Part shown: in pieces, positions 1-64,000 of the stretch
Numbering within the stretch: the stretch's first letter is position 1
Layout of the letters: each line of letters begins with the position of its first letter
Assembly: GCF_018687355.1 (NCBI RefSeq)
Contig: NZ_CP061288.1
Coordinates: 1,560,144 to 1,624,143, forward strand
Source: Polynucleobacter sp. VK25
GTDB taxonomy: Bacteria; Pseudomonadota; Gammaproteobacteria; Burkholderiales; Burkholderiaceae
Reading direction: 5' to 3'
DNA length: 64,000 bases
Notes under the pieces: generated by a model
Databases searched by the model: none
What the model was told of the DNA's origin: nothing
What the model saw: the letters and a program-made list of their open reading frames with translations, nothing else
Made by a program: the position numbers and the translations under genes

Positions 1-481
1 ATTTGTAATCATCTGGATCACGATGCACTACTACTGAGCGGCCAACAATGCCAGTTGGTCCAGTGTTCACAGCAAACCCATGCAACTTAGCAGTGTAAGT
101 GGCGTTACCACTCGCATCTGATTTAATGTTTGGTAAATCACCTGCATGATTCATGCCGCTATTTGGCATGCCATGAGATTTTGTCTCAGGATTAAAGTGA
201 CCACCTGCGCTCATTGCATCTGGAGCGGAACAGTCTCCTTTTTCATGAACATGAAATCCTTGCTCTGAATTTGGCTTCAAGCCAGAGAATTTACCGTTGA
301 TGAGAACATCATTTCCTTGCCAAGTGAACATCACTTCACCCTTGGCCTGAGATCCTGATCTTGAATCTAAACTTGCGCTAGCCTTTTGCCCAGTACCTTG
401 TTCCATCGATTGACAGGCTACCAATGACAAAATTCCCATCACCGCTAACGCAATAGAAACTTGTTTTAATTTCATATTCAT
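1..481 (-). CDS. sodC: Cu/Zn superoxide dismutase, exported, C-terminus cut by window edge
   Basis: Periplasmic or lipid-anchored Cu/Zn superoxide dismutase, which converts superoxide to peroxide and oxygen. The readable 160 residues begin with a signal peptide ending in a lipobox-like LVAC, followed by the copper/zinc ligands HVHEKGDCS, then GGHFNP and a second histidine segment GRSVVVH. The gene runs off the left edge, so the last conserved Gly/Arg region is not visible. I chose the ATG at 481 because an AGGAG lies six bases upstream; a second in-frame ATG at 475 is too far from it. Family assignment is firm; lipoprotein status is inferred from the lipobox. Confidence 0.9.
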   Translation of the reverse strand, partial: MNMKLKQVSIALAVMGILSLVACQSMEQGTGQKASASLDSRSGSQAKGEVMFTWQGNDVLINGKFSGLKPNSEQGFHVHEKGDCSAPDAMSAGGHFNPETKSHGMPNSGMNHAGDLPNIKSDASGNATYTAKLHGFAVNTGPTGIVGRSVVVHRDPDDYK

Positions 482-551
482 TTAGATCTCCTTGGATTGG
501 GTGCTCACGGGCGCCCTCCAAGAAAGTGTGACACAAATCGAGAGCTTTTGC

Positions 552-1100
552 TTAGCGCTTATAGAAGCTCAAAGTAACCTCACCCAAATCAATCCCAAAC
601 TTGCTCATCTTGGCCTTATTGAGCATCACCTTGGGGGTGACTAGGTACATCCAGTCATTAAATTGCACGTTATAAATAGTGCCATCTACCGGCAACGCAA
701 GGGTATATGTCCAATTCAGGGCATTTCCAGCTAATTGGCCCTGCGCATCCCCAACCACATCATCTGCCCTACCAATATATTGGCCTGGTGACTGTTCAGT
801 TAAAGTCCAGATGCGCTTTTGCTTTGTGCCATCAGAATATTCAAAACTTTCATCTAAAGTGCCGACTTTTTTACCATTAACAACACTCCAATTGGCTTTG
901 ATTAAAACGGTAAAACGTTTTTTCACCTCGCCACTGCGATCTGTAAAGATGCCATAGGCATCGATGGTTCCTGAAAAATATTCACTTAAATCTAGGGCAG
1001 GTTTTTCTGAAGCATATTGAGATACCTGAGGTGATGTACATGAAACTAAAAGCGCCGTACAAAAGGCTGTGAATATAAAACGAGTCAAAATAGATTTCAT
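552..1100 (-). CDS. DUF3833 family lipoprotein
   Basis: A 182-residue exported lipoprotein: hydrophobic N-terminus ending in LLVSC, then a soluble domain with the DUF3833 signatures (a YFSGTIDAYGIFTDRSG segment near the start, FEYSDG in the middle and NDWMYL near the end). Function is unknown; the family is often found near chalcone-isomerase-like and DCC-type proteins, as here. It is the last gene of a three-gene minus-strand cluster, only three bases after the 1104-1652 gene, so the genes are probably co-transcribed. No enzymatic residues can be proposed. Confidence 0.8.
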   Translation of the reverse strand: MKSILTRFIFTAFCTALLVSCTSPQVSQYASEKPALDLSEYFSGTIDAYGIFTDRSGEVKKRFTVLIKANWSVVNGKKVGTLDESFEYSDGTKQKRIWTLTEQSPGQYIGRADDVVGDAQGQLAGNALNWTYTLALPVDGTIYNVQFNDWMYLVTPKVMLNKAKMSKFGIDLGEVTLSFYKR

Positions 1101-1103
1101 AAC

Positions 1104-1652
1104 TTAGCAAGCCTCATTGAAAAGTGGTGGTGGACAAGTCTGTCCGAGCAATTCTGAGCGAAGCTTAGGCGCGCTGGTTTTGGGATCCAACCAAATACCA
1201 AAAAACGCCTTAGGGAATTCAGTACCCGGAATTTGGGCAATCTGTTTGCCATCGTGATAGAAAGTAGTCCCTTGTTTAGGGGAGTAGATCGCTATCAAGG
1301 TGTGGCCAGACTCTACATTGGGCAAGAAAGCAGTTAACTCCCTCCCCCAAAGCGCTGCCTGCGCATCTGAAACGCCAATGCGCTTCATCTCCTCGACACT
1401 GCGATTGGCGATAGCTGCACCAGAAAAAGATTTTTGATACCGCATTTCCAACGCAAACTCAGAAGAAGATAACGAACCCACTCGATAAAAAGAGGCGTCA
1501 TAAATATGTAGACCCCACCAAGTCAGTCGACCACTGCCTTGTAGTTTTGCTGCGCTTAACTGTACCGGTAGCTCCAAAGGATCACGAGCAAAGCTAGTCG
1601 GCATTAGAAAACCTAATAACGCAGTGATAAATACAATTCGAATAGTCTTCAT
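1104..1652 (-). CDS. Chalcone isomerase-like exported protein
   Basis: A 182-residue protein with a Sec signal peptide (cleavage likely after SFA, about residue 22) and the chalcone-isomerase-like fold signature GRLTWWGLHIYDASFY. Bacterial members are mostly fatty-acid-binding or uncharacterised, so isomerase activity should not be assumed. The start overlaps the stop of the upstream DCC gene by four bases (1649-1652), a typical sign of translational coupling. Together with the DUF3833 lipoprotein downstream it suggests an envelope lipid-related function, which is inference only. Confidence 0.75.
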   Translation of the reverse strand: MKTIRIVFITALLGFLMPTSFARDPLELPVQLSAAKLQGSGRLTWWGLHIYDASFYRVGSLSSSEFALEMRYQKSFSGAAIANRSVEEMKRIGVSDAQAALWGRELTAFLPNVESGHTLIAIYSPKQGTTFYHDGKQIAQIPGTEFPKAFFGIWLDPKTSAPKLRSELLGQTCPPPLFNEAC

Positions 1653-2053
1653 TTGGTTGCCGATTTTGACTTCACTAGACGCAATGCAGCGGGACCCAAG
1701 AGGCTAGAAATGGCATGTCTGTTCTTAGCAAAAAAGAGATAGGCTAATCTTAAAAATGGTTGTAGAGGCCTTCTTGAAAAGAGCCACGCCATCCGCGGTA
1801 GATTTGCCCGACGATAGGCTTCAGGAAAAACGGAAACGCCTTGAATCAATTGACCACTAGCAAATTGCCCATACATAGCTGCCAATGCAGCTTCACAGGA
1901 GACGCCTACTTTTTGCGGATCAAACTGATCGGAATTAATGTCAACAAAATCCAATAGATTGCCCTGATTGCGGCCAGATAAAAAAAGAATCTCTGCCTGG
2001 CACAAAGGACAAGCGCCATCGTAAAACAGGGTGAGTTTCTCTAGTTGAGTCAT
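1649..2053 (-). CDS. DCC family thiol-disulfide oxidoreductase-like protein (DUF393)
   Basis: A 134-residue cytosolic protein of the DUF393/DCC (YuxK-like) family. The N-terminal FYDGACPLCQAEILFL contains the defining D-x-x-C-P-x-C motif, and an Asp (VDINSDQFD) follows as in other members. The family is predicted to be redox-active, but no reaction is established. It is the first gene of the minus-strand trio ending at 552 and overlaps the next gene by four bases. Confidence 0.8.
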   Translation of the reverse strand: MTQLEKLTLFYDGACPLCQAEILFLSGRNQGNLLDFVDINSDQFDPQKVGVSCEAALAAMYGQFASGQLIQGVSVFPEAYRRANLPRMAWLFSRRPLQPFLRLAYLFFAKNRHAISSLLGPAALRLVKSKSATK

Positions 2054-2113
2054 GATTGAGCAAGTTTACGACTTATTCAATAAACTGGCTGATACAGATA
2101 TTTCAAGGTTGAT

Positions 2114-2488
2114 ATGCAAAAAGAAATTGCGCTAAATGTATTTGGAGAGCCGCTCATTCCGTGCTCATTTAATCCTTTAACAGGGTTCTTTAGAGATGGA
2201 TGCTGCAAAACCAACGAAGAGGATGTGGGCAGTCACTTAGTCTGCGCAATCGTGACCGATGAATTTTTACAATTTAGCCTACAAAAGGGCAATGATCTGA
2301 TCACACCAAGGCCAGAGTATCGCTTCCCAGGATTAGTTGCGGGTGACCAATGGTGTTTGTGCATCAATCGCTGGGTTGAAGCGTTGAATGCGAATTGCGC
2401 GCCATTCATCAAATTAGAAAGTACCCATATCAAAGCATTGGAAACAGTACCTCTCAATATTCTGAAAGAATATGCGAGAGAAGTGTAA
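2114..2488 (+). CDS. DUF2237 family protein
   Basis: A 124-residue soluble protein that matches the DUF2237 family along its length: LNVFGEPLIPCS at the start, TGFFRDGCC, HLVCAIVT, GDQWCLC and a C-terminal HIKALETVPL. Five to six cysteines are conserved in these motifs, which suggests metal or redox chemistry, but no function is known. It is followed after six bases by a deacetylase-family gene on the same strand, so the two are likely one transcript. Confidence 0.8.
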   Translation: MQKEIALNVFGEPLIPCSFNPLTGFFRDGCCKTNEEDVGSHLVCAIVTDEFLQFSLQKGNDLITPRPEYRFPGLVAGDQWCLCINRWVEALNANCAPFIKLESTHIKALETVPLNILKEYAREV

Positions 2489-2494
2489 ATAAGT

Positions 2495-3403
2495 GTGAAA
2501 GCTTTTTATACAGATCATTTTGTATTACCTTTGCCAGAGGGCCATCGCTTCCCAATGGAAAAGTACTCCCGCTTACGGGATTTAGTAGGTACGCAAGAAA
2601 ATATAGAGCTTGTAGAAGCGCCTCCAGCAACGGATACCCAAATCCTTTATGCCCATGACCCTAGTTACCTTATAAAAGTAATCGAAGGAAAACTTTCCCC
2701 ACAAGAACAAAGAGAGATTGGATTTCCCTGGAGTGAACAAATGGTAGAGCGCTCACGCCGCTCTGCGGGTGCAACGGTAGCTGCCGCTAAGACAGCCTTA
2801 CGCGAAGGCATTGCTGCCAATTTAGCTGGTGGCACACATCATGCCTATCGAGATACCGGCAGTGGCTTTTGCGTATTTAATGATTCAGCGATAGCGGCGC
2901 GCACTTTACAAAAAGAGGTGAGCGCATCACTCAAAATTGCTGTGATTGATTTAGATGTCCATCAGGGCAATGGCACGGCATCGATTTTGCAACATGATGA
3001 ATCTATTTTTACCCTCTCGATTCATGGAGAAAATAACTTTCCATTTAAGAAAGAAGAGAGCGATCTTGATGTAGGTTTACCTGATGGCTGCAACGATGAA
3101 GTCTATCTACACTCTCTGGGAGAATGCCTTGATCAACTCGATGCGCGCTTCAAGGCAAACTGCCTCATCTTCTTAGCTGGGGCCGATCCCCATGAAGGAG
3201 ATCGATTGGGGAGGCTAAAAGTAAGCCGAGAGGGAATGCGCTTACGAGATCAAATGGTATTTCAGTACGCTCTGAATCGACAACTGCCCATTGCATTCTC
3301 AATGGCGGGCGGCTATGGAAAAGAAATTGAATCTACTGTGAATATTCATTTTCAGACCATCAAAACCGCCCTGCAATTTCAAAAGCAGTACTTATTTCCT
3401 TAA
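2495..3403 (+). CDS. Histone deacetylase/AcuC family deacetylase
   Basis: A 302-residue zinc amidohydrolase of the class II histone-deacetylase/acetoin-utilisation family. Visible active-site elements are GGTHHAY (the two adjacent histidines at about 115-116), DLDVHQGNG (zinc ligands D154 and H156), AGADPHEGDRLG (third metal Asp) and MAGGYG near the C-terminus. In bacteria such enzymes deacetylate acyl-lysine proteins or acetylpolyamines; the substrate here cannot be read. The start is GTG, chosen because the alignment of the N-terminal FYTDHFVLPLPEGHRFP with the family requires it. It sits six bases after the DUF2237 gene. Confidence 0.85.
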   Translation: MKAFYTDHFVLPLPEGHRFPMEKYSRLRDLVGTQENIELVEAPPATDTQILYAHDPSYLIKVIEGKLSPQEQREIGFPWSEQMVERSRRSAGATVAAAKTALREGIAANLAGGTHHAYRDTGSGFCVFNDSAIAARTLQKEVSASLKIAVIDLDVHQGNGTASILQHDESIFTLSIHGENNFPFKKEESDLDVGLPDGCNDEVYLHSLGECLDQLDARFKANCLIFLAGADPHEGDRLGRLKVSREGMRLRDQMVFQYALNRQLPIAFSMAGGYGKEIESTVNIHFQTIKTALQFQKQYLFP

Positions 3404-3407
3404 CACG

Positions 3408-3959
3408 TTAACTTTTCTTTTTTGATGCGCCTTTTGGGCTAGCGAGATTACCAACATTCTCTACACTCTTCTCAAAATTAGTGAATGAGTCAGCCATTGC
3501 AGCGCGAATCAATTCAAAATTCTGCAGCGCATTATTGAAGGATGTCTTAAATACCGATACATAAGCCTCGCTACCCAGAGGAGCATTGTCAGTTGCATCA
3601 TTCACAAAGTGAATAAGGTCTGCCTTTGATTCTTGGATCATGGTTTCAGCTATATCAACCAACTCTTTATTGCCACTCTTGAGTACTTGCAACAATTGAT
3701 TGTGATACTGAGAAATTTCCTTGGCGGCATCTTGCAATACTTCAGCATGGATATACTCAAAAGCAGCCTTTGGATCCTGAGTTTTCATGAGCTCAGAAAC
3801 CCGCTTCTGAATCATTTCAGCCAATTCTTGGCTGGCTTGTTGATTGATCTGTGCAATCGCCTGAGCGCTTTCAATAGCTACACGCCCAGCAGCCTTGGTC
3901 GCATCGACTGCCCTTTGTTGTCCCGGCATCGCATTCATATCCAATGGTTTCTTGCTCAT
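3408..3959 (-). CDS. Phasin family protein (paralogue 1)
   Basis: A 183-residue, almost wholly helical protein with phasin-family features: a heptad-rich core, AFVSVFKTSF-like segment (here EAYVSVFKTSFNNALQNF), FTNFEKSVENV and a basic KKKS tail. Phasins coat polyhydroxybutyrate granules and control their size. It is a clear paralogue of the phasin at 14367-14939, sharing the C-terminal layout. It converges with the deacetylase gene (four bases between stops) and has no polymer synthase gene nearby in this window. Confidence 0.85.
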   Translation of the reverse strand: MSKKPLDMNAMPGQQRAVDATKAAGRVAIESAQAIAQINQQASQELAEMIQKRVSELMKTQDPKAAFEYIHAEVLQDAAKEISQYHNQLLQVLKSGNKELVDIAETMIQESKADLIHFVNDATDNAPLGSEAYVSVFKTSFNNALQNFELIRAAMADSFTNFEKSVENVGNLASPKGASKKKS

Positions 3960-4056
3960 ATCAGCCTTTCAGATGGGTTAAGTCATTCACTAATCTACTC
4001 CGCTTAAGGTGGGTTTCTATAGAGAAATACCAGTAGATGATCGAATCTACCCAAAT

Positions 4057-4087
4057 AAAAAAGCCCCGGGTGTTGCCAGCCGGGGCT
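4057..4087 (-). terminator. Rho-independent terminator of the SYLF lipoprotein gene
   Basis: Perfect 8-bp stem AGCCCCGG/CCGGGGCT with a 10-nt loop, followed on the minus strand by a run of T. It lies 20 bases after the stop of the 4108-4746 gene. Confidence 0.85.
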
Positions 4088-4107
4088 CTAAAACAATTTG
4101 TAACAGA

Positions 4108-4746
4108 CTACTTCTTTTTGGGCAGGCTATTTAAGGTAGCCGCATCATTGAGCTGCTGGTCTACTAAATAGAGGGTTCCACCGTAGTTTGCTTGCAAATC
4201 ATAGCCGGACAGACCCACCGTATAAAAGGTAATTTCAGGATTAAACGAGCGAATGGTTCCACCGGATCCCGCAGAGAAATTAGCATCCACATCGATACCG
4301 CCGCGCCTGCCGTCAATTGAAGTTAATAAAAACTGATCAATAGCACTCGGAGTCTTAAAGATTGCCACTTGATATTGATCTTGATAACCAGCTCCTAGGC
4401 CCTCACCTGTTTTGAGTGCCTGCATAAAAATAGGATCTTTACGTCGCTTGTCGAACAAGACGCCTTCGCCACGAGCCACTACTATCAAAACAATATTCAC
4501 GTTGGTGGTGGTAAAAACTGCATAGCCCGCTGCAGCGTCAATTTCTTTTTGAACTTCTGGCTTTTGCCTAATCAAAGCATCAAGACCAGTCTTAGACATC
4601 TTCAAGGTGGCATCACGCTTTTGTATGATTTCTGCAGGAGTAAGCGGCTTACCATCCTGACCGGTAGATTGGCAGCCCACCAAAAATATCGATGTGAACA
4701 AGGCGATAGAAATAGCCTTAGCAAGAGTATTGATTGGGTTGATCAT
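4108..4746 (-). CDS. SYLF/YSC84-like lipoprotein
   Basis: A 212-residue lipoprotein: signal sequence ending in FLVGC, then a lipid-binding SYLF (YSC84-type) domain recognisable by AAGYAVFTTTNVN, GEGVLFDKR and GLGAGYQDQ. Related domains bind phosphoinositides in eukaryotes; the bacterial role is unknown and probably concerns the outer membrane. It is preceded on the same strand by a short predicted membrane protein (4781-4933) with 34 bases between, and followed by a strong terminator. Confidence 0.75.
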   Translation of the reverse strand: MINPINTLAKAISIALFTSIFLVGCQSTGQDGKPLTPAEIIQKRDATLKMSKTGLDALIRQKPEVQKEIDAAAGYAVFTTTNVNIVLIVVARGEGVLFDKRRKDPIFMQALKTGEGLGAGYQDQYQVAIFKTPSAIDQFLLTSIDGRRGGIDVDANFSAGSGGTIRSFNPEITFYTVGLSGYDLQANYGGTLYLVDQQLNDAATLNSLPKKK

Positions 4747-4780
4747 AGTGAAAGCATTCGATTAAATGAATGGGTAAGGT

Positions 4781-4933
4781 TTATGCAACTTGAATAGCAG
4801 CCGACATCAAAACCTTATTCAAGAACGATACATCGGCCTCGGCGGGCTTGGTCAATATATAGGAAAAAATGCAAGCAGCCAAAATAATGAGTGCGCCACC
4901 CACTAGACTCCAAGTTCTGATGTTTGACCTCAA
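4781..4933 (-). CDS. Small single-pass membrane protein, about 50 residues
   Basis: A short frame with a TTG start at 4933 preceded at eight bases by AGAGG. It encodes a basic N-terminus (RSNIRTWS), one hydrophobic segment (GGALIILAACIFSYIL) and a short C-terminal tail ending SAAIQVA. The charge pattern fits a single transmembrane helix. It lies upstream of the SYLF lipoprotein on the same strand and could share its transcript. Not recognised; could be a chance frame, but the start signal and composition are protein-like. Confidence 0.45.
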   Translation of the reverse strand: MRSNIRTWSLVGGALIILAACIFSYILTKPAEADVSFLNKVLMSAAIQVA

Positions 4934-4991
4934 TCTCGTATCCTCTTCTTTATGTTTGTTGTATCTATTTTAAAGGCATACTAGAGCTACT

Positions 4992-5669
4992 ATGAAAGCA
5001 TCGCCTTGGACTCAATACTGGCACCAGATAAGCGCCACTCAAAGACTACTCATTGTTACGTTCGTAGGGTTTGCATCCTACTTCTTAATTCCAGCTGATC
5101 AAAGCGCAATCGTTCGTTTAGCGCTTTCATGGGTCCTTGCCGGGGGACTCTACCTCATCCTGACTTACATCATGATGTATTTTTCTAACCAAGAAAATAT
5201 TCAGGGACTCTCAAAGAAAGAGGACGATGGCGCAGCGATGATCTTATTCATCATCGTGCTTGCAGCAACAGCTAGCTTAGTAACGATTGTGATCATCCTT
5301 TCAGGCATCAAGGTGCTACCTACCAATCTTGCCATTCGTCATGTGGGATTAGTTTTGGCAACCTACATCATTTCTTGGTTGTTTGTACATACCGCATTTG
5401 CTCTGCACTACGCTCATGCTTACTATCAAGAGCTTGAAAAAACCAAAGAGGCCCCTTTGCTATTTGCCTCTAAGTTAAGGCCCACCTATGTGGACTTTCT
5501 ATACTTCTCACTAGTCATTGGTATGACCTGTCAAACTGCTGACGTCAATATTGCTAGCTCCAGAATTCGATTCTTAGTCATGCTTCAAGGGATGGCTGCT
5601 TTTGTGTTTAATGCCTCGCTACTAGCTTTAGCCATTAACTTGATTTCAGGAGTAGTGGCGCTTTCTTAA
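4992..5669 (+). CDS. DUF1345 family inner-membrane protein
   Basis: A 225-residue polytopic membrane protein with about five hydrophobic segments. The DUF1345 signature is in the C-terminal half: HYAHAYYQ, then RPTYVDFLYFSLVIGMTCQTAD and a final hydrophobic segment with FNASLLALAINL. Function is unknown. It stands alone, converges with the Ntn hydrolase gene at 5756, and shares with it a bidirectional hairpin at 5696-5728. Confidence 0.8.
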   Translation: MKASPWTQYWHQISATQRLLIVTFVGFASYFLIPADQSAIVRLALSWVLAGGLYLILTYIMMYFSNQENIQGLSKKEDDGAAMILFIIVLAATASLVTIVIILSGIKVLPTNLAIRHVGLVLATYIISWLFVHTAFALHYAHAYYQELEKTKEAPLLFASKLRPTYVDFLYFSLVIGMTCQTADVNIASSRIRFLVMLQGMAAFVFNASLLALAINLISGVVALS

Positions 5670-5695
5670 GTCTTGACTAGAAATCATTGAGTTAT

Positions 5696-5728
5696 AAAAA
5701 AAGAAGCTCGACAAGCGAGCCTCTTTTT
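5696..5728. terminator. Bidirectional terminator between convergent genes
   Basis: Stem around GCTCG/CGAGC extended by further pairs (AGA/TCT) with A on the left and T on the right, so it can end both the DUF1345 gene and the minus-strand hydrolase. Confidence 0.7.
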
Positions 5729-5755
5729 AATACTAGATGCCTTAACTTAAATCAT

Positions 5756-6865
5756 CTAATTTACTGGAACCAAGATTTTTGGCTGCGCCAATTTGACATA
5801 CTTAATATCTTTTGCATTCACATCCATTTTCTTCAGATCGAATGCATAGATATTATTATTTTCAAACATCTTGACGTTGTAGACCATGGTTTTATTATTC
5901 GCCACAATGCTCCATTCAGTTACTTCATAGCCACCAGTGCCGCCACCGTAGGGATTGCTTGCTGGCAATGTTACTGATCCAGGAGGAATATCAAAGCTTC
6001 CTAGAATGTGCCAAGCAGCGCTGTCCATCTGAGCATTGGTAAAGGTTGTTGGCACAGAGTTGGATAAAAATAATGCGCGAATGAAACGGCTAGGACTCAG
6101 GAAATCACCCGGAAGGCCATGCAATCCGTTGCCAGAACTAGGGGCGGCATAAGTAGCGCCATTAATGACGAGGGGTGGCTTTTCTACCTTAGAGAGATTG
6201 GCATAATTGCCAATGCTATTGAGGTGATCCTGAAACGGAGGATCATTTGTCAATACTGTGGTTGGATTATCGAGGGTAGCCAAGCCATTTTTGGAGTACT
6301 CCACCACAATGCTTTTCCCATTGCTATCGTGCAATGTATAGTGCACTGGTGGTGTTTGATTTCCATAAACAGCCAACTTGGCGCCATTCACTTTAATTTT
6401 TGGTAGGCCCGCCTTCACTTCATCAACAGTAGCAAAATTCGTCAATATATAAGTCAGTACTTGAACAGAATTGATGCTGGTAGCTGACTCTGCTTGAGAG
6501 ACTGCTTGGTAAGCGGCGCTATTCGGGAAGTTGAGCACACCTCCGATGAGTCCTTTTTCATTCATGCCATCCACAAGCTCAGGCAAACCAAGCGCATTCA
6601 TGCCAGCTACTGCATATTTCGAATTCCAACTCAGGCCAGAGCCGTATTTACCATCAACACCAATTCCCTTGTGGGCATAAGCTCTTGGAATGGTGGTGAG
6701 CTGCGAATTCAAGGGCAAGCCAAACTCCATCGTACGTCCGTAGACATAGCCGCCATCACTTCCCTTCAATAGAAAACTAGTGCAGGCTTCACTTACCAGC
6801 GGGGAGAATGCCAGGGTTGCTGAAACTGATGCAGCTAATACTTTCTTGAATATCTTTTGTTTCAT
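5756..6865 (-). CDS. Exported choloylglycine hydrolase/penicillin V acylase family protein
   Basis: A 369-residue linear-amide C-N hydrolase of the Ntn superfamily. The signal peptide (residues 1-27) is followed directly by Cys28 in EACTSFLL; after processing this Cys would be the N-terminal nucleophile. Typical downstream elements are YGRTMEFG, GMNEKGL, and N-rich VLTNDPPF and NPYGGG-like segments. Family members cleave penicillin V, acyl-homoserine lactones or bile acids; no bile exposure is expected for a free-living organism, so a signal-degrading or amide-scavenging role is more likely (inference). It is downstream of three exported beta-strand-rich proteins on the same strand. Confidence 0.85.
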   Translation of the reverse strand: MKQKIFKKVLAASVSATLAFSPLVSEACTSFLLKGSDGGYVYGRTMEFGLPLNSQLTTIPRAYAHKGIGVDGKYGSGLSWNSKYAVAGMNALGLPELVDGMNEKGLIGGVLNFPNSAAYQAVSQAESATSINSVQVLTYILTNFATVDEVKAGLPKIKVNGAKLAVYGNQTPPVHYTLHDSNGKSIVVEYSKNGLATLDNPTTVLTNDPPFQDHLNSIGNYANLSKVEKPPLVINGATYAAPSSGNGLHGLPGDFLSPSRFIRALFLSNSVPTTFTNAQMDSAAWHILGSFDIPPGSVTLPASNPYGGGTGGYEVTEWSIVANNKTMVYNVKMFENNNIYAFDLKKMDVNAKDIKYVKLAQPKILVPVN

Positions 6866-6908
6866 GTTTGACTTCCGATCTTGAATAAGTGAGTACTTCT
6901 ACAACAAA

Positions 6909-7790
6909 TTATTTCAGAATAACGAGGGTTGCCGTAGCGCGAGCACCCCAACCGGATGGTCCGCCTGGAGTATTGCTAACGTAATACATAGGACCCGCCC
7001 CAAAGGAGAAAGGCACACCATCAAGTACCACTAACTTAGAAACGCCCGCATAAAGAGGATTGGAGGTGCGGTGAGTATCGTAGTTATACAGAGCCTCCAT
7101 ATTGACTGTATATGTCAAAGCCTGTTTATCGGTGTAAGCAACAAAGGGTTGTCCGTATAAATTATTTTGCGTGCCAAAGGTTGGGTTACCACCCACATTC
7201 CATGATTGATAACCTAAGAGTCCATAAGTCCATGGGCCATCACGGTTCAATACAACAGCAGTTACCCCAGCACCTGTTTGCTGTGAGCCGAACTTACCGC
7301 TATTACCCGAAGGGGATTGCGCATAAGGACCAATACCCCAAATCCAGGAAGAGTTGGTATTAGGCGCATAAAAAGATTCGAGTGTCACGCTGGCAATGCC
7401 ATAACCAGAGAATGCTTTGCCTGAAGCATCCTGAACGCTAACTTCCCTTACGCCCGCAATGATTGGGCGCACAATAAAAACATCGCCGCCGCCTAAATTA
7501 AATGGGGCTACCGGCTGAAATAAAAGCGATTGCTCTGAGCCGCCTTGGTTTTTACCCACGCCACGACTAAATTCATATTGCAGCGGAACGGAGATCATGT
7601 TCGCAATAGGGTTTGCCAATTTTTTAGCAATATCAACGCTATTTACTTCTGGCTTAGCAGCAACACTCACCGAACCAGATTTCTCAGCGGCTACCGTACC
7701 TGCACGTGCAGGAATTTCCTGTGCAAAAGTTGAACCTGCAAAGACTGCAGAAACAGCTAAAGCAGATACTATTTTTAAGGTGATGTTCAT
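6909..7790 (-). CDS. Exported porin-like/transporter-like protein
   Basis: A 293-residue protein with a clear signal peptide (cleavage after STFAQ, about residue 23). The mature part starts with an Ala/Val-rich linker and then VDIAKKLANPIANMISVPLQYEF, which is shared by a family of predicted outer-membrane transporter-like proteins of unknown substrate. Alternating hydrophobic residues and aromatic girdle positions suggest a beta barrel. It follows the 7821-8642 gene after 30 bases. Function cannot be assigned. Confidence 0.6.
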   Translation of the reverse strand: MNITLKIVSALAVSAVFAGSTFAQEIPARAGTVAAEKSGSVSVAAKPEVNSVDIAKKLANPIANMISVPLQYEFSRGVGKNQGGSEQSLLFQPVAPFNLGGGDVFIVRPIIAGVREVSVQDASGKAFSGYGIASVTLESFYAPNTNSSWIWGIGPYAQSPSGNSGKFGSQQTGAGVTAVVLNRDGPWTYGLLGYQSWNVGGNPTFGTQNNLYGQPFVAYTDKQALTYTVNMEALYNYDTHRTSNPLYAGVSKLVVLDGVPFSFGAGPMYYVSNTPGGPSGWGARATATLVILK

Positions 7791-7820
7791 AGAAGGCTTC
7801 TTAAGAAGTGAGAATGGAAA

Positions 7821-8642
7821 TTAGAACTTAAAGGTCACAGCTAACTGCGGGCCCTTAAAAGTGGTTTTCTGTAAAAGACCATCACCCTTCATGTCGTAGT
7901 ACAAGGTGCGATAAGCAAGAGAAGCATCTACCCACTTCTCAAAGGTTTTGCCTACGCCGATCATGCCCTGCCAAGTCATATTGGTTGTGCCGCCACCGCC
8001 GCCGATGTCAGCATAGAAAGGGACATACCAAGTAGAGTCAGCAATACGGTAGCGGCCTTTGAAGCCCACAATTGGATCGGCAGTAGACACAGATTTAGAG
8101 TCAACAACGCCAGCAGACACACCATCCGCAGACAGATTCAATGAAAGTGTAGCTGTCGCCATAATTCCACGCACACCCGCCAAGCCATCCAAATATATGC
8201 TCTGGTTATTAAGTACAGTGTAAGTGGCTGCGCCAGTAATAATATTTTGCTGTAGCGTGACCTTGTCCGCAGCACGAGCGGGAACACCCCCAAAACTTCG
8301 TGTTGGAACCACAACAGTATTACTACCTGTAGTTTGCAAAGTTGCAGAGACTAGGTCGCCCATGATGCCCCAGTTACCGTAATGCGCTTCTGCAGAAATC
8401 ATTCCGCCAGATTTGAGATCTCCAAGTACATTACTTGTAGAAAGCTTTGCTGTATTCAGGTAACGATCGTTGTAGAACAGCGTAGATGAAACTCCGGACC
8501 CCCAAATATAAGGAGTTACTTCAAAACGCCACTCATCAGAAATTTTTGGCAGCGGCGAAAGGTTCTCAGCTGCATGAGCAATGCCTGCAGACATCAAGAT
8601 TGAAGATGTGATCACTAAAGACGCAAAGATTTTCTTGTTCAT
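7821..8642 (-). CDS. Predicted outer-membrane beta-barrel protein
   Basis: A 273-residue exported protein. I start it at the ATG at 8642 (MNKKIFASL), which gives a normal signal peptide cleaved after AHA; an upstream in-frame start at 8702 would add 20 residues without a signal-like character. The mature protein opens with WRFEVTPYIWGSG, a signature of a bacterial outer-membrane family of unknown role, and ends in a typical barrel C-terminus FKGPQLAVTFKF with terminal Phe. It is second in a run of three beta-strand-rich exported proteins. Confidence 0.65.
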   Translation of the reverse strand: MNKKIFASLVITSSILMSAGIAHAAENLSPLPKISDEWRFEVTPYIWGSGVSSTLFYNDRYLNTAKLSTSNVLGDLKSGGMISAEAHYGNWGIMGDLVSATLQTTGSNTVVVPTRSFGGVPARAADKVTLQQNIITGAATYTVLNNQSIYLDGLAGVRGIMATATLSLNLSADGVSAGVVDSKSVSTADPIVGFKGRYRIADSTWYVPFYADIGGGGGTTNMTWQGMIGVGKTFEKWVDASLAYRTLYYDMKGDGLLQKTTFKGPQLAVTFKF

Positions 8643-8738
8643 AAAAGCTCTATTTGGGGTGAGGTGAAGAGGTGAGGTGTTAATGCTAATTTTGGGAGTC
8701 ATTATAGGCTGTAGGGGTAATCAGACTGGGCTTACGCA

Positions 8739-9542
8739 CTAGAAATTGAATGAGATCTTTGCATAGCTTGACCAGTCATATTGACGATAGCTTTGCACTA
8801 CCTGTTTGCTGGCTCCTACTGCAAATACCCATTGCTTAGCAAAGCGATGGGTCACCATAGCATCTATCGGCACAAACCAGCCTCCGCCAGCAGAGTTATA
8901 GACTGCCCCGTTTTCATCCCAAAAACGTAGCATCGTGTTTGGGGATAGCTGGAAGCCGATGGTTGGGAATACCTGCAGATTTCTAACAAGTGCCGGTTGA
9001 TTGGGATTAGTGCTCAGGCTATTGTTTTTGGTATCGAATCCATACATATAACGTAATAAGGGTGAGAAATCAGTTACACCCAACAAGCTATCGACCTCAG
9101 GAATAAACGACCACCCTAGTTGTGGGCCAACCGCCCATTGGCCATTATTGCCAAATGGAAATACAACGCGTCCACCAACCAAAGCGCCCAAGGGTTTTAG
9201 AAAAGTGCGGTCTTGTCCCCACACCGTCACCATGGTGTTACCTGCGCTGTACTGACCTGAATTATTGGCGGAGGAAATAGAGTTGTAATTTGATGCGTAA
9301 GAAGTATCCAGACGTATACGTCCGCGCCAATCACCTGCTTCCAAGGGGTTGTAGTACCGCAACTTCAGAATATTTTGATAGTTATCGCTGCTATCGTAAT
9401 TGTGATAACCCCAAAACTCCAGAACCCTACTGTTTGTTAAACGCTGAGAGTCATTGTCGAATTTTGAGATGGGGACTAATAGTTCTTCAGCATAGCTTGC
9501 TGAAACAAAAAGACATACGAGAATTGATAAAAACAATTTCAT
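8739..9542 (-). CDS. Exported beta-strand-rich protein, possible outer-membrane barrel
   Basis: A 267-residue protein with a signal peptide (MKLFLSILVCLFVSASYAEE) and a C-terminus ending in YAKISFNF, a terminal-Phe barrel signal. The ATG at 9542 is preferred over one at 9557, because the latter lies inside a perfect hairpin (9551-9570) and would only add MASPF. Not recognised beyond a resemblance to periplasmic or outer-membrane assay-type proteins with many Tyr, Trp and Asn. It heads the trio of exported proteins leading to the Ntn hydrolase. Confidence 0.55.
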   Translation of the reverse strand: MKLFLSILVCLFVSASYAEELLVPISKFDNDSQRLTNSRVLEFWGYHNYDSSDNYQNILKLRYYNPLEAGDWRGRIRLDTSYASNYNSISSANNSGQYSAGNTMVTVWGQDRTFLKPLGALVGGRVVFPFGNNGQWAVGPQLGWSFIPEVDSLLGVTDFSPLLRYMYGFDTKNNSLSTNPNQPALVRNLQVFPTIGFQLSPNTMLRFWDENGAVYNSAGGGWFVPIDAMVTHRFAKQWVFAVGASKQVVQSYRQYDWSSYAKISFNF

Positions 9543-9550
9543 AAAAGGCG

Positions 9551-9574
9551 ATGCCACCCTAAGGTGGCATTTTT
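9551..9574. terminator. Hairpin between the COG4315 lipoprotein and the downstream barrel gene
   Basis: Perfect 8-bp stem ATGCCACC/GGTGGCAT with a four-base loop. The T-run is on the plus strand, but there is no plus-strand gene to the left; on the minus strand the hairpin sits eight bases before the start of the 8739-9542 gene and could either end the lipoprotein transcript or hide the ribosome site. Confidence 0.5.
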
Positions 9575-9595
9575 ACATTCGTCTCTTTTAATACT

Positions 9596-9991
9596 TTATG
9601 GTGTGACTACATGCCATACATTATTGACGTTATCACCAGTCTTATCGCCAGGATTTTTATCCTTAATAAAGAAATAGAGTGGCTTGCCTTTGTAAGTTAG
9701 TTGCTTCTGACCATTGTTACGGGTGATAGAAGCAAAATTTCCAGAGAGCATCACTCCTGGCTCTATGTAGACTGGCGGCCAATTATCGGCACACGTTAAA
9801 ACGCACTCAGATTTACCTGAACCAGCTTGATCTTTATCAAAGGTATAGATGGTCTTACCGTAACTGCTGGTCAAAATACCATTACTTACCTTTACAAAAT
9901 CTGCTGAAGACATTTTTACATCAGGAGCGCCACAAGCCGCCAATGTCATAGCAACAATTGCTGCTGCACAAAGCTTTAATAAATGTTTCAT
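9596..9991 (-). CDS. COG4315-type lipoprotein with YxFxxD motifs
   Basis: A 131-residue lipoprotein (lipobox LAAC near residue 19) belonging to the predicted lipoproteins with conserved Y-x-[FWY]-x-x-D repeats. Visible copies are GKTIYTFDKDQ and GKPLYFFIKDKNPGD, with a CVLTCADNWPP segment between them. Function is unknown; it lies 26 bases downstream of an OmpA-like lipoprotein gene on the same strand. SD AAAGGA is visible before the start. Confidence 0.8.
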   Translation of the reverse strand: MKHLLKLCAAAIVAMTLAACGAPDVKMSSADFVKVSNGILTSSYGKTIYTFDKDQAGSGKSECVLTCADNWPPVYIEPGVMLSGNFASITRNNGQKQLTYKGKPLYFFIKDKNPGDKTGDNVNNVWHVVTP

Positions 9992-10017
9992 TCTTTATCC
10001 TTTAAATGGGCTATGAA

Positions 10018-10557
10018 TTAATTACCTGGGCCAACTAAGGTAACTTCAATACGACGATTCTGGGCACGGCCTTCTGGAGTCGCATTAGAAGCAATCGGAT
10101 TGGACTCCCCCATGCCTTGTGCAGAAATGAGGCTCTGACTTACGCCCTTGCGAATCAAATAATCAACTACGTTATCAGCACGCTTGGAAGACAGGTCAAG
10201 ATTAGTTGTGATTCCTTCCCTGCGTAACTCAGCACCGATGGCAATGTTGTCTGTATATCCCCGAACTACTACCTTAGTGTTTTTAAAGCCTGATAGTGTT
10301 GGCGCCATTTTTGCTAATACCTGGTCAGCTTTCGCATTCAAACGATAACCGCCCTCAGGAAACAAAATTTTGTCACGAATAGTAATGCGCAATTCACCCT
10401 GTAACTGACGAATTTCTACTTCGTCGCCTTGATAGGCCTGTTGAAGCTGGCTATACGCCTGGTCTAATTGGTTGTATTTACTGTCAGTGACGCAAGCACT
10501 TAATAGTGCAAATGCCGCAATAGATAAGGCCAGCAATCCTGGTTTGATATATCTCAT
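10018..10557 (-). CDS. OmpA-family peptidoglycan-binding lipoprotein
   Basis: A 179-residue outer-membrane lipoprotein. Signal with lipobox LLSAC (Cys near residue 22), a short coiled region (KYNQLDQAYSQLQQAY) and a C-terminal OmpA domain with KVVVRGYTDN, LSSKRADNVVDYL, GMGESNPIASN and RAQNRRIEV, including the Asp and Arg that hold diaminopimelate. It should tether the outer membrane to peptidoglycan. I start at the ATG at 10557, which has GAGA six bases upstream, rather than the TTG at 10569. Confidence 0.85.
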   Translation of the reverse strand: MRYIKPGLLALSIAAFALLSACVTDSKYNQLDQAYSQLQQAYQGDEVEIRQLQGELRITIRDKILFPEGGYRLNAKADQVLAKMAPTLSGFKNTKVVVRGYTDNIAIGAELRREGITTNLDLSSKRADNVVDYLIRKGVSQSLISAQGMGESNPIASNATPEGRAQNRRIEVTLVGPGN

Positions 10558-10569
10558 GTAATTTCTCAA

Positions 10570-10843
10570 AATTCAGTCAAAGTAAGCCTTGAAGGCCCTT
10601 AAGAGCACTATAAGCCCAAAGGCGCACTAAAACCTTCCAAAACCTATAAAAAATCCAATAATTAGGTCGAAGAATGTGCCCGAACGCCCTGTCAGCAGCG
10701 TGTATGGGCTAAAGAGTAATTATCTATAAAATCGATCATAAATATCAAATTTATTCATTAGACAAATAAACAACTGAGGTTCAAAATTCATCCAGTTGCA
10801 GTAGTTACTAAAGAAATTGATTAACCAACACTAGGAGCACAGT
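10570..10843 (+). other. Intergenic region upstream of ahpC
   Basis: About 270 bases without a gene. The right half is AT-rich (TATCTATAAAATCGATCATAAATATC around 10730-10750) and probably holds the ahpC promoter and any peroxide-regulator site. I could not recognise a convincing OxyR box by eye. No RNA gene is evident. Confidence 0.35.
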
Positions 10844-11407
10844 ATGTCCATTATTAATACAGCAGTACAACCATTCAAAACCGAAGCTTTCCACAACGGC
10901 AAGTTCGTAACGGTTACTGACGAAACCCTCAAAGGTCATTGGTCAGTTTTGATTTTCATGCCAGCAGCATTTACCTTTAACTGCCCTACAGAGATTGAAG
11001 ATGCAGCTGAGAACTATGCTGAATTCCAAAAAATGGGTGCTGAGGTTTACATCGTAACAACCGATACTCATTTCTCACACAAAGTTTGGCACGAGACTTC
11101 ACCAGCTGTTGGTAAAGCAAAGTTCCCGCTCGTTGGTGACCCAACACACACTTTGACAAATGCATTTGGCGTTCATATTCCTGAAGCAGGCTTAGCATTG
11201 CGTGGCACATTCATCATCAACCCAGAAGGCATCATTAAGACAGCAGAGATTCATTCAAATGAAATCGCTCGCGATATTTCTGAAACTTTACGTAAGTTGA
11301 AGGCCGCTCAATACACAGCAGCTCACCCAGGTGAAGTTTGCCCAGCTAAGTGGAAAGAAGGCGCAGCAACATTGACTCCATCTTTGGATCTCGTAGGCAA
11401 GATCTAA
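10844..11407 (+). CDS. ahpC: Alkyl hydroperoxide reductase subunit C (peroxiredoxin)
   Basis: A 187-residue typical 2-Cys peroxiredoxin that reduces hydrogen peroxide and organic peroxides. The peroxidatic Cys47 is in FTFNCPTE and the resolving Cys166 in GEVCPAKW; length equals the usual AhpC length. AGGAG lies eight bases before the ATG. It is followed 107 bases later by ahpF, which reduces it; a 10-bp hairpin without T-run lies between them. Confidence 0.97.
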   Translation: MSIINTAVQPFKTEAFHNGKFVTVTDETLKGHWSVLIFMPAAFTFNCPTEIEDAAENYAEFQKMGAEVYIVTTDTHFSHKVWHETSPAVGKAKFPLVGDPTHTLTNAFGVHIPEAGLALRGTFIINPEGIIKTAEIHSNEIARDISETLRKLKAAQYTAAHPGEVCPAKWKEGAATLTPSLDLVGKI

Positions 11408-11431
11408 GTTGCTAAGTTAATTAGTTAATCC

Positions 11432-11456
11432 ATAGACTCTCTTTAAGAGAGTCTAT
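11432..11456 (+). other. Intergenic hairpin between ahpC and ahpF
   Basis: Perfect 10-bp inverted repeat ATAGACTCTC/GAGAGTCTAT with a five-base loop, not followed by a T-run. It may stabilise or process the ahpC message rather than end it. The half ATAGACTC occurs once more at about 11478, just before the ahpF ribosome site. Confidence 0.6.
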
Positions 11457-11514
11457 TGGAGAGGATAGGATCCTGCCCAATAGACTCACCTAAAAAATTC
11501 CCAAGGAAAATATC

Positions 11515-13092
11515 ATGCTCGATACCAATATCAAATCCCAGTTAAAGGTATATTTTGAAAAGATTGTTAGCCCAATCGTATTGGTGGCTAGCGTCGACGG
11601 AAGCGATAGCTCCCAGCAAATGCTCGAACTCTTAAATGAAGTAGCTGAGCAGTCCGATAAGATCACCGTCAAAACTGATGGCAAAGCTGAGCATAAGCCC
11701 AGCTTTACTGTGAGTAAGGTGGACCAAGAGGCGCGCATCACTTTTGCTGGCCTACCAATGGGTCACGAGATGACCTCCTTCATCTTGGCAATTTTGCAAG
11801 CTAGCGGTTACCCAGCAAAAGTTGAGCAGGATGTAATTGACCGTATCATCAAGCTTGATGCAAAACTCAGCTTCCAAACATTTATCTCTTTGTCATGCCA
11901 CAACTGCCCAGACGTTGTGCAGGCTTTAAATTTAATGGCCGCACTCAATCCAAACGTCACCCATGAAATGATTGACGGTGCGCTTTACCAAGGCTTGGTC
12001 GATCAATACCAAATCATGGCTGTACCAACCGTGATCTTGAATGGCGAAGCATTTGGGCAAGGCCGCATGAGTGTTGAAGAGATTGTCGCCAAACTGGATA
12101 CCTCCAGCCCTAAAGAAGAGGCCGCAAAACTCTCCGCTAAAGATCCATTTGACGTCTTAGTCATTGGTGGCGGGCCTGCTGGTGCAGCTGCTGCAATTTA
12201 TGCTGCACGTAAGGGTATCCGCACCGGCATCGTTGCTGAGAAATTTGGCGGTCAAGTCATGGACACCATGGGTATTGAAAACTTTATCTCCGTTAAGGAG
12301 ACCGAAGGGCCTAAGTTAGTTCAGGCGCTTGAGCAGCATGTGAAAAGTTATGAAGTAGATATTATGAATTTACAGCGTGCCAATGCTTTGCGCAAAACAG
12401 ACAACGGTATTGAAGTGGAATTAGCTAATGGTGCAGTCCTGGCGAGCAAGTCTGTGATCATTAGCACTGGTGCTCGCTGGAGAGAGATGAATGTTCCTGG
12501 CGAACAAGAATATCGTGGCAAGGGTGTAGCGTATTGCCCTCACTGTGATGGCCCTCTATTCAAAGGTAAGCGTGTTGCTGTAATTGGTGGGGGCAATTCC
12601 GGTGTTGAGGCTGCGATTGATTTAGCAGGTATTGTTAGCCACGTTACCTTAATTGAGTTTGATAGTAAGTTGCGTGCAGATGCAATCTTGCAAAAGAAGA
12701 TGGCTAGCATGCCAAACGTGACCGTCATTATGAGTGCGCTCACCAAAGAAGTATTAGGTGAAGGCGGAAAAGTAAATGGCTTACGCTACCTTAATCGCGT
12801 TAACAATACTGAGCACATGATTGATTTGGAAGGCATCTTTGTGCAAATCGGCTTATTACCAAACACCGACTGGCTCAAAGGTACGATTGATCTATCGAAG
12901 CATGGTGAAGTCATCGTCGATGCCAAGGGTGAAACTTCTCTGCCAGGTGTATTTGCGGCCGGTGATTGCACCACAGTTCCATATAAACAAATCATTATTG
13001 CGATGGGAGAAGGTGCCAAGGCCTCGCTCGGAGCGTTTGATTACCTCATTCGCTCATCTGTTGCAGAACCACAAGAGGCGGTTGCTGCATAA
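11515..13092 (+). CDS. ahpF: Alkyl hydroperoxide reductase subunit F
   Basis: A 525-residue FAD/NADH-dependent disulfide reductase that recharges AhpC. The N-terminal double-thioredoxin domain carries SCHNCPDV (CxxC near 129-132), the FAD site is [17 protein letters not shown] near 215, the NAD site [15 protein letters not shown] near 360, and the reductase CxxC is YCPHCDG near 343. The C-terminal [14 protein letters not shown] completes the FAD fold. Length and order match the family. SD AAGGAAA precedes the ATG, and a strong terminator follows. Confidence 0.97.
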
Positions 13093-13118
13093 GAAGCTAG
13101 TTTTCTGCAGCAAAACAA

Positions 13119-13145
13119 AAGGGAGTCATTCGACTCCCTTTTTTC
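13119..13145 (+). terminator. Terminator of ahpF
   Basis: Perfect 9-bp stem AAGGGAGTC/GACTCCCTT, loop ATTC, then a run of T, 27 bases after the ahpF stop. Confidence 0.9.
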
Positions 13146-13164
13146 TCGTTGAAATAAATACAGC

Positions 13165-13521
13165 TTATTCAGTCTGCCCCGGTCTAGGGGCTTGCCAAGG
13201 CCAACGACCATCAATCTCCAAGGTCAGAGACCAACTTAAGAAGCAGCGGATTAAAACAATGGCACCCAATACGGCAACACTAGTTAAGGTTGGGCTAATG
13301 GCTACAGTACGGATCACATCCCCTGCAACCAAGACCTCGAGTCCCAAAATGAGGGAGCGCACGATTTGTATGCGAAAAGTTTTATAGGCAATATCGGCAG
13401 TCTGCGTCACCAAGCCTTTTGCAAAAGAGAAGAGGCCCCATAAAACGCCAATGGATACAACCGCAACCCCTAGGGCATCCATCACATCACTGACATTTCG
13501 AATGATTTCTATTTGATTCAT
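13165..13521 (-). CDS. DUF1622 family membrane protein
   Basis: A 118-residue inner-membrane protein with three hydrophobic segments (VMDALGVAVVSIGVLWGLF, the SLILGLEVLVAGDVIRTV region and VAVLGAIVLIRCFLSW). The segment RSLILGLEVLVAGDVI is the DUF1622 hallmark. Function unknown. The ATG at 13521 begins the conserved part; an upstream frame extension to 13569 lacks similarity and was left out. It converges with ahpF. Confidence 0.8.
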   Translation of the reverse strand: MNQIEIIRNVSDVMDALGVAVVSIGVLWGLFSFAKGLVTQTADIAYKTFRIQIVRSLILGLEVLVAGDVIRTVAISPTLTSVAVLGAIVLIRCFLSWSLTLEIDGRWPWQAPRPGQTE

Positions 13522-13630
13522 GTTGTAGTCTTTTGAGGTTGAATGCCTATATATTAGCTCGTTTAGCACTAGTCCCCGTTATAAATTACACTGGATTATT
13601 TACTGCTTTATTAGACCAAAGGAAATCAGA

Positions 13631-14266
13631 ATGAGCTTAATTGACAAACTCCAGTGGCGCTATGCTACTAAGAAAATGGATGCAACAAAATCTGTACCCC
13701 AAGACAAGGTAGAGCAAATCTTGGAAGCTATTCGGTTAAGCGCTAGCTCGAGTGGACTTCAGCCATACGAAGTCCTCGTGATCACCAATAAGGCCATTCG
13801 CGAAAAGATTAAAGCAATTTCATGGGACCAAACGCAAGTGGTCGACTCTTCTCATTTACTTGTTTTTGCAGCTTGGGATACCTATACGGCCGATCGTATC
13901 AATCATGCTTTCGATATGACCGAGAAGCTGCGCAACTTTAAAAGTGAGGCTGGTGACATCTATCGTCAAAAATTGCTATCCGGTTACACCGCAAGAGATG
14001 CTGAAACCAATTACACACATGCCGCAAAGCAAGCCTATATTGGACTAGGTACTGCTCTAATTGCTGCAGCATATGAGCAGGTGGACTCTACGCCAATGGA
14101 AGGCTTTGATGCCGCAGCTCTCGATGAAATCCTCAACCTCAAAGCAAAAGGTTTACGTAGCGTGGTTATGATGCCTCTCGGATACAGAAAGGCTGATGAA
14201 GACTGGTTAGCAAACATGAAAAAAGTTAGAAAGCCCAAGGAAGAATTCATTACCTGGATTAAGTAA
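13631..14266 (+). CDS. NAD(P)H-dependent nitroreductase family oxidoreductase
   Basis: A 211-residue FMN-dependent enzyme of the NfsB/nitroreductase family. Typical features are LQWRYATKKMD at the N-terminus (the R-x-[AS]-x-K FMN phosphate contact), LSASSSGLQPYEVLVI, TAAKQAYIGLG-like (here HAAKQAYIGLGTALIAAA), and the C-terminal LPLGYRKADED-type loop. It likely reduces quinones or nitroaromatics; physiological substrate unknown. AAAGGAAA precedes the ATG and a terminator follows the stop. Confidence 0.88.
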   Translation: MSLIDKLQWRYATKKMDATKSVPQDKVEQILEAIRLSASSSGLQPYEVLVITNKAIREKIKAISWDQTQVVDSSHLLVFAAWDTYTADRINHAFDMTEKLRNFKSEAGDIYRQKLLSGYTARDAETNYTHAAKQAYIGLGTALIAAAYEQVDSTPMEGFDAAALDEILNLKAKGLRSVVMMPLGYRKADEDWLANMKKVRKPKEEFITWIK

Positions 14267-14290
14267 TAGGTAAGGGCTCTACAAAAGCAA

Positions 14291-14315
14291 AAGCCACCCG
14301 AAGGTGGCTTTTTTT
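14291..14315 (+). terminator. Terminator of the 13631-14266 nitroreductase
   Basis: Perfect 8-bp stem AAGCCACC/GGTGGCTT with loop CGAA followed by T7. Confidence 0.9.
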
Positions 14316-14366
14316 ACAGCAAAATTAACTATTCAGTTAACTAAGCAGTTGTATTAAGCAGCTGTA

Positions 14367-14939
14367 TTAAGCAGCTTTGCGGCTTTTAGCTGCTGGCTTA
14401 GCAACAGCGTATTGACCTTGAATGTTTGCCAAAGCAGCATCAACACTCTTCTCGAAGTTAGCAAATGCATCAGTTGCAGTTGCACGAACTTGGTCGAATT
14501 GTTGGAGTGAAGAATCAAATGCAGTTTTGAATGCAGAAACAAAAGCCTCAGAACCAGCAGGAGCTGTCTTAGTAGCTTCTTTAACAAACTTAACCAAATC
14601 AGCGCGTGCGTCATCAATAGAAGCGTCAACTACTTGAGCCACTTCTTTGTTGCCGTTACGAACTACTTGGTTTACCTTAGCTTGGTAAGCAGCAGCATAT
14701 TTAGCGGCTTCTTGGGCAGCTTCTGGCTGAGCCAATTTAGCTAATTGTTGTGGATCCTTGATTGCCAACAATTGTGCGCTTGAATCTTGAGCAGCAGCTA
14801 AAGCATCTTTAGCGGCAGCTTGATTGATTTCAGCTAATTCTTGAGCGCTTTCAACAGCAACTTGTGCCAAATGTTTAGCGGTTTCGATTGCTTTAGCTTG
14901 TGCAGAAGCGAGTTGGTCGTTTAATTGAGTTTGAAACAT
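14367..14939 (-). CDS. Phasin family protein (paralogue 2)
   Basis: A 190-residue helical, alanine- and glutamine-rich phasin (granule-associated protein). It shows the phasin family core VNQVVRNGNKEVAQVVDA, EAFVSAFKTAFDSSLQQFDQV and FANFEKSVDAALANIQ, with a basic AKPAAKSRKAA tail. Codon use is strongly biased toward a few codons, which suggests high expression. It stands alone, with a 235-base upstream region that contains a TTGC-N3-GCAA palindrome (15025-15039) and a larger inverted repeat. Confidence 0.9.
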   Translation of the reverse strand: MFQTQLNDQLASAQAKAIETAKHLAQVAVESAQELAEINQAAAKDALAAAQDSSAQLLAIKDPQQLAKLAQPEAAQEAAKYAAAYQAKVNQVVRNGNKEVAQVVDASIDDARADLVKFVKEATKTAPAGSEAFVSAFKTAFDSSLQQFDQVRATATDAFANFEKSVDAALANIQGQYAVAKPAAKSRKAA

Positions 14940-15024
14940 GATTTATCCTAACTTTAAGTAAATATGGGTTTTTTATTGCGATGCACCATTTTAAGAGCCC
15001 CATTTTCCAAAAGCAAGATATTTT

Positions 15025-15039
15025 TGTTGCAAAGCAACA
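15025..15039. promoter_or_regulatory. Candidate PhaR-type operator upstream of the phasin gene
   Basis: Perfect palindrome TGTTGC AAA GCAACA, 86 bases upstream of the phasin start. PhaR repressors of other proteobacteria bind TGC-N3-GCA type sites before phasin genes, so this is a plausible operator. No PhaR gene is in the window; the link is inference. Confidence 0.35.
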
Positions 15040-15050
15040 TATATTATCTA

Positions 15051-15081
15051 AACCCTCATTTAAAGCCCTGAAATGAGGGTT
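15051..15081. repeat. Inverted repeat of unknown role
   Basis: Perfect 11-bp inverted repeat AACCCTCATTT/AAATGAGGGTT with a nine-base loop, between the phasin and a nitroreductase gene. There is no T-run on either side, so it is not a classical terminator; it may be a decayed terminator or a regulatory site. Confidence 0.55.
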
Positions 15082-15174
15082 ATTGGGTAATTCAATTCTA
15101 TTTTTCCCCTAAAGTTTTTAGGGTAATTATGGAGAAGCTTCCACAAATCAAAAGTAATAACAGTGTTGGAGCCG

Positions 15175-15870
15175 CTACCTTACCCAAGTAGTAAATTCTT
15201 CTGCTCTCACTCTGGGGGTATGAAAACTGTTCACTATGTCGTTTTTGTTGGCATACCCGAGTGCCATACCGCACACAAGCATCTCATTCTCTTTGGCGCC
15301 AATGGATGGCAGAATGATTTTTGCGTAGTCGTTCCAAGCGGCCTGTGGACAAGTATCCAAACCTTCACCTCTGGCGGCAACCATCATGTTCTGCAAGAAC
15401 ATACCGTAGTCGAGCATGGAGCCTCTACCAAGCTCTTTATCTATTGTGAAAAATATAGACACTGGCGCACCAAAGGCTTGGAAATTTTTGCGATGCTGTG
15501 CATGCATCTTATCTTTATCGCCCTTTGTAATTCCTAATAAGCCATACAAACCCCAACCATTTTCTCGACGTCTATCAATATAAGGACTAAACCATTTGGT
15601 TGGGTAATAGTCATATGCTGGTTGATATTCTTTTGCTAACTCGGGATTGATCGCAATACTGTCATAAGCAGCGCACACTTTTTCGCATAAGGTGTCAAGC
15701 GCCACACCCTCTACAACATATGCTTTCCATGGTTGAGTATTTGTACCAGAAGGTGCTCGCGCAGAGATATCAAGCAACTTCAGGATGACCTCTTTTGAGA
15801 CAGCCTCTTTAGTAAATGCGCGCACTGACATGCGAGAAGTGATGGCTTCAGCTGGAGTTAATGCCTTCAT
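15175..15870 (-). CDS. Nitroreductase family protein
   Basis: A 231-residue FMN-dependent nitroreductase. It shows the R-x-S-x-R-x-F signature (RMSVRAF), ISARAPSGTNTQPWKAYVV, DYGMFLQNMMVAARG and a C-terminal MALGYANKND segment. I start it at the ATG at 15870 (MKALTPAEA), which has AGAGGA seven bases upstream; the longer frame would run into the YcaO gene. It lies 28 bases after the OsmC-YcaO gene on the same strand and is probably co-transcribed with it. Substrate unknown. Confidence 0.88.
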   Translation of the reverse strand: MKALTPAEAITSRMSVRAFTKEAVSKEVILKLLDISARAPSGTNTQPWKAYVVEGVALDTLCEKVCAAYDSIAINPELAKEYQPAYDYYPTKWFSPYIDRRRENGWGLYGLLGITKGDKDKMHAQHRKNFQAFGAPVSIFFTIDKELGRGSMLDYGMFLQNMMVAARGEGLDTCPQAAWNDYAKIILPSIGAKENEMLVCGMALGYANKNDIVNSFHTPRVRAEEFTTWVR

Positions 15871-15898
15871 TAGTATCCTCTGGCTCTGTTGAGTTTTA

Positions 15899-18097
15899 TT
15901 AAGATTTAACGCTGTTAGCTCGTGCCTGATGTAGCTTCCGATAGCTATCAATTAGGCGATGGTGCCTATCTAGACCCTCTAACTTCATGCTCGTTGGCGT
16001 TAAACCAAAGAAACGAACACTTCCTTCGATTGAATCCAATACGGCATCCATCCTGACGTCACCATACATACGACGAAAGTTAGCCTCATAGGCTGAGATC
16101 TCTAGCTCGTCATCGAGCAGAACCTCAAGGGCAGCATCTAGAGCTTGATAAAACAATTTTCGCTCGACTGTGTTGTCGTTGTACTGAAGAAAAGCACCAA
16201 CTAACTCATGCGCTTCTTCAAATTGCTTAAGAGCCAATTGAATTAATAACTTCAATTCGAGTACGGTAAGTTGACCCCAGACTGTGTTCTCATCAAACTC
16301 GATGCCAATCAGTGTCGCAATGTCGCCATACTCATCTAGCTCGTTATTCTCCAAACGCTCCAAGAGCGCAGCTAGACTTACATCATTGAGCTGAGATAAA
16401 TTCAAGATATCACTACGGAATAGCAATGCCTTGTTGGTGTTGTCCCAAATAAGATCTTCAACCGGGTAAACCTCAGAATATCCTGGCACCAGAATTCGGC
16501 AGGCGGTTGCGCCCAACTGATCATATGTGGCTACATAAACTTCTTTACCCAACTCTTTCAGGATGCCAAATAAAGTCTCCGCCTCTTTGGTATTGGAGTC
16601 CTCACCCTTACTCGAGAAATCCCAATCTACGAATTCATAATCGGATTTAGCACTAAAGAAACGCCATGACACAATGCCACTAGAGTCAATAAAGTGCTCA
16701 ACAAAGTTATTGGGCTCGGTTACTGCTTCGCTGGCAAAGGTAGGCGGGGGTAGATCATTTAGACCCTCTAAGCTACGACCCTGTAATAACTCAGTCAAAC
16801 CTCTTTCCAGCGCAACCTCAAGACTTGGATGCGCACCAAAGGAAGCAAAGACGCCGCCTGTTCTTGGGTTCATTAATGTGACACACATCACTGGATAAAT
16901 GCCGCCGAGTGAAGCGTCCTTAACCAATACTGGGAAGCCCTGCTCCTCTAGACTCTGAATGCCCGCTAGAATGCCAGGAAATCTTGCTAACACCTCTTTA
17001 GGAACGTCAGGTAACGCAATTTCACTTTCCAGAATTTCACGCTTGACTGCCCGCTCAAAAATCTCTGATAAACATTGCACTTGAGCTTCAGCTAACGTGT
17101 TACCAGCACTCATTCCATTACTAACGAATAGATTTTCAATGAGGTTAGATGGAAAATAAACTGTCTCTCTATCGGACTGACGAACATAAGGCAAGGAGCA
17201 GATGCCACGTTCTACATTTCCAGAATTCGTATCTACCAGATGCGATGCACGCAGCTCTCCATCGGGGTTATAAATATTCAGACAGTACTCATCCAAGATA
17301 TCTGTCGGCAAAGCATCTTTCTTGCCAGGCTTAAACCAACGTTCATTTGGATAATGTACAAACTCTGCATTGGCAATGTCCTCACCCCAATAAGAGCCGG
17401 CATAAAAATGGTTATTACTCAGGCGTTCAATATATTCGCCCAGCGCAGAAGCTAAAGCGCTTTCTTTTGTAGCGCCCTTGCCGTTGGTAAAGCACATTGG
17501 TGAATGTGCATCACGAATATGTAGGGACCAAACGTTTGGAATTAGGTTGCGCCATGAAGCAATCTCAATCTTGATACCCAGGTTTGCCAGCAAGGCAGAC
17601 ATATTGGCGATCGTTTGCTCCAAAGGGAGATCCTTGCCAATAATATGAGTACTGGATCCGACATCTGGCTTTAAAGTGAGTAGACTTTGTGCATCAGCGT
17701 CAAGATTAGCGACTTCCTCAATAAGAAACTCAGGGCCTTCCTGTACGACCTTTTTGACAGTGCAACGCTCAATAGACCGCAAGATACCTTGGCGATCAAC
17801 AGCAGAGATATCTGCCGGCAATTCCACCTGAATCTTAAATATTTGTTTGTAACGATTCTCTGGATCAACGATATTATTTTGCGAGAGGCGAATATTTTCA
17901 GTGGAGATATTTCGAGTCTCGCAATACAACTTCACAAAATAGGCGGCGCATAAAGCAGACGAAGCTAAGAAATAATCGAATGGTCCAGGCGCTGAACCAT
18001 CACCTTTATATCGGATTGGTTGGTCAGCAATAACTGTGAAGTCATCAAACTTTGCTTCTAAACGAAGCTTATCGAGAAAGTTGACCTTAATTTCCAT
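15899..18097 (-). CDS. OsmC-YcaO two-domain fusion protein
   Basis: A 732-residue protein. Residues 1 to about 140 are an OsmC-like domain (FDYFLASSALCAAYFVKLYCETR, with the Cys expected in OsmC peroxide reductases). The rest is a YcaO domain with SALGEYIERLSNNHF (the E-x-x-E-R ATP motif), LSEIFERAVKREI and VALERGLTELLQGRS. YcaO enzymes activate backbone amides with ATP; E. coli YcaO supports RimO-dependent methylthiolation of ribosomal protein S12, and OsmC-YcaO fusions are assigned to that type rather than to azoline peptide synthesis. The ATG at 18097 is preferred over a TTG at 18121. A nitroreductase gene follows. Confidence 0.88.
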   Translation of the reverse strand: MEIKVNFLDKLRLEAKFDDFTVIADQPIRYKGDGSAPGPFDYFLASSALCAAYFVKLYCETRNISTENIRLSQNNIVDPENRYKQIFKIQVELPADISAVDRQGILRSIERCTVKKVVQEGPEFLIEEVANLDADAQSLLTLKPDVGSSTHIIGKDLPLEQTIANMSALLANLGIKIEIASWRNLIPNVWSLHIRDAHSPMCFTNGKGATKESALASALGEYIERLSNNHFYAGSYWGEDIANAEFVHYPNERWFKPGKKDALPTDILDEYCLNIYNPDGELRASHLVDTNSGNVERGICSLPYVRQSDRETVYFPSNLIENLFVSNGMSAGNTLAEAQVQCLSEIFERAVKREILESEIALPDVPKEVLARFPGILAGIQSLEEQGFPVLVKDASLGGIYPVMCVTLMNPRTGGVFASFGAHPSLEVALERGLTELLQGRSLEGLNDLPPPTFASEAVTEPNNFVEHFIDSSGIVSWRFFSAKSDYEFVDWDFSSKGEDSNTKEAETLFGILKELGKEVYVATYDQLGATACRILVPGYSEVYPVEDLIWDNTNKALLFRSDILNLSQLNDVSLAALLERLENNELDEYGDIATLIGIEFDENTVWGQLTVLELKLLIQLALKQFEEAHELVGAFLQYNDNTVERKLFYQALDAALEVLLDDELEISAYEANFRRMYGDVRMDAVLDSIEGSVRFFGLTPTSMKLEGLDRHHRLIDSYRKLHQARANSVKS

Positions 18098-18179
18098 GGA
18101 GATAGTTCCAAAATAGCGCAAATAATGATGTGGACACCATTATCCATCGCATCTTCAATCTATAGAATGTCTTTAAAGC

Positions 18180-19433
18180 TTAAGCTAGCCACATTTGGCG
18201 ATATACGCCATCCGGATCATGATCTTGGGTTTGCTTAGCCACATTAAAAGGCCTGCCTCCCCTAGGATCCGTGCCTTTGCCGGCAATATATAACCAATTA
18301 CCTTGATTGCTATAAACGTCATAGTCAATCAATTGACATTCAAACCAAGCGGAACCAGCTTGCCAATCGCCCTGCATGTCATAAATCCAATAACTTGCCA
18401 CAATTTGACGCATACGATTGGATAGATAGCCCGTATTCTTTAATTCACGCATACCGGCATCAATCAGCGATTCTCCTGTATGGCCAGATGACCACTTCAA
18501 GAATTTTTCACTATCAAACTGATTGCTAGGCGCCTTACTTAAGCCTTTGGAGTAGTAGAGCCTTTTGCCATACTTAAAGTGCAGAAACCGGAAGTAGTCC
18601 CTCCAAAGTAATTCAAACCAAAGCCAGTAGGCCCCATCATTTGCCCCATAGCAAATTTCATAATCTGACAATTTCTTTGCAATAGATCCTGCAGAACAAC
18701 AACCCTGCGCTAACCATGGAGAGAATTTGCTGGAATAGTCCATGCCGATCAGCTCATTACGTGTTTGTTTGTAAGTATCAGGCAGACGTCTCTCAAAATA
18801 GTGTTCGATGTAGGCATCGGCACTGCGCTCCCCTCCACAAAACTTACTGCCATTAGATAAAGTGCTTTGGTTCGCAACTGTGATCGGGGGGATCTGGATA
18901 GTCGGCAACGGAGGAATACTCTTAGGAGCCTCTATAGGATTGAAAAACTTTAATTTCTTTTTTTCTACTTGCTGACGAAATTGGGTAAAGATATCTGGCA
19001 TATCCTCCAATGGAAATGGCAGGGACTGAGCATCCAACATGCTAGATTGCCAGAGCGCGTTAATCCGGAAACCAGCACCCCTTAATAGCGCCACTTGCTC
19101 TAACTCTTCTGGTGCTTGAATTTGCTCGCAATAGATAGTGCCTATATCAATCTGGGATTTTAATTTCTCAAACACATCCAAGACATCACCAGCCACCTCA
19201 TATAAGTCTGATCCCAATTTCCTAAGCTGACTCCGCAAGTCCTGAAGAGATTGGTCCAAAAATACCTGACGATACTCTCCTATTCTCGGAAATCCCCATG
19301 CAGTCTCTTGCTCTAAGTTAGGCTGATGCATGTAGACCGGTAGAAGAGAATCTGCCGCCTTACATGCCTGTAAAAACGATGGATTATCTTCGAGGCGGAG
19401 ATCATTTCTAAACCAATAGATTGCAGTCGTCAT
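18180..19433 (-). CDS. DASH-type cryptochrome/photolyase
   Basis: A 417-residue flavoprotein of the photolyase/cryptochrome family. The N-terminal Rossmann part begins AIYWFRNDLRLEDNPSF; EDMPDIFTQFRQQVEK is characteristic of the DASH subgroup. The FAD domain carries YFERRLPDTYKQTRNEL, LWRDYFRF, and near the C-terminus the DASH-like GKGTDPRGGRPFNVAKQ. DASH proteins repair UV-induced cyclobutane dimers, mainly in single-stranded DNA. It abuts the DnaQ/GIY-YIG nuclease gene (stop and start adjacent at 19434/19433), so the two are translationally coupled. Confidence 0.92.
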   Translation of the reverse strand: MTTAIYWFRNDLRLEDNPSFLQACKAADSLLPVYMHQPNLEQETAWGFPRIGEYRQVFLDQSLQDLRSQLRKLGSDLYEVAGDVLDVFEKLKSQIDIGTIYCEQIQAPEELEQVALLRGAGFRINALWQSSMLDAQSLPFPLEDMPDIFTQFRQQVEKKKLKFFNPIEAPKSIPPLPTIQIPPITVANQSTLSNGSKFCGGERSADAYIEHYFERRLPDTYKQTRNELIGMDYSSKFSPWLAQGCCSAGSIAKKLSDYEICYGANDGAYWLWFELLWRDYFRFLHFKYGKRLYYSKGLSKAPSNQFDSEKFLKWSSGHTGESLIDAGMRELKNTGYLSNRMRQIVASYWIYDMQGDWQAGSAWFECQLIDYDVYSNQGNWLYIAGKGTDPRGGRPFNVAKQTQDHDPDGVYRQMWLA

Positions 19434-20834
19434 CTATATTGCACCGATCTGAATCACTTGATTCTTGTAGGCTCCTGATAGTGCTTTTTTCACTATCTTA
19501 TAAATGTCGAGATCAAACTCTGCCTCACCAGAATCCGCCAATTCGTAAAGCTCTTCCTGATTAATCGCAGTGCCTAGATAGCACCACTTGTCGACCACAA
19601 TCATCTCGCCACCTTCTTGAATGGCAATAGCACCAGAGTATGGCCAAACCTGCACCTTAAAAAGTTCCATAGCGGTTTTTAACTGTAAATTATGCAAGGC
19701 AATGGGAGTGAGATTAATGCAGGTACCGCTACATTGCTTTACTTGAAAGCCAAAGCAAGATTTACCTTCAATGCGCTTCTCCAGACCAAGCAATGCTTCA
19801 CATAGATGGTATTTTTTTGCTACCGCCTTTAAATACGAGTGCGCCTCTCGCTTGCTATAAAACAAACCATATAAATTATCTTGTAACCCAGGGGCCAAAT
19901 GATGGTGGGTGATTAAAGACGGAGTGAGCACACCCACAGAATCCTCTTCCAAGCTCCAAGCACAAAGATCTTTAGATCTCCGAAGTTTGATGTTCATAGA
20001 GGGCATACGCTCTTTAATTAATCTTGACTCGAGGATTAAGGCGCCCAACTCTCCGCTGGTTTCAATCCAATCAATATCACGAACCTGTAAAGAGAGCTTC
20101 ATTTCTTTACGTTGCGTTAAAGCACCCTGGAAGTGCCCCATCACCCTGCTCCGTAAGGAAATGCTCTTGCCAATATAAAGAGGAGTCTTATTATCTCCAT
20201 AAAAGATATAGCAACCAGGGCCATCGGGTATGGAGTCAATGACATGCTGGTCGATGTTTGAGGGGAGACTAGCATTGCCAATGAGTTGATTGATCGCTTC
20301 ATTTAACTTTTCTTGCCCAAACTTTGACTCACATACACGCCAAAATTGAAGTAATAAGTCGGCATCCCCTAGTGCACGATGTCTGGCGCTAACCTGTAGA
20401 CCATGCGAGCTAATAATGGTGTCGAGATTATGACGCGGCTGATCTGGAAACAGTAATCGAGACAGCTTGACAGTGCATAAAACTTTCGGCTTAAAGTCAA
20501 TGCCAATCCTCTTAAAGGATGCTTTGATAAAGCCATAATCAAAACGGGCGTTATGAGCGACAAAGATTTTGCCCTCGAGCTCTTTTTTTAACTCTTCCGC
20601 AAGCTCAGAAAAACAAGGCTGCCCCTGTACCATTGCTGGCGAAATACCTGTCAGCCTTTGAATGTTTTGCGGGATATAGGTTTGCGGGTCAATCAACCTT
20701 CCCCATACTTGAAGATCATTACCCGCTAGGGTTTTAATACCAATTTCAGTAATGCGATCACGATCGAAATGAGACCCAGTGGTTTCAATATCAACAAAAG
20801 CTAAATCTGGGTAAGGGCTAAGCTTACTATTCAC
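19434..20834 (-). CDS. DnaQ-type 3'-5' exonuclease fused to a UvrC-like GIY-YIG nuclease domain
   Basis: A 466-residue fusion. Residues 10-165 are a DEDDh exonuclease: FVDIETTG (D15, E17), AHNARFDYGF (D99) and HRALGDAD (H152, D157). Residues about 203-290 are a GIY-YIG domain: GPGCYIF, LYIGKSISLRSRV and the Glu in GALILESRLIKE. The C-terminal 170 residues have LGLEKRIEGKSCFGFQVKQC and are UvrC/Cho-like. Such fusions are known in actinobacteria and proteobacteria and likely act in DNA repair. It sits between an Rrf2 regulator (20 bases upstream) and the DASH photolyase. Confidence 0.88.
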   Translation of the reverse strand: MNSKLSPYPDLAFVDIETTGSHFDRDRITEIGIKTLAGNDLQVWGRLIDPQTYIPQNIQRLTGISPAMVQGQPCFSELAEELKKELEGKIFVAHNARFDYGFIKASFKRIGIDFKPKVLCTVKLSRLLFPDQPRHNLDTIISSHGLQVSARHRALGDADLLLQFWRVCESKFGQEKLNEAINQLIGNASLPSNIDQHVIDSIPDGPGCYIFYGDNKTPLYIGKSISLRSRVMGHFQGALTQRKEMKLSLQVRDIDWIETSGELGALILESRLIKERMPSMNIKLRRSKDLCAWSLEEDSVGVLTPSLITHHHLAPGLQDNLYGLFYSKREAHSYLKAVAKKYHLCEALLGLEKRIEGKSCFGFQVKQCSGTCINLTPIALHNLQLKTAMELFKVQVWPYSGAIAIQEGGEMIVVDKWCYLGTAINQEELYELADSGEAEFDLDIYKIVKKALSGAYKNQVIQIGAI

Positions 20835-20854
20835 GCTAGAAGCATCAATTCCAT

Positions 20855-21457
20855 TTAGTTTACGGACGGACCTCTATTTAGATAATCTGCAAAACTAAAA
20901 ATAGAATTGGGGCCGCGAGGTACATCCTCAACTTTTTTGAAGGCTGTTTTAACCACTTTCTGAGTTTCCCCTTTTTTCTTTTTTTCTTGACTAGGAGTAA
21001 CCTGCTTTTCCAAGTGAAAGTAAGGCTTGCGCTCTGGAGCAGTCTGCACATCACTAAAACGGGGAATGTAATCTTTAATTGCAGAGGCTAGAGTCACATT
21101 AGAGATGCAGCTCATCATATAAGCTTCAAGTGATTGATAAAGCTCTTTCGCAATATCCGACACCTCCACTTTTCTCTTCTTAATTTGGTTCATTGCTAGA
21201 ACAATATCTTTGATAGTAATAATTCTAGGGTCTTTTGAAAGCTGATATCCACCCGTGCGGCCTTTCACTGCAACAACAAGACCCGACTCTCTTAGCGGGC
21301 GCAATAGCAGCTCGATACGGCTGATAGAAATTTTCTGTCTTTTTGCTATATCGGGAGCAGGGACAAGCTGCCCATTCGTTGAATGGCTTGCAATATCAAC
21401 GAGTGTATTGAGCGCTACTCTGACTGCTTTGGTGACTTCCATTGGAGCTTTCGGCAT
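20855..21457 (-). CDS. Rrf2 family transcriptional regulator lacking the iron-sulfur cysteine triad
   Basis: A 200-residue Rrf2-family DNA-binding protein: winged helix residues about 8-75 with TKAVRVALNTLVDIA, ISISRIELLLRPLRESGLV and KGRTGGYQLSKDP. IscR and NsrR have three conserved cysteines after the DNA-binding domain; here only one Cys (MMSCISN) is present, so it probably does not bind a cluster in the usual way. The C-terminus is extended and basic (SQEKKKKGETQK). As the first gene before the nuclease and photolyase genes it may control them. Confidence 0.82.
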   Translation of the reverse strand: MPKAPMEVTKAVRVALNTLVDIASHSTNGQLVPAPDIAKRQKISISRIELLLRPLRESGLVVAVKGRTGGYQLSKDPRIITIKDIVLAMNQIKKRKVEVSDIAKELYQSLEAYMMSCISNVTLASAIKDYIPRFSDVQTAPERKPYFHLEKQVTPSQEKKKKGETQKVVKTAFKKVEDVPRGPNSIFSFADYLNRGPSVN

Positions 21458-21532
21458 AAAAGTTAGATTGAGGCTAGTATGAAACCGATCCCAAAAATGT
21501 GCTGCAGCGCATTAATTAACCCTATCTAACTT

Positions 21533-22024
21533 ATGGTTGAAATAATTAGACTCCAGCACCCTCTCGCCTATAGGCTACTCCGTTTTCTCGCCTGCATTCT
21601 GGCTGGCGGAATGATTGCTCAAATCTATGCTTGCCTCGTAACGTATTTATTAATCAATGATTCTCAGGCGGCAGGTATGGTAGCGAACATAGTTGTACAA
21701 CAGCTTTCATATTATTTTTTAGGCTGCGCATTCGCAATCTTAAGCATTGCTAATATCCTTATCAGAAGAGGTTCGAGCCCGCTTAAAAATATCCGCCTTC
21801 CCTTGCTAATATTGATGATGGCAGTTGCGGTGGTGAGCTTTCTGCTGATACCCCGCATGGATTACTTGCGAGATACGGCGTTGATAGACGGTATGCCGGT
21901 CATGCTCTCGCCGTTTGCAAATTACTTCCAGATTTTGAATGTCTTGGTGATGTTATTGCTATTAACGCAGATTATTTCTAGCGCCTTGGTGGCATGGCGC
22001 CTGGTTGACTCAGAATCAACCTAG
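21533..22024 (+). CDS. Membrane protein with four predicted helices, DUF4149-like
   Basis: A 163-residue membrane protein with helices near residues 15-40, 50-75, 85-105 and 130-155. The segment RMDYLRDTALIDGMPVMLSP followed by a last hydrophobic helix resembles the DUF4149/TMEM205-like layout also seen at 24285-24656, but the match is weak. Its stop overlaps the convergent DUF2244 gene by nine bases. Divergent from the Rrf2 gene. No function assigned. Confidence 0.6.
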   Translation: MVEIIRLQHPLAYRLLRFLACILAGGMIAQIYACLVTYLLINDSQAAGMVANIVVQQLSYYFLGCAFAILSIANILIRRGSSPLKNIRLPLLILMMAVAVVSFLLIPRMDYLRDTALIDGMPVMLSPFANYFQILNVLVMLLLLTQIISSALVAWRLVDSEST

Positions 22025-22444
22025 ATGAGCCCGCACCGCAGCAATCAAGGGTATCTGCTGCTCTGGCCTTAGAAACTGCCCTAGCTCTATGCGTAGGTTT
22101 GATTGGCTTATATGAAAGATTTTCGATCCCTCCAATGGCAGCTCAATTTTGGCCCACTGTGTATTAAATTCATACACAGTCTCTTTGTAGCCAATGAATT
22201 TTTTGACCAAAAGACATTTACCGTCAATTTCAATCGTTTCACAATCTAATGCGTGTCTACAGTAGATTAAAAATCCGAGCGTTACCGCACTAAGCTCTAA
22301 AGCAGTAAAAATGGGAATAACCCAAACCCCCGCTACAAAGAACCCAGTTGCAACTATCAGCGAGAGACAAACCAGGGCAATATAGAACTTGAGGAGCTGC
22401 TTGGGAGTGAGCGCGCAGTTTCTGCGCATTTGCCAGCGCTTCAT
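22016..22444 (-). CDS. DUF2244 family membrane protein
   Basis: A 142-residue protein with two central transmembrane helices and a C-terminal soluble domain. The N-terminal RRNCALTPKQLLKFYIALVCLS and the C-terminal LRIELGQFL are DUF2244 signatures. In related organisms such genes lie near cytochrome oxidase genes, but none is here. Convergent and overlapping by nine bases with the gene on its left. Confidence 0.78.
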   Translation of the reverse strand: MKRWQMRRNCALTPKQLLKFYIALVCLSLIVATGFFVAGVWVIPIFTALELSAVTLGFLIYCRHALDCETIEIDGKCLLVKKFIGYKETVYEFNTQWAKIELPLEGSKIFHISQSNLRIELGQFLRPEQQIPLIAAVRAHLG

Positions 22445-22477
22445 CTCGATGCAATTCTGGAAAAGGCTAGTGAGCGC

Positions 22478-22627
22478 TTATTGGCTTTTACTGCGCTCTT
22501 GGGATTTCGCTAACTGGTCAGCACTTCTTTGTTGAAAATCGACCATGGAGTGATATCCCATTTGGTAGCAAGGGCAATGCTTCCCCAGAATCCAGCGTGC
22601 GAGCTTAATGCGAAGTTTTTGGATCAT
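22478..22627 (-). CDS. Small basic protein of 49 residues with a CPC motif
   Basis: A short frame starting at an ATG at 22627 with AGAGA about eight bases upstream and ending 33 bases before the DUF2244 start on the same strand. It encodes a basic amphipathic N-terminus (MIQKLRIKLARWILGKH), a CPCYQMGYHSMVDFQQ segment and a polar tail. Not recognised. The start signal, codon pattern and the absence of any other gene in the 200-base gap support it. Confidence 0.5.
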   Translation of the reverse strand: MIQKLRIKLARWILGKHCPCYQMGYHSMVDFQQRSADQLAKSQERSKSQ

Positions 22628-22711
22628 GTTTATCTCTCATAAGTGAACCTCAAATGTAAACGGAAATGGCATTTATTGCTGAGCCTAGATCAAAATACGG
22701 GGGGTTTTAAG

Positions 22712-23401
22712 ATGCACACGGCATCAGCAGAAATTATTCAAATCCATTACATTGATTACATGACTAATTCAGACTCCTCCCTTCGAAAAATACCGCTATT
22801 CCCACTGGGCACCGTACTGTTTCCGGACGGCGTAATCGCCCTCAAGATCTTTGAGGCACGCTACCTCGACATGATGAAGACATGCTTACGTGAAAAAACA
22901 GAGTTTGGCGTTGTTAGCATCATGAAGGATCAGGGCGCCAAAGAAGATTCGCCCCCAGTCTTTTCTCAAATCGGAACCCTGGCCCTAATTGAAGACTTTG
23001 ACCCTGTTCAACCTGCCTTGTATATGACCAAGTCATCTGGAACACAGCGCTTTAAGCTTCTGAATAGTCAACAAGAGTCAAATGGACTGTGGATCGGTGA
23101 GATAGAGCTTCTAGCAAATGATCCCGTGACACCTATCCCTGAAGAGCATCAAAAGGTAGTGAAATTATTGAATGAAATTATTTCAGTCATTCAAAGTGAA
23201 GATTTATTGGGTGAATCCCCTTTCAAGAAGCCTTTCAAAATAGATGACTGCGGGTGGGTGTCCAATCGCCTTGCAGAACTTTTGCCTATCTCTCTAGCTC
23301 AAAAGAACCATTTGCTAGCCCAAACCAATCCCCGAATCAGACTCGATCTGGTGACGGAAATTATCGAAGATGATGGCTTAAGTAATCTCATGCTGCACTA
23401 A
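22712..23401 (+). CDS. LON substrate-binding (N-domain) protein
   Basis: A stand-alone Lon N-domain protein of about 229 residues without ATPase or protease parts. The core begins RKIPLFPLGTVLFPDGVIALKIFEARYL and ends KNHLLAQTNPRIRLDLV, both typical of PUA-like Lon N-domains. Function of free LonN proteins is unknown, perhaps an adaptor. Start is uncertain: 22712 has a G-run (GGGGGG) eight bases upstream, whereas the ATG at 22760 gives the family-like N-terminus MTNSDSS but has no ribosome site. Followed after four bases by the MpaB-like gene. Confidence 0.82.
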   Translation: MHTASAEIIQIHYIDYMTNSDSSLRKIPLFPLGTVLFPDGVIALKIFEARYLDMMKTCLREKTEFGVVSIMKDQGAKEDSPPVFSQIGTLALIEDFDPVQPALYMTKSSGTQRFKLLNSQQESNGLWIGEIELLANDPVTPIPEEHQKVVKLLNEIISVIQSEDLLGESPFKKPFKIDDCGWVSNRLAELLPISLAQKNHLLAQTNPRIRLDLVTEIIEDDGLSNLMLH

Positions 23402-23405
23402 ATCC

Positions 23406-24266
23406 ATGCTTGATGAGCTGATTCGTAAAACGATTCGTGAAATGGTGGGTGGTGGCGGGCCACCGGTAGCATTTCTAACGCCATCAGGTGATCGTGGTCT
23501 CTTTGGCCCAGAATCGATTGCCTGGAAAGTGCATGCGGACTTTATCTCGATGATGATCGGTGGCATTAGCTCGCTGATCATGCAAGCACTTCATCCACAA
23601 GCCTTAGCAGGAGTATGGGACCACTCTAGCTTTAGGGAGGATCTCAAAGGCAGATTGGGAAGAACAGCCTTCTTTATTGCCGCTACCACCTATGGATCAA
23701 CTGAGATGGCAGACAAAGTGATTGAAAGGGTTAACCAGATTCATGCAAAGATTAGCGGCTTTGATGAATTCGGAAAACCATATTCAGCTACCGATCCACA
23801 TCTACTGTCTTGGGTCCATCTCACGGAAACACACAGCTTTATGCAGTCTTTCGAGGATTATCGAAAAGAGAAATTAAGCCCGCAGGAAAAGGATCAATAC
23901 TTTCTTGAAATGAAATCCCTTGGTGAAAGAATGGGCGCCCATTCTTTACCTAGCACCTATGCCAAAACAGGCAGTGCAATTCAAGGCTATATCCCTGAAC
24001 TTTACTTTGGAGAGCGTGCAAAAAGCATTCTCGATTTGCTCGAGAACTTCCCTAGTAAGCTTGCAGCCAAACCCTTCATTAAACTCATTACTCGCGCAGG
24101 CTATCTCAATCTTCCAGATTGGGTCTATCCATTCATCAAGAGACCAACCCCCAATCTGATTGAGCGCTTAGCAGTAAAAAAGAGTGTTGATTTAATTGCA
24201 GTACCCATTCGCGAGGCCCTTAAGGATGGGGTGGCCGCCCACTCACTCCGTAGAGTTTATGGATAA
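23406..24266 (+). CDS. MpaB-family oxygenase (DUF2236)
   Basis: A 286-residue protein of the DUF2236/MpaB/latex-clearing-protein-like family. Characteristic parts are MIGGISSLIMQALHPQALAGVWDHS near residue 40-70, FFIAATTYGS, and LLSWVHLTETHSF, with histidines that in relatives bind haem. The bacterial substrate is unknown. It starts four bases after the LonN stop and is followed after 18 bases by a DUF4149 gene, so the three probably form an operon. Confidence 0.82.
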   Translation: MLDELIRKTIREMVGGGGPPVAFLTPSGDRGLFGPESIAWKVHADFISMMIGGISSLIMQALHPQALAGVWDHSSFREDLKGRLGRTAFFIAATTYGSTEMADKVIERVNQIHAKISGFDEFGKPYSATDPHLLSWVHLTETHSFMQSFEDYRKEKLSPQEKDQYFLEMKSLGERMGAHSLPSTYAKTGSAIQGYIPELYFGERAKSILDLLENFPSKLAAKPFIKLITRAGYLNLPDWVYPFIKRPTPNLIERLAVKKSVDLIAVPIREALKDGVAAHSLRRVYG

Positions 24267-24284
24267 TTTATTTGGAAAGACAGC

Positions 24285-24656
24285 ATGATCACTAATTACC
24301 TAATATCAGGCATGGTTGGCATCATGCTTTTCTTCACTATAGTTGTCGCCCCGACTGTTTTTAAGGTGCTCCCCGTCGAATGGTCAAGCAAGTATGTTCG
24401 GAACTTTTTTCCCAAGTACTATGCTTGCCTGGGCTTAATTACTACTGCCTGCATTTTTACTGCGACTGATGGAGTTAGCAAGATCTTATTAGCGATTTGT
24501 GCACTGCTCTTTGCCTTTACCCTCTCTTATCTAACTGGAAAAATTAATGAGGCCAAGGATCAAGGGCAAAGTCGTCGTTTTCATCTACTGCATGGCGTAA
24601 GCGTTGTTATCAACTTATTTCAGTTAATTACTTTTATCTATCTTCTAGTCAAATAA
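24285..24656 (+). CDS. DUF4149 family membrane protein
   Basis: A 123-residue protein with four transmembrane segments. The N-terminal ISGMVGIMLFFTIVVAPTVF followed by FPKYYACLG is the DUF4149/TMEM205-like signature. Function unknown. It is the last gene of the LonN-MpaB-DUF4149 run; SD GGAAAGA precedes the ATG. Confidence 0.78.
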   Translation: MITNYLISGMVGIMLFFTIVVAPTVFKVLPVEWSSKYVRNFFPKYYACLGLITTACIFTATDGVSKILLAICALLFAFTLSYLTGKINEAKDQGQSRRFHLLHGVSVVINLFQLITFIYLLVK

Positions 24657-24674
24657 TCATCAATAGACGGATGG

Positions 24675-24854
24675 CTAAGATCCAGGCTTCACCTTATTTG
24701 GATCTGACTCTTGAACCTTATCTTGTTTGATAGGTAAATTCAGGCTAGGAGCTGCCATTTTTTCGCCATCCCAAACTTGGCCACACCAACATTCACCTGC
24801 ATCATTAATAATGCATACGCCTGAACCACAGCAACGCTTGTCTGGGGTCTTCAT
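24675..24854 (-). CDS. Small cysteine-rich protein, 59 residues
   Basis: A short frame with ATG at 24854 and AGG eight bases upstream. The first 24 residues carry five cysteines in the pattern CC-x4-C-x7-CWC (MKTPDKRCCGSGVC, then GECWCGQVWDG), after which a polar tail ends KVKPGS. The spacing suggests metal binding or a redox-active mini-protein. Not recognised. It lies in the gap between a DUF4149 gene and the AlkB-like gene, on the opposite strand to both. Confidence 0.6.
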   Translation of the reverse strand: MKTPDKRCCGSGVCIINDAGECWCGQVWDGEKMAAPSLNLPIKQDKVQESDPNKVKPGS

Positions 24855-24934
24855 ACATTAGCCTAATCAAGAAATGGAAATTAAGACTATTCTAGGGTTT
24901 TTATGAAACTAGCGCTTGATCTTGCAATGGGCAC

Positions 24935-25564
24935 ATGATGCAAAGTACATTATTTGAAACCCCACTTGGCGACTCTGCTTTGAATATTTTGTCAAAGGAT
25001 GGGAGCACTCATTACTTCCCCAAGGTCTTTGCCGAACAAAGTGCCGCCCAATTCATGAACCAGCTTCAGGCATCACTTACATGGGAGCCTGATCAACTCA
25101 TGATGTTTGGAAAATTGGTGACCACTCGCCGTAAAGTTGCCTGGGTTGGTGATCCAAAGTGTAGCTATACATATTCTGGGGTAAAAAAGAATCCGCAAAA
25201 CTGGACATCTGAGCTTTTACTCATCAAGGCTCAACTAGAAGAAATATCACGAGCCAAGTTTAATTCTTGCTTATTAAACCTCTACCATGATGGAGGCGAT
25301 GGTATGGGTTGGCATAGTGATGATGAAAAAGAACTCGATCCCACATCTCCGATCGCCTCACTTAGTCTTGGGGCAAAACGTAAGTTTGCCTTTCGCCACA
25401 AAAAGGATCAAGAAACAATTTCGCTTTTTTTGGAGAACGGTAGCGCCCTCATCATGCATCCGCCTACCCAAGAGTATTGGCAGCACACTTTACCGAAAAC
25501 CAAAACTGTGCCGGACATTCGCATGAATTTAACATTTAGAAAAATCAATACTCATGCAAAATGA
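24935..25564 (+). CDS. AlkB-like 2-oxoglutarate/Fe(II) dioxygenase
   Basis: A 209-residue dioxygenase of the AlkB family, expected to repair alkylated bases by oxidative demethylation. The metal ligands are in GWHSDDEKE (H-x-D) and YWQHTLPKT (distal His), and the 2-oxoglutarate arginines in PDIRMNLTFRK. LLNLYHDGGDGMGWHSD is the family hallmark and resembles the ALKBH2/3 group. Its 3' end overlaps the next gene by 11 bases, indicating co-translation. An in-frame second ATG at 24938 is equally possible. Confidence 0.9.
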   Translation: MMQSTLFETPLGDSALNILSKDGSTHYFPKVFAEQSAAQFMNQLQASLTWEPDQLMMFGKLVTTRRKVAWVGDPKCSYTYSGVKKNPQNWTSELLLIKAQLEEISRAKFNSCLLNLYHDGGDGMGWHSDDEKELDPTSPIASLSLGAKRKFAFRHKKDQETISLFLENGSALIMHPPTQEYWQHTLPKTKTVPDIRMNLTFRKINTHAK

Positions 25565-26564
25565 GGTCAAACCCAAAGCTGCCGTGGCTATCATTGGCGC
25601 AGGCTTAGCAGGCCTTAGTTGTGCCAATAGATTGCAAACGCTTGGCTTTCAAGTTCAGGTCTATGAAAAGAGTCGCGGGCCAAGTGGTCGGATGAGTACT
25701 CGCCATGGTGAGAGTTGGTCAGTGGATCATGGAGCTCAATATTTCACGGCGCGAGATCCAGCATTCATTGAAATCCTGAATACCTGGATTGAGGCAGGTG
25801 TCGTAGCTAAATGGCAGCCACGCTTATCTGTATATGAAGGTGGCCAGTGGCGAGAGAGCAATTCCAGTGAGCGCCGTTATGTGGGCGTGCCTGCCATGAA
25901 CTCACCTGGTCAATTTTTAGCTAAAAATATATCCATTGAATTTAATCAGACTATCGATAAGATTTATCAGCAAAATGGGAAATGGTTGCTTCACAGCCTA
26001 GAGAATGGCGATATTACCCAATCATTTGATTACTTAGTATTAGCAATTCCTACCCCTCAGAGTTCCGCTCTAGCCAAATTAGTAGATCACTCTACTGAAG
26101 CAACTTGCTCTAGCGTAAATATGCAAGGCTGTTGGACGGTGATGGCACGTTTCTCAGAAAAAATTTCCATGCCTTTTGATGCTGCCTTCATTAATAATGA
26201 AATCATCAGCTGGATCTCTCGAAATAATTCTAAGCCTGGACGTACTGGCCAAGAAACCTGGACAATACATGCAAACCCTCAATGGAGTCAGCAATGGATC
26301 GAGCTAGATCAAGATGAAGCAAGCAGGCTAATTCTGGAATCCGCAAAGAAGCTCGGTCTAAATTGCCAGAATGCTGAAATTTCTATCCATCGCTGGCGTT
26401 ACGCAAGCGGCGCAATCAATACAGAAATGGGATGTATTCTGAATAAAGATACCAATCTTGGTCTCTGTGGAGATTGGCTCAATGGTGGCAGAGTTGAAGG
26501 AGCATGGCTTAGCGGCTATCAATTAGCAAGCGCAATTCATATTTCAGCAACATTTAACCCATAA
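25554..26564 (+). CDS. Renalase-like FAD/NAD(P)-dependent oxidoreductase
   Basis: A 336-residue flavoprotein. The N-terminal dinucleotide site is IIGAGLAGLSCANRLQTLGF, followed by the amine-oxidase-like E-K-S-R-G-x-S-G-R-M motif (YEKSRGPSGRMSTRH) and DHGAQYFTARDP. The C-terminal LCGDWLNGGRVEGAWLSG closes the FAD fold. Members resemble renalase and are thought to oxidise aberrant NAD(P)H isomers; substrate here is not proven. It overlaps the AlkB-like gene by 11 bases and precedes the folB-like gene by ten. Confidence 0.88.
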   Translation: MQNEVKPKAAVAIIGAGLAGLSCANRLQTLGFQVQVYEKSRGPSGRMSTRHGESWSVDHGAQYFTARDPAFIEILNTWIEAGVVAKWQPRLSVYEGGQWRESNSSERRYVGVPAMNSPGQFLAKNISIEFNQTIDKIYQQNGKWLLHSLENGDITQSFDYLVLAIPTPQSSALAKLVDHSTEATCSSVNMQGCWTVMARFSEKISMPFDAAFINNEIISWISRNNSKPGRTGQETWTIHANPQWSQQWIELDQDEASRLILESAKKLGLNCQNAEISIHRWRYASGAINTEMGCILNKDTNLGLCGDWLNGGRVEGAWLSGYQLASAIHISATFNP

Positions 26565-26574
26565 GGCCTAGATT

Positions 26575-26961
26575 ATGTCCCGCAAAGCATCTATCGAATT
26601 ACGAGATCTCAAGCTGCAAACTCAGATTGGCACATACAAAACTGGTGACATTATCCCTGACAGTCATTTATTGGACCTCACCCTTTGGATTGACTCGAAT
26701 CTCGTATTCATTTCTGAGGACAATATGGGCAATGTTTTTGATTACGATCCTCTTATTGTTGATATTACGAGGCTAGCTAGTGATTGTCATTATGAAACTC
26801 AGGAAAGATTAATGAGCAGAATCATTGAGGCTTGTGCAAGCTACCCTCAAATCCAATCCCTAGAAATTGGCCTTAGAAAATCACCCGTTCACAATAGCTC
26901 GGGCTCACTTGGCGTTAGACTAAACCTGGACCAGGAAGCGCTATCAAAGTTAAGAAGCTAG
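26575..26961 (+). CDS. Dihydroneopterin aldolase family protein
   Basis: A 128-residue member of the FolB family, which cleaves dihydroneopterin in folate synthesis. It has IELRDLKLQTQIGTYK at the start, the substrate-region NVFDYDPLIVDITRLA, and QERLMSRIIEACASYPQ. The Glu and Tyr of the active site are not certain by eye. FolE2, which makes the precursor, is at 60230. It follows the renalase-like gene by ten bases. A paralogous role (e.g. FolX-like) cannot be excluded. Confidence 0.78.
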   Translation: MSRKASIELRDLKLQTQIGTYKTGDIIPDSHLLDLTLWIDSNLVFISEDNMGNVFDYDPLIVDITRLASDCHYETQERLMSRIIEACASYPQIQSLEIGLRKSPVHNSSGSLGVRLNLDQEALSKLRS

Positions 26962-26998
26962 ACCTTACTCAATGCACTAAATCAGCGAGACATTAGCC

Positions 26999-27574
26999 AT
27001 GAATTTCAGCAACATCTTGATCTCAACACTAGCGAGTATTACGTTTAGTCTTTTTCCCCTGCTAGCAAACGCTAATTTAGCGAGTGATTTAAATGATGGG
27101 CAGCACGTTCTTCTCATGCGACATGCAGATGCCCCGGGCTATGGGGATCCTACTGGCTACCAACTAGATAAATGTGCCACCCAAAGAAATCTAGGTGACT
27201 ATGGAAAGAAACAAGCCGTCATCATAGGAGATTGGCTAAAAAGTCAGGGGATTACTTCCGCAAACGTCATTAGCAGTCAGTGGTGTCGTTGTATGGATAC
27301 AGCCAAACTATTAAATAAGGGGCCTGTTCAGATCTCACCAGCTCTTGGTTCATTCTTCGACGACATGAGTCTTGAAAAAAAGCAAACAAAAGAGTTGGAA
27401 AAACTTATTCAATCCAAACTCAATAGCAATAACAAGGTGCCACTGATTTTGGTAACCCACCACGTCAATATACAAGCCTATACAGGCAAGGTGGTGAACG
27501 TAGGCGATATGGTGTTAGTAAAGGTCAATCAGAATGGGCAGCATTTATCTCACCAGATATACCCTAGCCCCTAA
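26999..27574 (+). CDS. Exported histidine phosphatase family protein
   Basis: A 191-residue branch of the histidine phosphatase superfamily. A signal peptide (cleavage after LLANA, about residue 26) precedes LLMRHADAPGYGDP, in which R-H-A is the catalytic motif. VISSQWCRCMDTAKLL and LVTHHVNIQAYTG supply the second Arg and the second His. The exported location is unlike cytosolic phosphoglycerate mutases, so it is probably a periplasmic phosphatase. Its stop overlaps that of the convergent cupin gene. Confidence 0.82.
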   Translation: MNFSNILISTLASITFSLFPLLANANLASDLNDGQHVLLMRHADAPGYGDPTGYQLDKCATQRNLGDYGKKQAVIIGDWLKSQGITSANVISSQWCRCMDTAKLLNKGPVQISPALGSFFDDMSLEKKQTKELEKLIQSKLNSNNKVPLILVTHHVNIQAYTGKVVNVGDMVLVKVNQNGQHLSHQIYPSP

Positions 27575-28266
27575 CGATAGTAAGCAGCCTGCTTGGTATC
27601 GCTTGAATCACCATCCACATGTAGGTGCCCTGTTTTTACAAAGATGGTGCAGCCCTCTTTGCTAAAAGGCTGATGCAGGCTCATATGGGGGCTTCTGATC
27701 CAAGAGCCGGCGGGATAGCGCCCATGCTCATCTTCAAAAACACCATCAACTACAAAAATTTCCTCACCTCCGTAATGCTTGTGGGGATTGAAATACGTTT
27801 GAGGCGCCCATCGAACTAAGGTTGAGCCGCTACCCTGCTGCATTAGTGGCATCACATGAAGACCCGGAACCATACCTTGGTACCAAGGAGCAGTTTTGGT
27901 GTCAATTACTTCTCGTGCCACTTGATCTGGACCAAGATGGCGTAACTTTACAAAAAGAGTACATCCAGCTTTACTGAATGGCGCATGGGAAGATCCCGGT
28001 GGATTCATCAGGTACGTGCCAGCAGGATATTCGCCAGTCTCATCGCCAAAGACCCCATCTAATACCAAGATCTCCTCACCAAATTCATGAGTATGGGTTT
28101 TAAATTGGGCTCCAGGTTCATAGCGCACGATAGAGGTCGCCTTTGCCACCTCATCACCCATGCGATCGAGCATGCGTCTTGCGACACCTGGCTCGGGACT
28201 GGGAGCCCATGGCAAGTCATGATGATTTATAACGACCCGTTGGCTGTAATCAGCATTGATGTTCAT
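27571..28266 (-). CDS. Double-cupin protein, ChrR-like
   Basis: A 231-residue protein made of two homologous cupin domains. The first has HTHEFGEEILVLDGVFGDE and GSSHAPFS, the second HKHYGGEEIFVVDGVFEDE and MSLHQPFS. Each contains the H-x-H-x(4-5)-E and distal His metal ligands. Such domains occur in anti-sigma factor ChrR C-termini and in stand-alone dioxygenases or isomerases; no zinc-binding anti-sigma part is present here. Function open. Confidence 0.8.
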   Translation of the reverse strand: MNINADYSQRVVINHHDLPWAPSPEPGVARRMLDRMGDEVAKATSIVRYEPGAQFKTHTHEFGEEILVLDGVFGDETGEYPAGTYLMNPPGSSHAPFSKAGCTLFVKLRHLGPDQVAREVIDTKTAPWYQGMVPGLHVMPLMQQGSGSTLVRWAPQTYFNPHKHYGGEEIFVVDGVFEDEHGRYPAGSWIRSPHMSLHQPFSKEGCTIFVKTGHLHVDGDSSDTKQAAYYR

Positions 28267-28414
28267 TTATTGCGTTTCAAATGTAAAAATATACCTAAGC
28301 ATAGCAAGCAAAATAGATAAATGCTGAACAATCAAATAAACCGCGCACATTCTTACGTGATCTGAGCTAAAGTCCAGATATATCGAATTTATTTAACGCT
28401 TGCACAAAGGCTTT

Positions 28415-29110
28415 ATGAGCTTGCTTCCAAAACCATTTAACGCCCTTGTTATTGGATCCTCAGGGACTATAGGGTCACATTTCGTAAAACTACTCGAGAG
28501 TAATCCGTCATGCTCAAGAGTGATTGGTATTCACCGAAACTCGGCTCATGCTATCGACTACCATCACCCCGAGACCATTGAAATATCTGCCAGCAGCCTG
28601 GCAGACTTGGGGCCATTTCAACTAATCATCAATACCATTGGTGTACTGCACTCAGAACAATGGATGCCTGAAAAGAAATTGGATGATTTAAACCAAGCTC
28701 AACTCAGCGAAATGTTTAACACCAATACCATTGGCCCAGCTTTAACAATAAAGTACTTCTCAAAACTCTTGGATCCAAAGCATGGGGTCATGGCAACACT
28801 ATCCGCTAAGGTAGGCAGTATTGAAGATAATCGATTGGGTGGATGGTATAGCTATAGAGCTTCTAAGGCCGCACTCAATATGATCATCAAAACGGCTTCT
28901 ATCGAATTTGCAAGAACAAAACCCAATATCGCTTTGATTGCCCTTCACCCCGGCACTGTGAACTCTGGATTGTCTCAACCTTTTCGCGGTCAGCAAATCG
29001 GCAGAGATCCTTTAGAAGCTGTAACTGATATGTTTAGTGTTCTTGCAAATGTAGAGAAAGAAGATTCGGGAAGCTTTCTGACTTACTCAGGAGAAAAGCT
29101 GCCTTGGTAG
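28415..29110 (+). CDS. Short-chain dehydrogenase/reductase
   Basis: A 231-residue SDR. NAD(P) site is VIGSSGTIGSHFVKLL, NTIGVLHSE is the NNAG-like strand, and the catalytic Ser-Tyr-Lys is present in LSAKVGS, then WYSYRASKAALNM. The ATG at 28415 has AAAGG four bases upstream; the TTG at 28400 is less likely. Similar genes are sometimes called C-factor-like. It is the last gene before the first tRNA remnant (29152) and lies just left of the mosaic island. Confidence 0.88.
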   Translation: MSLLPKPFNALVIGSSGTIGSHFVKLLESNPSCSRVIGIHRNSAHAIDYHHPETIEISASSLADLGPFQLIINTIGVLHSEQWMPEKKLDDLNQAQLSEMFNTNTIGPALTIKYFSKLLDPKHGVMATLSAKVGSIEDNRLGGWYSYRASKAALNMIIKTASIEFARTKPNIALIALHPGTVNSGLSQPFRGQQIGRDPLEAVTDMFSVLANVEKEDSGSFLTYSGEKLPW

Positions 29111-29112
29111 AA

Positions 29113-29144
29113 AAACGGCTTAGGAATTTCTTCCTAAGCCGTTT
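29113..29144. terminator. Bidirectional terminator at the left edge of the island
   Basis: Perfect 14-bp stem AAACGGCTTAGGAA/TTCCTAAGCCGTTT with a four-base loop; serves the SDR gene and could serve the minus-strand metX-like gene. A tRNA remnant begins eight bases to its right. Confidence 0.9.
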
Positions 29145-29151
29145 ATTTCAT

Positions 29152-29185
29152 TAGTGGGCCCATCTGGACTTAGCCCTTCAACAAA
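29152..29185 (-). repeat. tRNA remnant 1 (decayed 3' end of the CAU tRNA)
   Basis: On the plus strand TAGTGGGCCCATCTGGACTT matches the complement of the intact tRNA 3' end (CCA, acceptor, start of T-arm) at 17 of 20 positions; similarity then fades. It sits right of a hairpin terminator in the same arrangement as the other six copies. Taken as the left boundary of the island. Confidence 0.6.
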
Positions 29186-29198
29186 AACCTACTTGATA

Positions 29199-30296
29199 TT
29201 ATTTTTTAAGCGTCGATAAAAACTGCTTGATTGATTTGTTTTGAACTTCATTTTCATTTGGTGTTGCACCTGCTCCTGATAAATGGCCCATAGGCATCAC
29301 ATCATTAATGGCAACATACTTCACATTAGGAATATATTTTGCAGATTCTTTAGCATCAGATTCTGGATTTAATAAGTCCCCGGTACCCGCGAGAATAAGC
29401 GTCCTTGCTTTAATAGATTTCAAAGCAGCAATCGTATCTCCATTGAAACCTTTTGTTTGTCCAATGTCATGACGGTCATAAGCACGTGACTGCCAAATCC
29501 AATCGTTTGCATCCATGCGCTTCCAAGAAGCATCCTGAAGCTTATTCAGAAATCCTATTTCTGCCTCAGGCGTATTGAATTGTTGATTCTGATAAGCCGG
29601 TGTTCTGACAATCACTCCACTCAACCATCCTGCCCACAAGCGCATTCCCTTCTCAACTGGCTTGTCATATTTCCCGCCCTGGTATGCTGGGTCAGTCATG
29701 ATGCTCTGTCTAAGCATCTCAAGTACTCCGGTAGTCCAAGCATGTGTTTTTGCCAGCGGAATAATGGGAACAACCGACTGCATTGCATCAGGATAAGAAA
29801 CGGCCCATTGCAAAGCCTGCATACCCCCCATGGAGGCGCCTACCACTGTCACCAATTTAGTAATTCCAAAGTGCTCTCTTACTAAGCGGTATTGACTATT
29901 GACCATGTCCCGGATATTGAATTCAGGAAAATTTACATTTGCCTGTGTTTGACTATTTGAAGGAGAGGTTGTTAATCCATTGCCTATTGCGTCAGTACAA
30001 ATGACAAAGTACTTATCGGTATCCAATGCTTTGCCCGGGCCAATGAGGTAATCAATTCGGTGATGATTCCCACCAATCGCTGTCACCATCAAAATAGCGT
30101 TTGATTTATCTGCATTCAGAGTTCCCTGCGTTGTGTAGGAAATTTTAAAATTTTCGATTGTGGAGCCATTTTCAAGAGGAAAGTTTCCCTCTGTATAAGA
30201 TTGATGAACCGGATCCGTATCTTTATGGGCAAATACACTGGTAGAGCAACATGCCAGCGCTAAACATGCGCTAAGAAAATGTAATTTGATTTTCAT
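29199..30296 (-). CDS. Exported MetX-like alpha/beta hydrolase
   Basis: A 365-residue alpha/beta-hydrolase related to homoserine O-acetyltransferase. The nucleophile is Ser155 in VVGASMGGMQALQWA, the acid Asp in LAGTGDLLNPESD (near 306) and the His in PMGHLSGAG (near 340); IGGNHHRIDYLIGPGKALDT and CTDAIGNGLTTSP are MetX-like. Unlike metabolic MetX it begins with a signal peptide (ACCSTSVFAHKD), so it should act in the periplasm, and a role in methionine synthesis is unlikely. A GGAGG lies three bases before the ATG. It is the left-most gene of the island. Confidence 0.85.
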   Translation of the reverse strand: MKIKLHFLSACLALACCSTSVFAHKDTDPVHQSYTEGNFPLENGSTIENFKISYTTQGTLNADKSNAILMVTAIGGNHHRIDYLIGPGKALDTDKYFVICTDAIGNGLTTSPSNSQTQANVNFPEFNIRDMVNSQYRLVREHFGITKLVTVVGASMGGMQALQWAVSYPDAMQSVVPIIPLAKTHAWTTGVLEMLRQSIMTDPAYQGGKYDKPVEKGMRLWAGWLSGVIVRTPAYQNQQFNTPEAEIGFLNKLQDASWKRMDANDWIWQSRAYDRHDIGQTKGFNGDTIAALKSIKARTLILAGTGDLLNPESDAKESAKYIPNVKYVAINDVMPMGHLSGAGATPNENEVQNKSIKQFLSTLKK

Positions 30297-30360
30297 AAGC
30301 CTCCTTTTTGTTATGGAAATATCTTACAGCACAGTTACAAAGTCTGCCCCCTAAAAAAAT

Positions 30361-30383
30361 AAAACCACCCTTGGGTGGCTTTA
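30361..30383 (-). terminator. Terminator behind the Bug receptor gene of the tcu module
   Basis: Stem AGCCACCC/GGGTGGTT with a two-base loop read on the minus strand, then a T-rich tract (complement of the A-run before 30361). Confidence 0.8.
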
Positions 30384-30401
30384 TTTATCAACGCTATGGG
30401 A

Positions 30402-31385
30402 TTACTCGCCTGTTATCTTCTTCTCTCTAATTAACCTACCCCAAGTGGCAGATTCTTTGGTCATATATTTGGCGAGCTCTTCACGCGAAGTTGGCATTGG
30501 CGTTAGGCCATGATCATTTAACTGACTCACAACATCAGGAGACTTCAATACCTTCACAATCTCGACATTCCAGCGATCCATTATCGGAGCTGGAACTTTA
30601 GAGGATGCAACAAATGCATACCAATTTGTTGCATTAAATCCAGGGAATCCAGATTCAGCAATAGTAGGAACTTTTGGGAGTGACTTCAGTCTCTGTGGGC
30701 CAGTTACCGCCAGAGGAATGAGTTTGCCATTTTCAATATAAGCTTTTGCCGTACTGTAGGTTGAAAAATAAGCAGCCACTCTTTCGCCGAGTAAATCCTG
30801 CATGGCTGGAGCTCCACCCTTGTAAGGGACGTGCACAGTTTCAATGCCAGCCATTTCATCTAACAACTCTCCAGCCAGGTGAGAGGCAGATCCTGGTCCC
30901 GTGGAAGCGTAATCTAATTTTTTTGGATTTTTCTTAGCATAAGCAATGTACTCTGCGAATGTCTTGATGCCAGTACCTGCATTCACTACAAGAATATTGG
31001 GAAAGTTAACCCCCATCGAAATAGGCGAGAGATCTTTAAAAGGATCATATGGCAGCTTCATCATATGCGGCGCAATCGTGAGTGGGCCAACAGAGCCAAA
31101 TAAGATTGTGCTGCCATCTGTAGGCCCAGTTGCTGCAAACTGATGAGCAATATTTCCGCCTGCACCACCCCGGTTATCTACAACCACGTTTGCACCAATG
31201 TTCTCACCAAGTTTTTTTGAGATGATCCGGGCTGCCGTATCTGCAGCTCCACCTGCCGCAAATCCGACAACCATAGTGATCGTCTTTTTAGGCGGGAACT
31301 CTTGAGAATTTGCCGAATAGCTTAGCAAGCCAAATGCAAGACTAAGCAATACATTAAAGATATTTTTCTGTTTCATAGCAATCAT
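30402..31385 (-). CDS. Tripartite tricarboxylate transporter receptor (Bug/TctC family)
   Basis: A 327-residue periplasmic solute receptor of the Bug (TctC) family, which captures carboxylates for a TctA/TctB permease. Signal peptide ends near YSANSQE; the ligand loop VGFAAGGAADTAARII, NIAHQFAATGPTDGS, and PYKGGAPAMQDLLGERV are the family landmarks. It starts five bases after the tcuB stop, so it probably delivers tricarballylate or aconitate to TcuA/TcuB (inference from context). No TctA or TctB gene is in the window. Confidence 0.92.
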   Translation of the reverse strand: MIAMKQKNIFNVLLSLAFGLLSYSANSQEFPPKKTITMVVGFAAGGAADTAARIISKKLGENIGANVVVDNRGGAGGNIAHQFAATGPTDGSTILFGSVGPLTIAPHMMKLPYDPFKDLSPISMGVNFPNILVVNAGTGIKTFAEYIAYAKKNPKKLDYASTGPGSASHLAGELLDEMAGIETVHVPYKGGAPAMQDLLGERVAAYFSTYSTAKAYIENGKLIPLAVTGPQRLKSLPKVPTIAESGFPGFNATNWYAFVASSKVPAPIMDRWNVEIVKVLKSPDVVSQLNDHGLTPMPTSREELAKYMTKESATWGRLIREKKITGE

Positions 31386-31390
31386 TTTTA

Positions 31391-32536
31391 CTATTCTCCA
31401 CTTAAGCCAAGCTTATTGGGTTGGCGTTTTTCAATTGCATTCTTTAAAAGCGCTGCAAGTCTATAGAATCCATGGGCAAATTTCCCATAGGGCATGGTTA
31501 AAAAGAAACCCATCACAAATCCCAAATGGATCGCTAGTAATGCGGGCATCGCACTCGTATCCCGATAAGCCAATAAAGCCAAACCAGAGGCACTAATTAA
31601 AAATAGCAGCACAATAAATGCCCTATCCATTGGCTTTTGCGAGGCATCGCCATGCTCGGAATTTCGTTTGAAATTTAAATATAGCAAACCTGCAGGTCCA
31701 ATTAACAAACCAATACCACCAAGTGTACCCAATATAACGGGCAAACTATTGAGCGCATATGGGGCATGTAAATCTAGCAAATAGTGATACAAAGTAGCTA
31801 CGCTAGTGGCTGCAAAGCAAAGCATAAAGCCGTAGAAGGTAAAGTGATGGAACCGCTTACGCCACAAAGTAAATGCATCATCTTCGTTGTTACAACCCTC
31901 GCCATGACCTCCACCAAGATACTTTAAAGTCAAAGCGTCATGTGTCGCCTCAGCTACTGCAGCGCCGGAGGCAATGCCTGGTGAAATACCGCGCCAGAAA
32001 TTGTGCAGCCCAATCAATAAAGCCAAAATAGAAAAACCAAAAACTGCGCCAAACATGATTGCCAAAGTGTTGTGAGAGAAGATAGCGTAAAAATTTCCCT
32101 TCAGGGGTCCGGCAGTTAAGGAGCCATTTACCGCTAGTGTTAGGAGTAAAAATAAAATGAGTGAAAGGGATGCTGCCATTGAGACAGTCACCCCATTTGT
32201 TTTATATAGAGAACCCAAAGCTCTTGGCCATGCATAAGCAATGTATGTATCTTTGCGAACTTGCGCCATTACCTTCGGAATATTCACTGCAAATTCATGT
32301 GGTGGAGCATATTGGCAAGCATGCAGGCAAGCTCCACAGTTATGGCAAAGATTGGCCATAAAGTTCACGTCAGCAGGCAAAAACTCTATCCTTCTTGTCA
32401 TTGCAGGAAAGACCGCACAAAAGCCCTCGCAATATCGACAAGAATTACAGATGGTCAGCATACGCGCCGCTTCCACTTCTGGCGCATTTGAACCTAAAGC
32501 ACTAGCTTCCAAAATTAAGGCATTAAGTTGCTGCAT
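31391..32536 (-). CDS. tcuB: Tricarballylate utilisation Fe-S/membrane protein TcuB
   Basis: A 381-residue membrane-bound iron-sulfur protein that takes electrons from TcuA and passes them to quinone. N-terminal ferredoxin-like clusters are [11 protein letters not shown] and [12 protein letters not shown]; then there are about six transmembrane segments with histidines suited to haem binding ([20 protein letters not shown]). Order and length agree with TcuB/CobZ-C. It overlaps the tcuA stop by 14 bases and is followed by a Bug receptor. Confidence 0.93.
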
Positions 32537-33956
32537 GAGAATTACCTTTTTGATGTAATGCTGCTTTTGCAGCTTCGCTTCCGGCTACGCGCCCAAATAC
32601 TGTGCCAATCGTCATACCAATTCCTGCGGCGTATCCTTTGCCTAATACATTTCCAGCCATCATTTCTCCGGCTACAAATAAATTCTCGCTGGGTTTATCG
32701 CCAAACCGAACGGCTGCAGTTTCATCAGTCTTTAAACCCAAGTAGGTAAATGTAACGCCGGGTCGAACTGCAAAGCCATAAAAAGGACCTTTATCTATCG
32801 GCAAGGCCCAATGCGTTTTAGGTGGCTCTAGACCTTCGGTGTGACAGTCGTCCATGATCGTATGATCAAAAGTTCCCACTCGGCACGCTGCGTTATAGTC
32901 GCCTATTGTTTTTACTAAGGAGTTTGGATCTAATCCGAGCTTTTGGGCCAACTCCTCCAAAGTATCGGCTTTCTCCCCAGGGAATACTGGCGGCATAAAA
33001 CGACCTAAAACTTTTGAGTCAATAATGGAATACCCAATTTGGCCTGGTTGCTGAGCGACTAATCTTCCCCAGAAAGCATAACGCTTAGGCCAGAAGTCTT
33101 CACCTTCATCTGAAAAACGCCGGGCATTTTTATTAACCACAATTCCAAATGAAACCGCATCGATACGAGTGCAAATACCACCATCATATAAAGGCGCTCG
33201 TGCATCAATCGCAACCATGTGCGCCTGGGTTGGGTCGCTGACGGAATCTGCGCCTAGTGCTATTAATTGCTTGAGCAGAACGCCCTTGTTATATTGCGTA
33301 CCGCGTATTAAAAAGTTGTCGGCCGGAGATTCGCCATATTCATTGACACCCCAGGCCTCTTTTAGCCACTCGCGATTGGACTCAAAACCCCCCGCTGCTA
33401 ACACGCAAGTCTTTGCCTCAATTCGTTCATCGCCTACATAGGCAGCGATAAACTTTCCATCCTGGATTTCTACTGAGTCTACTGGTGAGTTGTAGCGAAT
33501 TTCTACGCCCAACTTCTCAGCACTTCGGTAATACGCATTTACTAACGCTTTACCACCGCCCATAAAAAATGCATTAGTTCGGGATAGATTGAGCGTCCCA
33601 GATAGAGGAGGCTGAAAATGTACTCCATGATGCTTCATCCATTCGCGACATTGAGAAGAGGCGCGTATTACAAATCTTGCCAATTGTTCATCCGTCTTGC
33701 CGCTAGTTACCTTGAGCACATCCTGCCAATATTCTTCTTCAGGATAGGATTCGAGCATGACGTCTTCTGGTTGATCATGCATTGCTCGGATATTACGGGT
33801 ATGCCCTGAATTACCACCTCGCCATTCTTTTGGGGCGGCCTCCAAAACTAGTACGGAGGCCCCAGCCTCAATAGCCGTGAGAGCGGCGCAAAGAGCGGCA
33901 TTACCGCCACCAATGACCAGTACATCGAGTTGATTTTGTTTATTTTGGGAGCTCAT
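32523..33956 (-). CDS. tcuA: FAD-dependent tricarballylate dehydrogenase TcuA
   Basis: A 477-residue flavoprotein that oxidises tricarballylate to cis-aconitate. FAD site [56 protein letters not shown] and the C-terminal [17 protein letters not shown] and [19 protein letters not shown] are typical of the fumarate-reductase-like TcuA family. I start at ATG 33956; an upstream TTG at 33971 is possible. A LysR-type operator palindrome lies 54 bases upstream. Translationally coupled to tcuB. Confidence 0.93.
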
Positions 33957-34009
33957 GCTGGCAGTATCCAATATAACTTTTATATTGATAAGTGCAATAT
34001 TTAATCTAA

Positions 34010-34030
34010 TTATTGCGTATTAAGCAATAA
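34010..34030. promoter_or_regulatory. LysR-type operator upstream of tcuA
   Basis: Perfect palindrome TTATTGC-N7-GCAATAA with the T-N11-A core expected of LysR regulators, in the 97-base gap between the LysR-type gene and tcuA, 54 bases before the tcuA start. The position suits activation of tcuA by that LysR protein. Confidence 0.6.
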
Positions 34031-34053
34031 TAATATCCTACTACCCCCCCTTC

Positions 34054-34938
34054 TCAGACGCTCTTTTGAATCAATTTGAAGAAAGCTTCAGCCGCCGGAG
34101 AAAGACTGGTATTTTTATGGCGCAGCAAAGTAACCTTGCGCTTAACGGCGGGATCTTTTAATGGAATCTTGTGAATATGAGGGCGCTCACCATCATTTAG
34201 TGTTGAAGAAGGCAATATTGCACAACCTACTCCAGCAGCCACTAAATTGATAGCGGTGGCATGATGCCGGACTTCATAGTTTCCGTTGAGATGAATGCCA
34301 TGCTTCGCAAGCTGATAGTCCATTAGCACTCTAGTAGAAGTAAGGCTACTGACCACAATTAAGTCCGCATCACGCATATCCGACCAAGTAAGCAATTTCC
34401 TACTCCTGAGCGGATGGGTATCCTGGCATATAAAGACGAGAGGATCGTCAAATAAAGATGTCTCTATTAAATCGGGATGTTTTTCGCCCTGTAAAGCAAG
34501 CCCAATTTCTGCCTGATGATTGAGAACTGCTTTTCGGACTTCGCTAGAGGTTGCATCAAGTATGCGTATACGATTATCAGGATAAGCATTGGCATATTGC
34601 TGGATAAGCTTAGGAACCATGCTCACTGTTAGGCTTGGTATACACGCAAGACTAAAGCTACCTTTTGCATGCAGCGACATATCTTTAAGATGACTAATCG
34701 CAGATGTCATCTCACCTACGATCGCACGAGCTTGTGGCAAAAACTCGCGACCCACTGCAGTAAGCTCAACATGACGAGTTGTCCTGTCAATTAGCTTGAG
34801 TCCAAGATAAGACTCAAGCTTTTGAATTCGGCGTGTTAGGGCTGTTTGCGTAATGTGCAGTTGATCTGCGGCTTTATTAAAGCCACCGAGCTCTGCTATC
34901 ACTACAAATGCTTGAATGCCATCAAAATCAATTTTCAT
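34054..34938 (-). CDS. LysR-type regulator of the tcu module (TcuR-like)
   Basis: A 294-residue LysR regulator. Winged helix at residues 4-60 (FVVIAELGGFNKAADQLHITQTALTRRIQKLE), then an effector domain with FICQDTHPL and VAAGVGCAILPSS. Effector is unknown but should be a tricarboxylate judging by its neighbours. Unlike the usual divergent layout, it points the same way as tcuA; the palindrome at 34010-34030 in between is its likely site. It follows the Bug gene at 35014 by 75 bases. Confidence 0.88.
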   Translation of the reverse strand: MKIDFDGIQAFVVIAELGGFNKAADQLHITQTALTRRIQKLESYLGLKLIDRTTRHVELTAVGREFLPQARAIVGEMTSAISHLKDMSLHAKGSFSLACIPSLTVSMVPKLIQQYANAYPDNRIRILDATSSEVRKAVLNHQAEIGLALQGEKHPDLIETSLFDDPLVFICQDTHPLRSRKLLTWSDMRDADLIVVSSLTSTRVLMDYQLAKHGIHLNGNYEVRHHATAINLVAAGVGCAILPSSTLNDGERPHIHKIPLKDPAVKRKVTLLRHKNTSLSPAAEAFFKLIQKSV

Positions 34939-35013
34939 GCCAATTTCTTATATCTATTTTTGGTGGAAAGCTGAGCTCTAAGCGCAATTCAAAGTTTACA
35001 GGGATATGACGAA

Positions 35014-35970
35014 TTAATCGGCCCCCTTCAAACCTAGGCCTTTAATTATGTCGCCCCACTTTTTAATATCAGCAATAAAGAGCGGGGTAAATTTTTGCCT
35101 ACCAAGCGGTTTTACATCAATCCCATCCATGGTAAATTTTTTAGAAATTTCTGGAGATGTTGATGACTCAACAATAATCGCACTTAACCTATCAAGATCG
35201 GCCTCTGGGGTTCCAGCGGGAGCCAAGAATCCATACCACGGCTCATAATAAAAATTTTTAATGCCAGCCTCTTGAATAGTTGGCACATCCGATAAAACAG
35301 GGGATCGCCTTTGACCGGATGTGCCCAGCGCCCTTACTGTTCCACCCTGAATAAAAGGCAAAGCTGCAGGAATGGTTGTTAGGACAGCCTGAATTTGCCC
35401 TCCTGCTACATCAGCTACTGCTTGCGGCATTCCTTTATAAGGAATATGCGTCAGTTTTATACCCGCGGCAGACTGAAATAGCTCCATTGCCAAGTGCCCA
35501 TTACTACCTATGCCGGCAGAGCCATAATTTAGTTTCCCAGGGTTTGCTTTCGCAAATTCAACGAACTCTTGAAGATTTTTAAATTTCGAGCCTGCTGGAA
35601 TCACTAGCACATTGGGGGTAACGCCAACTGTTGCAATTGGTGCGAAATCTTTCTGTATATTAAAAGCTAAGTTATCAGATAGCGCAGAGCTATACACAAC
35701 TCCCTGATGATGAGCTAACAATGTCAATCCATTGGGCTTGGACTGCGCCACAAGGGTAGTCGCTATATTTCCACCGGCACCTAGCTTATTGTCCACCAAG
35801 ACGGGCATGCCTATTTTTTGGGATATCTGAGCGGCCATTATTCGTGCCACTATATCAACAGAGCCACCCGCGGAAAACGGCACATAAATGGTGATCTGCT
35901 TTGGTTGCGCAAAAACATTAGCGCTCAAAATTAGTAGTAAGAAAAAATAAGAGTAAAAAATTCGTTTCAC
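35014..35970 (-). CDS. Bug/TctC receptor adjoining the aconitase paralogue
   Basis: A 318-residue receptor with a GTG start (AGGA about seven bases upstream) and a Sec signal peptide (YSYFFLLLILSANVFAQ). Loop VPFSAGGSVDIVARIM and PYKGMPQAVADVAGGQIQAV are diagnostic. It begins nine bases after the aconitase stop and is the second receptor of this module, differing clearly from that at 30402, so the two probably bind different acids. Confidence 0.92.
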   Translation of the reverse strand: MKRIFYSYFFLLLILSANVFAQPKQITIYVPFSAGGSVDIVARIMAAQISQKIGMPVLVDNKLGAGGNIATTLVAQSKPNGLTLLAHHQGVVYSSALSDNLAFNIQKDFAPIATVGVTPNVLVIPAGSKFKNLQEFVEFAKANPGKLNYGSAGIGSNGHLAMELFQSAAGIKLTHIPYKGMPQAVADVAGGQIQAVLTTIPAALPFIQGGTVRALGTSGQRRSPVLSDVPTIQEAGIKNFYYEPWYGFLAPAGTPEADLDRLSAIIVESSTSPEISKKFTMDGIDVKPLGRQKFTPLFIADIKKWGDIIKGLGLKGAD

Positions 35971-35979
35971 AGGCTCATC

Positions 35980-38625
35980 CTAAAAAGAATTTGAAGCAGT
36001 TAATTTGTAGGCCAAAAACGGGAGAATGCCGCCACTCTGAAAGTAAGCAAGCTCCTCAAGCCTGAGCGCGCTTATAAAATGACATTCGAATATTTCACCA
36101 TTAACCCTCTCGATTGAAGCTTTGACCAACTCACCGGTTAATGGAGGCGTATCACCCATAGAAATGGTAATCGTTTCAGAGCCATCCAAATTCAGAGACT
36201 TACGCGATTCACCCTGCTTGAAAAGTAATGGCATAACGCCAAAAGCAGCTAGGTTAGACCGATGAATACGCTCATAACTCTCAGCAATCACTGCGGCAAC
36301 ACCTAGCAATCTTGTGCTTCGAGCCGCATCATCTCGGGATGACCCTGTGCCGTAATTTTTACCTGCAATAATAATCAGTGGGGTGCCACATTGTTGATAA
36401 TCGACAGAAGCCTTTAAGATTTCTGTTATTTCCCCGCCAGGAAAGACCTTTGTAAACCCACCCTTCTTTTCAGGGGCTAACTCATTCAATAAATTTGGAT
36501 TTGTAAAAGCACCCCTAAGCATCACATCCCAATGGCCCCTTCTAGCTCCAAAGGTATGGAGTCGCTCCAAAGAAACGCCCAATTTTTGCAAATATTGCCC
36601 AGCAACACTGCTTGGCTGGATTCTTCCAGCAGGAGAAATATCATCAGTCGTAACTCCATCCCCGAGTAACAATAAAATTCGCGCCTTTTCAATTAGCATT
36701 TTTGGCGAAGATGATGCTGAACCTTTAGCAAAAAATGGGGGCTGCTTAACAAAGCCAGAAATATCACCCCAATCATAAATCTTAGAGTTAGAAATCTTCA
36801 ACGCTTCCCATAAGTCTGATCCGTTTTTTAAAGCGACCCTTCTAGAATTAAATAATTCCGGTTTCAGGCACTTTGATAAGACCTCATTAATCTCTTGATT
36901 GCTTGGCCAAACATCAGCCAAGAAGATCTCGGATCCACCAATCTTAGTTATTGGCTCATTTTTCAAATCAGTTGTAATCTTGCCAGCTAAGGCATAGGCA
37001 ATAACAAGCGGAGGTGAGGCTAAATAATTGAACTGTAATTGCTGTTGAACACGACCACTAAAATTACGATTGCCCGATAGCACTGCACAACCAACCAAGC
37101 CATCACTCTCAATAGCATCTTGAGCTGCCGGTAAAAGTGGACCTGAATTTCCGATACAGGCAGTACAGCCAAAGCCACATAACTGGAAACCAAGCTGATC
37201 TAGGAAATTTTGCAGGCCACTTCGCTCAAGATACTCACCCACAACAAGGCTTCCAGGCGCGAAGAGCGTCTTAACCCAAGGTGGAACAGTTAAGCCAAGA
37301 AGAACAGCTTTTTTTGCCAATAGCCCAGCGGCAATCATTAGATGTGGATTCGATGTATTTGTACAACTAGTAATTGCGGCAAGCAATACAGCCCCGTTTG
37401 GGATGCCCGACTTATTTGGATCGGAATTCAAAACATCATGATTAGGAAATGAACTTGGAACTTCAGATAATGATCTCTTTTCTTCAGGCTTTTTGGGGCC
37501 AGAAATGCGAGGCTCAACCTCAGAAAGATTAAATTCAATCACTTGAGAGTATTTAGGTTCGACATTACCGTCACACCACAAAGAGGCTGCTTGAGCATAT
37601 TGCTTAAAAAGACCTTCTTGATCCCGGCCCGTTCCCAATAAATACTCAAGTGTCCGCTCATCCCATGGGAAAAAAGCGCAAGTAGCGCCGTATTCTGGAG
37701 CCATATTTGCTATGGTTGCACGGTCAGGTATCGGAAGACTTGCAGCTCCAGGTCCAAAAAATTCTACGAATTTATTTACCACTCCAACTGACCTCAACAA
37801 TGAAGTAACAGTAAGGACACAGTCTGTGGCTGTTACACCAGCCCCTAATTGCCCAGATAATCGAACACCAATCACCTCTGGCATAGGAATATTCAATGAC
37901 TCCCCTAGAGATGCCCCTAAGGCCTCAATCCCGCCGACCCCCCAGCCGAGTACACCCAAAGAATTGATTGTTGTTGTATGGCTATCTGCACCTATAACCA
38001 ATTCAGGGAAAAGGTTGATAACCTCATCACCTTGCTCCAATACATATGCAGTCGCCAAAGACTCTAAATTAACCTGATGACAAATCCCCGAGTCAGGCGG
38101 AATAATTCTTAAATTTTTAAAAGCATGAGATACCCATTTTAAAAATGAAAATCTCTCAATATTTTGCTCATACTGTTGTCTTGAATTCTCAGTCGCAGCT
38201 AAAGAGTTTCCTGAGCTATTGACAACAATGGAGTGGTCGACCACGAGATCTACTGGAATTTTCGGATTAACTGTCTCGGGATCAACGCCCTTATTGATTG
38301 CAGCTTGGCGCAACGCACAAAGATCCACCAAGACCGGTATGCCCGTGTAGTCTTGCATCAAAACACGAGTGGCATAAATATTTATTGAGGAGCTTTGTTT
38401 ACTAGCTTCCTGCCAATTAGCAAATAGATCAATAGTAGATCTTAACTCTTGCTCGCTTTTGCAGTGGCGAAGATTACTTTCTAAAACAACCCTAAGACAA
38501 AATGGCAATTGAGAAATATCCATTTTTGCATTGAGTCCCCCTAACTTCTCCAAGGCAATAAGTCGATTTTTATTTACTTCTCCAGTAATACCGACCAAAA
38601 AATTTTCGCTAAGCATTGGATGCAT
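35980..38625 (-). CDS. Divergent AcnA-type aconitase paralogue
   Basis: An 881-residue aconitase-superfamily protein. The 4Fe-4S cysteines are intact (Cys421 in ITSCTNTSNP; Cys487 and Cys490 in GFGCTACIGNSGPL), as are IPVDLVVDHS, GADSHTTT and YERIHRSNLAAFG. Two otherwise well conserved AcnA positions differ: TTDH is TTDD (residue 662) and SSRDW is SSRDD (766), and the RGNHEVM region reads RGHWDVM. This suggests a changed substrate. By its place beside tcuA, whose product is cis-aconitate, it likely hydrates that or a related tricarboxylate; a housekeeping aconitase is probably elsewhere. Confidence 0.85.
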   Translation of the reverse strand: MHPMLSENFLVGITGEVNKNRLIALEKLGGLNAKMDISQLPFCLRVVLESNLRHCKSEQELRSTIDLFANWQEASKQSSSINIYATRVLMQDYTGIPVLVDLCALRQAAINKGVDPETVNPKIPVDLVVDHSIVVNSSGNSLAATENSRQQYEQNIERFSFLKWVSHAFKNLRIIPPDSGICHQVNLESLATAYVLEQGDEVINLFPELVIGADSHTTTINSLGVLGWGVGGIEALGASLGESLNIPMPEVIGVRLSGQLGAGVTATDCVLTVTSLLRSVGVVNKFVEFFGPGAASLPIPDRATIANMAPEYGATCAFFPWDERTLEYLLGTGRDQEGLFKQYAQAASLWCDGNVEPKYSQVIEFNLSEVEPRISGPKKPEEKRSLSEVPSSFPNHDVLNSDPNKSGIPNGAVLLAAITSCTNTSNPHLMIAAGLLAKKAVLLGLTVPPWVKTLFAPGSLVVGEYLERSGLQNFLDQLGFQLCGFGCTACIGNSGPLLPAAQDAIESDGLVGCAVLSGNRNFSGRVQQQLQFNYLASPPLVIAYALAGKITTDLKNEPITKIGGSEIFLADVWPSNQEINEVLSKCLKPELFNSRRVALKNGSDLWEALKISNSKIYDWGDISGFVKQPPFFAKGSASSSPKMLIEKARILLLLGDGVTTDDISPAGRIQPSSVAGQYLQKLGVSLERLHTFGARRGHWDVMLRGAFTNPNLLNELAPEKKGGFTKVFPGGEITEILKASVDYQQCGTPLIIIAGKNYGTGSSRDDAARSTRLLGVAAVIAESYERIHRSNLAAFGVMPLLFKQGESRKSLNLDGSETITISMGDTPPLTGELVKASIERVNGEIFECHFISALRLEELAYFQSGGILPFLAYKLTASNSF

Positions 38626-39062
38626 GCAAGAGTACCCCTGAAGAAATGAAATTTAAATTTGAGTATAAGACCGAGATTCGTCCTTCGCCTAATCTTAACT
38701 TAAGCCGAATTTTTATTGTATGCACCCTAAATATTGATCGCTCTTTTAACTAAAACTTACAAAAGTTAATTTGTCAAACAAATTACCAACCCGAAGGTTA
38801 GCCATTTCATCCCTGGTGGGCCACTAGCACTTGAAGCTGAGGTCAAAGGGTCATGAGTTCAGAAACCCAAAGAAAACTACAATAATTTCAAGGGCTTACG
38901 TCGCCTGTTTATCAGTGTGTGAGCATTTGCGTACTGAATTGAGCAAAAAAGAGGGAGCATAACTTCGCTGGCAAGATTTTGATGTATCTTAAGGTCAGCA
39001 TCTGTCTTAATGGAGCATTCAATAAAACTTGAATGATATTTGAGAACACCTATGGGGGAAAC
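38626..39062 (+). other. 437-base gap with tRNA remnant 2
   Basis: No gene seen. The gap holds a decayed hairpin CCAACC-CGAA-GGTTAG (about 38785-38802) and the tRNA remnant at 38814-38861; the remaining sequence is AT-rich and probably includes promoters for the aconitase gene (leftward) and the Bug gene (rightward). Confidence 0.55.
38814..38861 (-). repeat. tRNA remnant 2
   Basis: Plus-strand TGGTGGG-CCACTAGCACTTGAA onward matches the complement of the intact tRNA from the CCA end through T-arm, variable loop and anticodon loop at about 39 of 48 positions with one gap. It retains CATGAGT of the anticodon region. The hairpin on its left resembles that at 49733. Confidence 0.8.
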
Positions 39063-40037
39063 ATGGATCGTAAAATCTTCTGGAAGATTGCACTCTTACT
39101 TAGCACAGTATCGTTATCTGCCTTTGCTCAATCAAACTTCCCCGACAAACCAATTAAAACTATCTCTGCTTACGCAGCTGGTGGTGGTCCAGATGTTCAA
39201 TTGCGACAAGTATCTCCATATTTAGGGGAGGCATTAAAACAAACAATTATTGTTGAAAATAAGGTTGGTGCTGGGGGCGTACTTGCAACTCAATTTGTTG
39301 CCCAGTCGGCCCCTGATGGATATACAGTTCTTCTTGGATCAAATATTCAATTAGTACAGAAAATTATGAAGCCAGATCTTTCCATTAATCCGTTGCAAGA
39401 TTTTGCGCCCGTCAGCAACATGTACTCCTCACCAACCGTGATGGTAGTTGCCCATGATTCCCCTTACAAAAAAGTAGAGGACGTCATTAATGCTGCAAAA
39501 GCAAATCCAGGAGTGATGAATTACAGCTCAGGAGGCATTGGAACTTCGGCTCATATTGCAGGAGCTACTTTTGTATCGCTCAATAATTTAAAAGTTTCAC
39601 ATATCCCTTTAAAAGGATCCGTTGAAATTGCAGCATCACTACTACGTGGTGACACCCAATTTGCATTCCCAATTGCCGGAACAGGGGTTCCTTTAGTAAA
39701 GGGGGGCAAATTTCGCGCTCTAGCCGTCACGAGCAAAAATCGATTAGCTCAGTTTCCAGAAGTGCCCACTCTAAATGAAATCATGAAAAACGAACTCACT
39801 ATTCAAGAGTCATGGTTTGGTATTTGGGCTCCAATCAAAACACCTCAAGATAGAATTAATATTCTTTTCCAAGGCATTACCAAAGCACTATCAAACCCAG
39901 CCTTAAAAACTGCATATGAAGACGCAGGCAATATTGTTACTCCTAGTCAGAGCCCCCAGGCCTTTGCTGCCTACATGGCCACTGAAAATAAAAAATGGGC
40001 TGAGATCATTCGTCTAACTGGTATTAGCGGAGAATAA
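39063..40037 (+). CDS. Bug/TctC receptor paired with a CoA-transferase
   Basis: A 324-residue receptor with signal peptide (MDRKIFWKIALLLSTVSLSA). The ATG at 39063 has GGGGGAAA directly upstream; an earlier frame start at 39033 is unlikely. Loop ISAYAAGGGPDVQLRQV is unusual in replacing the PY motif by AY, and HIPLKGSVEIAASLLRG replaces PYKG, so it is one of the more divergent receptors here. The CoA-transferase gene follows after eight bases. Confidence 0.9.
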   Translation: MDRKIFWKIALLLSTVSLSAFAQSNFPDKPIKTISAYAAGGGPDVQLRQVSPYLGEALKQTIIVENKVGAGGVLATQFVAQSAPDGYTVLLGSNIQLVQKIMKPDLSINPLQDFAPVSNMYSSPTVMVVAHDSPYKKVEDVINAAKANPGVMNYSSGGIGTSAHIAGATFVSLNNLKVSHIPLKGSVEIAASLLRGDTQFAFPIAGTGVPLVKGGKFRALAVTSKNRLAQFPEVPTLNEIMKNELTIQESWFGIWAPIKTPQDRINILFQGITKALSNPALKTAYEDAGNIVTPSQSPQAFAAYMATENKKWAEIIRLTGISGE

Positions 40038-40045
40038 ATACAGTC

Positions 40046-41272
40046 ATGACAGCATCATTAAAGGGTATTCGAGTTATTGATATATCCCATGTCATAGCGG
40101 GTCCATTAACCTCCTATTACCTAGCGCAGTTAGGGGCGGAAGTCATCAAAGTAGAAAAGCCAGGATCTGGCGATGTCATGAGGGCCAATAAAGAATCTAC
40201 GCCCACAGATACTCCTACAGCCTTTTCAAGTCTTAATGCTGGAAAGAAATCATTAGCTGTTGACATACGAACTGCTGAGGGCGCAGATGCTATTCGCAGT
40301 CTTGCAAAAGATTCCAACATATTCATTGAAAATTTTCGCCCTGGGGTGGTAAAAAAGTATGGGCTAGACTATGAGTCTATTAAAAAAATTAACCCTCAAA
40401 TAGTATATTGTTCCATTTCGGGATATGGACAACAGGGAAGCTGGGCTAACAGAGGTGGGTATGATCAAGTTATTCAGGCGCTGAGTGGCATGATGATGAT
40501 GTCTGGCCCCGAGCACGACTCAAGCCCGACAAAAGTAGGATTTCCAGTAGTTGATGTTGCAGTCGGAATGTTGGGGGCTCTCTCAATTACATCCGCCATC
40601 TATCGACAAGAAAAATATGGTGTGGGTCAATACATTGAAACGTCTCTTATTCAGGCGGCTCTGATGTTAATGTATCCATTTACTACCGACTATTTGACCG
40701 ATAAAAAAATAGCCAAACGACTTGGAAACAAAGGCTATAGTGGCAGCCCTGCTTCGGATACTTTTCAGTGTATTGATGGCTGGATATCAACAGCTGCGAA
40801 TACTCCAACGCAATTTAAAAAAATGATGCATCTTCTTAATTTAGATGAAATTTGCACTGACCCAGATCTCCTAGATCTCGATGCATTTAATGCGATTAAC
40901 GAGGGTTTTGTTATAGCAAGACAGCCCGATCTTGTTAGGCAAAAAATTCAAAAGGTATTTGAGAAAACTTCTGCTGTTGAGCTAGAGATTCAACTGAATG
41001 AGGCGGGCGTTCCTGCAGCCAAGGTTCGAACTCTTCCCGAGTTCCTGGATGAGCTTTTAGAAGAGAAAAATATTATGACCTCTTTTATGAGCTTTAAGCA
41101 GGCTAATAAAACCATACGAACGGCTGGACTAGGATTCACTCTCGATAACGGCATCCAATTAGTAACTAATATCACCCCAACGCTGGGGCAGCATACCCAT
41201 GAGTTACTAAAAAGCATTGGCATCAGCGAGGATCAAATAGCCAAAATGCTGGCTGCAAATGTTCTTAAATAA
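40046..41272 (+). CDS. Family III (CaiB/BaiF) CoA-transferase
   Basis: A 408-residue class III CoA-transferase. It begins KGIRVIDISHVIAGPLTSYYLAQLGAEVIKVEKPGSGD; the catalytic Asp is in GGYDQVIQALSGMM (about residue 140). The enzyme would activate a carboxylate by taking CoA from a thioester donor. Co-transcribed with the Bug receptor in front of it, it is likely the first catabolic step for that receptor's ligand (inference). A terminator follows. Confidence 0.9.
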   Translation: MTASLKGIRVIDISHVIAGPLTSYYLAQLGAEVIKVEKPGSGDVMRANKESTPTDTPTAFSSLNAGKKSLAVDIRTAEGADAIRSLAKDSNIFIENFRPGVVKKYGLDYESIKKINPQIVYCSISGYGQQGSWANRGGYDQVIQALSGMMMMSGPEHDSSPTKVGFPVVDVAVGMLGALSITSAIYRQEKYGVGQYIETSLIQAALMLMYPFTTDYLTDKKIAKRLGNKGYSGSPASDTFQCIDGWISTAANTPTQFKKMMHLLNLDEICTDPDLLDLDAFNAINEGFVIARQPDLVRQKIQKVFEKTSAVELEIQLNEAGVPAAKVRTLPEFLDELLEEKNIMTSFMSFKQANKTIRTAGLGFTLDNGIQLVTNITPTLGQHTHELLKSIGISEDQIAKMLAANVLK

Positions 41273-41278
41273 CGCCTC

Positions 41279-41321
41279 AAAAAACTAAACCCCCACTTTT
41301 TTGGTGAGGGTTTAGTTTTTT
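41279..41321. terminator. Terminator at the right end of the CoA-transferase module
   Basis: Long imperfect stem AAAAAACTAAACCC/GGGTTTAGTTTTTT with an inner CAC/GTG pair. Its inner part AAACCC and GAGGGTTT resembles the terminator of the intact tRNA. Confidence 0.85.
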
Positions 41322-41371
41322 GGCATGCCACCGGGAGTTGAGCCCATGTTTTGTATTTAAGGATTACATCC
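41321..41371 (-). repeat. tRNA remnant 3
   Basis: Plus-strand TGGCATGCCACCGGGAGTTGAGCCCATG, then AAGGATTACATCC. The block CCACCgGGAgTTGAgCC matches the tRNA T-arm complement at 15 of 21 positions and AAGGATTA matches the anticodon-arm flank. It lies directly against the terminator, as in the other copies. The most eroded copy. Confidence 0.55.
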
Positions 41372-41378
41372 AATAATA

Positions 41379-42647
41379 TTAATAACTAAATGGCGCCACA
41401 AATGGCCTACCAAAAGGACGTCCAGCACGTATTGTTTGCACAGGAACGAGGCTATACATACCAGGCCGTTTATTGCCACGTGTATCCAACCATTCAACGG
41501 GCTTCTCAACTAAGTCTAATATCGAAATATCTGCAATAGCATTTTTCTTTAGGGTTCCCAGCAAAGGATCTCTGTTAATAATAGTGCCAGGCCTATTGGT
41601 TGTCATTGCGACAACTTGATTAAGACTAAAACCTAAAGTCAGAAACTTACTCATGACATTTGGCAGAAATGGAATACTTGGGGAGTTACCGCTATACGCG
41701 TGTAAATCACTAGAGATAGTGTCTGGAATCAGTCCTTGCTGAATTGCAGGCTCTGCGATTGTGAAATCAAAGCTTCCGCCACCATGTCCAACATCAATAA
41801 TGACTCCGCGTTTCTTAGCCTCTAATGCTGCGGCAATCAATTTCCCATTTTGAACCGTATTATTTCCTGCACCACTATATGCATGCGTCAGGATATCTCC
41901 AGGCCTGAGTAAGTCTAATAAGACTCCAAGATCACCAGGGGCATTGCCGATGTGACACATTACACGCGCGCCTTTTACTCCCGAACGCTCTGCAGCTAAT
42001 CTTGCCCTTCGCAAAGGTTCCAATCCATTCTCCCCAACGACTTCAAGTGTCTCCCTGACCTTTACTCCGAGAACTAAATCAGGATTTTCATTGACCACTC
42101 GCGCTGCTAAATCGATATTTGCATAATCAATATTTTTCATTTCGCCAACTGGGTAACCAGCCAGTCCAATCGAGGATATGTGTACAAATGCGAACATACG
42201 GCTTCTTGCTTGCGCTTGTATGTAATGCTTAAAAGCAGAAAAGTTATTTCCACCAGCATCGCCAGCGCTTACATAGGTGGTTGTGGCAGTGAATGGCACC
42301 AGCTCATCAGCAGGCAAACCAATAGCAGAAGCTTGAGGATAGGTGTGTGCATGTAAATCAATCAATCCCGGTGTAATGATTTTTCCGCTGGCATTAATTT
42401 GCTGGGCAGCCTTATCTCTAGGCAGGTCTCTTTGCAAATCAACAATACGTCCATTACGAATTCCAATATCCATAATTGCGTCTAGGTTTTGCGATGGATC
42501 TATCACCCTTGCACCAGTCACCAATAAATCATATCCACCCGGGGCCGATAGCCCTTGTTGGGCCAAACTTGATCCAATCCCACCAATAATCGGGAGTGAT
42601 GTTGCGTAAAGAGAATATTGCAATAACTTGCGTCTTTTATGATCCAT
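41379..42647 (-). CDS. Exported amidohydrolase/deacetylase family metallohydrolase
   Basis: A 422-residue metal-dependent hydrolase of the dihydroorotase-like amidohydrolase superfamily. The metal site HAHTYPQA follows PGLIDL near residue 97; further ligands are in VMCHIGNAP, DILTHAYSG and SSDLHAYSG. The N-terminus KRRKLLQYSLYATSLPIIGG looks like a twin-arginine signal, so the folded metalloenzyme may be exported by Tat. Probably acts on cyclic amides or N-acyl compounds. It forms a single-gene module between remnants 3 and 4; GGAGA precedes the ATG. Confidence 0.85.
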   Translation of the reverse strand: MDHKRRKLLQYSLYATSLPIIGGIGSSLAQQGLSAPGGYDLLVTGARVIDPSQNLDAIMDIGIRNGRIVDLQRDLPRDKAAQQINASGKIITPGLIDLHAHTYPQASAIGLPADELVPFTATTTYVSAGDAGGNNFSAFKHYIQAQARSRMFAFVHISSIGLAGYPVGEMKNIDYANIDLAARVVNENPDLVLGVKVRETLEVVGENGLEPLRRARLAAERSGVKGARVMCHIGNAPGDLGVLLDLLRPGDILTHAYSGAGNNTVQNGKLIAAALEAKKRGVIIDVGHGGGSFDFTIAEPAIQQGLIPDTISSDLHAYSGNSPSIPFLPNVMSKFLTLGFSLNQVVAMTTNRPGTIINRDPLLGTLKKNAIADISILDLVEKPVEWLDTRGNKRPGMYSLVPVQTIRAGRPFGRPFVAPFSY

Positions 42648-42780
42648 GGCTGTCTCCTGTAAACACTAATATAGTTATAGACAATCTTTAATAGATTGAT
42701 TATTCATAGTGTATACAAGAATGCGGGCCAATAATAATTAAGCTCAAAAAATACTGGCCTATGGTTAGTATCTTCATTTC

Positions 42781-42829
42781 TGGCGGGGCTAACAGGACTT
42801 GAACCTTAAACCAAAGGATGATCAGGTCC
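42781..42829 (-). repeat. tRNA remnant 4
   Basis: Plus-strand TGGCGGGGCTAACAGGACTT (42781-42800) and on to 42829 match the complement of the tRNA 3' part at 34 of 42 positions, with the T-loop segment CAGGACTTGAACCT unchanged. Lies upstream of the 2-hydroxyacid dehydrogenase gene. Confidence 0.8.
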
Positions 42830-42871
42830 AAATTAGCTGTATATTTAGGCCATCAATCACATAGGAAAATT

Positions 42872-43879
42872 ATGGCGAACAGCATTCTGGTTGTTGGGGA
42901 ATATGGAAAAATATTTCTGACTCCACTGATTCAGGCCCTTGGAAAATCCTGGGCCGTCCAACACTGCATTATTGAGCAGCCTAAGTCCGAATTGCTAGAG
43001 CTTGTCTCCAAGGCTGACATTCTGGTTGTATCGGCTGAGCTAGCTTATTCAAAAGATCCAAAACTTGTAGAAGACCTCATTAAAGCAGGCAAGCAACTTC
43101 AACTAATCCAAGTGCCTTTTTCTGGAATGGACTGGCTTCAAGAGGAATGGTTACCGACTGGCTGCATCGTTTGCAATACGAATCAGCACTCTGAACCTAT
43201 CGCTGAATACGTCATGCTAGGCATACTAGAGTTTGCTATTAGCATGCGCCACATGGACCGAGAACTCCGCCAAGGGAAATGGACTTATGGCGGATCCATC
43301 GTGCGAGGGTTAAAACACAGCGAGGTTCAACATAAAACTATTGGTTTCATTGGCTTTGGTCATATAGCCAAGAGAGTCACCCAACTTGCCACCCCCTTTG
43401 GAATGGATTTTGTAGCTATTAGTCGAAATCCAAAAGTGGATGCCAAACTTAAATGGTGGAAAGACAGCTCACATCTAGATGAGCTATTGGCTGAAAGTGA
43501 TTACGTTCTGATTACTGCGCCACTCAGCGAAAGTACCAGGGATTTAATTAATGAATCTTCACTTAAGAAAATGAAGTCGACTGGCGTCATTATTAATGTA
43601 GCCAGAGGTCCAATAATTAACGAGGTAGCAATCTATCAAGCTCTCAAAAACCGTGAGATTGGAGGAGCGCTTCTGGATGTTTGGTATCAATATGCAAGCA
43701 CTGATAATTTAGAAATGCGACCTTCAGCGCTTCCATTCCATGAGCTAGACAATGTGATCATGACCCCACATACAGCCAGTTGGACCGATCAACTAGATAA
43801 AAGACGAATCGAGTCAGTTGTGAAAAATATACAAAACTTCATCAATCAAAAACCTTTGGATGAAGTTGTTTATAAATAA
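42872..43879 (+). CDS. D-2-hydroxyacid dehydrogenase
   Basis: A 335-residue NAD-dependent D-isomer-specific 2-hydroxyacid dehydrogenase. The nucleotide site is IGFIGFGHIAKRVTQLA; the catalytic triad is visible as Arg in NVARGPIINE, a Glu/Asp region around ALLDVW, and His in MTPHTASWT. The ATG at 42872 has AGGAAAA upstream; a start at 42818 would extend into remnant 4. Convergent with the aldolase gene (18 bases between stops). Substrate unknown; it may act on the same acid that the neighbouring Bug receptor binds. Confidence 0.88.
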   Translation: MANSILVVGEYGKIFLTPLIQALGKSWAVQHCIIEQPKSELLELVSKADILVVSAELAYSKDPKLVEDLIKAGKQLQLIQVPFSGMDWLQEEWLPTGCIVCNTNQHSEPIAEYVMLGILEFAISMRHMDRELRQGKWTYGGSIVRGLKHSEVQHKTIGFIGFGHIAKRVTQLATPFGMDFVAISRNPKVDAKLKWWKDSSHLDELLAESDYVLITAPLSESTRDLINESSLKKMKSTGVIINVARGPIINEVAIYQALKNREIGGALLDVWYQYASTDNLEMRPSALPFHELDNVIMTPHTASWTDQLDKRRIESVVKNIQNFINQKPLDEVVYK

Positions 43880-43897
43880 CTTCATTAAACTGATCAA

Positions 43898-44656
43898 TTA
43901 ATTTTTATACGTTGGGTCAAGCTTTTCTACAATACGAAGCATTGAGGGCCACTCCATTTCCCCAAAGGGTCTTCTGACATGAGGCTGATATAGGTGATGG
44001 GTCTTCTGAATCACATCATCAGGCGGCATCGTTAATTTCACACCAGAAGATAATGCATCTACCTGAGCCTTGCATGCCATTTCCAACCAATACAATGTAT
44101 TAAAAGCCTGAGCCACGCTTGGACCTACTGCAAGCAGGCCATGATTTCTTAAAATCATCGCAGTCTCATTACCCAAATCCGCAACTAAACGTGATTGCTC
44201 ATCCAAGTCAATTGCAACGCTTTCGTACGCGTGATAACTAATGCCATGAAATCTCATGGCGGTTTGTGTAATTGGTAATAGACCGCATTCCATCGCAGAA
44301 ACAGCCATACCAGCACGCGTATGAGTATGAATCACACAGCCAACATCCTCCCTGGCCCGATGTACCGCACTATGAATAACGTACCCAGCCTGATTAATTC
44401 CAAAATCTGGGTTGGGGTTATAGACAATCTCACCATCCAGATTAATGGTGATGAGATTAGAAGCTGTTACTTCGTTATACATTAAGCCATAAGGATTAAT
44501 TAGGATGAGCTCATCCTTGGCTTCAGGAACTCTGGCGGTAATATGGTTGTAAATCAAATCACTCATTCCGAAATGGGCAACTAGCCTATAACAGGCTGCC
44601 AAATCAATGCGAGCTTGGCGCTCTGCAGCGCTTACAACATAATTGGTTTTATCCAT
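43898..44656 (-). CDS. Class II aldolase/adducin family protein
   Basis: A 252-residue zinc-dependent aldolase/epimerase of the class II adducin family. The metal ligands are in CVIHTHTRAGMAVSA (H-x-H) and RNHGLLAVGPSV (third His); LAACYRLVAHFGMSDLIYNHI is the conserved N-terminus. I start at ATG 44656, seven bases after the Bug stop; a GTG at 44692 would overlap that gene. Members cleave sugar phosphates or decarboxylate aldol-type acids; substrate unknown. Confidence 0.88.
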   Translation of the reverse strand: MDKTNYVVSAAERQARIDLAACYRLVAHFGMSDLIYNHITARVPEAKDELILINPYGLMYNEVTASNLITINLDGEIVYNPNPDFGINQAGYVIHSAVHRAREDVGCVIHTHTRAGMAVSAMECGLLPITQTAMRFHGISYHAYESVAIDLDEQSRLVADLGNETAMILRNHGLLAVGPSVAQAFNTLYWLEMACKAQVDALSSGVKLTMPPDDVIQKTHHLYQPHVRRPFGEMEWPSMLRIVEKLDPTYKN

Positions 44657-44663
44657 TAGCTTT

Positions 44664-45641
44664 TTATTCCATTGGCTTAATGTTGAAATCACGAATCAAC
44701 TTGCCGGTATTCTCGTAATCATTTTTTAAGAACACTATAAATTCACCTGAAGAGGAGGAGGCGCGAACCTCAGCCCCAACCTTTGCCAACTTTGCACGTG
44801 TTTCTGGCTCTTGTAATATCAGATTAATTTCATTAAATAAGGTTTTCTGAATAGCTGGAGGTAACCCAAGTGGCCCAAAAAATCCCAGCCAAGCTCCAAT
44901 TTCAAAACCAGGAAAACCTTGCTCAACTACAGTCGGGATTTCTGGCGCAAGCTCAGTTCTCTTTAGTGTAGCAACTGCCAAAGGCTTTAACTTCCCTGCG
45001 CGCACCATAGCAATACTTGACGATAACGTATCAAAAGTGACTGGTAATTGCCCGCCAATCACATCTGCCTGAGCCTGACTGCTACCCTTGTATGGAATCT
45101 GGGTCATTTCTATATTGGCACGCTTAGCCAACACCGACATCACTAAGTTGCTGGTCGCGCCATTACCAGTAGATCCATAGCTAATTGGGGTTGGGCTCTT
45201 TTGTGCATTTGCAAGAAATTGTTGCAAAGTATTGGCTGGGTCGTTGGTATTGACCACCATTAAATAGGGTAGAAATACAAGCATTCCAATTGGCGTGAAA
45301 TCCGTCAATGGGTTGTAACTAAGTCCTTTATAAATATGTGGATTAATAGACATCGGTGCAGAGGCACTCACCAACAAGGTATATCCATCAGGCTTAGCTT
45401 TAGCAGCAATTCCAGCTCCGATACTCCCTGCGACACCAACTTTGTTGTCCACTAAAAATTGCTGTCCCATTCTCTGAGAAAGTCGATCAGCCATAATGCG
45501 CGTGACTGTATCTGTTCCTGTGCCTGGAGGGAAGCCTATGATGATAGTTACTGGCCTATCCGGATAAGCTGCCAGTGCAACTAAAGGACTTCCCAATAAG
45601 ACAAGTAATCCCAGCACTCTGATAAAGAATTGATGCTTCAC
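44664..45641 (-). CDS. Bug/TctC receptor of the aldolase module
   Basis: A 325-residue receptor with GTG start (GGGGG four bases upstream) and signal peptide ending LAAYPDRP. The ligand loop IIGFPPGTGTDTVTRIM contains a Thr instead of the second Gly of the usual GG. PYKGSSQAQADVIGGQLPV is present. First gene of a two-gene unit with the aldolase gene. Confidence 0.92.
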   Translation of the reverse strand: MKHQFFIRVLGLLVLLGSPLVALAAYPDRPVTIIIGFPPGTGTDTVTRIMADRLSQRMGQQFLVDNKVGVAGSIGAGIAAKAKPDGYTLLVSASAPMSINPHIYKGLSYNPLTDFTPIGMLVFLPYLMVVNTNDPANTLQQFLANAQKSPTPISYGSTGNGATSNLVMSVLAKRANIEMTQIPYKGSSQAQADVIGGQLPVTFDTLSSSIAMVRAGKLKPLAVATLKRTELAPEIPTVVEQGFPGFEIGAWLGFFGPLGLPPAIQKTLFNEINLILQEPETRAKLAKVGAEVRASSSSGEFIVFLKNDYENTGKLIRDFNIKPME

Positions 45642-45795
45642 TAAGCCCCCATTATTTTTTAAAGTTTATAAGTAGTGATCAATGCGATATTAGTATAAAT
45701 AATTACCAGAGGTATTTTTTTATGGGCCTCATCAATGCATATATCTTTTTAAGCAAGATTTATTAGGGTTTACGACAGCTACTAGCCCAATTAAA

Positions 45796-45823
45796 AAACC
45801 CTCACCAATTCTGATGAGGGTTT
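45796..45823. terminator. Terminator copy next to tRNA remnant 5
   Basis: Stem AAACCCTCA/TGAGGGTTT with the inner CCAATTC; nearly the same as the terminator of the intact tRNA (53326-53353) and of remnant 7 (52122-52149). Confidence 0.85.
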
Positions 45824-45830
45824 GCTTTTC

Positions 45831-45874
45831 TGGGCGGTCCACCAGAACTTGAGTCTGGGACCAATGGATTTCAG
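45831..45874 (-). repeat. tRNA remnant 5
   Basis: Plus-strand TGGGCGGTCCACCAGAACTT (45831-45850) and on to about 45870 match the complement of the intact tRNA 3' part at 33 of 40 positions. The spacing to its terminator is the same as for remnant 7. Confidence 0.82.
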
Positions 45875-45953
45875 TTTATGTAGTTTTCATTACATCCTGG
45901 ACTATGCCCTCACTCTTACAAAGATTGGGGATTATGATGGCTCGTCATTGTTA

Positions 45954-46907
45954 TTAATCGATCTTAATATTTTTATCTTGTATTAGCTTTGACCATTTCT
46001 GTTGATCAGCCTTAATTAGCTCTGCAAACTCTTCTGATGTCCCGCCAGATGGCTCTATTCCACGATCTAACATTTCCTTGCGTACCTGGGGAGTTTTTAA
46101 AACTCTATCTATATCAGCGCTGATCTTTGAAACAATATTACTTGGAGTCTTTGATGGCGCAAAAATACCAAACCAACCAACTGCGCTATACCCAGGTATG
46201 CCAGACTCAGAGATGGTTGGCAACCCTGGAACAGATTGCGATCTTTTGGGGCTGGTAACGGCTAGAGCCTTTAAATTTCCCGCCTGAATTTGTGGCATTA
46301 CTGTTTGAGCAGGGGAAAACATTACATTGATATGTCCACCCAATAAATCAGACAGGGCTGGACCTGAGCCCTTATAGGGAACATGGAGCATCTCCACGCC
46401 GGCCATCGATTTAAATAATTCCCCTGATAAATGCGATACAGATCCTGAACCAGAGGAACCAAAACGAATTAACTGGGGATTTGATTTTGCGGCTGCGATT
46501 AGTTGCTGCACCGTATTCACTTTTAAAGATGGGCTTACAGTTAATACATAAGGAGATGCGGATACCAAACTGACTGGTACTAATTGATTGACGAATTGAT
46601 CCGGCAATGCTGGAGTCGCAATTAACCAGGTATAACCATCAGCAGGTGATCGAATCACTGCATCCGCTCCAACAGCTCCAGAGGCACCTGGTCGATTTTC
46701 AATGACGATGGATTGCTTCCAAATCTCAGTTAGAGGCGGAACAATAATACGCATGAGGGTATCTGTCCCTCCGCCTGGAGGATAAGGAACAACTAAACGA
46801 ATGCTTTTAGAGGGGAAATTATCTGCTTGTGCAATCGCCAAACTTGTACCAACAAGATATACGCACAAGCAAATTAAATATTTCTGTAGATTCGCTTTTA
46901 AGAACAT
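45954..46907 (-). CDS. Bug/TctC receptor, divergent from the SMP-30 gene
   Basis: A 317-residue receptor; signal peptide near residues 1-27 (ICLCVYLVGTSLAIAQA). Loop VVPYPPGGGTDTLMRII, MLHVPYKGSGPALSDLLGG and GVEMLHVPYKG are classical. GGGGTGATGA precedes the ATG. It is read away from the SMP-30 gene, with 103 AT-rich bases between. Confidence 0.92.
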   Translation of the reverse strand: MFLKANLQKYLICLCVYLVGTSLAIAQADNFPSKSIRLVVPYPPGGGTDTLMRIIVPPLTEIWKQSIVIENRPGASGAVGADAVIRSPADGYTWLIATPALPDQFVNQLVPVSLVSASPYVLTVSPSLKVNTVQQLIAAAKSNPQLIRFGSSGSGSVSHLSGELFKSMAGVEMLHVPYKGSGPALSDLLGGHINVMFSPAQTVMPQIQAGNLKALAVTSPKRSQSVPGLPTISESGIPGYSAVGWFGIFAPSKTPSNIVSKISADIDRVLKTPQVRKEMLDRGIEPSGGTSEEFAELIKADQQKWSKLIQDKNIKID

Positions 46908-47010
46908 TCATCACCCCTAAATCTATTAACAAAGCTTTAGCTAGAAAGTTGTTTTTAATAAGTTTTTAATATACAGTAAAAAAATAATAGCAATAATTCG
47001 GAGACGCAAA

Positions 47011-47922
47011 ATGACAGTAAATTCGATGACACGACCTATTGATATGGTCGGGTCAGTGATTGATGTGGTTGATTCAAATCACGACATCCTCGGAGAGTCA
47101 ATTATCTGGGATAAAGATAAAGGCCTCCTGTGGTGGGTAGATGGAATCGGAATGTTCATCTATCGTCTTGATCCAAGTACAGGTCAAAAACAAAGCTGGA
47201 AATTGGATGAAGAGATTGGCTCGATTGGACTAAGGCAAAAAGGCGGCCTTGTGGTGGGTATGAGATCAGGCTTATATTTTTTCAATCCTGACAACGGACA
47301 ACTCAGCGAGATTACTAAACCAGACTCTGATCGAACAGGCAACCGATTCAACGACGGCAAAGTAGATCGCCATGGACGTTTTTGGACCGGTACTGTTCAA
47401 GCAAGCGCCTACACACCACGCGGCAGACTCTGGAGGCTAGACGCTGACTTAAAGGCAAACCTCATTATGGAGGGTATTACCTGCATCAATGGAATTAGCT
47501 TTAGTCCAGATAATCGCTTGATGTACTTTACTGACTCATTCAGCTGTCGCATTGAGGTTTTTGATTATGACTCTACTGATGGCGCTATTTATAACAGACG
47601 TCATTTCGCAGATGTACCCCTAGGTAGGGGAATTTGTGACGGCTCAACGGTAGATGCTGATGGATGTTTTTGGAGCGCTAATATGGATGGTTGGTGCGTA
47701 ACTCGCTATGACCCGCGCGGGCGTATTGATACCGTCATTAATCTACCCACTAGAAGGGTTTCAAGCCTGTGTTTCGGCGGACCGAATTTGGATACGCTCT
47801 TTATCACTACAGCACGCCGAAGAATGCAAGATAAAGAATTAGCTCAACAACCTTTAGCAGGATGTGTATTAGCAGTGAATCCTGGTATTCAAGGATTGCC
47901 CGAACCTGAATTTCTCGGCTAG
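47011..47922 (+). CDS. SMP-30/gluconolactonase family protein
   Basis: A 303-residue six-bladed propeller lactonase. The calcium/metal ligands are in ILGESIIWD (Glu), INGISFSPDN (Asn) and CDGSTVDADGCFWSA (Asp); NRFNDGKVDRHGRFWTGT is the family hallmark. It would hydrolyse a sugar-acid lactone to the open acid. GGAG lies eight bases before the ATG. Followed after 33 bases by a Bug gene and then a crotonase gene. Confidence 0.9.
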   Translation: MTVNSMTRPIDMVGSVIDVVDSNHDILGESIIWDKDKGLLWWVDGIGMFIYRLDPSTGQKQSWKLDEEIGSIGLRQKGGLVVGMRSGLYFFNPDNGQLSEITKPDSDRTGNRFNDGKVDRHGRFWTGTVQASAYTPRGRLWRLDADLKANLIMEGITCINGISFSPDNRLMYFTDSFSCRIEVFDYDSTDGAIYNRRHFADVPLGRGICDGSTVDADGCFWSANMDGWCVTRYDPRGRIDTVINLPTRRVSSLCFGGPNLDTLFITTARRRMQDKELAQQPLAGCVLAVNPGIQGLPEPEFLG

Positions 47923-47955
47923 ACCCACTAAAACCCAATCTTTTATGCAGGGGAA

Positions 47956-48918
47956 ATGATGAAAAAAATTCTTGTGATTATTGTTTGGCATTTAATTTCC
48001 CTGAACTACGCTACTGCCCAAACATTTCCAGATAAGCCAGTAAAAATAGTAGTGCCCTATACCCCAGGGGGAGCAACTGATACTTTAGCCAGAAGCATTG
48101 CAAATCAGTTAAGCACGAAATGGAATAAGCCTGTGCTTGTTGATAACCGCGGTGGTGCTTCAGGAATGATTGGCGCTGAGTTTGTAGCAAAAGCACCGCC
48201 AGATGGATATACGCTCATGATCTCAGACAGTGCGCCATACGTTATCCTGCCGAACTTTTATCCTAACTTGAATTACGCCCCGCTAAAAGACTTTGCCCCT
48301 ATCACTGTAATTGCTCGTCAAGCTCCTATTATTGTTATATCCAATAAAATTCCAGCAAACAATATTAAAGAGCTGATTGCCTATTTAAAGTCCCATCCGG
48401 ATACTCCATATGCCTCTTTGGGTAATGGATCTTATCCTCATGTAGCAATGGAAGAATTTCAAAGTCAAACTGGCACAAAGCTGCTGCATGTTCCTTACAA
48501 AGGAACTGCGCAAATCATTACCGACATGATTGGGGGTCAGGTAGATCTTTATGTGGGAACTCTTGGCGCATTTGAGCAACATGAGAAAAGTGGCAAAGTG
48601 AAAATACTTGCAACTGCTACAGAAAAGCGTTTGCCATTTAGACCAGAGCTGGTAACCGTATCAGAATCAGGTATTCCCGGGTTTTCAGTTAGTGTTTGGT
48701 TTGGAATGGTTGCAACTGCAGGAACACCAACCCCAGTGCTCAATAGAATTTATCAGGACGTAGCTGAAATCCTAAAAAATAATACATTTATTAGTGAAGT
48801 GTTAACACCTCAAGCTTTAATACCAGGCGGCGACTCAAGAGCTGAGTTTAGTGCGCTAATGAAAGCAGATACAGCGCGATGGGGCGAAATCATCAAATCA
48901 ACTGGAATTAAGCCATAA
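47956..48918 (+). CDS. Bug/TctC receptor between the lactonase and crotonase genes
   Basis: A 320-residue receptor with signal peptide ending NYATAQTFP. Loop VVPYTPGGATDTLARSI and LLHVPYKGTAQIITDMIGGQ are diagnostic. Two consecutive ATG codons (47956, 47959) follow an AGGGG; the second has better spacing. It belongs to the plus-strand unit SMP-30, Bug, crotonase. Confidence 0.92.
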   Translation: MMKKILVIIVWHLISLNYATAQTFPDKPVKIVVPYTPGGATDTLARSIANQLSTKWNKPVLVDNRGGASGMIGAEFVAKAPPDGYTLMISDSAPYVILPNFYPNLNYAPLKDFAPITVIARQAPIIVISNKIPANNIKELIAYLKSHPDTPYASLGNGSYPHVAMEEFQSQTGTKLLHVPYKGTAQIITDMIGGQVDLYVGTLGAFEQHEKSGKVKILATATEKRLPFRPELVTVSESGIPGFSVSVWFGMVATAGTPTPVLNRIYQDVAEILKNNTFISEVLTPQALIPGGDSRAEFSALMKADTARWGEIIKSTGIKP

Positions 48919-48945
48919 CCACCAATAGAAAGACAGAAAGAAACC

Positions 48946-49710
48946 ATGACTAAATTAAGTGAGTACGCTGATAAATATCAAACCATCAAAATGAAGCGTA
49001 AGGATGGAATTATTGAGGTTAAATTACATACAAATGATGGCCCCCTGCATTGGAGTCTATTGCCTCATGGAGAACTTGAAAAAGCTTTTTATGAAATTGG
49101 TCATGATCCAGAAAACGAGGTAATGATCCTTACTGGTTCGGGCGATGCTTTTAGCGGTCCTCCCTGCCCACCAAATGGCCACAACCATGTCAGCCATCCA
49201 GTCACCGCAATGGAGTGGGACAAAATATATTGGGAGGGAAAGCATCTACTAATGAATCTTTTGAATATAGAGATCCCGATTATCGGAGCCATTAATGGTC
49301 CAGCGTTGCGTCATTCAGAAATTCCACTGCTCTCCGATATTGTGATTGCTAGCGATAACACCACGATTCAAGATTCTGCGCATTTTGCCGGCGGATTAGT
49401 TCCTGGTGATGGCGTACATATTGTTTTTCCGCATCTAATGGGGGCTAATCGCGGTAGATATTTTCTTCTAACTGGTCAAACTCTTAATGCGCAAGAAGCA
49501 AAAGATGTTGGCTTAATTAGCGAAATATTACCAGCAGATAAATTAATGGATCGAGCTTATGAACATGCCCACTTTTTAATGCAACGCTCTCCCCTACTTA
49601 GAAGATATGCAAGAACGCTTCTAACTCAAGAACTCAAACAAAAAATGCACAACCTACTTGGTTACGGATTAGCGCTTGAAGGACTAGCAGCCTCCCATAA
49701 ATCGATCTAA
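48946..49710 (+). CDS. Enoyl-CoA hydratase/isomerase family protein
   Basis: A 254-residue crotonase-fold protein. The oxyanion-hole segments are ILTGSGDAFSGP and GPALRHSEIPLLSDIVIAS, followed by FAGGLVPGDGVHIVFP; the usual Gly-Asn pairs are changed, and the GGG of standard hydratases is missing. It therefore may be a C-C bond hydrolase or isomerase (6-oxocamphor-hydrolase-like) rather than a hydratase. Last gene of the SMP-30/Bug unit. Confidence 0.82.
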   Translation: MTKLSEYADKYQTIKMKRKDGIIEVKLHTNDGPLHWSLLPHGELEKAFYEIGHDPENEVMILTGSGDAFSGPPCPPNGHNHVSHPVTAMEWDKIYWEGKHLLMNLLNIEIPIIGAINGPALRHSEIPLLSDIVIASDNTTIQDSAHFAGGLVPGDGVHIVFPHLMGANRGRYFLLTGQTLNAQEAKDVGLISEILPADKLMDRAYEHAHFLMQRSPLLRRYARTLLTQELKQKMHNLLGYGLALEGLAASHKSI

Positions 49711-49732
49711 ATAAGAACTCCTTAGAAATAAT

Positions 49733-49762
49733 AAAAATGCCAACCCGAAGGTTGGCATTTTT
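49733..49762. terminator. Bidirectional terminator next to tRNA remnant 6
   Basis: Perfect 13-bp stem AAAAATGCCAACC/GGTTGGCATTTTT with loop CGAA. Its core CCAACC-CGAA-GGTT is also seen beside remnant 2. Confidence 0.92.
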
Positions 49763-49765
49763 ATT

Positions 49766-49831
49766 GCTGGCGGATCCAAAGGATTGTGAGTGCCCTGCTC
49801 TAACCAACTGAGCTATGGGCCGGCCGCCAGC
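49766..49831 (-). repeat. tRNA remnant 6: T-arm-less copy inside an 8-bp inverted repeat
   Basis: Unlike the other remnants, this one keeps the 5' two thirds of the tRNA. From about 49775 to 49821, 44 of 47 bases match the intact gene (variable loop, anticodon arm, D-arm, 5' acceptor strand), while the T-arm is missing. The anticodon triplet reads CAC in place of CAU and one anticodon-stem pair is broken. The whole is bracketed by GCTGGCGG (49766-49773) and CCGCCAGC (49824-49831). Probably a pseudo-tRNA; a structured RNA is possible. Confidence 0.8.
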
Positions 49832-49935
49832 CAAGTTAAAAGTTGCCTGCGTTGTTCATCCCGGTCTTAACTATTACTCACGTCTCCTTCATTTTTATCT
49901 TTTTAAGCCAGATGAATTCCAAGCACTTTATTGCA

Positions 49936-51006
49936 TTACTTCAAAGCCTCTAAGACTGCTTTTGCCATTGAGGCAGTATTGCCTTTGCCATTAATATCAC
50001 CGGTTCTAGCATTCGGATTTTTTAGGGCTATTGTGGTTGCCTCTGACATTGATCTTGCCATCGCCACAGCCTCAGGGATATTTCTACTATGTCCGAGCCA
50101 ATCGAACATCATGCGGGTTGATTCAATCATAGAGTATGGGTTAGCAATACCCTTACCAGCAATATCTGGGGCCGATCCATGAGTAGCTTGCGCCATGACT
50201 ACATCGCCATCGCCAATACACAACCCAGGAGCCATTCCTAAACCCCCAACAAGGCCAGCAGCCTCATCTGACAAGATATCGCCAAACATATTCGTAGTAA
50301 CAATCACGTCAAAGTTTTGCGGGTCACGTACTAAGCGCATTGCCATCGTGTCAACAATTACATCATCAACCAGCACATCCGGATATTCGGGTGCTAATTT
50401 TTTGCATTCCTCAACAAACATCCCGCAACCCAACTTAAAGACGGTATCTTTATGTACATAAGTTAAATGCTTCTTGCGTTGACGCGCTAACTCATATGCT
50501 GCTTGCGCTACTCGACGACTCCCCGTTCTTGTAATCACACGCATGGACAGCGTCATTTCATCGCTAGGACGAAACTCTGCATTTCCAACTAGCATATTCC
50601 GGTCTGGCTGAAAGCCCTCATTGTTTTCACGAACAATAATCAAATCAATATCATCACGAAGACAGCCTATATCTGGATACGAGCGTGTTGGCCTTACGTT
50701 TGCAAATAAATTAAATTGCTTACGCAAAATAGGATGGGGATTAATTGCATTCGCTTGCTTTGGATAAGCGCGATGTCCAATGGGACCCAAGATCCAGCCA
50801 TCTAAAGTATGCAATGTTTCTAAAGTTTCTGGTGGCAGAGTATGGCCATGGGTATCAAGTGCACGACGCCCGACTGGTAATGGTACCCACTCAATATCAA
50901 CCTGGTGAATCTTCGCTGCTGCTTTAGCAACCTCTACCGCAACTGGCACAATCTCGTGACCAATATCATCACCCTCCAGAATTCCTACACGTAATTTTTT
51001 TTTCAT
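49936..51006 (-). CDS. Isocitrate/isopropylmalate-family decarboxylating dehydrogenase
   Basis: A 356-residue NAD-dependent beta-decarboxylating hydroxyacid dehydrogenase. [20 protein letters not shown] is the N-terminal signature; [15 protein letters not shown] aligns with the substrate-specificity loop (REN-x-EG) and [36 protein letters not shown] residues supply the metal Asp and the Lys/Tyr region. It differs from LeuB and Icd in the loop, so tartrate or another malate analogue is likely. It starts three bases after the Bug stop (translational coupling). Confidence 0.88.
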
Positions 51007-51009
51007 ACC

Positions 51010-51978
51010 CTAATCTTCCAGTTGTATATTTCTTGCTTTGGCTAATGCAGTCCACCGCTTCACTTCATTCTTAATAAATTGGCTAAATTGTTCAGGAGAC
51101 ATTGGCATTGGTTCAACTGCTTCAATCGATAATTTCTCACGCATCTCAGGTAGCTTCAGTGTAGCAACCTGAGTTTCATTTAAACGTTTAACGATATCTA
51201 CAGGAATTCCTGCGGGACCAACGGTGCCATACCACTGCATAGCATCAAAGCCCTTAAAACCCAACTCCTCCATCGTCGGCACATCTTTCAATACAGGGCT
51301 ACGTTTAGGTCCAGTCACTGCCAATGCACGCATCCTACCAGACTGAATATACTGAAGTGCAGCCGCTAAACCAGGAAACATAGTTTGAGTCTGCCCCCCA
51401 AGTAAATCATTAAATGCAGGAGCGATACCTCGATAAGGGATATGAAGAATGAAGAGGCCAGTTTCTTGTTTAAATAATTCCATTGTCATATGGGTCAGAG
51501 ACCCCTGACCAGCAGTTCCATAACTTAACTTGCCAGGGTTCTTTCGTGCATAGTCTATAAATTCCTTCATGTTTTTAACGGGAACTTGGCTATTCACAAC
51601 CAAAACATTCGGGGTAGCGCCAATCATTCCAATTGGCGTGAAGTCTTTAATGGGGTCATAGGGAACTTTTCTGGTTGCTGGATTCGTACCATGCGTAGCG
51701 ACATACCCCTGCATTAGAGTGTATCCATCTGGCGCGGCCCTCATAGTGGACTGAGAGGCAATCACTCCGCCACCACCACTTTGGTTCTCGACTACAAAAG
51801 TTTGTCCAAGAAAACGACCCCAACGCTCAGTAACCACCCGCGCAATCATGTCATTACCACCACCAGCGGCTACCGGGACAATGTAGCGTATTGGTTTTGT
51901 GGGGAATGACTGTGCCCATGAAGGCAAAGGAAGCAGCAAAGAGGCTGTGGCCCCAATGAACTGACGTCGATTAGTCAT
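51010..51978 (-). CDS. Bug/TctC receptor with a twin-arginine-like signal
   Basis: A 322-residue receptor. The N-terminus MTNRRQFIGATASLLLPLPSWAQ has an RRQFIG twin-arginine motif, unlike the Sec signals of the other six receptors here. Loop VPVAAGGGNDMIARVV and HIPYRGIAPAFNDLLGG identify the family. ATG at 51978 is chosen because GGGAG lies six bases upstream; the ATG at 51984 touches that site. Coupled to the dehydrogenase gene. Confidence 0.9.
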   Translation of the reverse strand: MTNRRQFIGATASLLLPLPSWAQSFPTKPIRYIVPVAAGGGNDMIARVVTERWGRFLGQTFVVENQSGGGGVIASQSTMRAAPDGYTLMQGYVATHGTNPATRKVPYDPIKDFTPIGMIGATPNVLVVNSQVPVKNMKEFIDYARKNPGKLSYGTAGQGSLTHMTMELFKQETGLFILHIPYRGIAPAFNDLLGGQTQTMFPGLAAALQYIQSGRMRALAVTGPKRSPVLKDVPTMEELGFKGFDAMQWYGTVGPAGIPVDIVKRLNETQVATLKLPEMREKLSIEAVEPMPMSPEQFSQFIKNEVKRWTALAKARNIQLED

Positions 51979-52121
51979 GCGCATCTCCCTTAGGAAAAAT
52001 TAAGCAATCAGAATAACTGAAATCTCTACAAAAGTTGAGCAACCCTAAAATTGGGTATATTGATTTTCTTATAATTTCACCATAGTAGACAAGTGTTACT
52101 TAAAGCAACACTCAAAAGACA

Positions 52122-52149
52122 AAACCCTCACCATTTCTGATGAGGGTTT
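52122..52149. terminator. Terminator copy next to tRNA remnant 7
   Basis: Stem AAACCCTCA/TGAGGGTTT with a ten-base loop; the loop differs from that of the intact tRNA terminator at one base. Confidence 0.88.
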
Positions 52150-52156
52150 GCTTTTC

Positions 52157-52184
52157 TGGTGGGCCCACCAGGACTTGAACCTGG
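52157..52184 (-). repeat. tRNA remnant 7: exact 28-base copy of the tRNA 3' end
   Basis: The 28 bases are identical to 53358-53385, covering CCA, the acceptor 3' strand and the T-arm, and then the match stops abruptly at 52185. This looks like a recent attachment-site copy. It lies 26 bases left of the stop of the ChaA-like gene. Confidence 0.92.
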
Positions 52185-52210
52185 CACGGTAAAAACCGTT
52201 TGCTAAAAAA

Positions 52211-53209
52211 TTAAGGGGTAATAGTTAGCCTTATATAGGCTAAAAAAATCACAATATGCATCATCCCCTGAGAAAAAGTAGCTCTTCCGGTTGAGATAGT
52301 CATGATGCTGATAATAAAAGTTAACAACAAAAATACTTGAGATTTTGCATCCAGACCCAGCGTTAACGTGATGCCGGTCAATATTGAAATAAGGGCGGCT
52401 ACAGGGATTGTTAGTCCGACACTTGCTAAGCCTGACCCTAAAGCCAAATTAAAACTGTTCTGCATCTTATTGTTGGATGCTTGGCGAATGGCCGAAATAG
52501 ATTCTGGCAAAAGAACAAGGCCGGCAATCATGACGCCAACAAATTCCTTTGGTGCGCCAATTTTATCGACAAAATTCTCGATATAAGGAGCCAATGCTTT
52601 AGAAAGCAGAACGACGGCGGTCAATGAAAAAATAATCGCAATGCCACTATAAATTGCTGCCTTTAAGGTAGGCTTCTCATGATTACTTCGCTCCAAGGCG
52701 GTGCCAAATATTCTAGGCGGTAAAAAAAGATCTCTATGTTTGATGGTTTGCGCGTAAACATAAACAGCATACAGAACAAAGCAAGCTATTGCGGCTCCGC
52801 GCATCTGGTCAGCATTGTAATGCGGGCCAGGCATGGAGGTTGTATACATTGGCAAAACGAAAACCAAAACCGAAGTAGTGATCAACATTCCGAGAGTGAT
52901 ATTTGTTCCGTCGACCTTAAAAATTGTCTCGTTATATTTGAGTGCGCCAATAATTAAACAAACCCCAACCAAACCATTACAAACAATCATGATGGTTGCA
53001 AAAATTGAATCTCGAACAATTGCTTCGCTTCCTGGGGATTTGGAAAGCAAAATACTTGAAATTAAGGCGACCTCAATAATTGTTACAGCAAGGGCCAATA
53101 AAAGGGAGCCATAGGGCTGACCAACCCTTAATGCAATTACCTCAGCAAAATGCACCGAAACCAAAATACAAACTACCAAAGCGGCTATAAGAATAAGAGG
53201 TATTAACAT
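52211..53209 (-). CDS. ChaA-like cation/proton antiporter
   Basis: A 332-residue polytopic protein of the CaCA superfamily with about ten helices. The two exchanger repeats are visible: LALAVTIIEVALISSIL (acidic Glu in helix 2) and IAGLVLLPESISAIRQA with a following GSGLASVGLTIPVA. It resembles ChaA/y4hA, which exports sodium, potassium or calcium against protons. It is the only gene of the newest island module, between the exact remnant 7 and the intact tRNA, and has no link to the Bug cassettes. Confidence 0.85.
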   Translation of the reverse strand: MLIPLILIAALVVCILVSVHFAEVIALRVGQPYGSLLLALAVTIIEVALISSILLSKSPGSEAIVRDSIFATIMIVCNGLVGVCLIIGALKYNETIFKVDGTNITLGMLITTSVLVFVLPMYTTSMPGPHYNADQMRGAAIACFVLYAVYVYAQTIKHRDLFLPPRIFGTALERSNHEKPTLKAAIYSGIAIIFSLTAVVLLSKALAPYIENFVDKIGAPKEFVGVMIAGLVLLPESISAIRQASNNKMQNSFNLALGSGLASVGLTIPVAALISILTGITLTLGLDAKSQVFLLLTFIISIMTISTGRATFSQGMMHIVIFLAYIRLTITP

Positions 53210-53325
53210 TGTGAATTATTATGCCATTCAAATTACTAATGGGTTAATGCCAACCACTCATATAACAAACAACAAGCAAGGCAATCAACGTTCTTAAGAA
53301 AAACTTCAACTGAACTGAAAAGACT

Positions 53326-53356
53326 AAACCCTCACCATTGCTGATGAGGGTTTTTT
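53326..53356 (-). terminator. Terminator of the rpoD-tRNA transcript
   Basis: Stem AAACCCTCA/TGAGGGTTT just downstream of the tRNA CCA, with T-richness on both sides. Confidence 0.85.
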
Positions 53357-53357
53357 C

Positions 53358-53434
53358 TGGTGGGCCCACCAGGACTTGAACCTGGGACCAAAGGATTATG
53401 AGTCCTCTGCTCTAACCAACTGAGCTATGGGCCC
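53358..53434 (-). tRNA. tRNA with CAU anticodon, Ile2 type
   Basis: Complete 77-nt tRNA with encoded CCA. Acceptor GGGCCCA pairs with TGGGCCC; D-arm GCTCAGTTGGTTAGAGC; anticodon loop CTCATAA; T-arm CCAGGTTCAAGTCCTGG. The CAU anticodon allows elongator Met or Ile2; the CAU loop followed by UCCUU, with the GGTC variable loop, is closer to Ile2 (which needs lysidine modification by TilS). It starts 12 bases after the rpoD stop and is the anchor of the mosaic island. Seven remnants of it lie to the left. Confidence 0.93.
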
Positions 53435-53446
53435 GTTAGTCTTGGA

Positions 53447-56026
53447 TCAATCTTCTTCGAGGAAGGTCTTGAGTTTGTCGCTACGGCTTGGATGACGCAT
53501 CTTGCGCAGAGCCTTGGCTTCAATCTGACGAATACGCTCACGCGTTACGTCAAACTGCTTACCAACTTCCTCAAGGGTGTGGTCTGTGCTCATCTCAACA
53601 CCGAAACGCATACGCAATACTTTTGCTTCACGTGGTGTCAATGAGTCTAAAACATCTTTCACCACATCACGCATAGAGTCATGCAATGCAGCCTCAGCTG
53701 GAGCCAAAGTATTGCCATCCTCAATGAAATCACCTAAATGAGAATCTTCATCGTCACCAATTGGTGTCTCCATGGAGATAGGCTCTTTAGCAATCTTCAT
53801 AATCTTGCGAATCTTGTCTTCAGGAATCTCCATCTTCAGAGCCAAAGTTGCAGCATCTGGCTCATGACCAGTTTCTTGCAAGATTTGACGGCTGATACGG
53901 TTCATCTTATTGATGGTCTCGATCATGTGAACAGGGATACGGATCGTACGCGCCTGGTCAGCGATAGAGCGAGTGATCGCCTGACGAATCCACCATGTTG
54001 CATAGGTGGAGAACTTATAGCCACGACGGTATTCAAACTTGTCTACCGCTTTCATCAAACCGATATTGCCTTCTTGAATCAGATCCAAGAATTGCAAACC
54101 ACGGTTGGTGTATTTCTTAGCAATCGAGATTACCAAACGTAAGTTGGCTACAGTCATCTCGCGTTTTGCTTCGCGGGCACGCTTCTCACCAGCGATCATC
54201 TGTTTATTTACTTCTTTTAGCTCTGGAAGTGGAATAACGACATTCTTTTGAATATCAATCAACTTCTGTTGCAATTCTTGAATTGCTGGAACGTTACGCT
54301 GCAAGAGTGCGCTGTAAGGCTTGTTCTCTTTGAGCAACTTTTCGGTCCAAGTCAAATTCATAGACATCTTAGGGAAGTCTTTTAATACCTCACCGCGATT
54401 AACGCCTACTTTATCTACTAGCAAGCTAACGATACCGCGCTCTAGTTTCCATACTTGATCTACTTGTGAGCGCATGGTGTCGCATAACTTCTCAACACTC
54501 TTGGCAGTTAAGCGGAAACCAAGCAGTTCAGCACGAATTGCTTCCTGCGCTTTGAGATATGCGGGACAGTTATAACCATCCTTATCAAACGCACGACGCA
54601 TCTTGTCGGCTTGGGAACGAACGATTGCAAACTTCTCTAAAGAAATCTGCTTTAGCTCTTCTAATTGCTTAGCGTTAGCCGTTGCAGCTCCGCCACCACC
54701 ACCGCCGCCTTCATCTTCTTCGCCCTCTTCGCCTTCTTCGGCATCTGGGTCAACTTCAGGCTCTTCAGGCCCAAGCTTAATATCTTCTGCGTTTGGATCA
54801 ACCAAGCCATCAACAAATTGGTCAATCTCCATCTCGCCACTAGCAATCTTGTCAACGTTACTCAGAATCTCAGCAATCGTTACAGGACATGCAGCCAAAG
54901 CCATGACCATATCTTTAAGGCCAGCTTCGATCTTCTTAGCAATCACGATCTCGCCTTCGCGAGTCAGCAAATCTACTGTACCCATCTCACGCATATACAT
55001 ACGCACTGGATCGGTTGTGCGACCAAACTCTGAGTCCACTGTAGAGAGGGCTGCTTCAGCCTTTTCTTCAGCCTCTTCTTCGGAAGCTGCAGCTTCTGTG
55101 TTGTCAGACAGGATTAAGGTTTCAGCATCAGGAGCTTGTTCGTAAACAGTAATACCGATGTCATTGAGCAAGCTGATCAAAGTCTCCAATGCATCTGCAT
55201 CAGATAACTCGTCAGACATTACGTCATTCATCTCGCCATGGGTTAAGTAACCCTTGGACATACCCATCTTGATCAAAGTCTTCAAGCGAGCACGGCGTAA
55301 CTCTTGTTGCTCTTCAGTACCCAACTGCTGTGCTGCGAATTCTTTTAAGAGCGCCTTCTCTTTAGCCTTACGCTCACGAGCTTTCTGACGATCCGTTAAT
55401 ACTGGTTCAACATTTTCTGCGGGAGCATCCGCCTTCGCCTTGCGGCCACGTTTCTTTTCTTCCTCAACAACGGGAACTTCAACTTCAGCAACCTGGGCTT
55501 TTTTACCTTTGGCTTCTTTAGTTTCTTTTGCTTCCTTTACCGCTTTAGCTGGTTCAGCTTTGGGTGCAGGTGCAGCCTTACCTTTTTTTACTGGTTCAAC
55601 TTTGACTTCTGCTTTTGCAACTTTCACAGGTGCTTTAGCAACTGGCTTAGCAGGTGCTTTTGCCATTACTTTTACCGCTGGTTTTGTAGCAGCCTTTACT
55701 GGTTTAGCTGGAGCTTTAGCTGGTGCCTTTGGAGTCGGCTTAGCAGCAGCCTTTACTGGCTTGGCAGGCGCTTTTGCTTTTGGGACTGGTTTTGCTGGAG
55801 CCTTAGCTTTGGCTGCTGGTTTTGCAGCAGCTTTCACTGGCTTGGCGGGTGTCTTTGCTTTTGGGGCTGGTTTTGCTGGAGCCTTAGCTTTGGCTGCTGG
55901 TTTTGCAGCAGCTTTCACTGGCTTGGCCGGAGCTTTTGCTTTTGGGGCCGGTTTTGCTGCAGCTTTTACTGGTTTCGCAGGAGTTTTTGCTTTTGGAGCT
56001 GGTTTTTTGGTCTTGGTATTAGGCAT
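53447..56026 (-). CDS. rpoD: RNA polymerase sigma-70 factor with a long Lys/Ala/Pro N-terminal tail
   Basis: An 859-residue primary sigma factor. Conserved regions: 1.1 from about 245, region 2 with [17 protein letters not shown] (2.3-2.4), [14 protein letters not shown] (3.0), and 4.2 with [27 protein letters not shown]. The first 245 residues are unusual: residues about 9-135 consist of repeated units such as [13 protein letters not shown], followed by a charged stretch. There is also a Gly/Glu run ([14 protein letters not shown]) in the non-conserved spacer. Forms the macromolecular synthesis cluster with dnaG and rpsU. Confidence 0.97.
55650..56010 (-). repeat. In-frame repeat tract encoding the RpoD tail
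   Basis: Imperfect 51-base units (17 residues, K-[AT][11 protein letters not shown]...) with 30-base spacers repeat about four to five times in the rpoD 5' end. Such a tract may vary in length between strains by slippage. Confidence 0.8.
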
Positions 56027-56171
56027 TTATTAGCACTTACTCACATTACTGTTATTGATATCGACTGAAGAAACACAGCCCCGTAGTAACTCATTTACTC
56101 ACTTACCCCAAATTTCATCAAAATAAAGCGCAAGTGGCTGAATTAAATCGGTTTTTTCTTGGGAACAGAGG

Positions 56172-56177
56172 ATTATA
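56172..56177 (-). promoter_or_regulatory. Candidate -10 box of rpoD
   Basis: Exact TATAAT on the minus strand in the 234-base gap between dnaG and rpoD. No convincing -35 box is seen at 17 bases, so this is only a candidate internal promoter. Confidence 0.4.
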
Positions 56178-56260
56178 GTCGATTGCGACTTTTTTGCCCC
56201 CGCATTACCTAAAAATATGGGGTAATTTCAGGGAATTTCTAGGGGTTTTTCAGAAAATTC

Positions 56261-58225
56261 TTAGGAGAATTTCAGCTTTTCACCTAATTCCCGGTAACGG
56301 GCTTTATCTTGCTCGGAAGCAGTGCTTCCAGCGATCTTTTGAGCAATATCAGTCATTTCTTGCTTGAGATGGGTTAGTTCCAGCTTTTTGAATGCCCCAT
56401 CAAGGTCAGCAGCTGCGCCCTCCAACTCCAAATCAGAACCCATCACCCGATTTCTCAAAACTTCATATAAAGGAGCCAACTCACTACGAGAGAGTTGGTC
56501 CTGAAACATTGCAAAAGCACCGGCGCCTGCGATTGCTGGCTTACTCCCCTCACCGGGAATCAACTCAACCAAATCACACTGTGACAAAAGGTCTTTCATC
56601 AAAGCGAGAGCTTTTTCAGATCTCTGCTCTGCTGCTTTTAATGCAAGTGCGCGCTTATTTTCATCCAATGCTTTTCCCAAATGCGGAAACTGAATCATGA
56701 CTCGCAACATTTGCTCGGCCAAATCGGTTGGCGCTTTAGGTGGTTCAATATTTTGATTGGCAACTCGTTTTGCAGATCCTTTGGATGCTTGCCATGGAGC
56801 ACCCTGTCGATTGCTTGAGAAATTATTTTGATTGCCTTGGTTGCCTTGGCCAGTTTGAGCTCGTGCCTGCATTGGCTGATAAGTAGTTTGTCTTACTGGT
56901 GTTGGCGCTACGGTTAACCCACAAAATGCCTCAAGCTCTGCTGGAGTTGTATTAGTACGAATTGCTAACTCACGCAAGATTTGCGTGCGCAGTGCAATTG
57001 GGGGCATTGATAGTAAGAGTGGCTTGGCGGCATGATGGGTATGGGCTCGACCCTCAGGGGTGGTTTGCTCATGGCCTTCACTAACCACTTTAAAGAAGAA
57101 GCTAGAAATAGACATCGCTTCTTTAATCACCTTCTCAAAAGCGGGCGCACCATAAGCACGCACATAACTATCTGGGTCATGTTCTGTCGGCAGAAATAAG
57201 AAACGAATTTCTTTATCGTCTGACATTAAAGGCAAGCAGGCTTCTAGTGCACGCTGTGCTGCACGTTGACCAGCAGAGTCGCCGTCAAATGAAAACACCA
57301 CTTTGTCAGTCTGGCGTAAGAGCATGCGCACATGATTCGCTGTACAAGCTGTACCCAAAGTTGCAACGGCATTGGGGAAGCCTAATTGCGCTAAGGCAAC
57401 GACATCCATATAACCTTCACAAACTAGGACATATTCTTGCGCGCGAATTGCTTGTCTTGCTTCGAATAATCCATACAGCGTATTGCCTTTAGAAAATAAT
57501 GGCGTCTCAGGGGAATTTAAATACTTTGGCTCGCCCTGATCCAAAATGCGACCACCAAAACCAATCGTTTGACCCTTGGGATTACGAATAGGAAACATGA
57601 CACGATCACGGAAACGATCGTAGCGTTTAATGGGTTGACCGCCTTCCGCTTGCTCACCCTGAATCAACAAGCCGCCCTCAACCAAGGTCTTGGCTATTTC
57701 ATCATTGGAGTAGGTTCCAAATACCGCTTCCAGGCCTTGCCAACCATCCGGCGCATAGCCTAAGGCATAACGCTTCGCAATCTCGCCGGTAAGTCCACGG
57801 CCTTTTAAATATTCAACCGCTCTAGTGTTGCCTTTAAGTTGCTGGCGATACCAATCGGCCGCGGAACTCATGACCTCGCTCAATGCCATTGCTTGCTGCT
57901 GCCTCGCCACATCATTCGCAGTACGCTCTTCACGGGGTACGTCTAAACCTGCAGAACGCGCTAAGTCTTCAATGGCATCTACATAACCAAGCCCCGAGTA
58001 CTCCATCAAGAAACTAATCGCAGAGCCGTGCGCACCACATCCAAAGCAGTGATAAAACTGTTTAGTAGGCGATACCGAAAATGAAGGGGATTTCTCTGAA
58101 TGGAAGGGGCACAAACCTTGAAAGTTTGCGCCCGCTTTTTTTAACTTAACGTGCTGCCCAACCACATCAACGATATCAACCCGATTTAAAAGATCGGCAA
58201 TGAAGGATTGTGGGATGAGTGCCAT
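56261..58225 (-). CDS. dnaG: DNA primase
   Basis: A 654-residue primase that lays RNA primers at the replication fork. The CHC2 zinc site has Cys39, His42, Cys60 and Cys63 (LCPFHSEKSPSF and FYHCFGCGAHG). The Toprim core shows VCEGYMDVVALAQ and FSFDGDSAGQRAA. The C-terminal part with a Gln/Asn-rich linker (GNQGNQNN) precedes the helicase-interaction domain. The gene lies between yqeY and rpoD in the same direction. Confidence 0.97.
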   Translation of the reverse strand: MALIPQSFIADLLNRVDIVDVVGQHVKLKKAGANFQGLCPFHSEKSPSFSVSPTKQFYHCFGCGAHGSAISFLMEYSGLGYVDAIEDLARSAGLDVPREERTANDVARQQQAMALSEVMSSAADWYRQQLKGNTRAVEYLKGRGLTGEIAKRYALGYAPDGWQGLEAVFGTYSNDEIAKTLVEGGLLIQGEQAEGGQPIKRYDRFRDRVMFPIRNPKGQTIGFGGRILDQGEPKYLNSPETPLFSKGNTLYGLFEARQAIRAQEYVLVCEGYMDVVALAQLGFPNAVATLGTACTANHVRMLLRQTDKVVFSFDGDSAGQRAAQRALEACLPLMSDDKEIRFLFLPTEHDPDSYVRAYGAPAFEKVIKEAMSISSFFFKVVSEGHEQTTPEGRAHTHHAAKPLLLSMPPIALRTQILRELAIRTNTTPAELEAFCGLTVAPTPVRQTTYQPMQARAQTGQGNQGNQNNFSSNRQGAPWQASKGSAKRVANQNIEPPKAPTDLAEQMLRVMIQFPHLGKALDENKRALALKAAEQRSEKALALMKDLLSQCDLVELIPGEGSKPAIAGAGAFAMFQDQLSRSELAPLYEVLRNRVMGSDLELEGAAADLDGAFKKLELTHLKQEMTDIAQKIAGSTASEQDKARYRELGEKLKFS

Positions 58226-58274
58226 ATGGCCAGTATGAAAGGATTTTGCTTTCTTGGGTAGCTGCTGAAATTAC

Positions 58275-58721
58275 TTATTTCGCCAGTGCGGCTTTTACCA
58301 AGCCAGAAACCTTGCCCATATCTGCTTTACCAGCCAATTGACCTTTAAGAACGCCAATGACCTTGCCCATATCCTGCGGGCCTGTAGCACCAGTAGAAGC
58401 AACGGCGGCAGCCACTGCAGCCTCTACTTCAGCGTCAGATAACTGCGCAGGCAAATACGTTTGCAAAATGACCATTTCTGCAGCTTCAATTGCAACTAAA
58501 TCATCGCGATTGGCTTTTTCAAACTGAGAGATAGAATCTTTGCGTTGCTTAATCATTTTCTCAACAGTAGCAATCACGCCAGCATCATCAACCACAATGC
58601 GCTCATCCACTTCGCGTTGTTTAATCGCTGCCAACAAAAGACGAATCGTTCCTAGGCGCTCAACTTCTTTAGCGCGCATTGCGTTTTTCATATCTTCGGT
58701 AATTTGATCTTTTAGAGTCAT
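58275..58721 (-). CDS. GatB/YqeY domain protein
   Basis: A 148-residue YqeY-type protein, homologous to the tail domain of GatB that binds tRNA, of unknown cellular function. MTLKDQITEDMKNAMRAKE, IRLLLAAIKQREVD and the C-terminal GPQDMGKVIGVLKGQLAGKADM are typical. The ATG at 58721 has AGGA upstream and gives the family's usual length; a frame extension to 58769 was rejected. It lies between rpsU and dnaG as is common. Confidence 0.92.
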   Translation of the reverse strand: MTLKDQITEDMKNAMRAKEVERLGTIRLLLAAIKQREVDERIVVDDAGVIATVEKMIKQRKDSISQFEKANRDDLVAIEAAEMVILQTYLPAQLSDAEVEAAVAAAVASTGATGPQDMGKVIGVLKGQLAGKADMGKVSGLVKAALAK

Positions 58722-58776
58722 GGCTTTATTCCTAGTGTTGAATATATCTAGCTGTATTGAGCAATTCAAAAAGCAA

Positions 58777-58807
58777 AAACCCGCTGCGTTTCACCGTCAG
58801 CGGGTTT
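58777..58807 (-). terminator. Terminator behind rpsU
   Basis: Stem AAACCCGCTG/CAGCGGGTTT with an 11-base loop, followed on the minus strand by T-rich sequence. It partly separates rpsU from yqeY-dnaG-rpoD. Confidence 0.85.
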
Positions 58808-58842
58808 CAAAGCTTCTCGGTGAAGAGAGCTTTTAAATTCTA

Positions 58843-59055
58843 TTAGTAAAGCTTCTTAGGCAACATTTGGCTGCGAATACGCTTGTAATGGCGCTTAGCA
58901 GCTGCAGCCTTCTTGCGCTTACGCTCAGCCGTTGGCTTCTCGTAGAACTCGCGTGCACGCAAGTCTGTCAAAAGGCCATTTTTTTCAATGGTGCGCTTGA
59001 AACGGCGCAATGCCACTTCAAATGGTTCGTTTTCGCGGAGGCGGACTGTAGTCAT
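58843..59055 (-). CDS. rpsU: Ribosomal protein S21
   Basis: The 70-residue small-subunit protein S21. [20 protein letters not shown] and [15 protein letters not shown], with a strongly basic tail [11 protein letters not shown], match the family throughout. It starts the macromolecular synthesis cluster and is divergent from tsaD with 77 bases between. S21 helps translation initiation. Confidence 0.97.
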
Positions 59056-59132
59056 ACTTATTTAACTCGTATATGCTCGATAGATATCGAAAAATTAACT
59101 GAATTGCGATTCTAGCACGGCTAAGTAAAAAA

Positions 59133-60206
59133 ATGATTGTTTTAGGAATAGAAACTTCTTGTGACGAGACCGGGGTGGCTTTATACAACACCACGCCTTG
59201 GGAAGAGGGTAAACCGGCCTTCCAGGGCATACTGGGCCAGGGCCTGCACTCCCAAATCGCCATGCACCGGGACTATGGGGGCGTTGTCCCGGAATTAGCC
59301 TCTCGTGACCATATTCGCCGTGTTTTACCCCTTTTAGACCAGTCTTTAGCCCAATCTGGCCTTCAATTAGCTGATATTGATGCGGTTGCCTTCACCCAAG
59401 GCCCGGGACTGGCTGGCGCCCTCCTTGTGGGTAGCGCTTTTGCCAAATCCCTAGCCCAGGGGCTGAACTTACCCTCTATTGGGGTTCATCACCTCGAAGG
59501 ACACCTACTTTCCCCGCTTTTGGGTCAAACAGCCCCCCAATTTCCATTTATTGCCCTCCTAGTATCGGGAGGGCATACCCAGCTCATGAAAGTCTCCGGC
59601 ATTGGCCAATATGAGCTCCTTGGTGAAACTTTGGATGACGCCGCAGGAGAAGCGTTTGATAAGACGGCCAAATTACTCGGCCTAGACTACCCCGGTGGCG
59701 CAGCGATTTCTAAATTAGCAGAGCAAGGTCGTCCAGGTATTTTTGATTTGCCAAAACCTATGCTGCATTCTGGCGATTTAGATTTTTCTTTCTCAGGCCT
59801 AAAGACCGCCGTACTCAATCAAACGAAAAAGTTTACCGAGAAAAATATTCTTGATACGAATGAGGTTGCACAATTTCATGCGGACCTCGCTAGAAGTTTT
59901 GTCGATTCGATTGTTGCGGTATTGGTGAGCAAGTCAGAAAAAGCACTCAAGCAAACCGGTTGTAAACACTTGGTACTTGCAGGTGGCGTTGGTGCTAATT
60001 TGCAATTACGTGCTGCGCTTAATGACAAAGCGAAACGCAATAGTTTTGAAGTGCATTACCCACCACTAGAACTTTGTACCGACAACGGCGTGATGATTGC
60101 TTTTGCTGGAGCATTACGTTTAATTGAAAAAAATAATGGCTCCACAACTTCTGGAGCCTTTGATATCAAACCCCGCTGGGATTTGCAAAGCAATAATCTG
60201 AAATAA
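59133..60206 (+). CDS. tsaD: tRNA threonylcarbamoyladenosine synthesis protein TsaD
   Basis: A 357-residue ASKHA-fold protein that transfers threonylcarbamoyl to A37 of ANN-decoding tRNAs, including the CAU tRNA at 53358. The metal ligands are in [12 protein letters not shown] (H-x3-H), and ATP elements are [28 protein letters not shown] and [14 protein letters not shown]. Length and order are normal. No strong ribosome site is seen before the ATG (TAAG only). Confidence 0.97.
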
Positions 60207-60229
60207 ATGTATTGCTTACCTGCAGCTGC

Positions 60230-61057
60230 TTATTTCTTGTGACTGATTCTGGCGAACGCACTATGGTTATGAATCGACTCAAAGTTCTCAGCCTCAACCA
60301 CAAAAGACTGGATACGCTGATCTGCCTTGAGGTTGCCGGCTACATCACGCACTAAGTCTTCTACGAATTTAGGGTTGCTATAAGAATGCTCAGTAACCCA
60401 CTTCTCATCAGGACGCTTCAATAATCCCCATAATTCGCTAGAGGCTTCACTTTCTGCCGCAGCAACCAAATCCTCCACAGTCATCTGTGTTTCTGAATCC
60501 AAGATCACTGTCATCGTGACATGTGAACGTTGGTTGTGAGCACCAAATTCTGAAATCTCTTTTGAGCAAGGGCACAAACTCATTACAGGAACTTGCGCAC
60601 GCAAGCCTAATTCAACATCGGAACTACCGGCTGCATTTTGCTTAGCAGTCGCCATCCAAGTCACTTCGTAATCCATCAAACTTTCTACACCAGAAACTGG
60701 GGCAGCTTTTTTGACAAAGTGTGTGTAAGTAAATTGCACATGACCTTCTTTGGCATCAAGCAAAGGCAGCATCTCGCGCACTAGCGCTACAACGGTAGTG
60801 CTATCGACAGCCTCACCTTGCTTTTGCAGAAGCGCCATGAAACGGGACATGTGAGTACCCTTTACATGTGCAGGTAGTGCAACATCCATCTCAAAAGTGC
60901 CGACTGATGGAAAGTTGCCGGTCTTGCTGCGAATGGTGAGTGGATGACGTACGCCGCGAATACCTACCTGCTCGATTGGCAATGCGCGCTCATCCAAGGT
61001 GGATTGCACGTCAGGCATTGCGCTGGCTTTCAGAAAAGCGGGATTCATGTCATTCAT
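60230..61057 (-). CDS. folE2: GTP cyclohydrolase FolE2
   Basis: A 275-residue GTP cyclohydrolase IB, first step of folate synthesis. [21 protein letters not shown] holds the catalytic Cys and His; [15 protein letters not shown], the substrate-binding segment [13 protein letters not shown] and [11 protein letters not shown] are conserved. FolE2 does not need zinc in place of FolE. The start is among ATG 61057 (chosen) and 61048; 61075 would be a TTG. It ends 24 bases from the tsaD stop, converging with it. Confidence 0.95.
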
Positions 61058-61082
61058 TACTCTATTTTCAGGCAAAACTGGC

Positions 61083-62984
61083 TTATTTGCCTGAAAGCGC
61101 TGAATTTATGGTCAATATTGTCGGAAATCGTTGTTTGATTGAGTTGGCAATGCCTTCTACGTCCAAGCCACACTTGGTCATCAACAAGCTGTAGTCACCA
61201 TGCTCAATGAACTCATCAGGAAGACCTAATTGCAAGAGGGGTTTATTAATACCGAGCTTCGATAGCGCCTCTAAGCAAGCACTGCCAGCGCCACCGGCAA
61301 TAGCCCCATCCTCAATCGTCACAAAATAATCATGCTCAGCAGCTAGTGATTGAATTAAATCAACATCCAGCGGTTTAACAAAACGCATATTGGCAACTGT
61401 TGCATTAATGCCTTCAGCCACTTCAAGTGCGGGATATAGCAAAGTACCAAATACCAAAATCGCCACACGTTGACCGGCGGGAGCCGTTGATTTGCGACGA
61501 ATCTCCGCCTTACCCATAGGTAGCGTGCGCAATTCTTTAGAGGGAATCGCGCCTATACCTGCACCGCGCGGATAGCGCACGGCACTTGGATGCGGCTGAT
61601 GAAAAGCGGTTGTTAATAAATCACGGCACTCGGATTCATCTGCTGGTGTCATCACCAACATATTAGGAATGCAACGTAAGAATGGAATGTCATATGCGCC
61701 AGCATGCGTAGCGCCATCGGCGCCCACTAGCCCAGCGCGATCTAATGCGAATAAAACAGGCAAGTCCTGTAATGCTACGTCGTGAATGAGTTGGTCATAC
61801 GCGCGCTGTAAGAAAGTAGAGTAAATCGCTACTACTGGCTTCATACCTTCGCAAGCCATACCAGCCGCAAAAGTGACAGCATGCTGCTCAGCAATACCGA
61901 CGTCGTAGTAACGCTTAGGAAAATTCTTTTCAAACTCCACTAAGCCCGAGCCTTCACGCATCGCTGGCGTAATACCAACTAACAAAGGATCTGCGTGCGC
62001 CATATCGCACAACCATTCACCAAATACCTGAGTAAATGTTTTCTTGCTAGCAACTGCTTTTTTGACACCCTCTTCAGGATTAAATTTACTAGGGCCGTGA
62101 TACAGCACGGGATCCGCCTCAGCCAACTCATAGCCCTGACCCTTTTTGGTAACGACGTGCAAGAACTGAGGGCCGCGACCTTCTAAAGCCAAGCGACGCA
62201 CGTTCTGCAGCATCGGAATCAAAGCATCTAAATCATGTCCATCAATCGGACCGAAATAGTTAAAGCCAAACTCTTGGAATATCGTTGATGGCGAAACCAT
62301 GCCTTTGGCATGATCTTCGAGGCGTTTTGCGAACTCACGTAACGGAGGAGCAATTGATAAAACGCTATCAATCCCTTTTTTAGTCGCTGAATAAATATTG
62401 CCGCTGAGCAATCTAGCGAGGTGGCGATTGAGTGCACCCACCGCAGGAGAGATCGACATGTCGTTGTCATTCAGAATCACTACAAGAGGTAAGTCGTCGT
62501 ATACACCAGCATTGTTCATGGCTTCAAAAGCCATTCCACCGGTCATAGCGCTATCGCCAATAACCGCTACTGCAACATGTCGCTCACCTTTAGTTTGAAA
62601 CGCACGTGCCATACCCATCGCCGCAGAAATACTGGTGGATGAGTGACCAGTTCCAAAAGCATCGAAATCACTCTCAGAGCGATGTGGGAAGCCTGATAAG
62701 CCCTGGTACTGGCGCAAAGTATTCATGCGCTCACGACGACCAGTCAGAATCTTGTGGGGATAGCTTTGATGTCCAACATCCCAAACGATGCGATCGTCAG
62801 GCGTATCAAATACATAATGCAAGGCAATAGACAGCTCAACTGTTCCTAAATTTGACGATAGGTGTCCGCCCGTCTTAGAGACGGAATCTAAAACAAACTC
62901 GCGTAACTCATCAGCTAGAGCAGGTAGCTCTTCACGTGTGAGTTTTTTAAGATCGTCAGGAGAGTTAATTGAATGTAAAGTCAT
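61083..62984 (-). CDS. dxs: 1-deoxy-D-xylulose-5-phosphate synthase
   Basis: A 633-residue TPP enzyme, first step of the non-mevalonate isoprenoid pathway. [33 protein letters not shown] and the TPP motif [18 protein letters not shown] (with a Ser where most have Gly) are in the first half; the transketolase-type [15 protein letters not shown] and [18 protein letters not shown] are in the second. It is followed by folE2 and preceded by ispA in the same direction, a common isoprenoid operon. Confidence 0.97.
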
Positions 62985-63050
62985 TGAACCTAAGTAATCT
63001 ATGCTGATGTATTTCTTTTGCTGTTTTCTTGCTGCTCTCTAATTACTCTC

Positions 63051-63947
63051 TTATTTACCGCGATTAACGACCAAGAGAGCTAAATCTTTTAATGCTTGTG
63101 CCTGAGTACCAAAACTATCCAAACTAGCGATTGCTGCCTCTTGCAACTCTTTAGCCTGACTCTTTGCATAGTCTAAACCCATCAAGGTTACATAGGTCGG
63201 CTTATTCGCTGCCGCATCTTTACCAGCTGTTTTGCCCAAAGTTTGGCTATCGGCAGTGGCATCGAGTACATCGTCCACAACCTGAAATGCCAAGCCCAGG
63301 GATTTTGAATAACTCTCCAGATGCGCCATTTGCGTTTGGTTGAGTTGTGCAGCAATACCGCCTAATTCAACCGCGCATGACAACAGAGCCCCTGTCTTCA
63401 TGGCATGCATTTGCTTTAATCCTGCAAGATCTAATGTCTTGCCCACACTCTCCAAATCAATGGCCTGCCCACCGGCCATACCGCGAGAGCCAGACGCAGC
63501 GGCTAAAGCAGAAATCATGTTGAGACGGACTTGTGCGTCACAATTTGCATTAGCCAAGATTTCAAACGCACGAGTTTGTAAGGCGTCACCAACCAACAGC
63601 GCAGTAGCTTCATCAAAGGCTTTATGCACCGTTGGACGACCACGACGTAAATCATCATCATCCATGCAAGGCAAATCATCGTGCACTAATGAGTAAGCAT
63701 GAATGCATTCAATTGCTACAGCAGCAGCATCCAATGCCTCACTGCAATCTTGATCATCACCCAGTTCACCGGCTGCGTAAACCAATAGTGGACGTATACG
63801 CTTGCCGCCACCTTGCGCCGCATAACGCATTGCCTCATGCAAGCGATGAGGAATGGTTTGTGCAGAATCGAGCATGCGATCCAAAGCTCGCTCAGTACGC
63901 TCAGAGTGAGAATGAATCCACTCCTGAAATTGAAAAGCAGCGCTCAA
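63051..63947 (-). CDS. ispA: Farnesyl diphosphate synthase (polyprenyl synthase)
   Basis: A 298-residue class I polyprenyl synthase. First Asp-rich motif DDLPCMDDDDLRRGRPT, second VVDDVLDATAD; AQGGGKRIRPLLVY, and KTGALLSCAVELGG are the other landmarks. It makes farnesyl diphosphate. The start is a TTG at 63947, directly after the xseB stop (TAA TTG), with GAGG six bases before; dxs follows after 66 bases. Confidence 0.95.
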   Translation of the reverse strand: MSAAFQFQEWIHSHSERTERALDRMLDSAQTIPHRLHEAMRYAAQGGGKRIRPLLVYAAGELGDDQDCSEALDAAAVAIECIHAYSLVHDDLPCMDDDDLRRGRPTVHKAFDEATALLVGDALQTRAFEILANANCDAQVRLNMISALAAASGSRGMAGGQAIDLESVGKTLDLAGLKQMHAMKTGALLSCAVELGGIAAQLNQTQMAHLESYSKSLGLAFQVVDDVLDATADSQTLGKTAGKDAAANKPTYVTLMGLDYAKSQAKELQEAAIASLDSFGTQAQALKDLALLVVNRGK

Positions 63948-64000
63948 TTAAGCCTCGAAAACGCGAACTTGTTGTTCAACCTGAGCCAACATACCTTGGC
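63948..64000 (-). CDS. xseB: Exodeoxyribonuclease VII small subunit, C-terminal end
   Basis: Only the last 17 codons are visible: QGMLAQVEQQVRVFEA then TAA. The sequence fits the coiled C-terminus of XseB, and xseB-ispA-dxs is a widespread order. Cut by the right edge. Confidence 0.75.
   Translation of the reverse strand, partial: QGMLAQVEQQVRVFEA

What the first reader, a model, noticed from the sequence alone, without database searches (positions are those of the whole stretch)
29152..53434. A 24-kb mosaic island built of modules separated by seven remnants of one tRNA
Pieces of the CAU tRNA at 53358-53434 recur at 29152, 38814, 41321, 42781, 45831, 49766 and 52157, all in the same orientation and mostly beside a hairpin terminator. 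Identity ranges from 28 of 28 for the copy nearest the intact gene to about 17 of 20 for the farthest. The segments between carry one to seven genes each, mostly Bug receptors with catabolic enzymes. This fits stepwise accretion at a single tRNA site in which each insertion rebuilds the tRNA end and pushes the former one away. No integrase is visible, so the mechanism is not the usual prophage-like one; natural transformation and recombination at the repeats is an alternative.
Basis: partly seen in the sequence, partly recalled or inferred. Interest (0 to 1): 0.88.

Follow-up and report, generated by a model that had tools for sequence, protein, structure and literature searches.

The report
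Gene cassettes stacked at one tRNA
A freshwater bacterium carries a 24-kb stack of mostly nutrient-use genes whose modules are marked by broken pieces of one tRNA gene, and its relatives show that such stacks grow when a DNA-inserting enzyme cuts in that tRNA's anticodon loop, some of the inserted elements bringing a complete spare tRNA of their own.

Summary
The island is real (window 29152-53358; genus Polynucleobacter by its relatives). Five of the seven claimed remnants exceed chance on their own. The one at 29152 is supported by position: in relative G035 the same gene is followed there by the intact tRNA and rpoD. 41321 stays unproven. Relatives add two borders (about 30.3 and 34.95 kb).

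The mechanism looks site-specific after all. In 60 relatives and 12 further stretches, element ends and tRNA halves join at one 7-bp core, TTATGAG (the anticodon loop), in all four products of a single crossover: attB, attL, attR and an attP-like tandem joint. A tyrosine recombinase gene lies within 12 kb of the right end X in 18 of 21 copies. The window's own genome holds a relative of that recombinase at tRNA-Lys, with a 46-nt 3' fragment.

The unusual part is in the relatives: X-type elements split the tRNA and carry a complete spare, usually with a group I intron in the very loop that is the target. Of 27 units bounded by a left end, 3 contain a detected recombinase. Whether the window's modules restored the tRNA by a 3' half or by a whole copy is undecided.

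The parts
53358..53434 (-). intact tRNA(CAU), target site (attB); TTATGAG core at 53396-53402
   Evidence: read as tRNA-Ile2 by recall, ARAGORN says Met
53447..56026 (-). rpoD, right flank
28400..29110 (+). SDR gene, left flank; in G035 it ends beside the intact tRNA
29152..29171 (-). tRNA remnant, weak alone, supported by position
29199..30296 (-). module: alpha/beta hydrolase
   Evidence: in G135 directly beside the 2HADH module
30402..34938 (-). module: Bug receptor, Fer4-like protein (sub-threshold match), FAD oxidoreductase, LysR regulator
   Evidence: block ends at 34939 in G036, starts at 30401 in G004
35014..38625 (-). module: Bug receptor, aconitase family protein
38814..38858 (-). 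tRNA 3'-half remnant up to the anticodon loop
38853..38940 (+). remnant of the element left end (LE)
   Evidence: E 9.7e-17 in the window alone
39033..41272 (+). module: Bug receptor, CoA-transferase III
41321..41350 (-). claimed remnant beside a hairpin, unproven
   Evidence: E 6.9
41379..42647 (-). module: amidohydrolase
   Evidence: present alone in G004
42781..42829 (-). tRNA 3'-half remnant
   Evidence: G135 shows tRNA end plus first LE bases here
42818..45641 (.). module: 2-hydroxyacid dehydrogenase (+), class II aldolase (-), Bug receptor (-)
   Evidence: whole block 42787-45667 in G135
45831..45875 (-). tRNA 3'-half remnant
45873..45913 (-). remnant of a group I intron 3' end
   Evidence: E 6.4e-6
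45954..49710 (.). module: Bug receptor (-), SMP-30/gluconolactonase, Bug receptor, enoyl-CoA hydratase (+)
49766..49821 (-). whole tRNA copy with internal deletion
49936..51984 (-). module: isocitrate/isopropylmalate dehydrogenase, Bug receptor
52157..52187 (-). tRNA 3'-end remnant, least decayed
52211..53209 (-). module: Na/Ca exchanger

Best explanation
The island grew by repeated site-specific insertion into the anticodon loop of one tRNA(CAU) gene beside rpoD. A tyrosine recombinase exchanges strands at the 7-bp loop TTATGAG. A unit begins with a noncoding left end (LE), carries cargo, and ends with a terminator and a fresh tRNA part: either the 3' half, or a complete tRNA followed by a noncoding right end (X). 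The former tRNA 3' half stays behind, joined to LE, so remnants mark module borders and point one way. SHOWN in relatives: the junction types, tandem X|LE joints, the empty-site arrangement, recombinase-X linkage, complete tRNA copies beside X at ectopic places. INFERRED: that the window's modules came this way; that units without recombinase were moved in trans or have lost theirs; that the strand exchange is at this core (no experiment).
For: X profile hits in 73 stretches: 38, of which 29 run through TTATGAG into a tRNA 5' half and 9 into LE. LE hits: 34, left neighbours a tRNA 3' half 13 plus 3 likely, X 9, RE2 5, other 4. Motif counts: 3' half|5' half 41, 3' half|LE 13, X|5' half 26, X|LE 9, RE2|LE 8 (patterns set after seeing the sequences). 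Remnants left of the functional tRNA: 44 in 27 of 60 relatives, 41 of them 3' halves, 37 starting at the terminal base; 14 end at base 45 (loop edge) and 11 at base 40 (intron joint) (correcting 56, which held functional copies); 0 in one shuffle per locus. LE in the window at 38853. G035 empty-site arrangement; whole block in G135. Block ends within 250 bp of a remnant, LE or X: 54 of 530, against 10 of 518 ORF ends inside blocks. Recombinase within 12 kb of X: 18 of 21 near-complete copies of at least 87% identity. Related element at tRNA-Lys in the window's genome with a 46-nt 3' fragment.
Against: The window has no recombinase and no X, and only one border keeps a recognisable LE. About 90% of block ends in relatives lie near no detectable anchor. 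33 of 60 relatives show no scoring remnant in the 20 kb fetched. The gradient of decay is rough. Comparisons are between species, so gain and loss are not separated; G035 could be a deletion. The LE and X profiles were built from this site's own copies.
Confidence: 0.8

Rival explanations
1. Modules are assembled by natural transformation: donor DNA anchors in rpoD and the tRNA/terminator repeats, and the other side joins by short or no homology, leaving tRNA pieces of varied length.
For: Window modules recur in other orders in other species; several window remnants have ragged ends (52157 ends at base 31, 49766 lacks the T-arm); the window lacks a recombinase; about 90% of block ends lie near no anchor.
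Against: The exact joints X|TTATGAG|LE and 3' half|TTATGAG|LE with conserved noncoding ends beside unrelated cargo; recombinase linkage to X.
Confidence: 0.15
2. Within the site-specific model, the window's modules restored the tRNA in the classical way: each unit carried only the tRNA 3' half, as at tRNA-Lys, and X was never there.
For: tRNA-Lys elements with a recombinase of the same family show 45-46-nt 3' fragments in 4 of 6 stretches (the other two: no fragment, and no tRNA found); 36 of 60 relatives have no X near rpoD; the window has none.
Against: 49766 is a whole-tRNA copy and 45831 keeps an intron end, as expected from X-type units; X could have been lost by recombination between the two 5' halves (inference, not tested).
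Confidence: 0.5
3. The repeats are chance or conserved terminator-tRNA motifs without a history of insertion.
For: 29152 and 41321 are at noise level alone.
Against: Five others far exceed shuffled controls; G035 has an intact tRNA at the orthologous point.
Confidence: 0.02

Closest known systems
Genomic islands in tRNA genes with anticodon-loop crossover (Islander, PMC4383910; abstract and passages seen)
   Same: Tyrosine recombinase, intact tRNA at one end, displaced 3' fragment at the other, anticodon-centred site, tandem arrays known
   Different: The window has many remnants and no recombinase (Islander demands one per tandem member and lists 4 tandems of three or more, so counts are not like for like); X-type elements of relatives carry a whole tRNA and their attP-like joint shares only the 7-bp loop with the target
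Flexible islands of freshwater Methylophilaceae (PMC10872708, passages seen): an additive island with repeats of the last 20 bases of tRNA-Lys, and a tycheposon at tRNA-Met(CAT)
   Same: Freshwater betaproteobacteria, recurrent tRNA-end repeats, tRNA(CAT) border, variable cargo
   Different: The passages seen describe no att joints, spare tRNA, intron or conserved element ends
Tycheposons of Prochlorococcus (original paper not seen; from PMC10872708 passages and recall)
   Same: Cargo elements at tRNA genes with a tyrosine recombinase
   Different: No recombinase in the window; recombinases and ends not compared
Group I introns in bacterial tRNA anticodon loops (PMC4090602 passage; the Azoarcus tRNA-Ile case is recalled)
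   Same: Intron in the anticodon loop, RF00028 matches
   Different: Here the intron sits in the spare tRNA of mobile elements, in the loop that is their target
Intron as a shield against integration into archaeal tRNA genes (Randau and Soll, as told in PMC4090602)
   Same: Intron interrupts attB
   Different: There a possible host trait, protein-spliced; here a self-splicing type on the element's tRNA
Integron cassette arrays (recalled)
   Same: Stacked cargo units at one recombination site, most without recombinase
   Different: Site is a tRNA loop; no integron integrase found

Membership tests
tRNA-site genomic island (Islander definition) | intact tRNA gene plus displaced end fragment, matching orientation | tested here: met
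tRNA-site genomic island (Islander definition) | integrase gene within the island | tested here: not met
   no PF00589 match and no relative of the X-linked recombinase in the island; 3 of 27 LE-bounded units have one (L069, L071, L075)
tRNA-site genomic island (Islander definition) | attP carries a tRNA fragment that restores the gene | tested here: inconclusive
   not so for the X|LE joints of relatives; so for tRNA-Lys relatives in 4 of 6 stretches; undecided for the window
Tycheposon | tRNA gene at the border | tested here: met
Tycheposon | tyrosine recombinase carried by the element | tested here: not met
   window:
Tycheposon | recombinase and ends of the Prochlorococcus kind | not tested
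   no reference sequence fetched
Integron cassette array | integron integrase | tested here: not met
   the two small recombinases scanned reach 42 and 51.1 bits against cut-off 265 (TIGR02249); attC sites not tested
Group I intron (RF00028) | match above the gathering score | tested here: met
   relatives: L059, L066, L068 twice among 6 loci, L136; L072 only 33.9 of 50 bits; in the window an end remnant only

The most novel reading that the evidence does not exclude
A tRNA-based cassette system: mobile elements target the anticodon loop of a presumably essential tRNA-Ile2(CAU), destroy it, and each brings a complete spare tRNA gene. Many spares hold a self-splicing group I intron exactly at the integration point, which removes the target and shields the working tRNA from the next insertion, so later elements land at the X|TTATGAG joint and build tandem arrays. 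Units without recombinase, down to about 750 bp with ends, tRNA and intron and no reading frame above about 100 codons, are moved in trans by related elements.
Probability: 0.4. Interest if true: 0.8.

Novelty: new variant of a known kind. Interest (0 to 1): 0.62.

Why it matters
It would explain how small freshwater genomes gather catabolic genes piece by piece at a fixed place without a visible integrase, and gives borders that can be read in any strain. If the X-type reading holds, elements break an essential tRNA and bring a working one, and a self-splicing intron would have a selectable role: it hides the target site. That makes an old idea, introns as protection of tRNA genes from integration, testable in culturable bacteria.

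Tried and rejected
Chance similarity: rejected for five remnants by shuffles, not for 41321. X as a tiny element of its own: less likely, since X is joined to LE at one core in 9 places. The left-flank genes as part of the island: they looked shuffled at first, but most genes of window 552-29110 have orthologues in G035 in order, with gaps, so the border at 29152 stands. Cargo travelling on phages or plasmids: the X-linked recombinase has no match in 50,697 phage records and only 6 plasmid records below 60% identity. X outside the genus: 12 of 249 family genomes, all in the same genus. An empty ectopic site for L135: similarity in relatives starts about 105 bases beyond X, so no clean empty site was found. 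My first remnant count (56) included functional copies; recounted as 44. In print: searches (listings) and passages of five papers (PMC10872708, PMC5644125, PMC4383910, PMC8371274, PMC4090602) showed no description of these elements; most subscription papers are not held, among them the Polynucleobacter island paper PMC5244307.
Full report
CHECK OF THE OBSERVATION. The tRNA at 53358-53434 lies on the minus strand. A local alignment scan finds strong partial copies at 38814, 42781, 45831, 49772 and 52157 (scores 24.9-39.9; shuffled maximum 15.7 in ten sequences), while 29154 (13.6) and 41328 (10 to 11) are at noise level. A profile made only from 26 remnants of relatives repeats this for four of the five and misses 49772, whose T-arm is deleted. 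Three remnants run from the 3' terminus to the anticodon loop (bases 1-46, 1-48, 1-46). The tRNA is the only copy in the genome above 80% identity; the other tRNA hits are Phe, Arg and Ile(GAT) at 72-79%.

RELATIVES. 149 of 151 genus genomes match the rpoD-tRNA anchor. I fetched 20 kb at this site for 60 of the 150 relatives, chosen for closed or long contigs. Most genes of window 552-29110 have orthologues in order, with gaps, in G035 (L086), but the genes of 29199-53209 have none to two among the 60 stretches. In G035 the SDR gene that ends at window 29110 is followed by a terminator, the intact tRNA and rpoD: the arrangement expected of an empty site. G024 keeps a remnant at the same point (score 18.8). 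G036 is collinear with 27623-34939 and then reaches the tRNA; G004 has 30401-34128, 49934-51024 and 41398-42658 in that new order, the first after a scoring remnant; G135 has 29199-30303 next to 42787-45667, with a tRNA end and first LE bases visible only by alignment. G098 shares only 182 bases at the start of the hydrolase gene, just before terminator and tRNA.

ELEMENT ENDS. Remnants that end at base 45 are followed by a conserved noncoding left end, LE. About two fifths of the relatives (24 of 60) have a noncoding right end, X, between the tRNA and a second tRNA 5' half beside rpoD. Profile searches find 38 X in 73 stretches; 29 pass through TTATGAG into a tRNA 5' half and 9 into LE. LE (34 hits) is preceded by a tRNA 3' half (13, and 3 likely), X (9), a second right end RE2 (5) or something else (4). 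With intact tRNAs these are attB, attL, attR and attP-like joints at one 7-bp core. The window keeps LE at 38853 (E 9.7e-17) and no X.

RECOMBINASE. Elements in L071 and L075 carry a 448-residue protein matching phage integrases (PHROG 1, E 1.1e-31; no Pfam or NCBIfam match) and a small tyrosine recombinase (PF00589, E 1.7e-26 in L071). Relatives at E 1e-20 occur in 79 of 151 genomes, X in 62 and LE in 59 of 151 at E 0.001. The window's genome holds no close copy but a 44% relative elsewhere, beside tRNA-Lys with an identical 46-nt 3' fragment about 8 kb away. Of 27 LE-bounded units, 3 contain a recombinase detected by five queries; some units, like the window's, span several modules, and distant recombinases could be missed.

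SPARE tRNA AND INTRON. X-type elements hold a complete tRNA left of X; at ectopic places in G098 and G058 this is a second intact tRNA(CAU) beside the one at rpoD. Their right flanks there still resemble part of the 5' half, so the ectopic targets are tRNA-like; an empty ectopic site was not found. In 19 of 24 sites with X near rpoD the tRNA holds a first-type group I intron in the loop, against 2 of 36 without X (Fisher p 3.4e-9, relatedness not controlled; L095, counted without, has another intron-like insert). Rfam confirms RF00028 in L059, L066, L068 (twice) and L136, weakly in L072. The window's 45831 remnant ends in such an intron. In the 9 X|LE joints the tRNA before X is interrupted by an intron or a similar insert.

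CONCLUSION. The general kind, tRNA-loop islands in tandem, is known. New to me are the joint grammar with conserved ends shared by unrelated cargo, the spare tRNA with an intron at the target, and units of about 150-750 bp. The shield and trans-mobilisation ideas are inference.

Noticed in passing
L190 9590-18025 (window's own genome, G000:C1:1394589-1403024): A related integrative element at tRNA-Lys(TTT): 448-type recombinase, small tyrosine recombinase and an identical 46-nt 3' fragment.
   Followed up: partly
L083 13994-19600; L089 14100-19590: Another element of about 5.5 kb at the same tRNA, with two tyrosine recombinases (406 and 222 residues in L083) and a DUF6641-like protein; it leaves a tRNA 5' half at rpoD.
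   Followed up: partly
L072, L076, L078, L081, L085, L090, L098 beside rpoD: A reading frame that looks like the end of a PIN-domain toxin (my reading, no family search) lies between rpoD and the tRNA.
   Followed up: no
L136, reverse complement 16946-17693: A unit of about 750 bp with LE, tRNA, group I intron and X; longest stop-to-stop stretch 101 codons.
   Followed up: partly
L054 19369-19557: A remnant, a weak LE and the intact tRNA within about 190 bp: an empty-looking unit.
   Followed up: no
L072 15710-15927; L095: A second, divergent group I-like insert in the same anticodon loop (33.9 bits in L072, below the gathering score).
   Followed up: partly
L095, L069, L075 cargo: Cargo includes an AbiEii-type toxin gene (L095), a Fic protein (L069) and what looks like a restriction-modification set (L075, by reading only).
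   Followed up: partly
window 29199-53209: Seven Bug/TctC receptor genes within 24 kb, each beside different catabolic enzymes.
   Followed up: no
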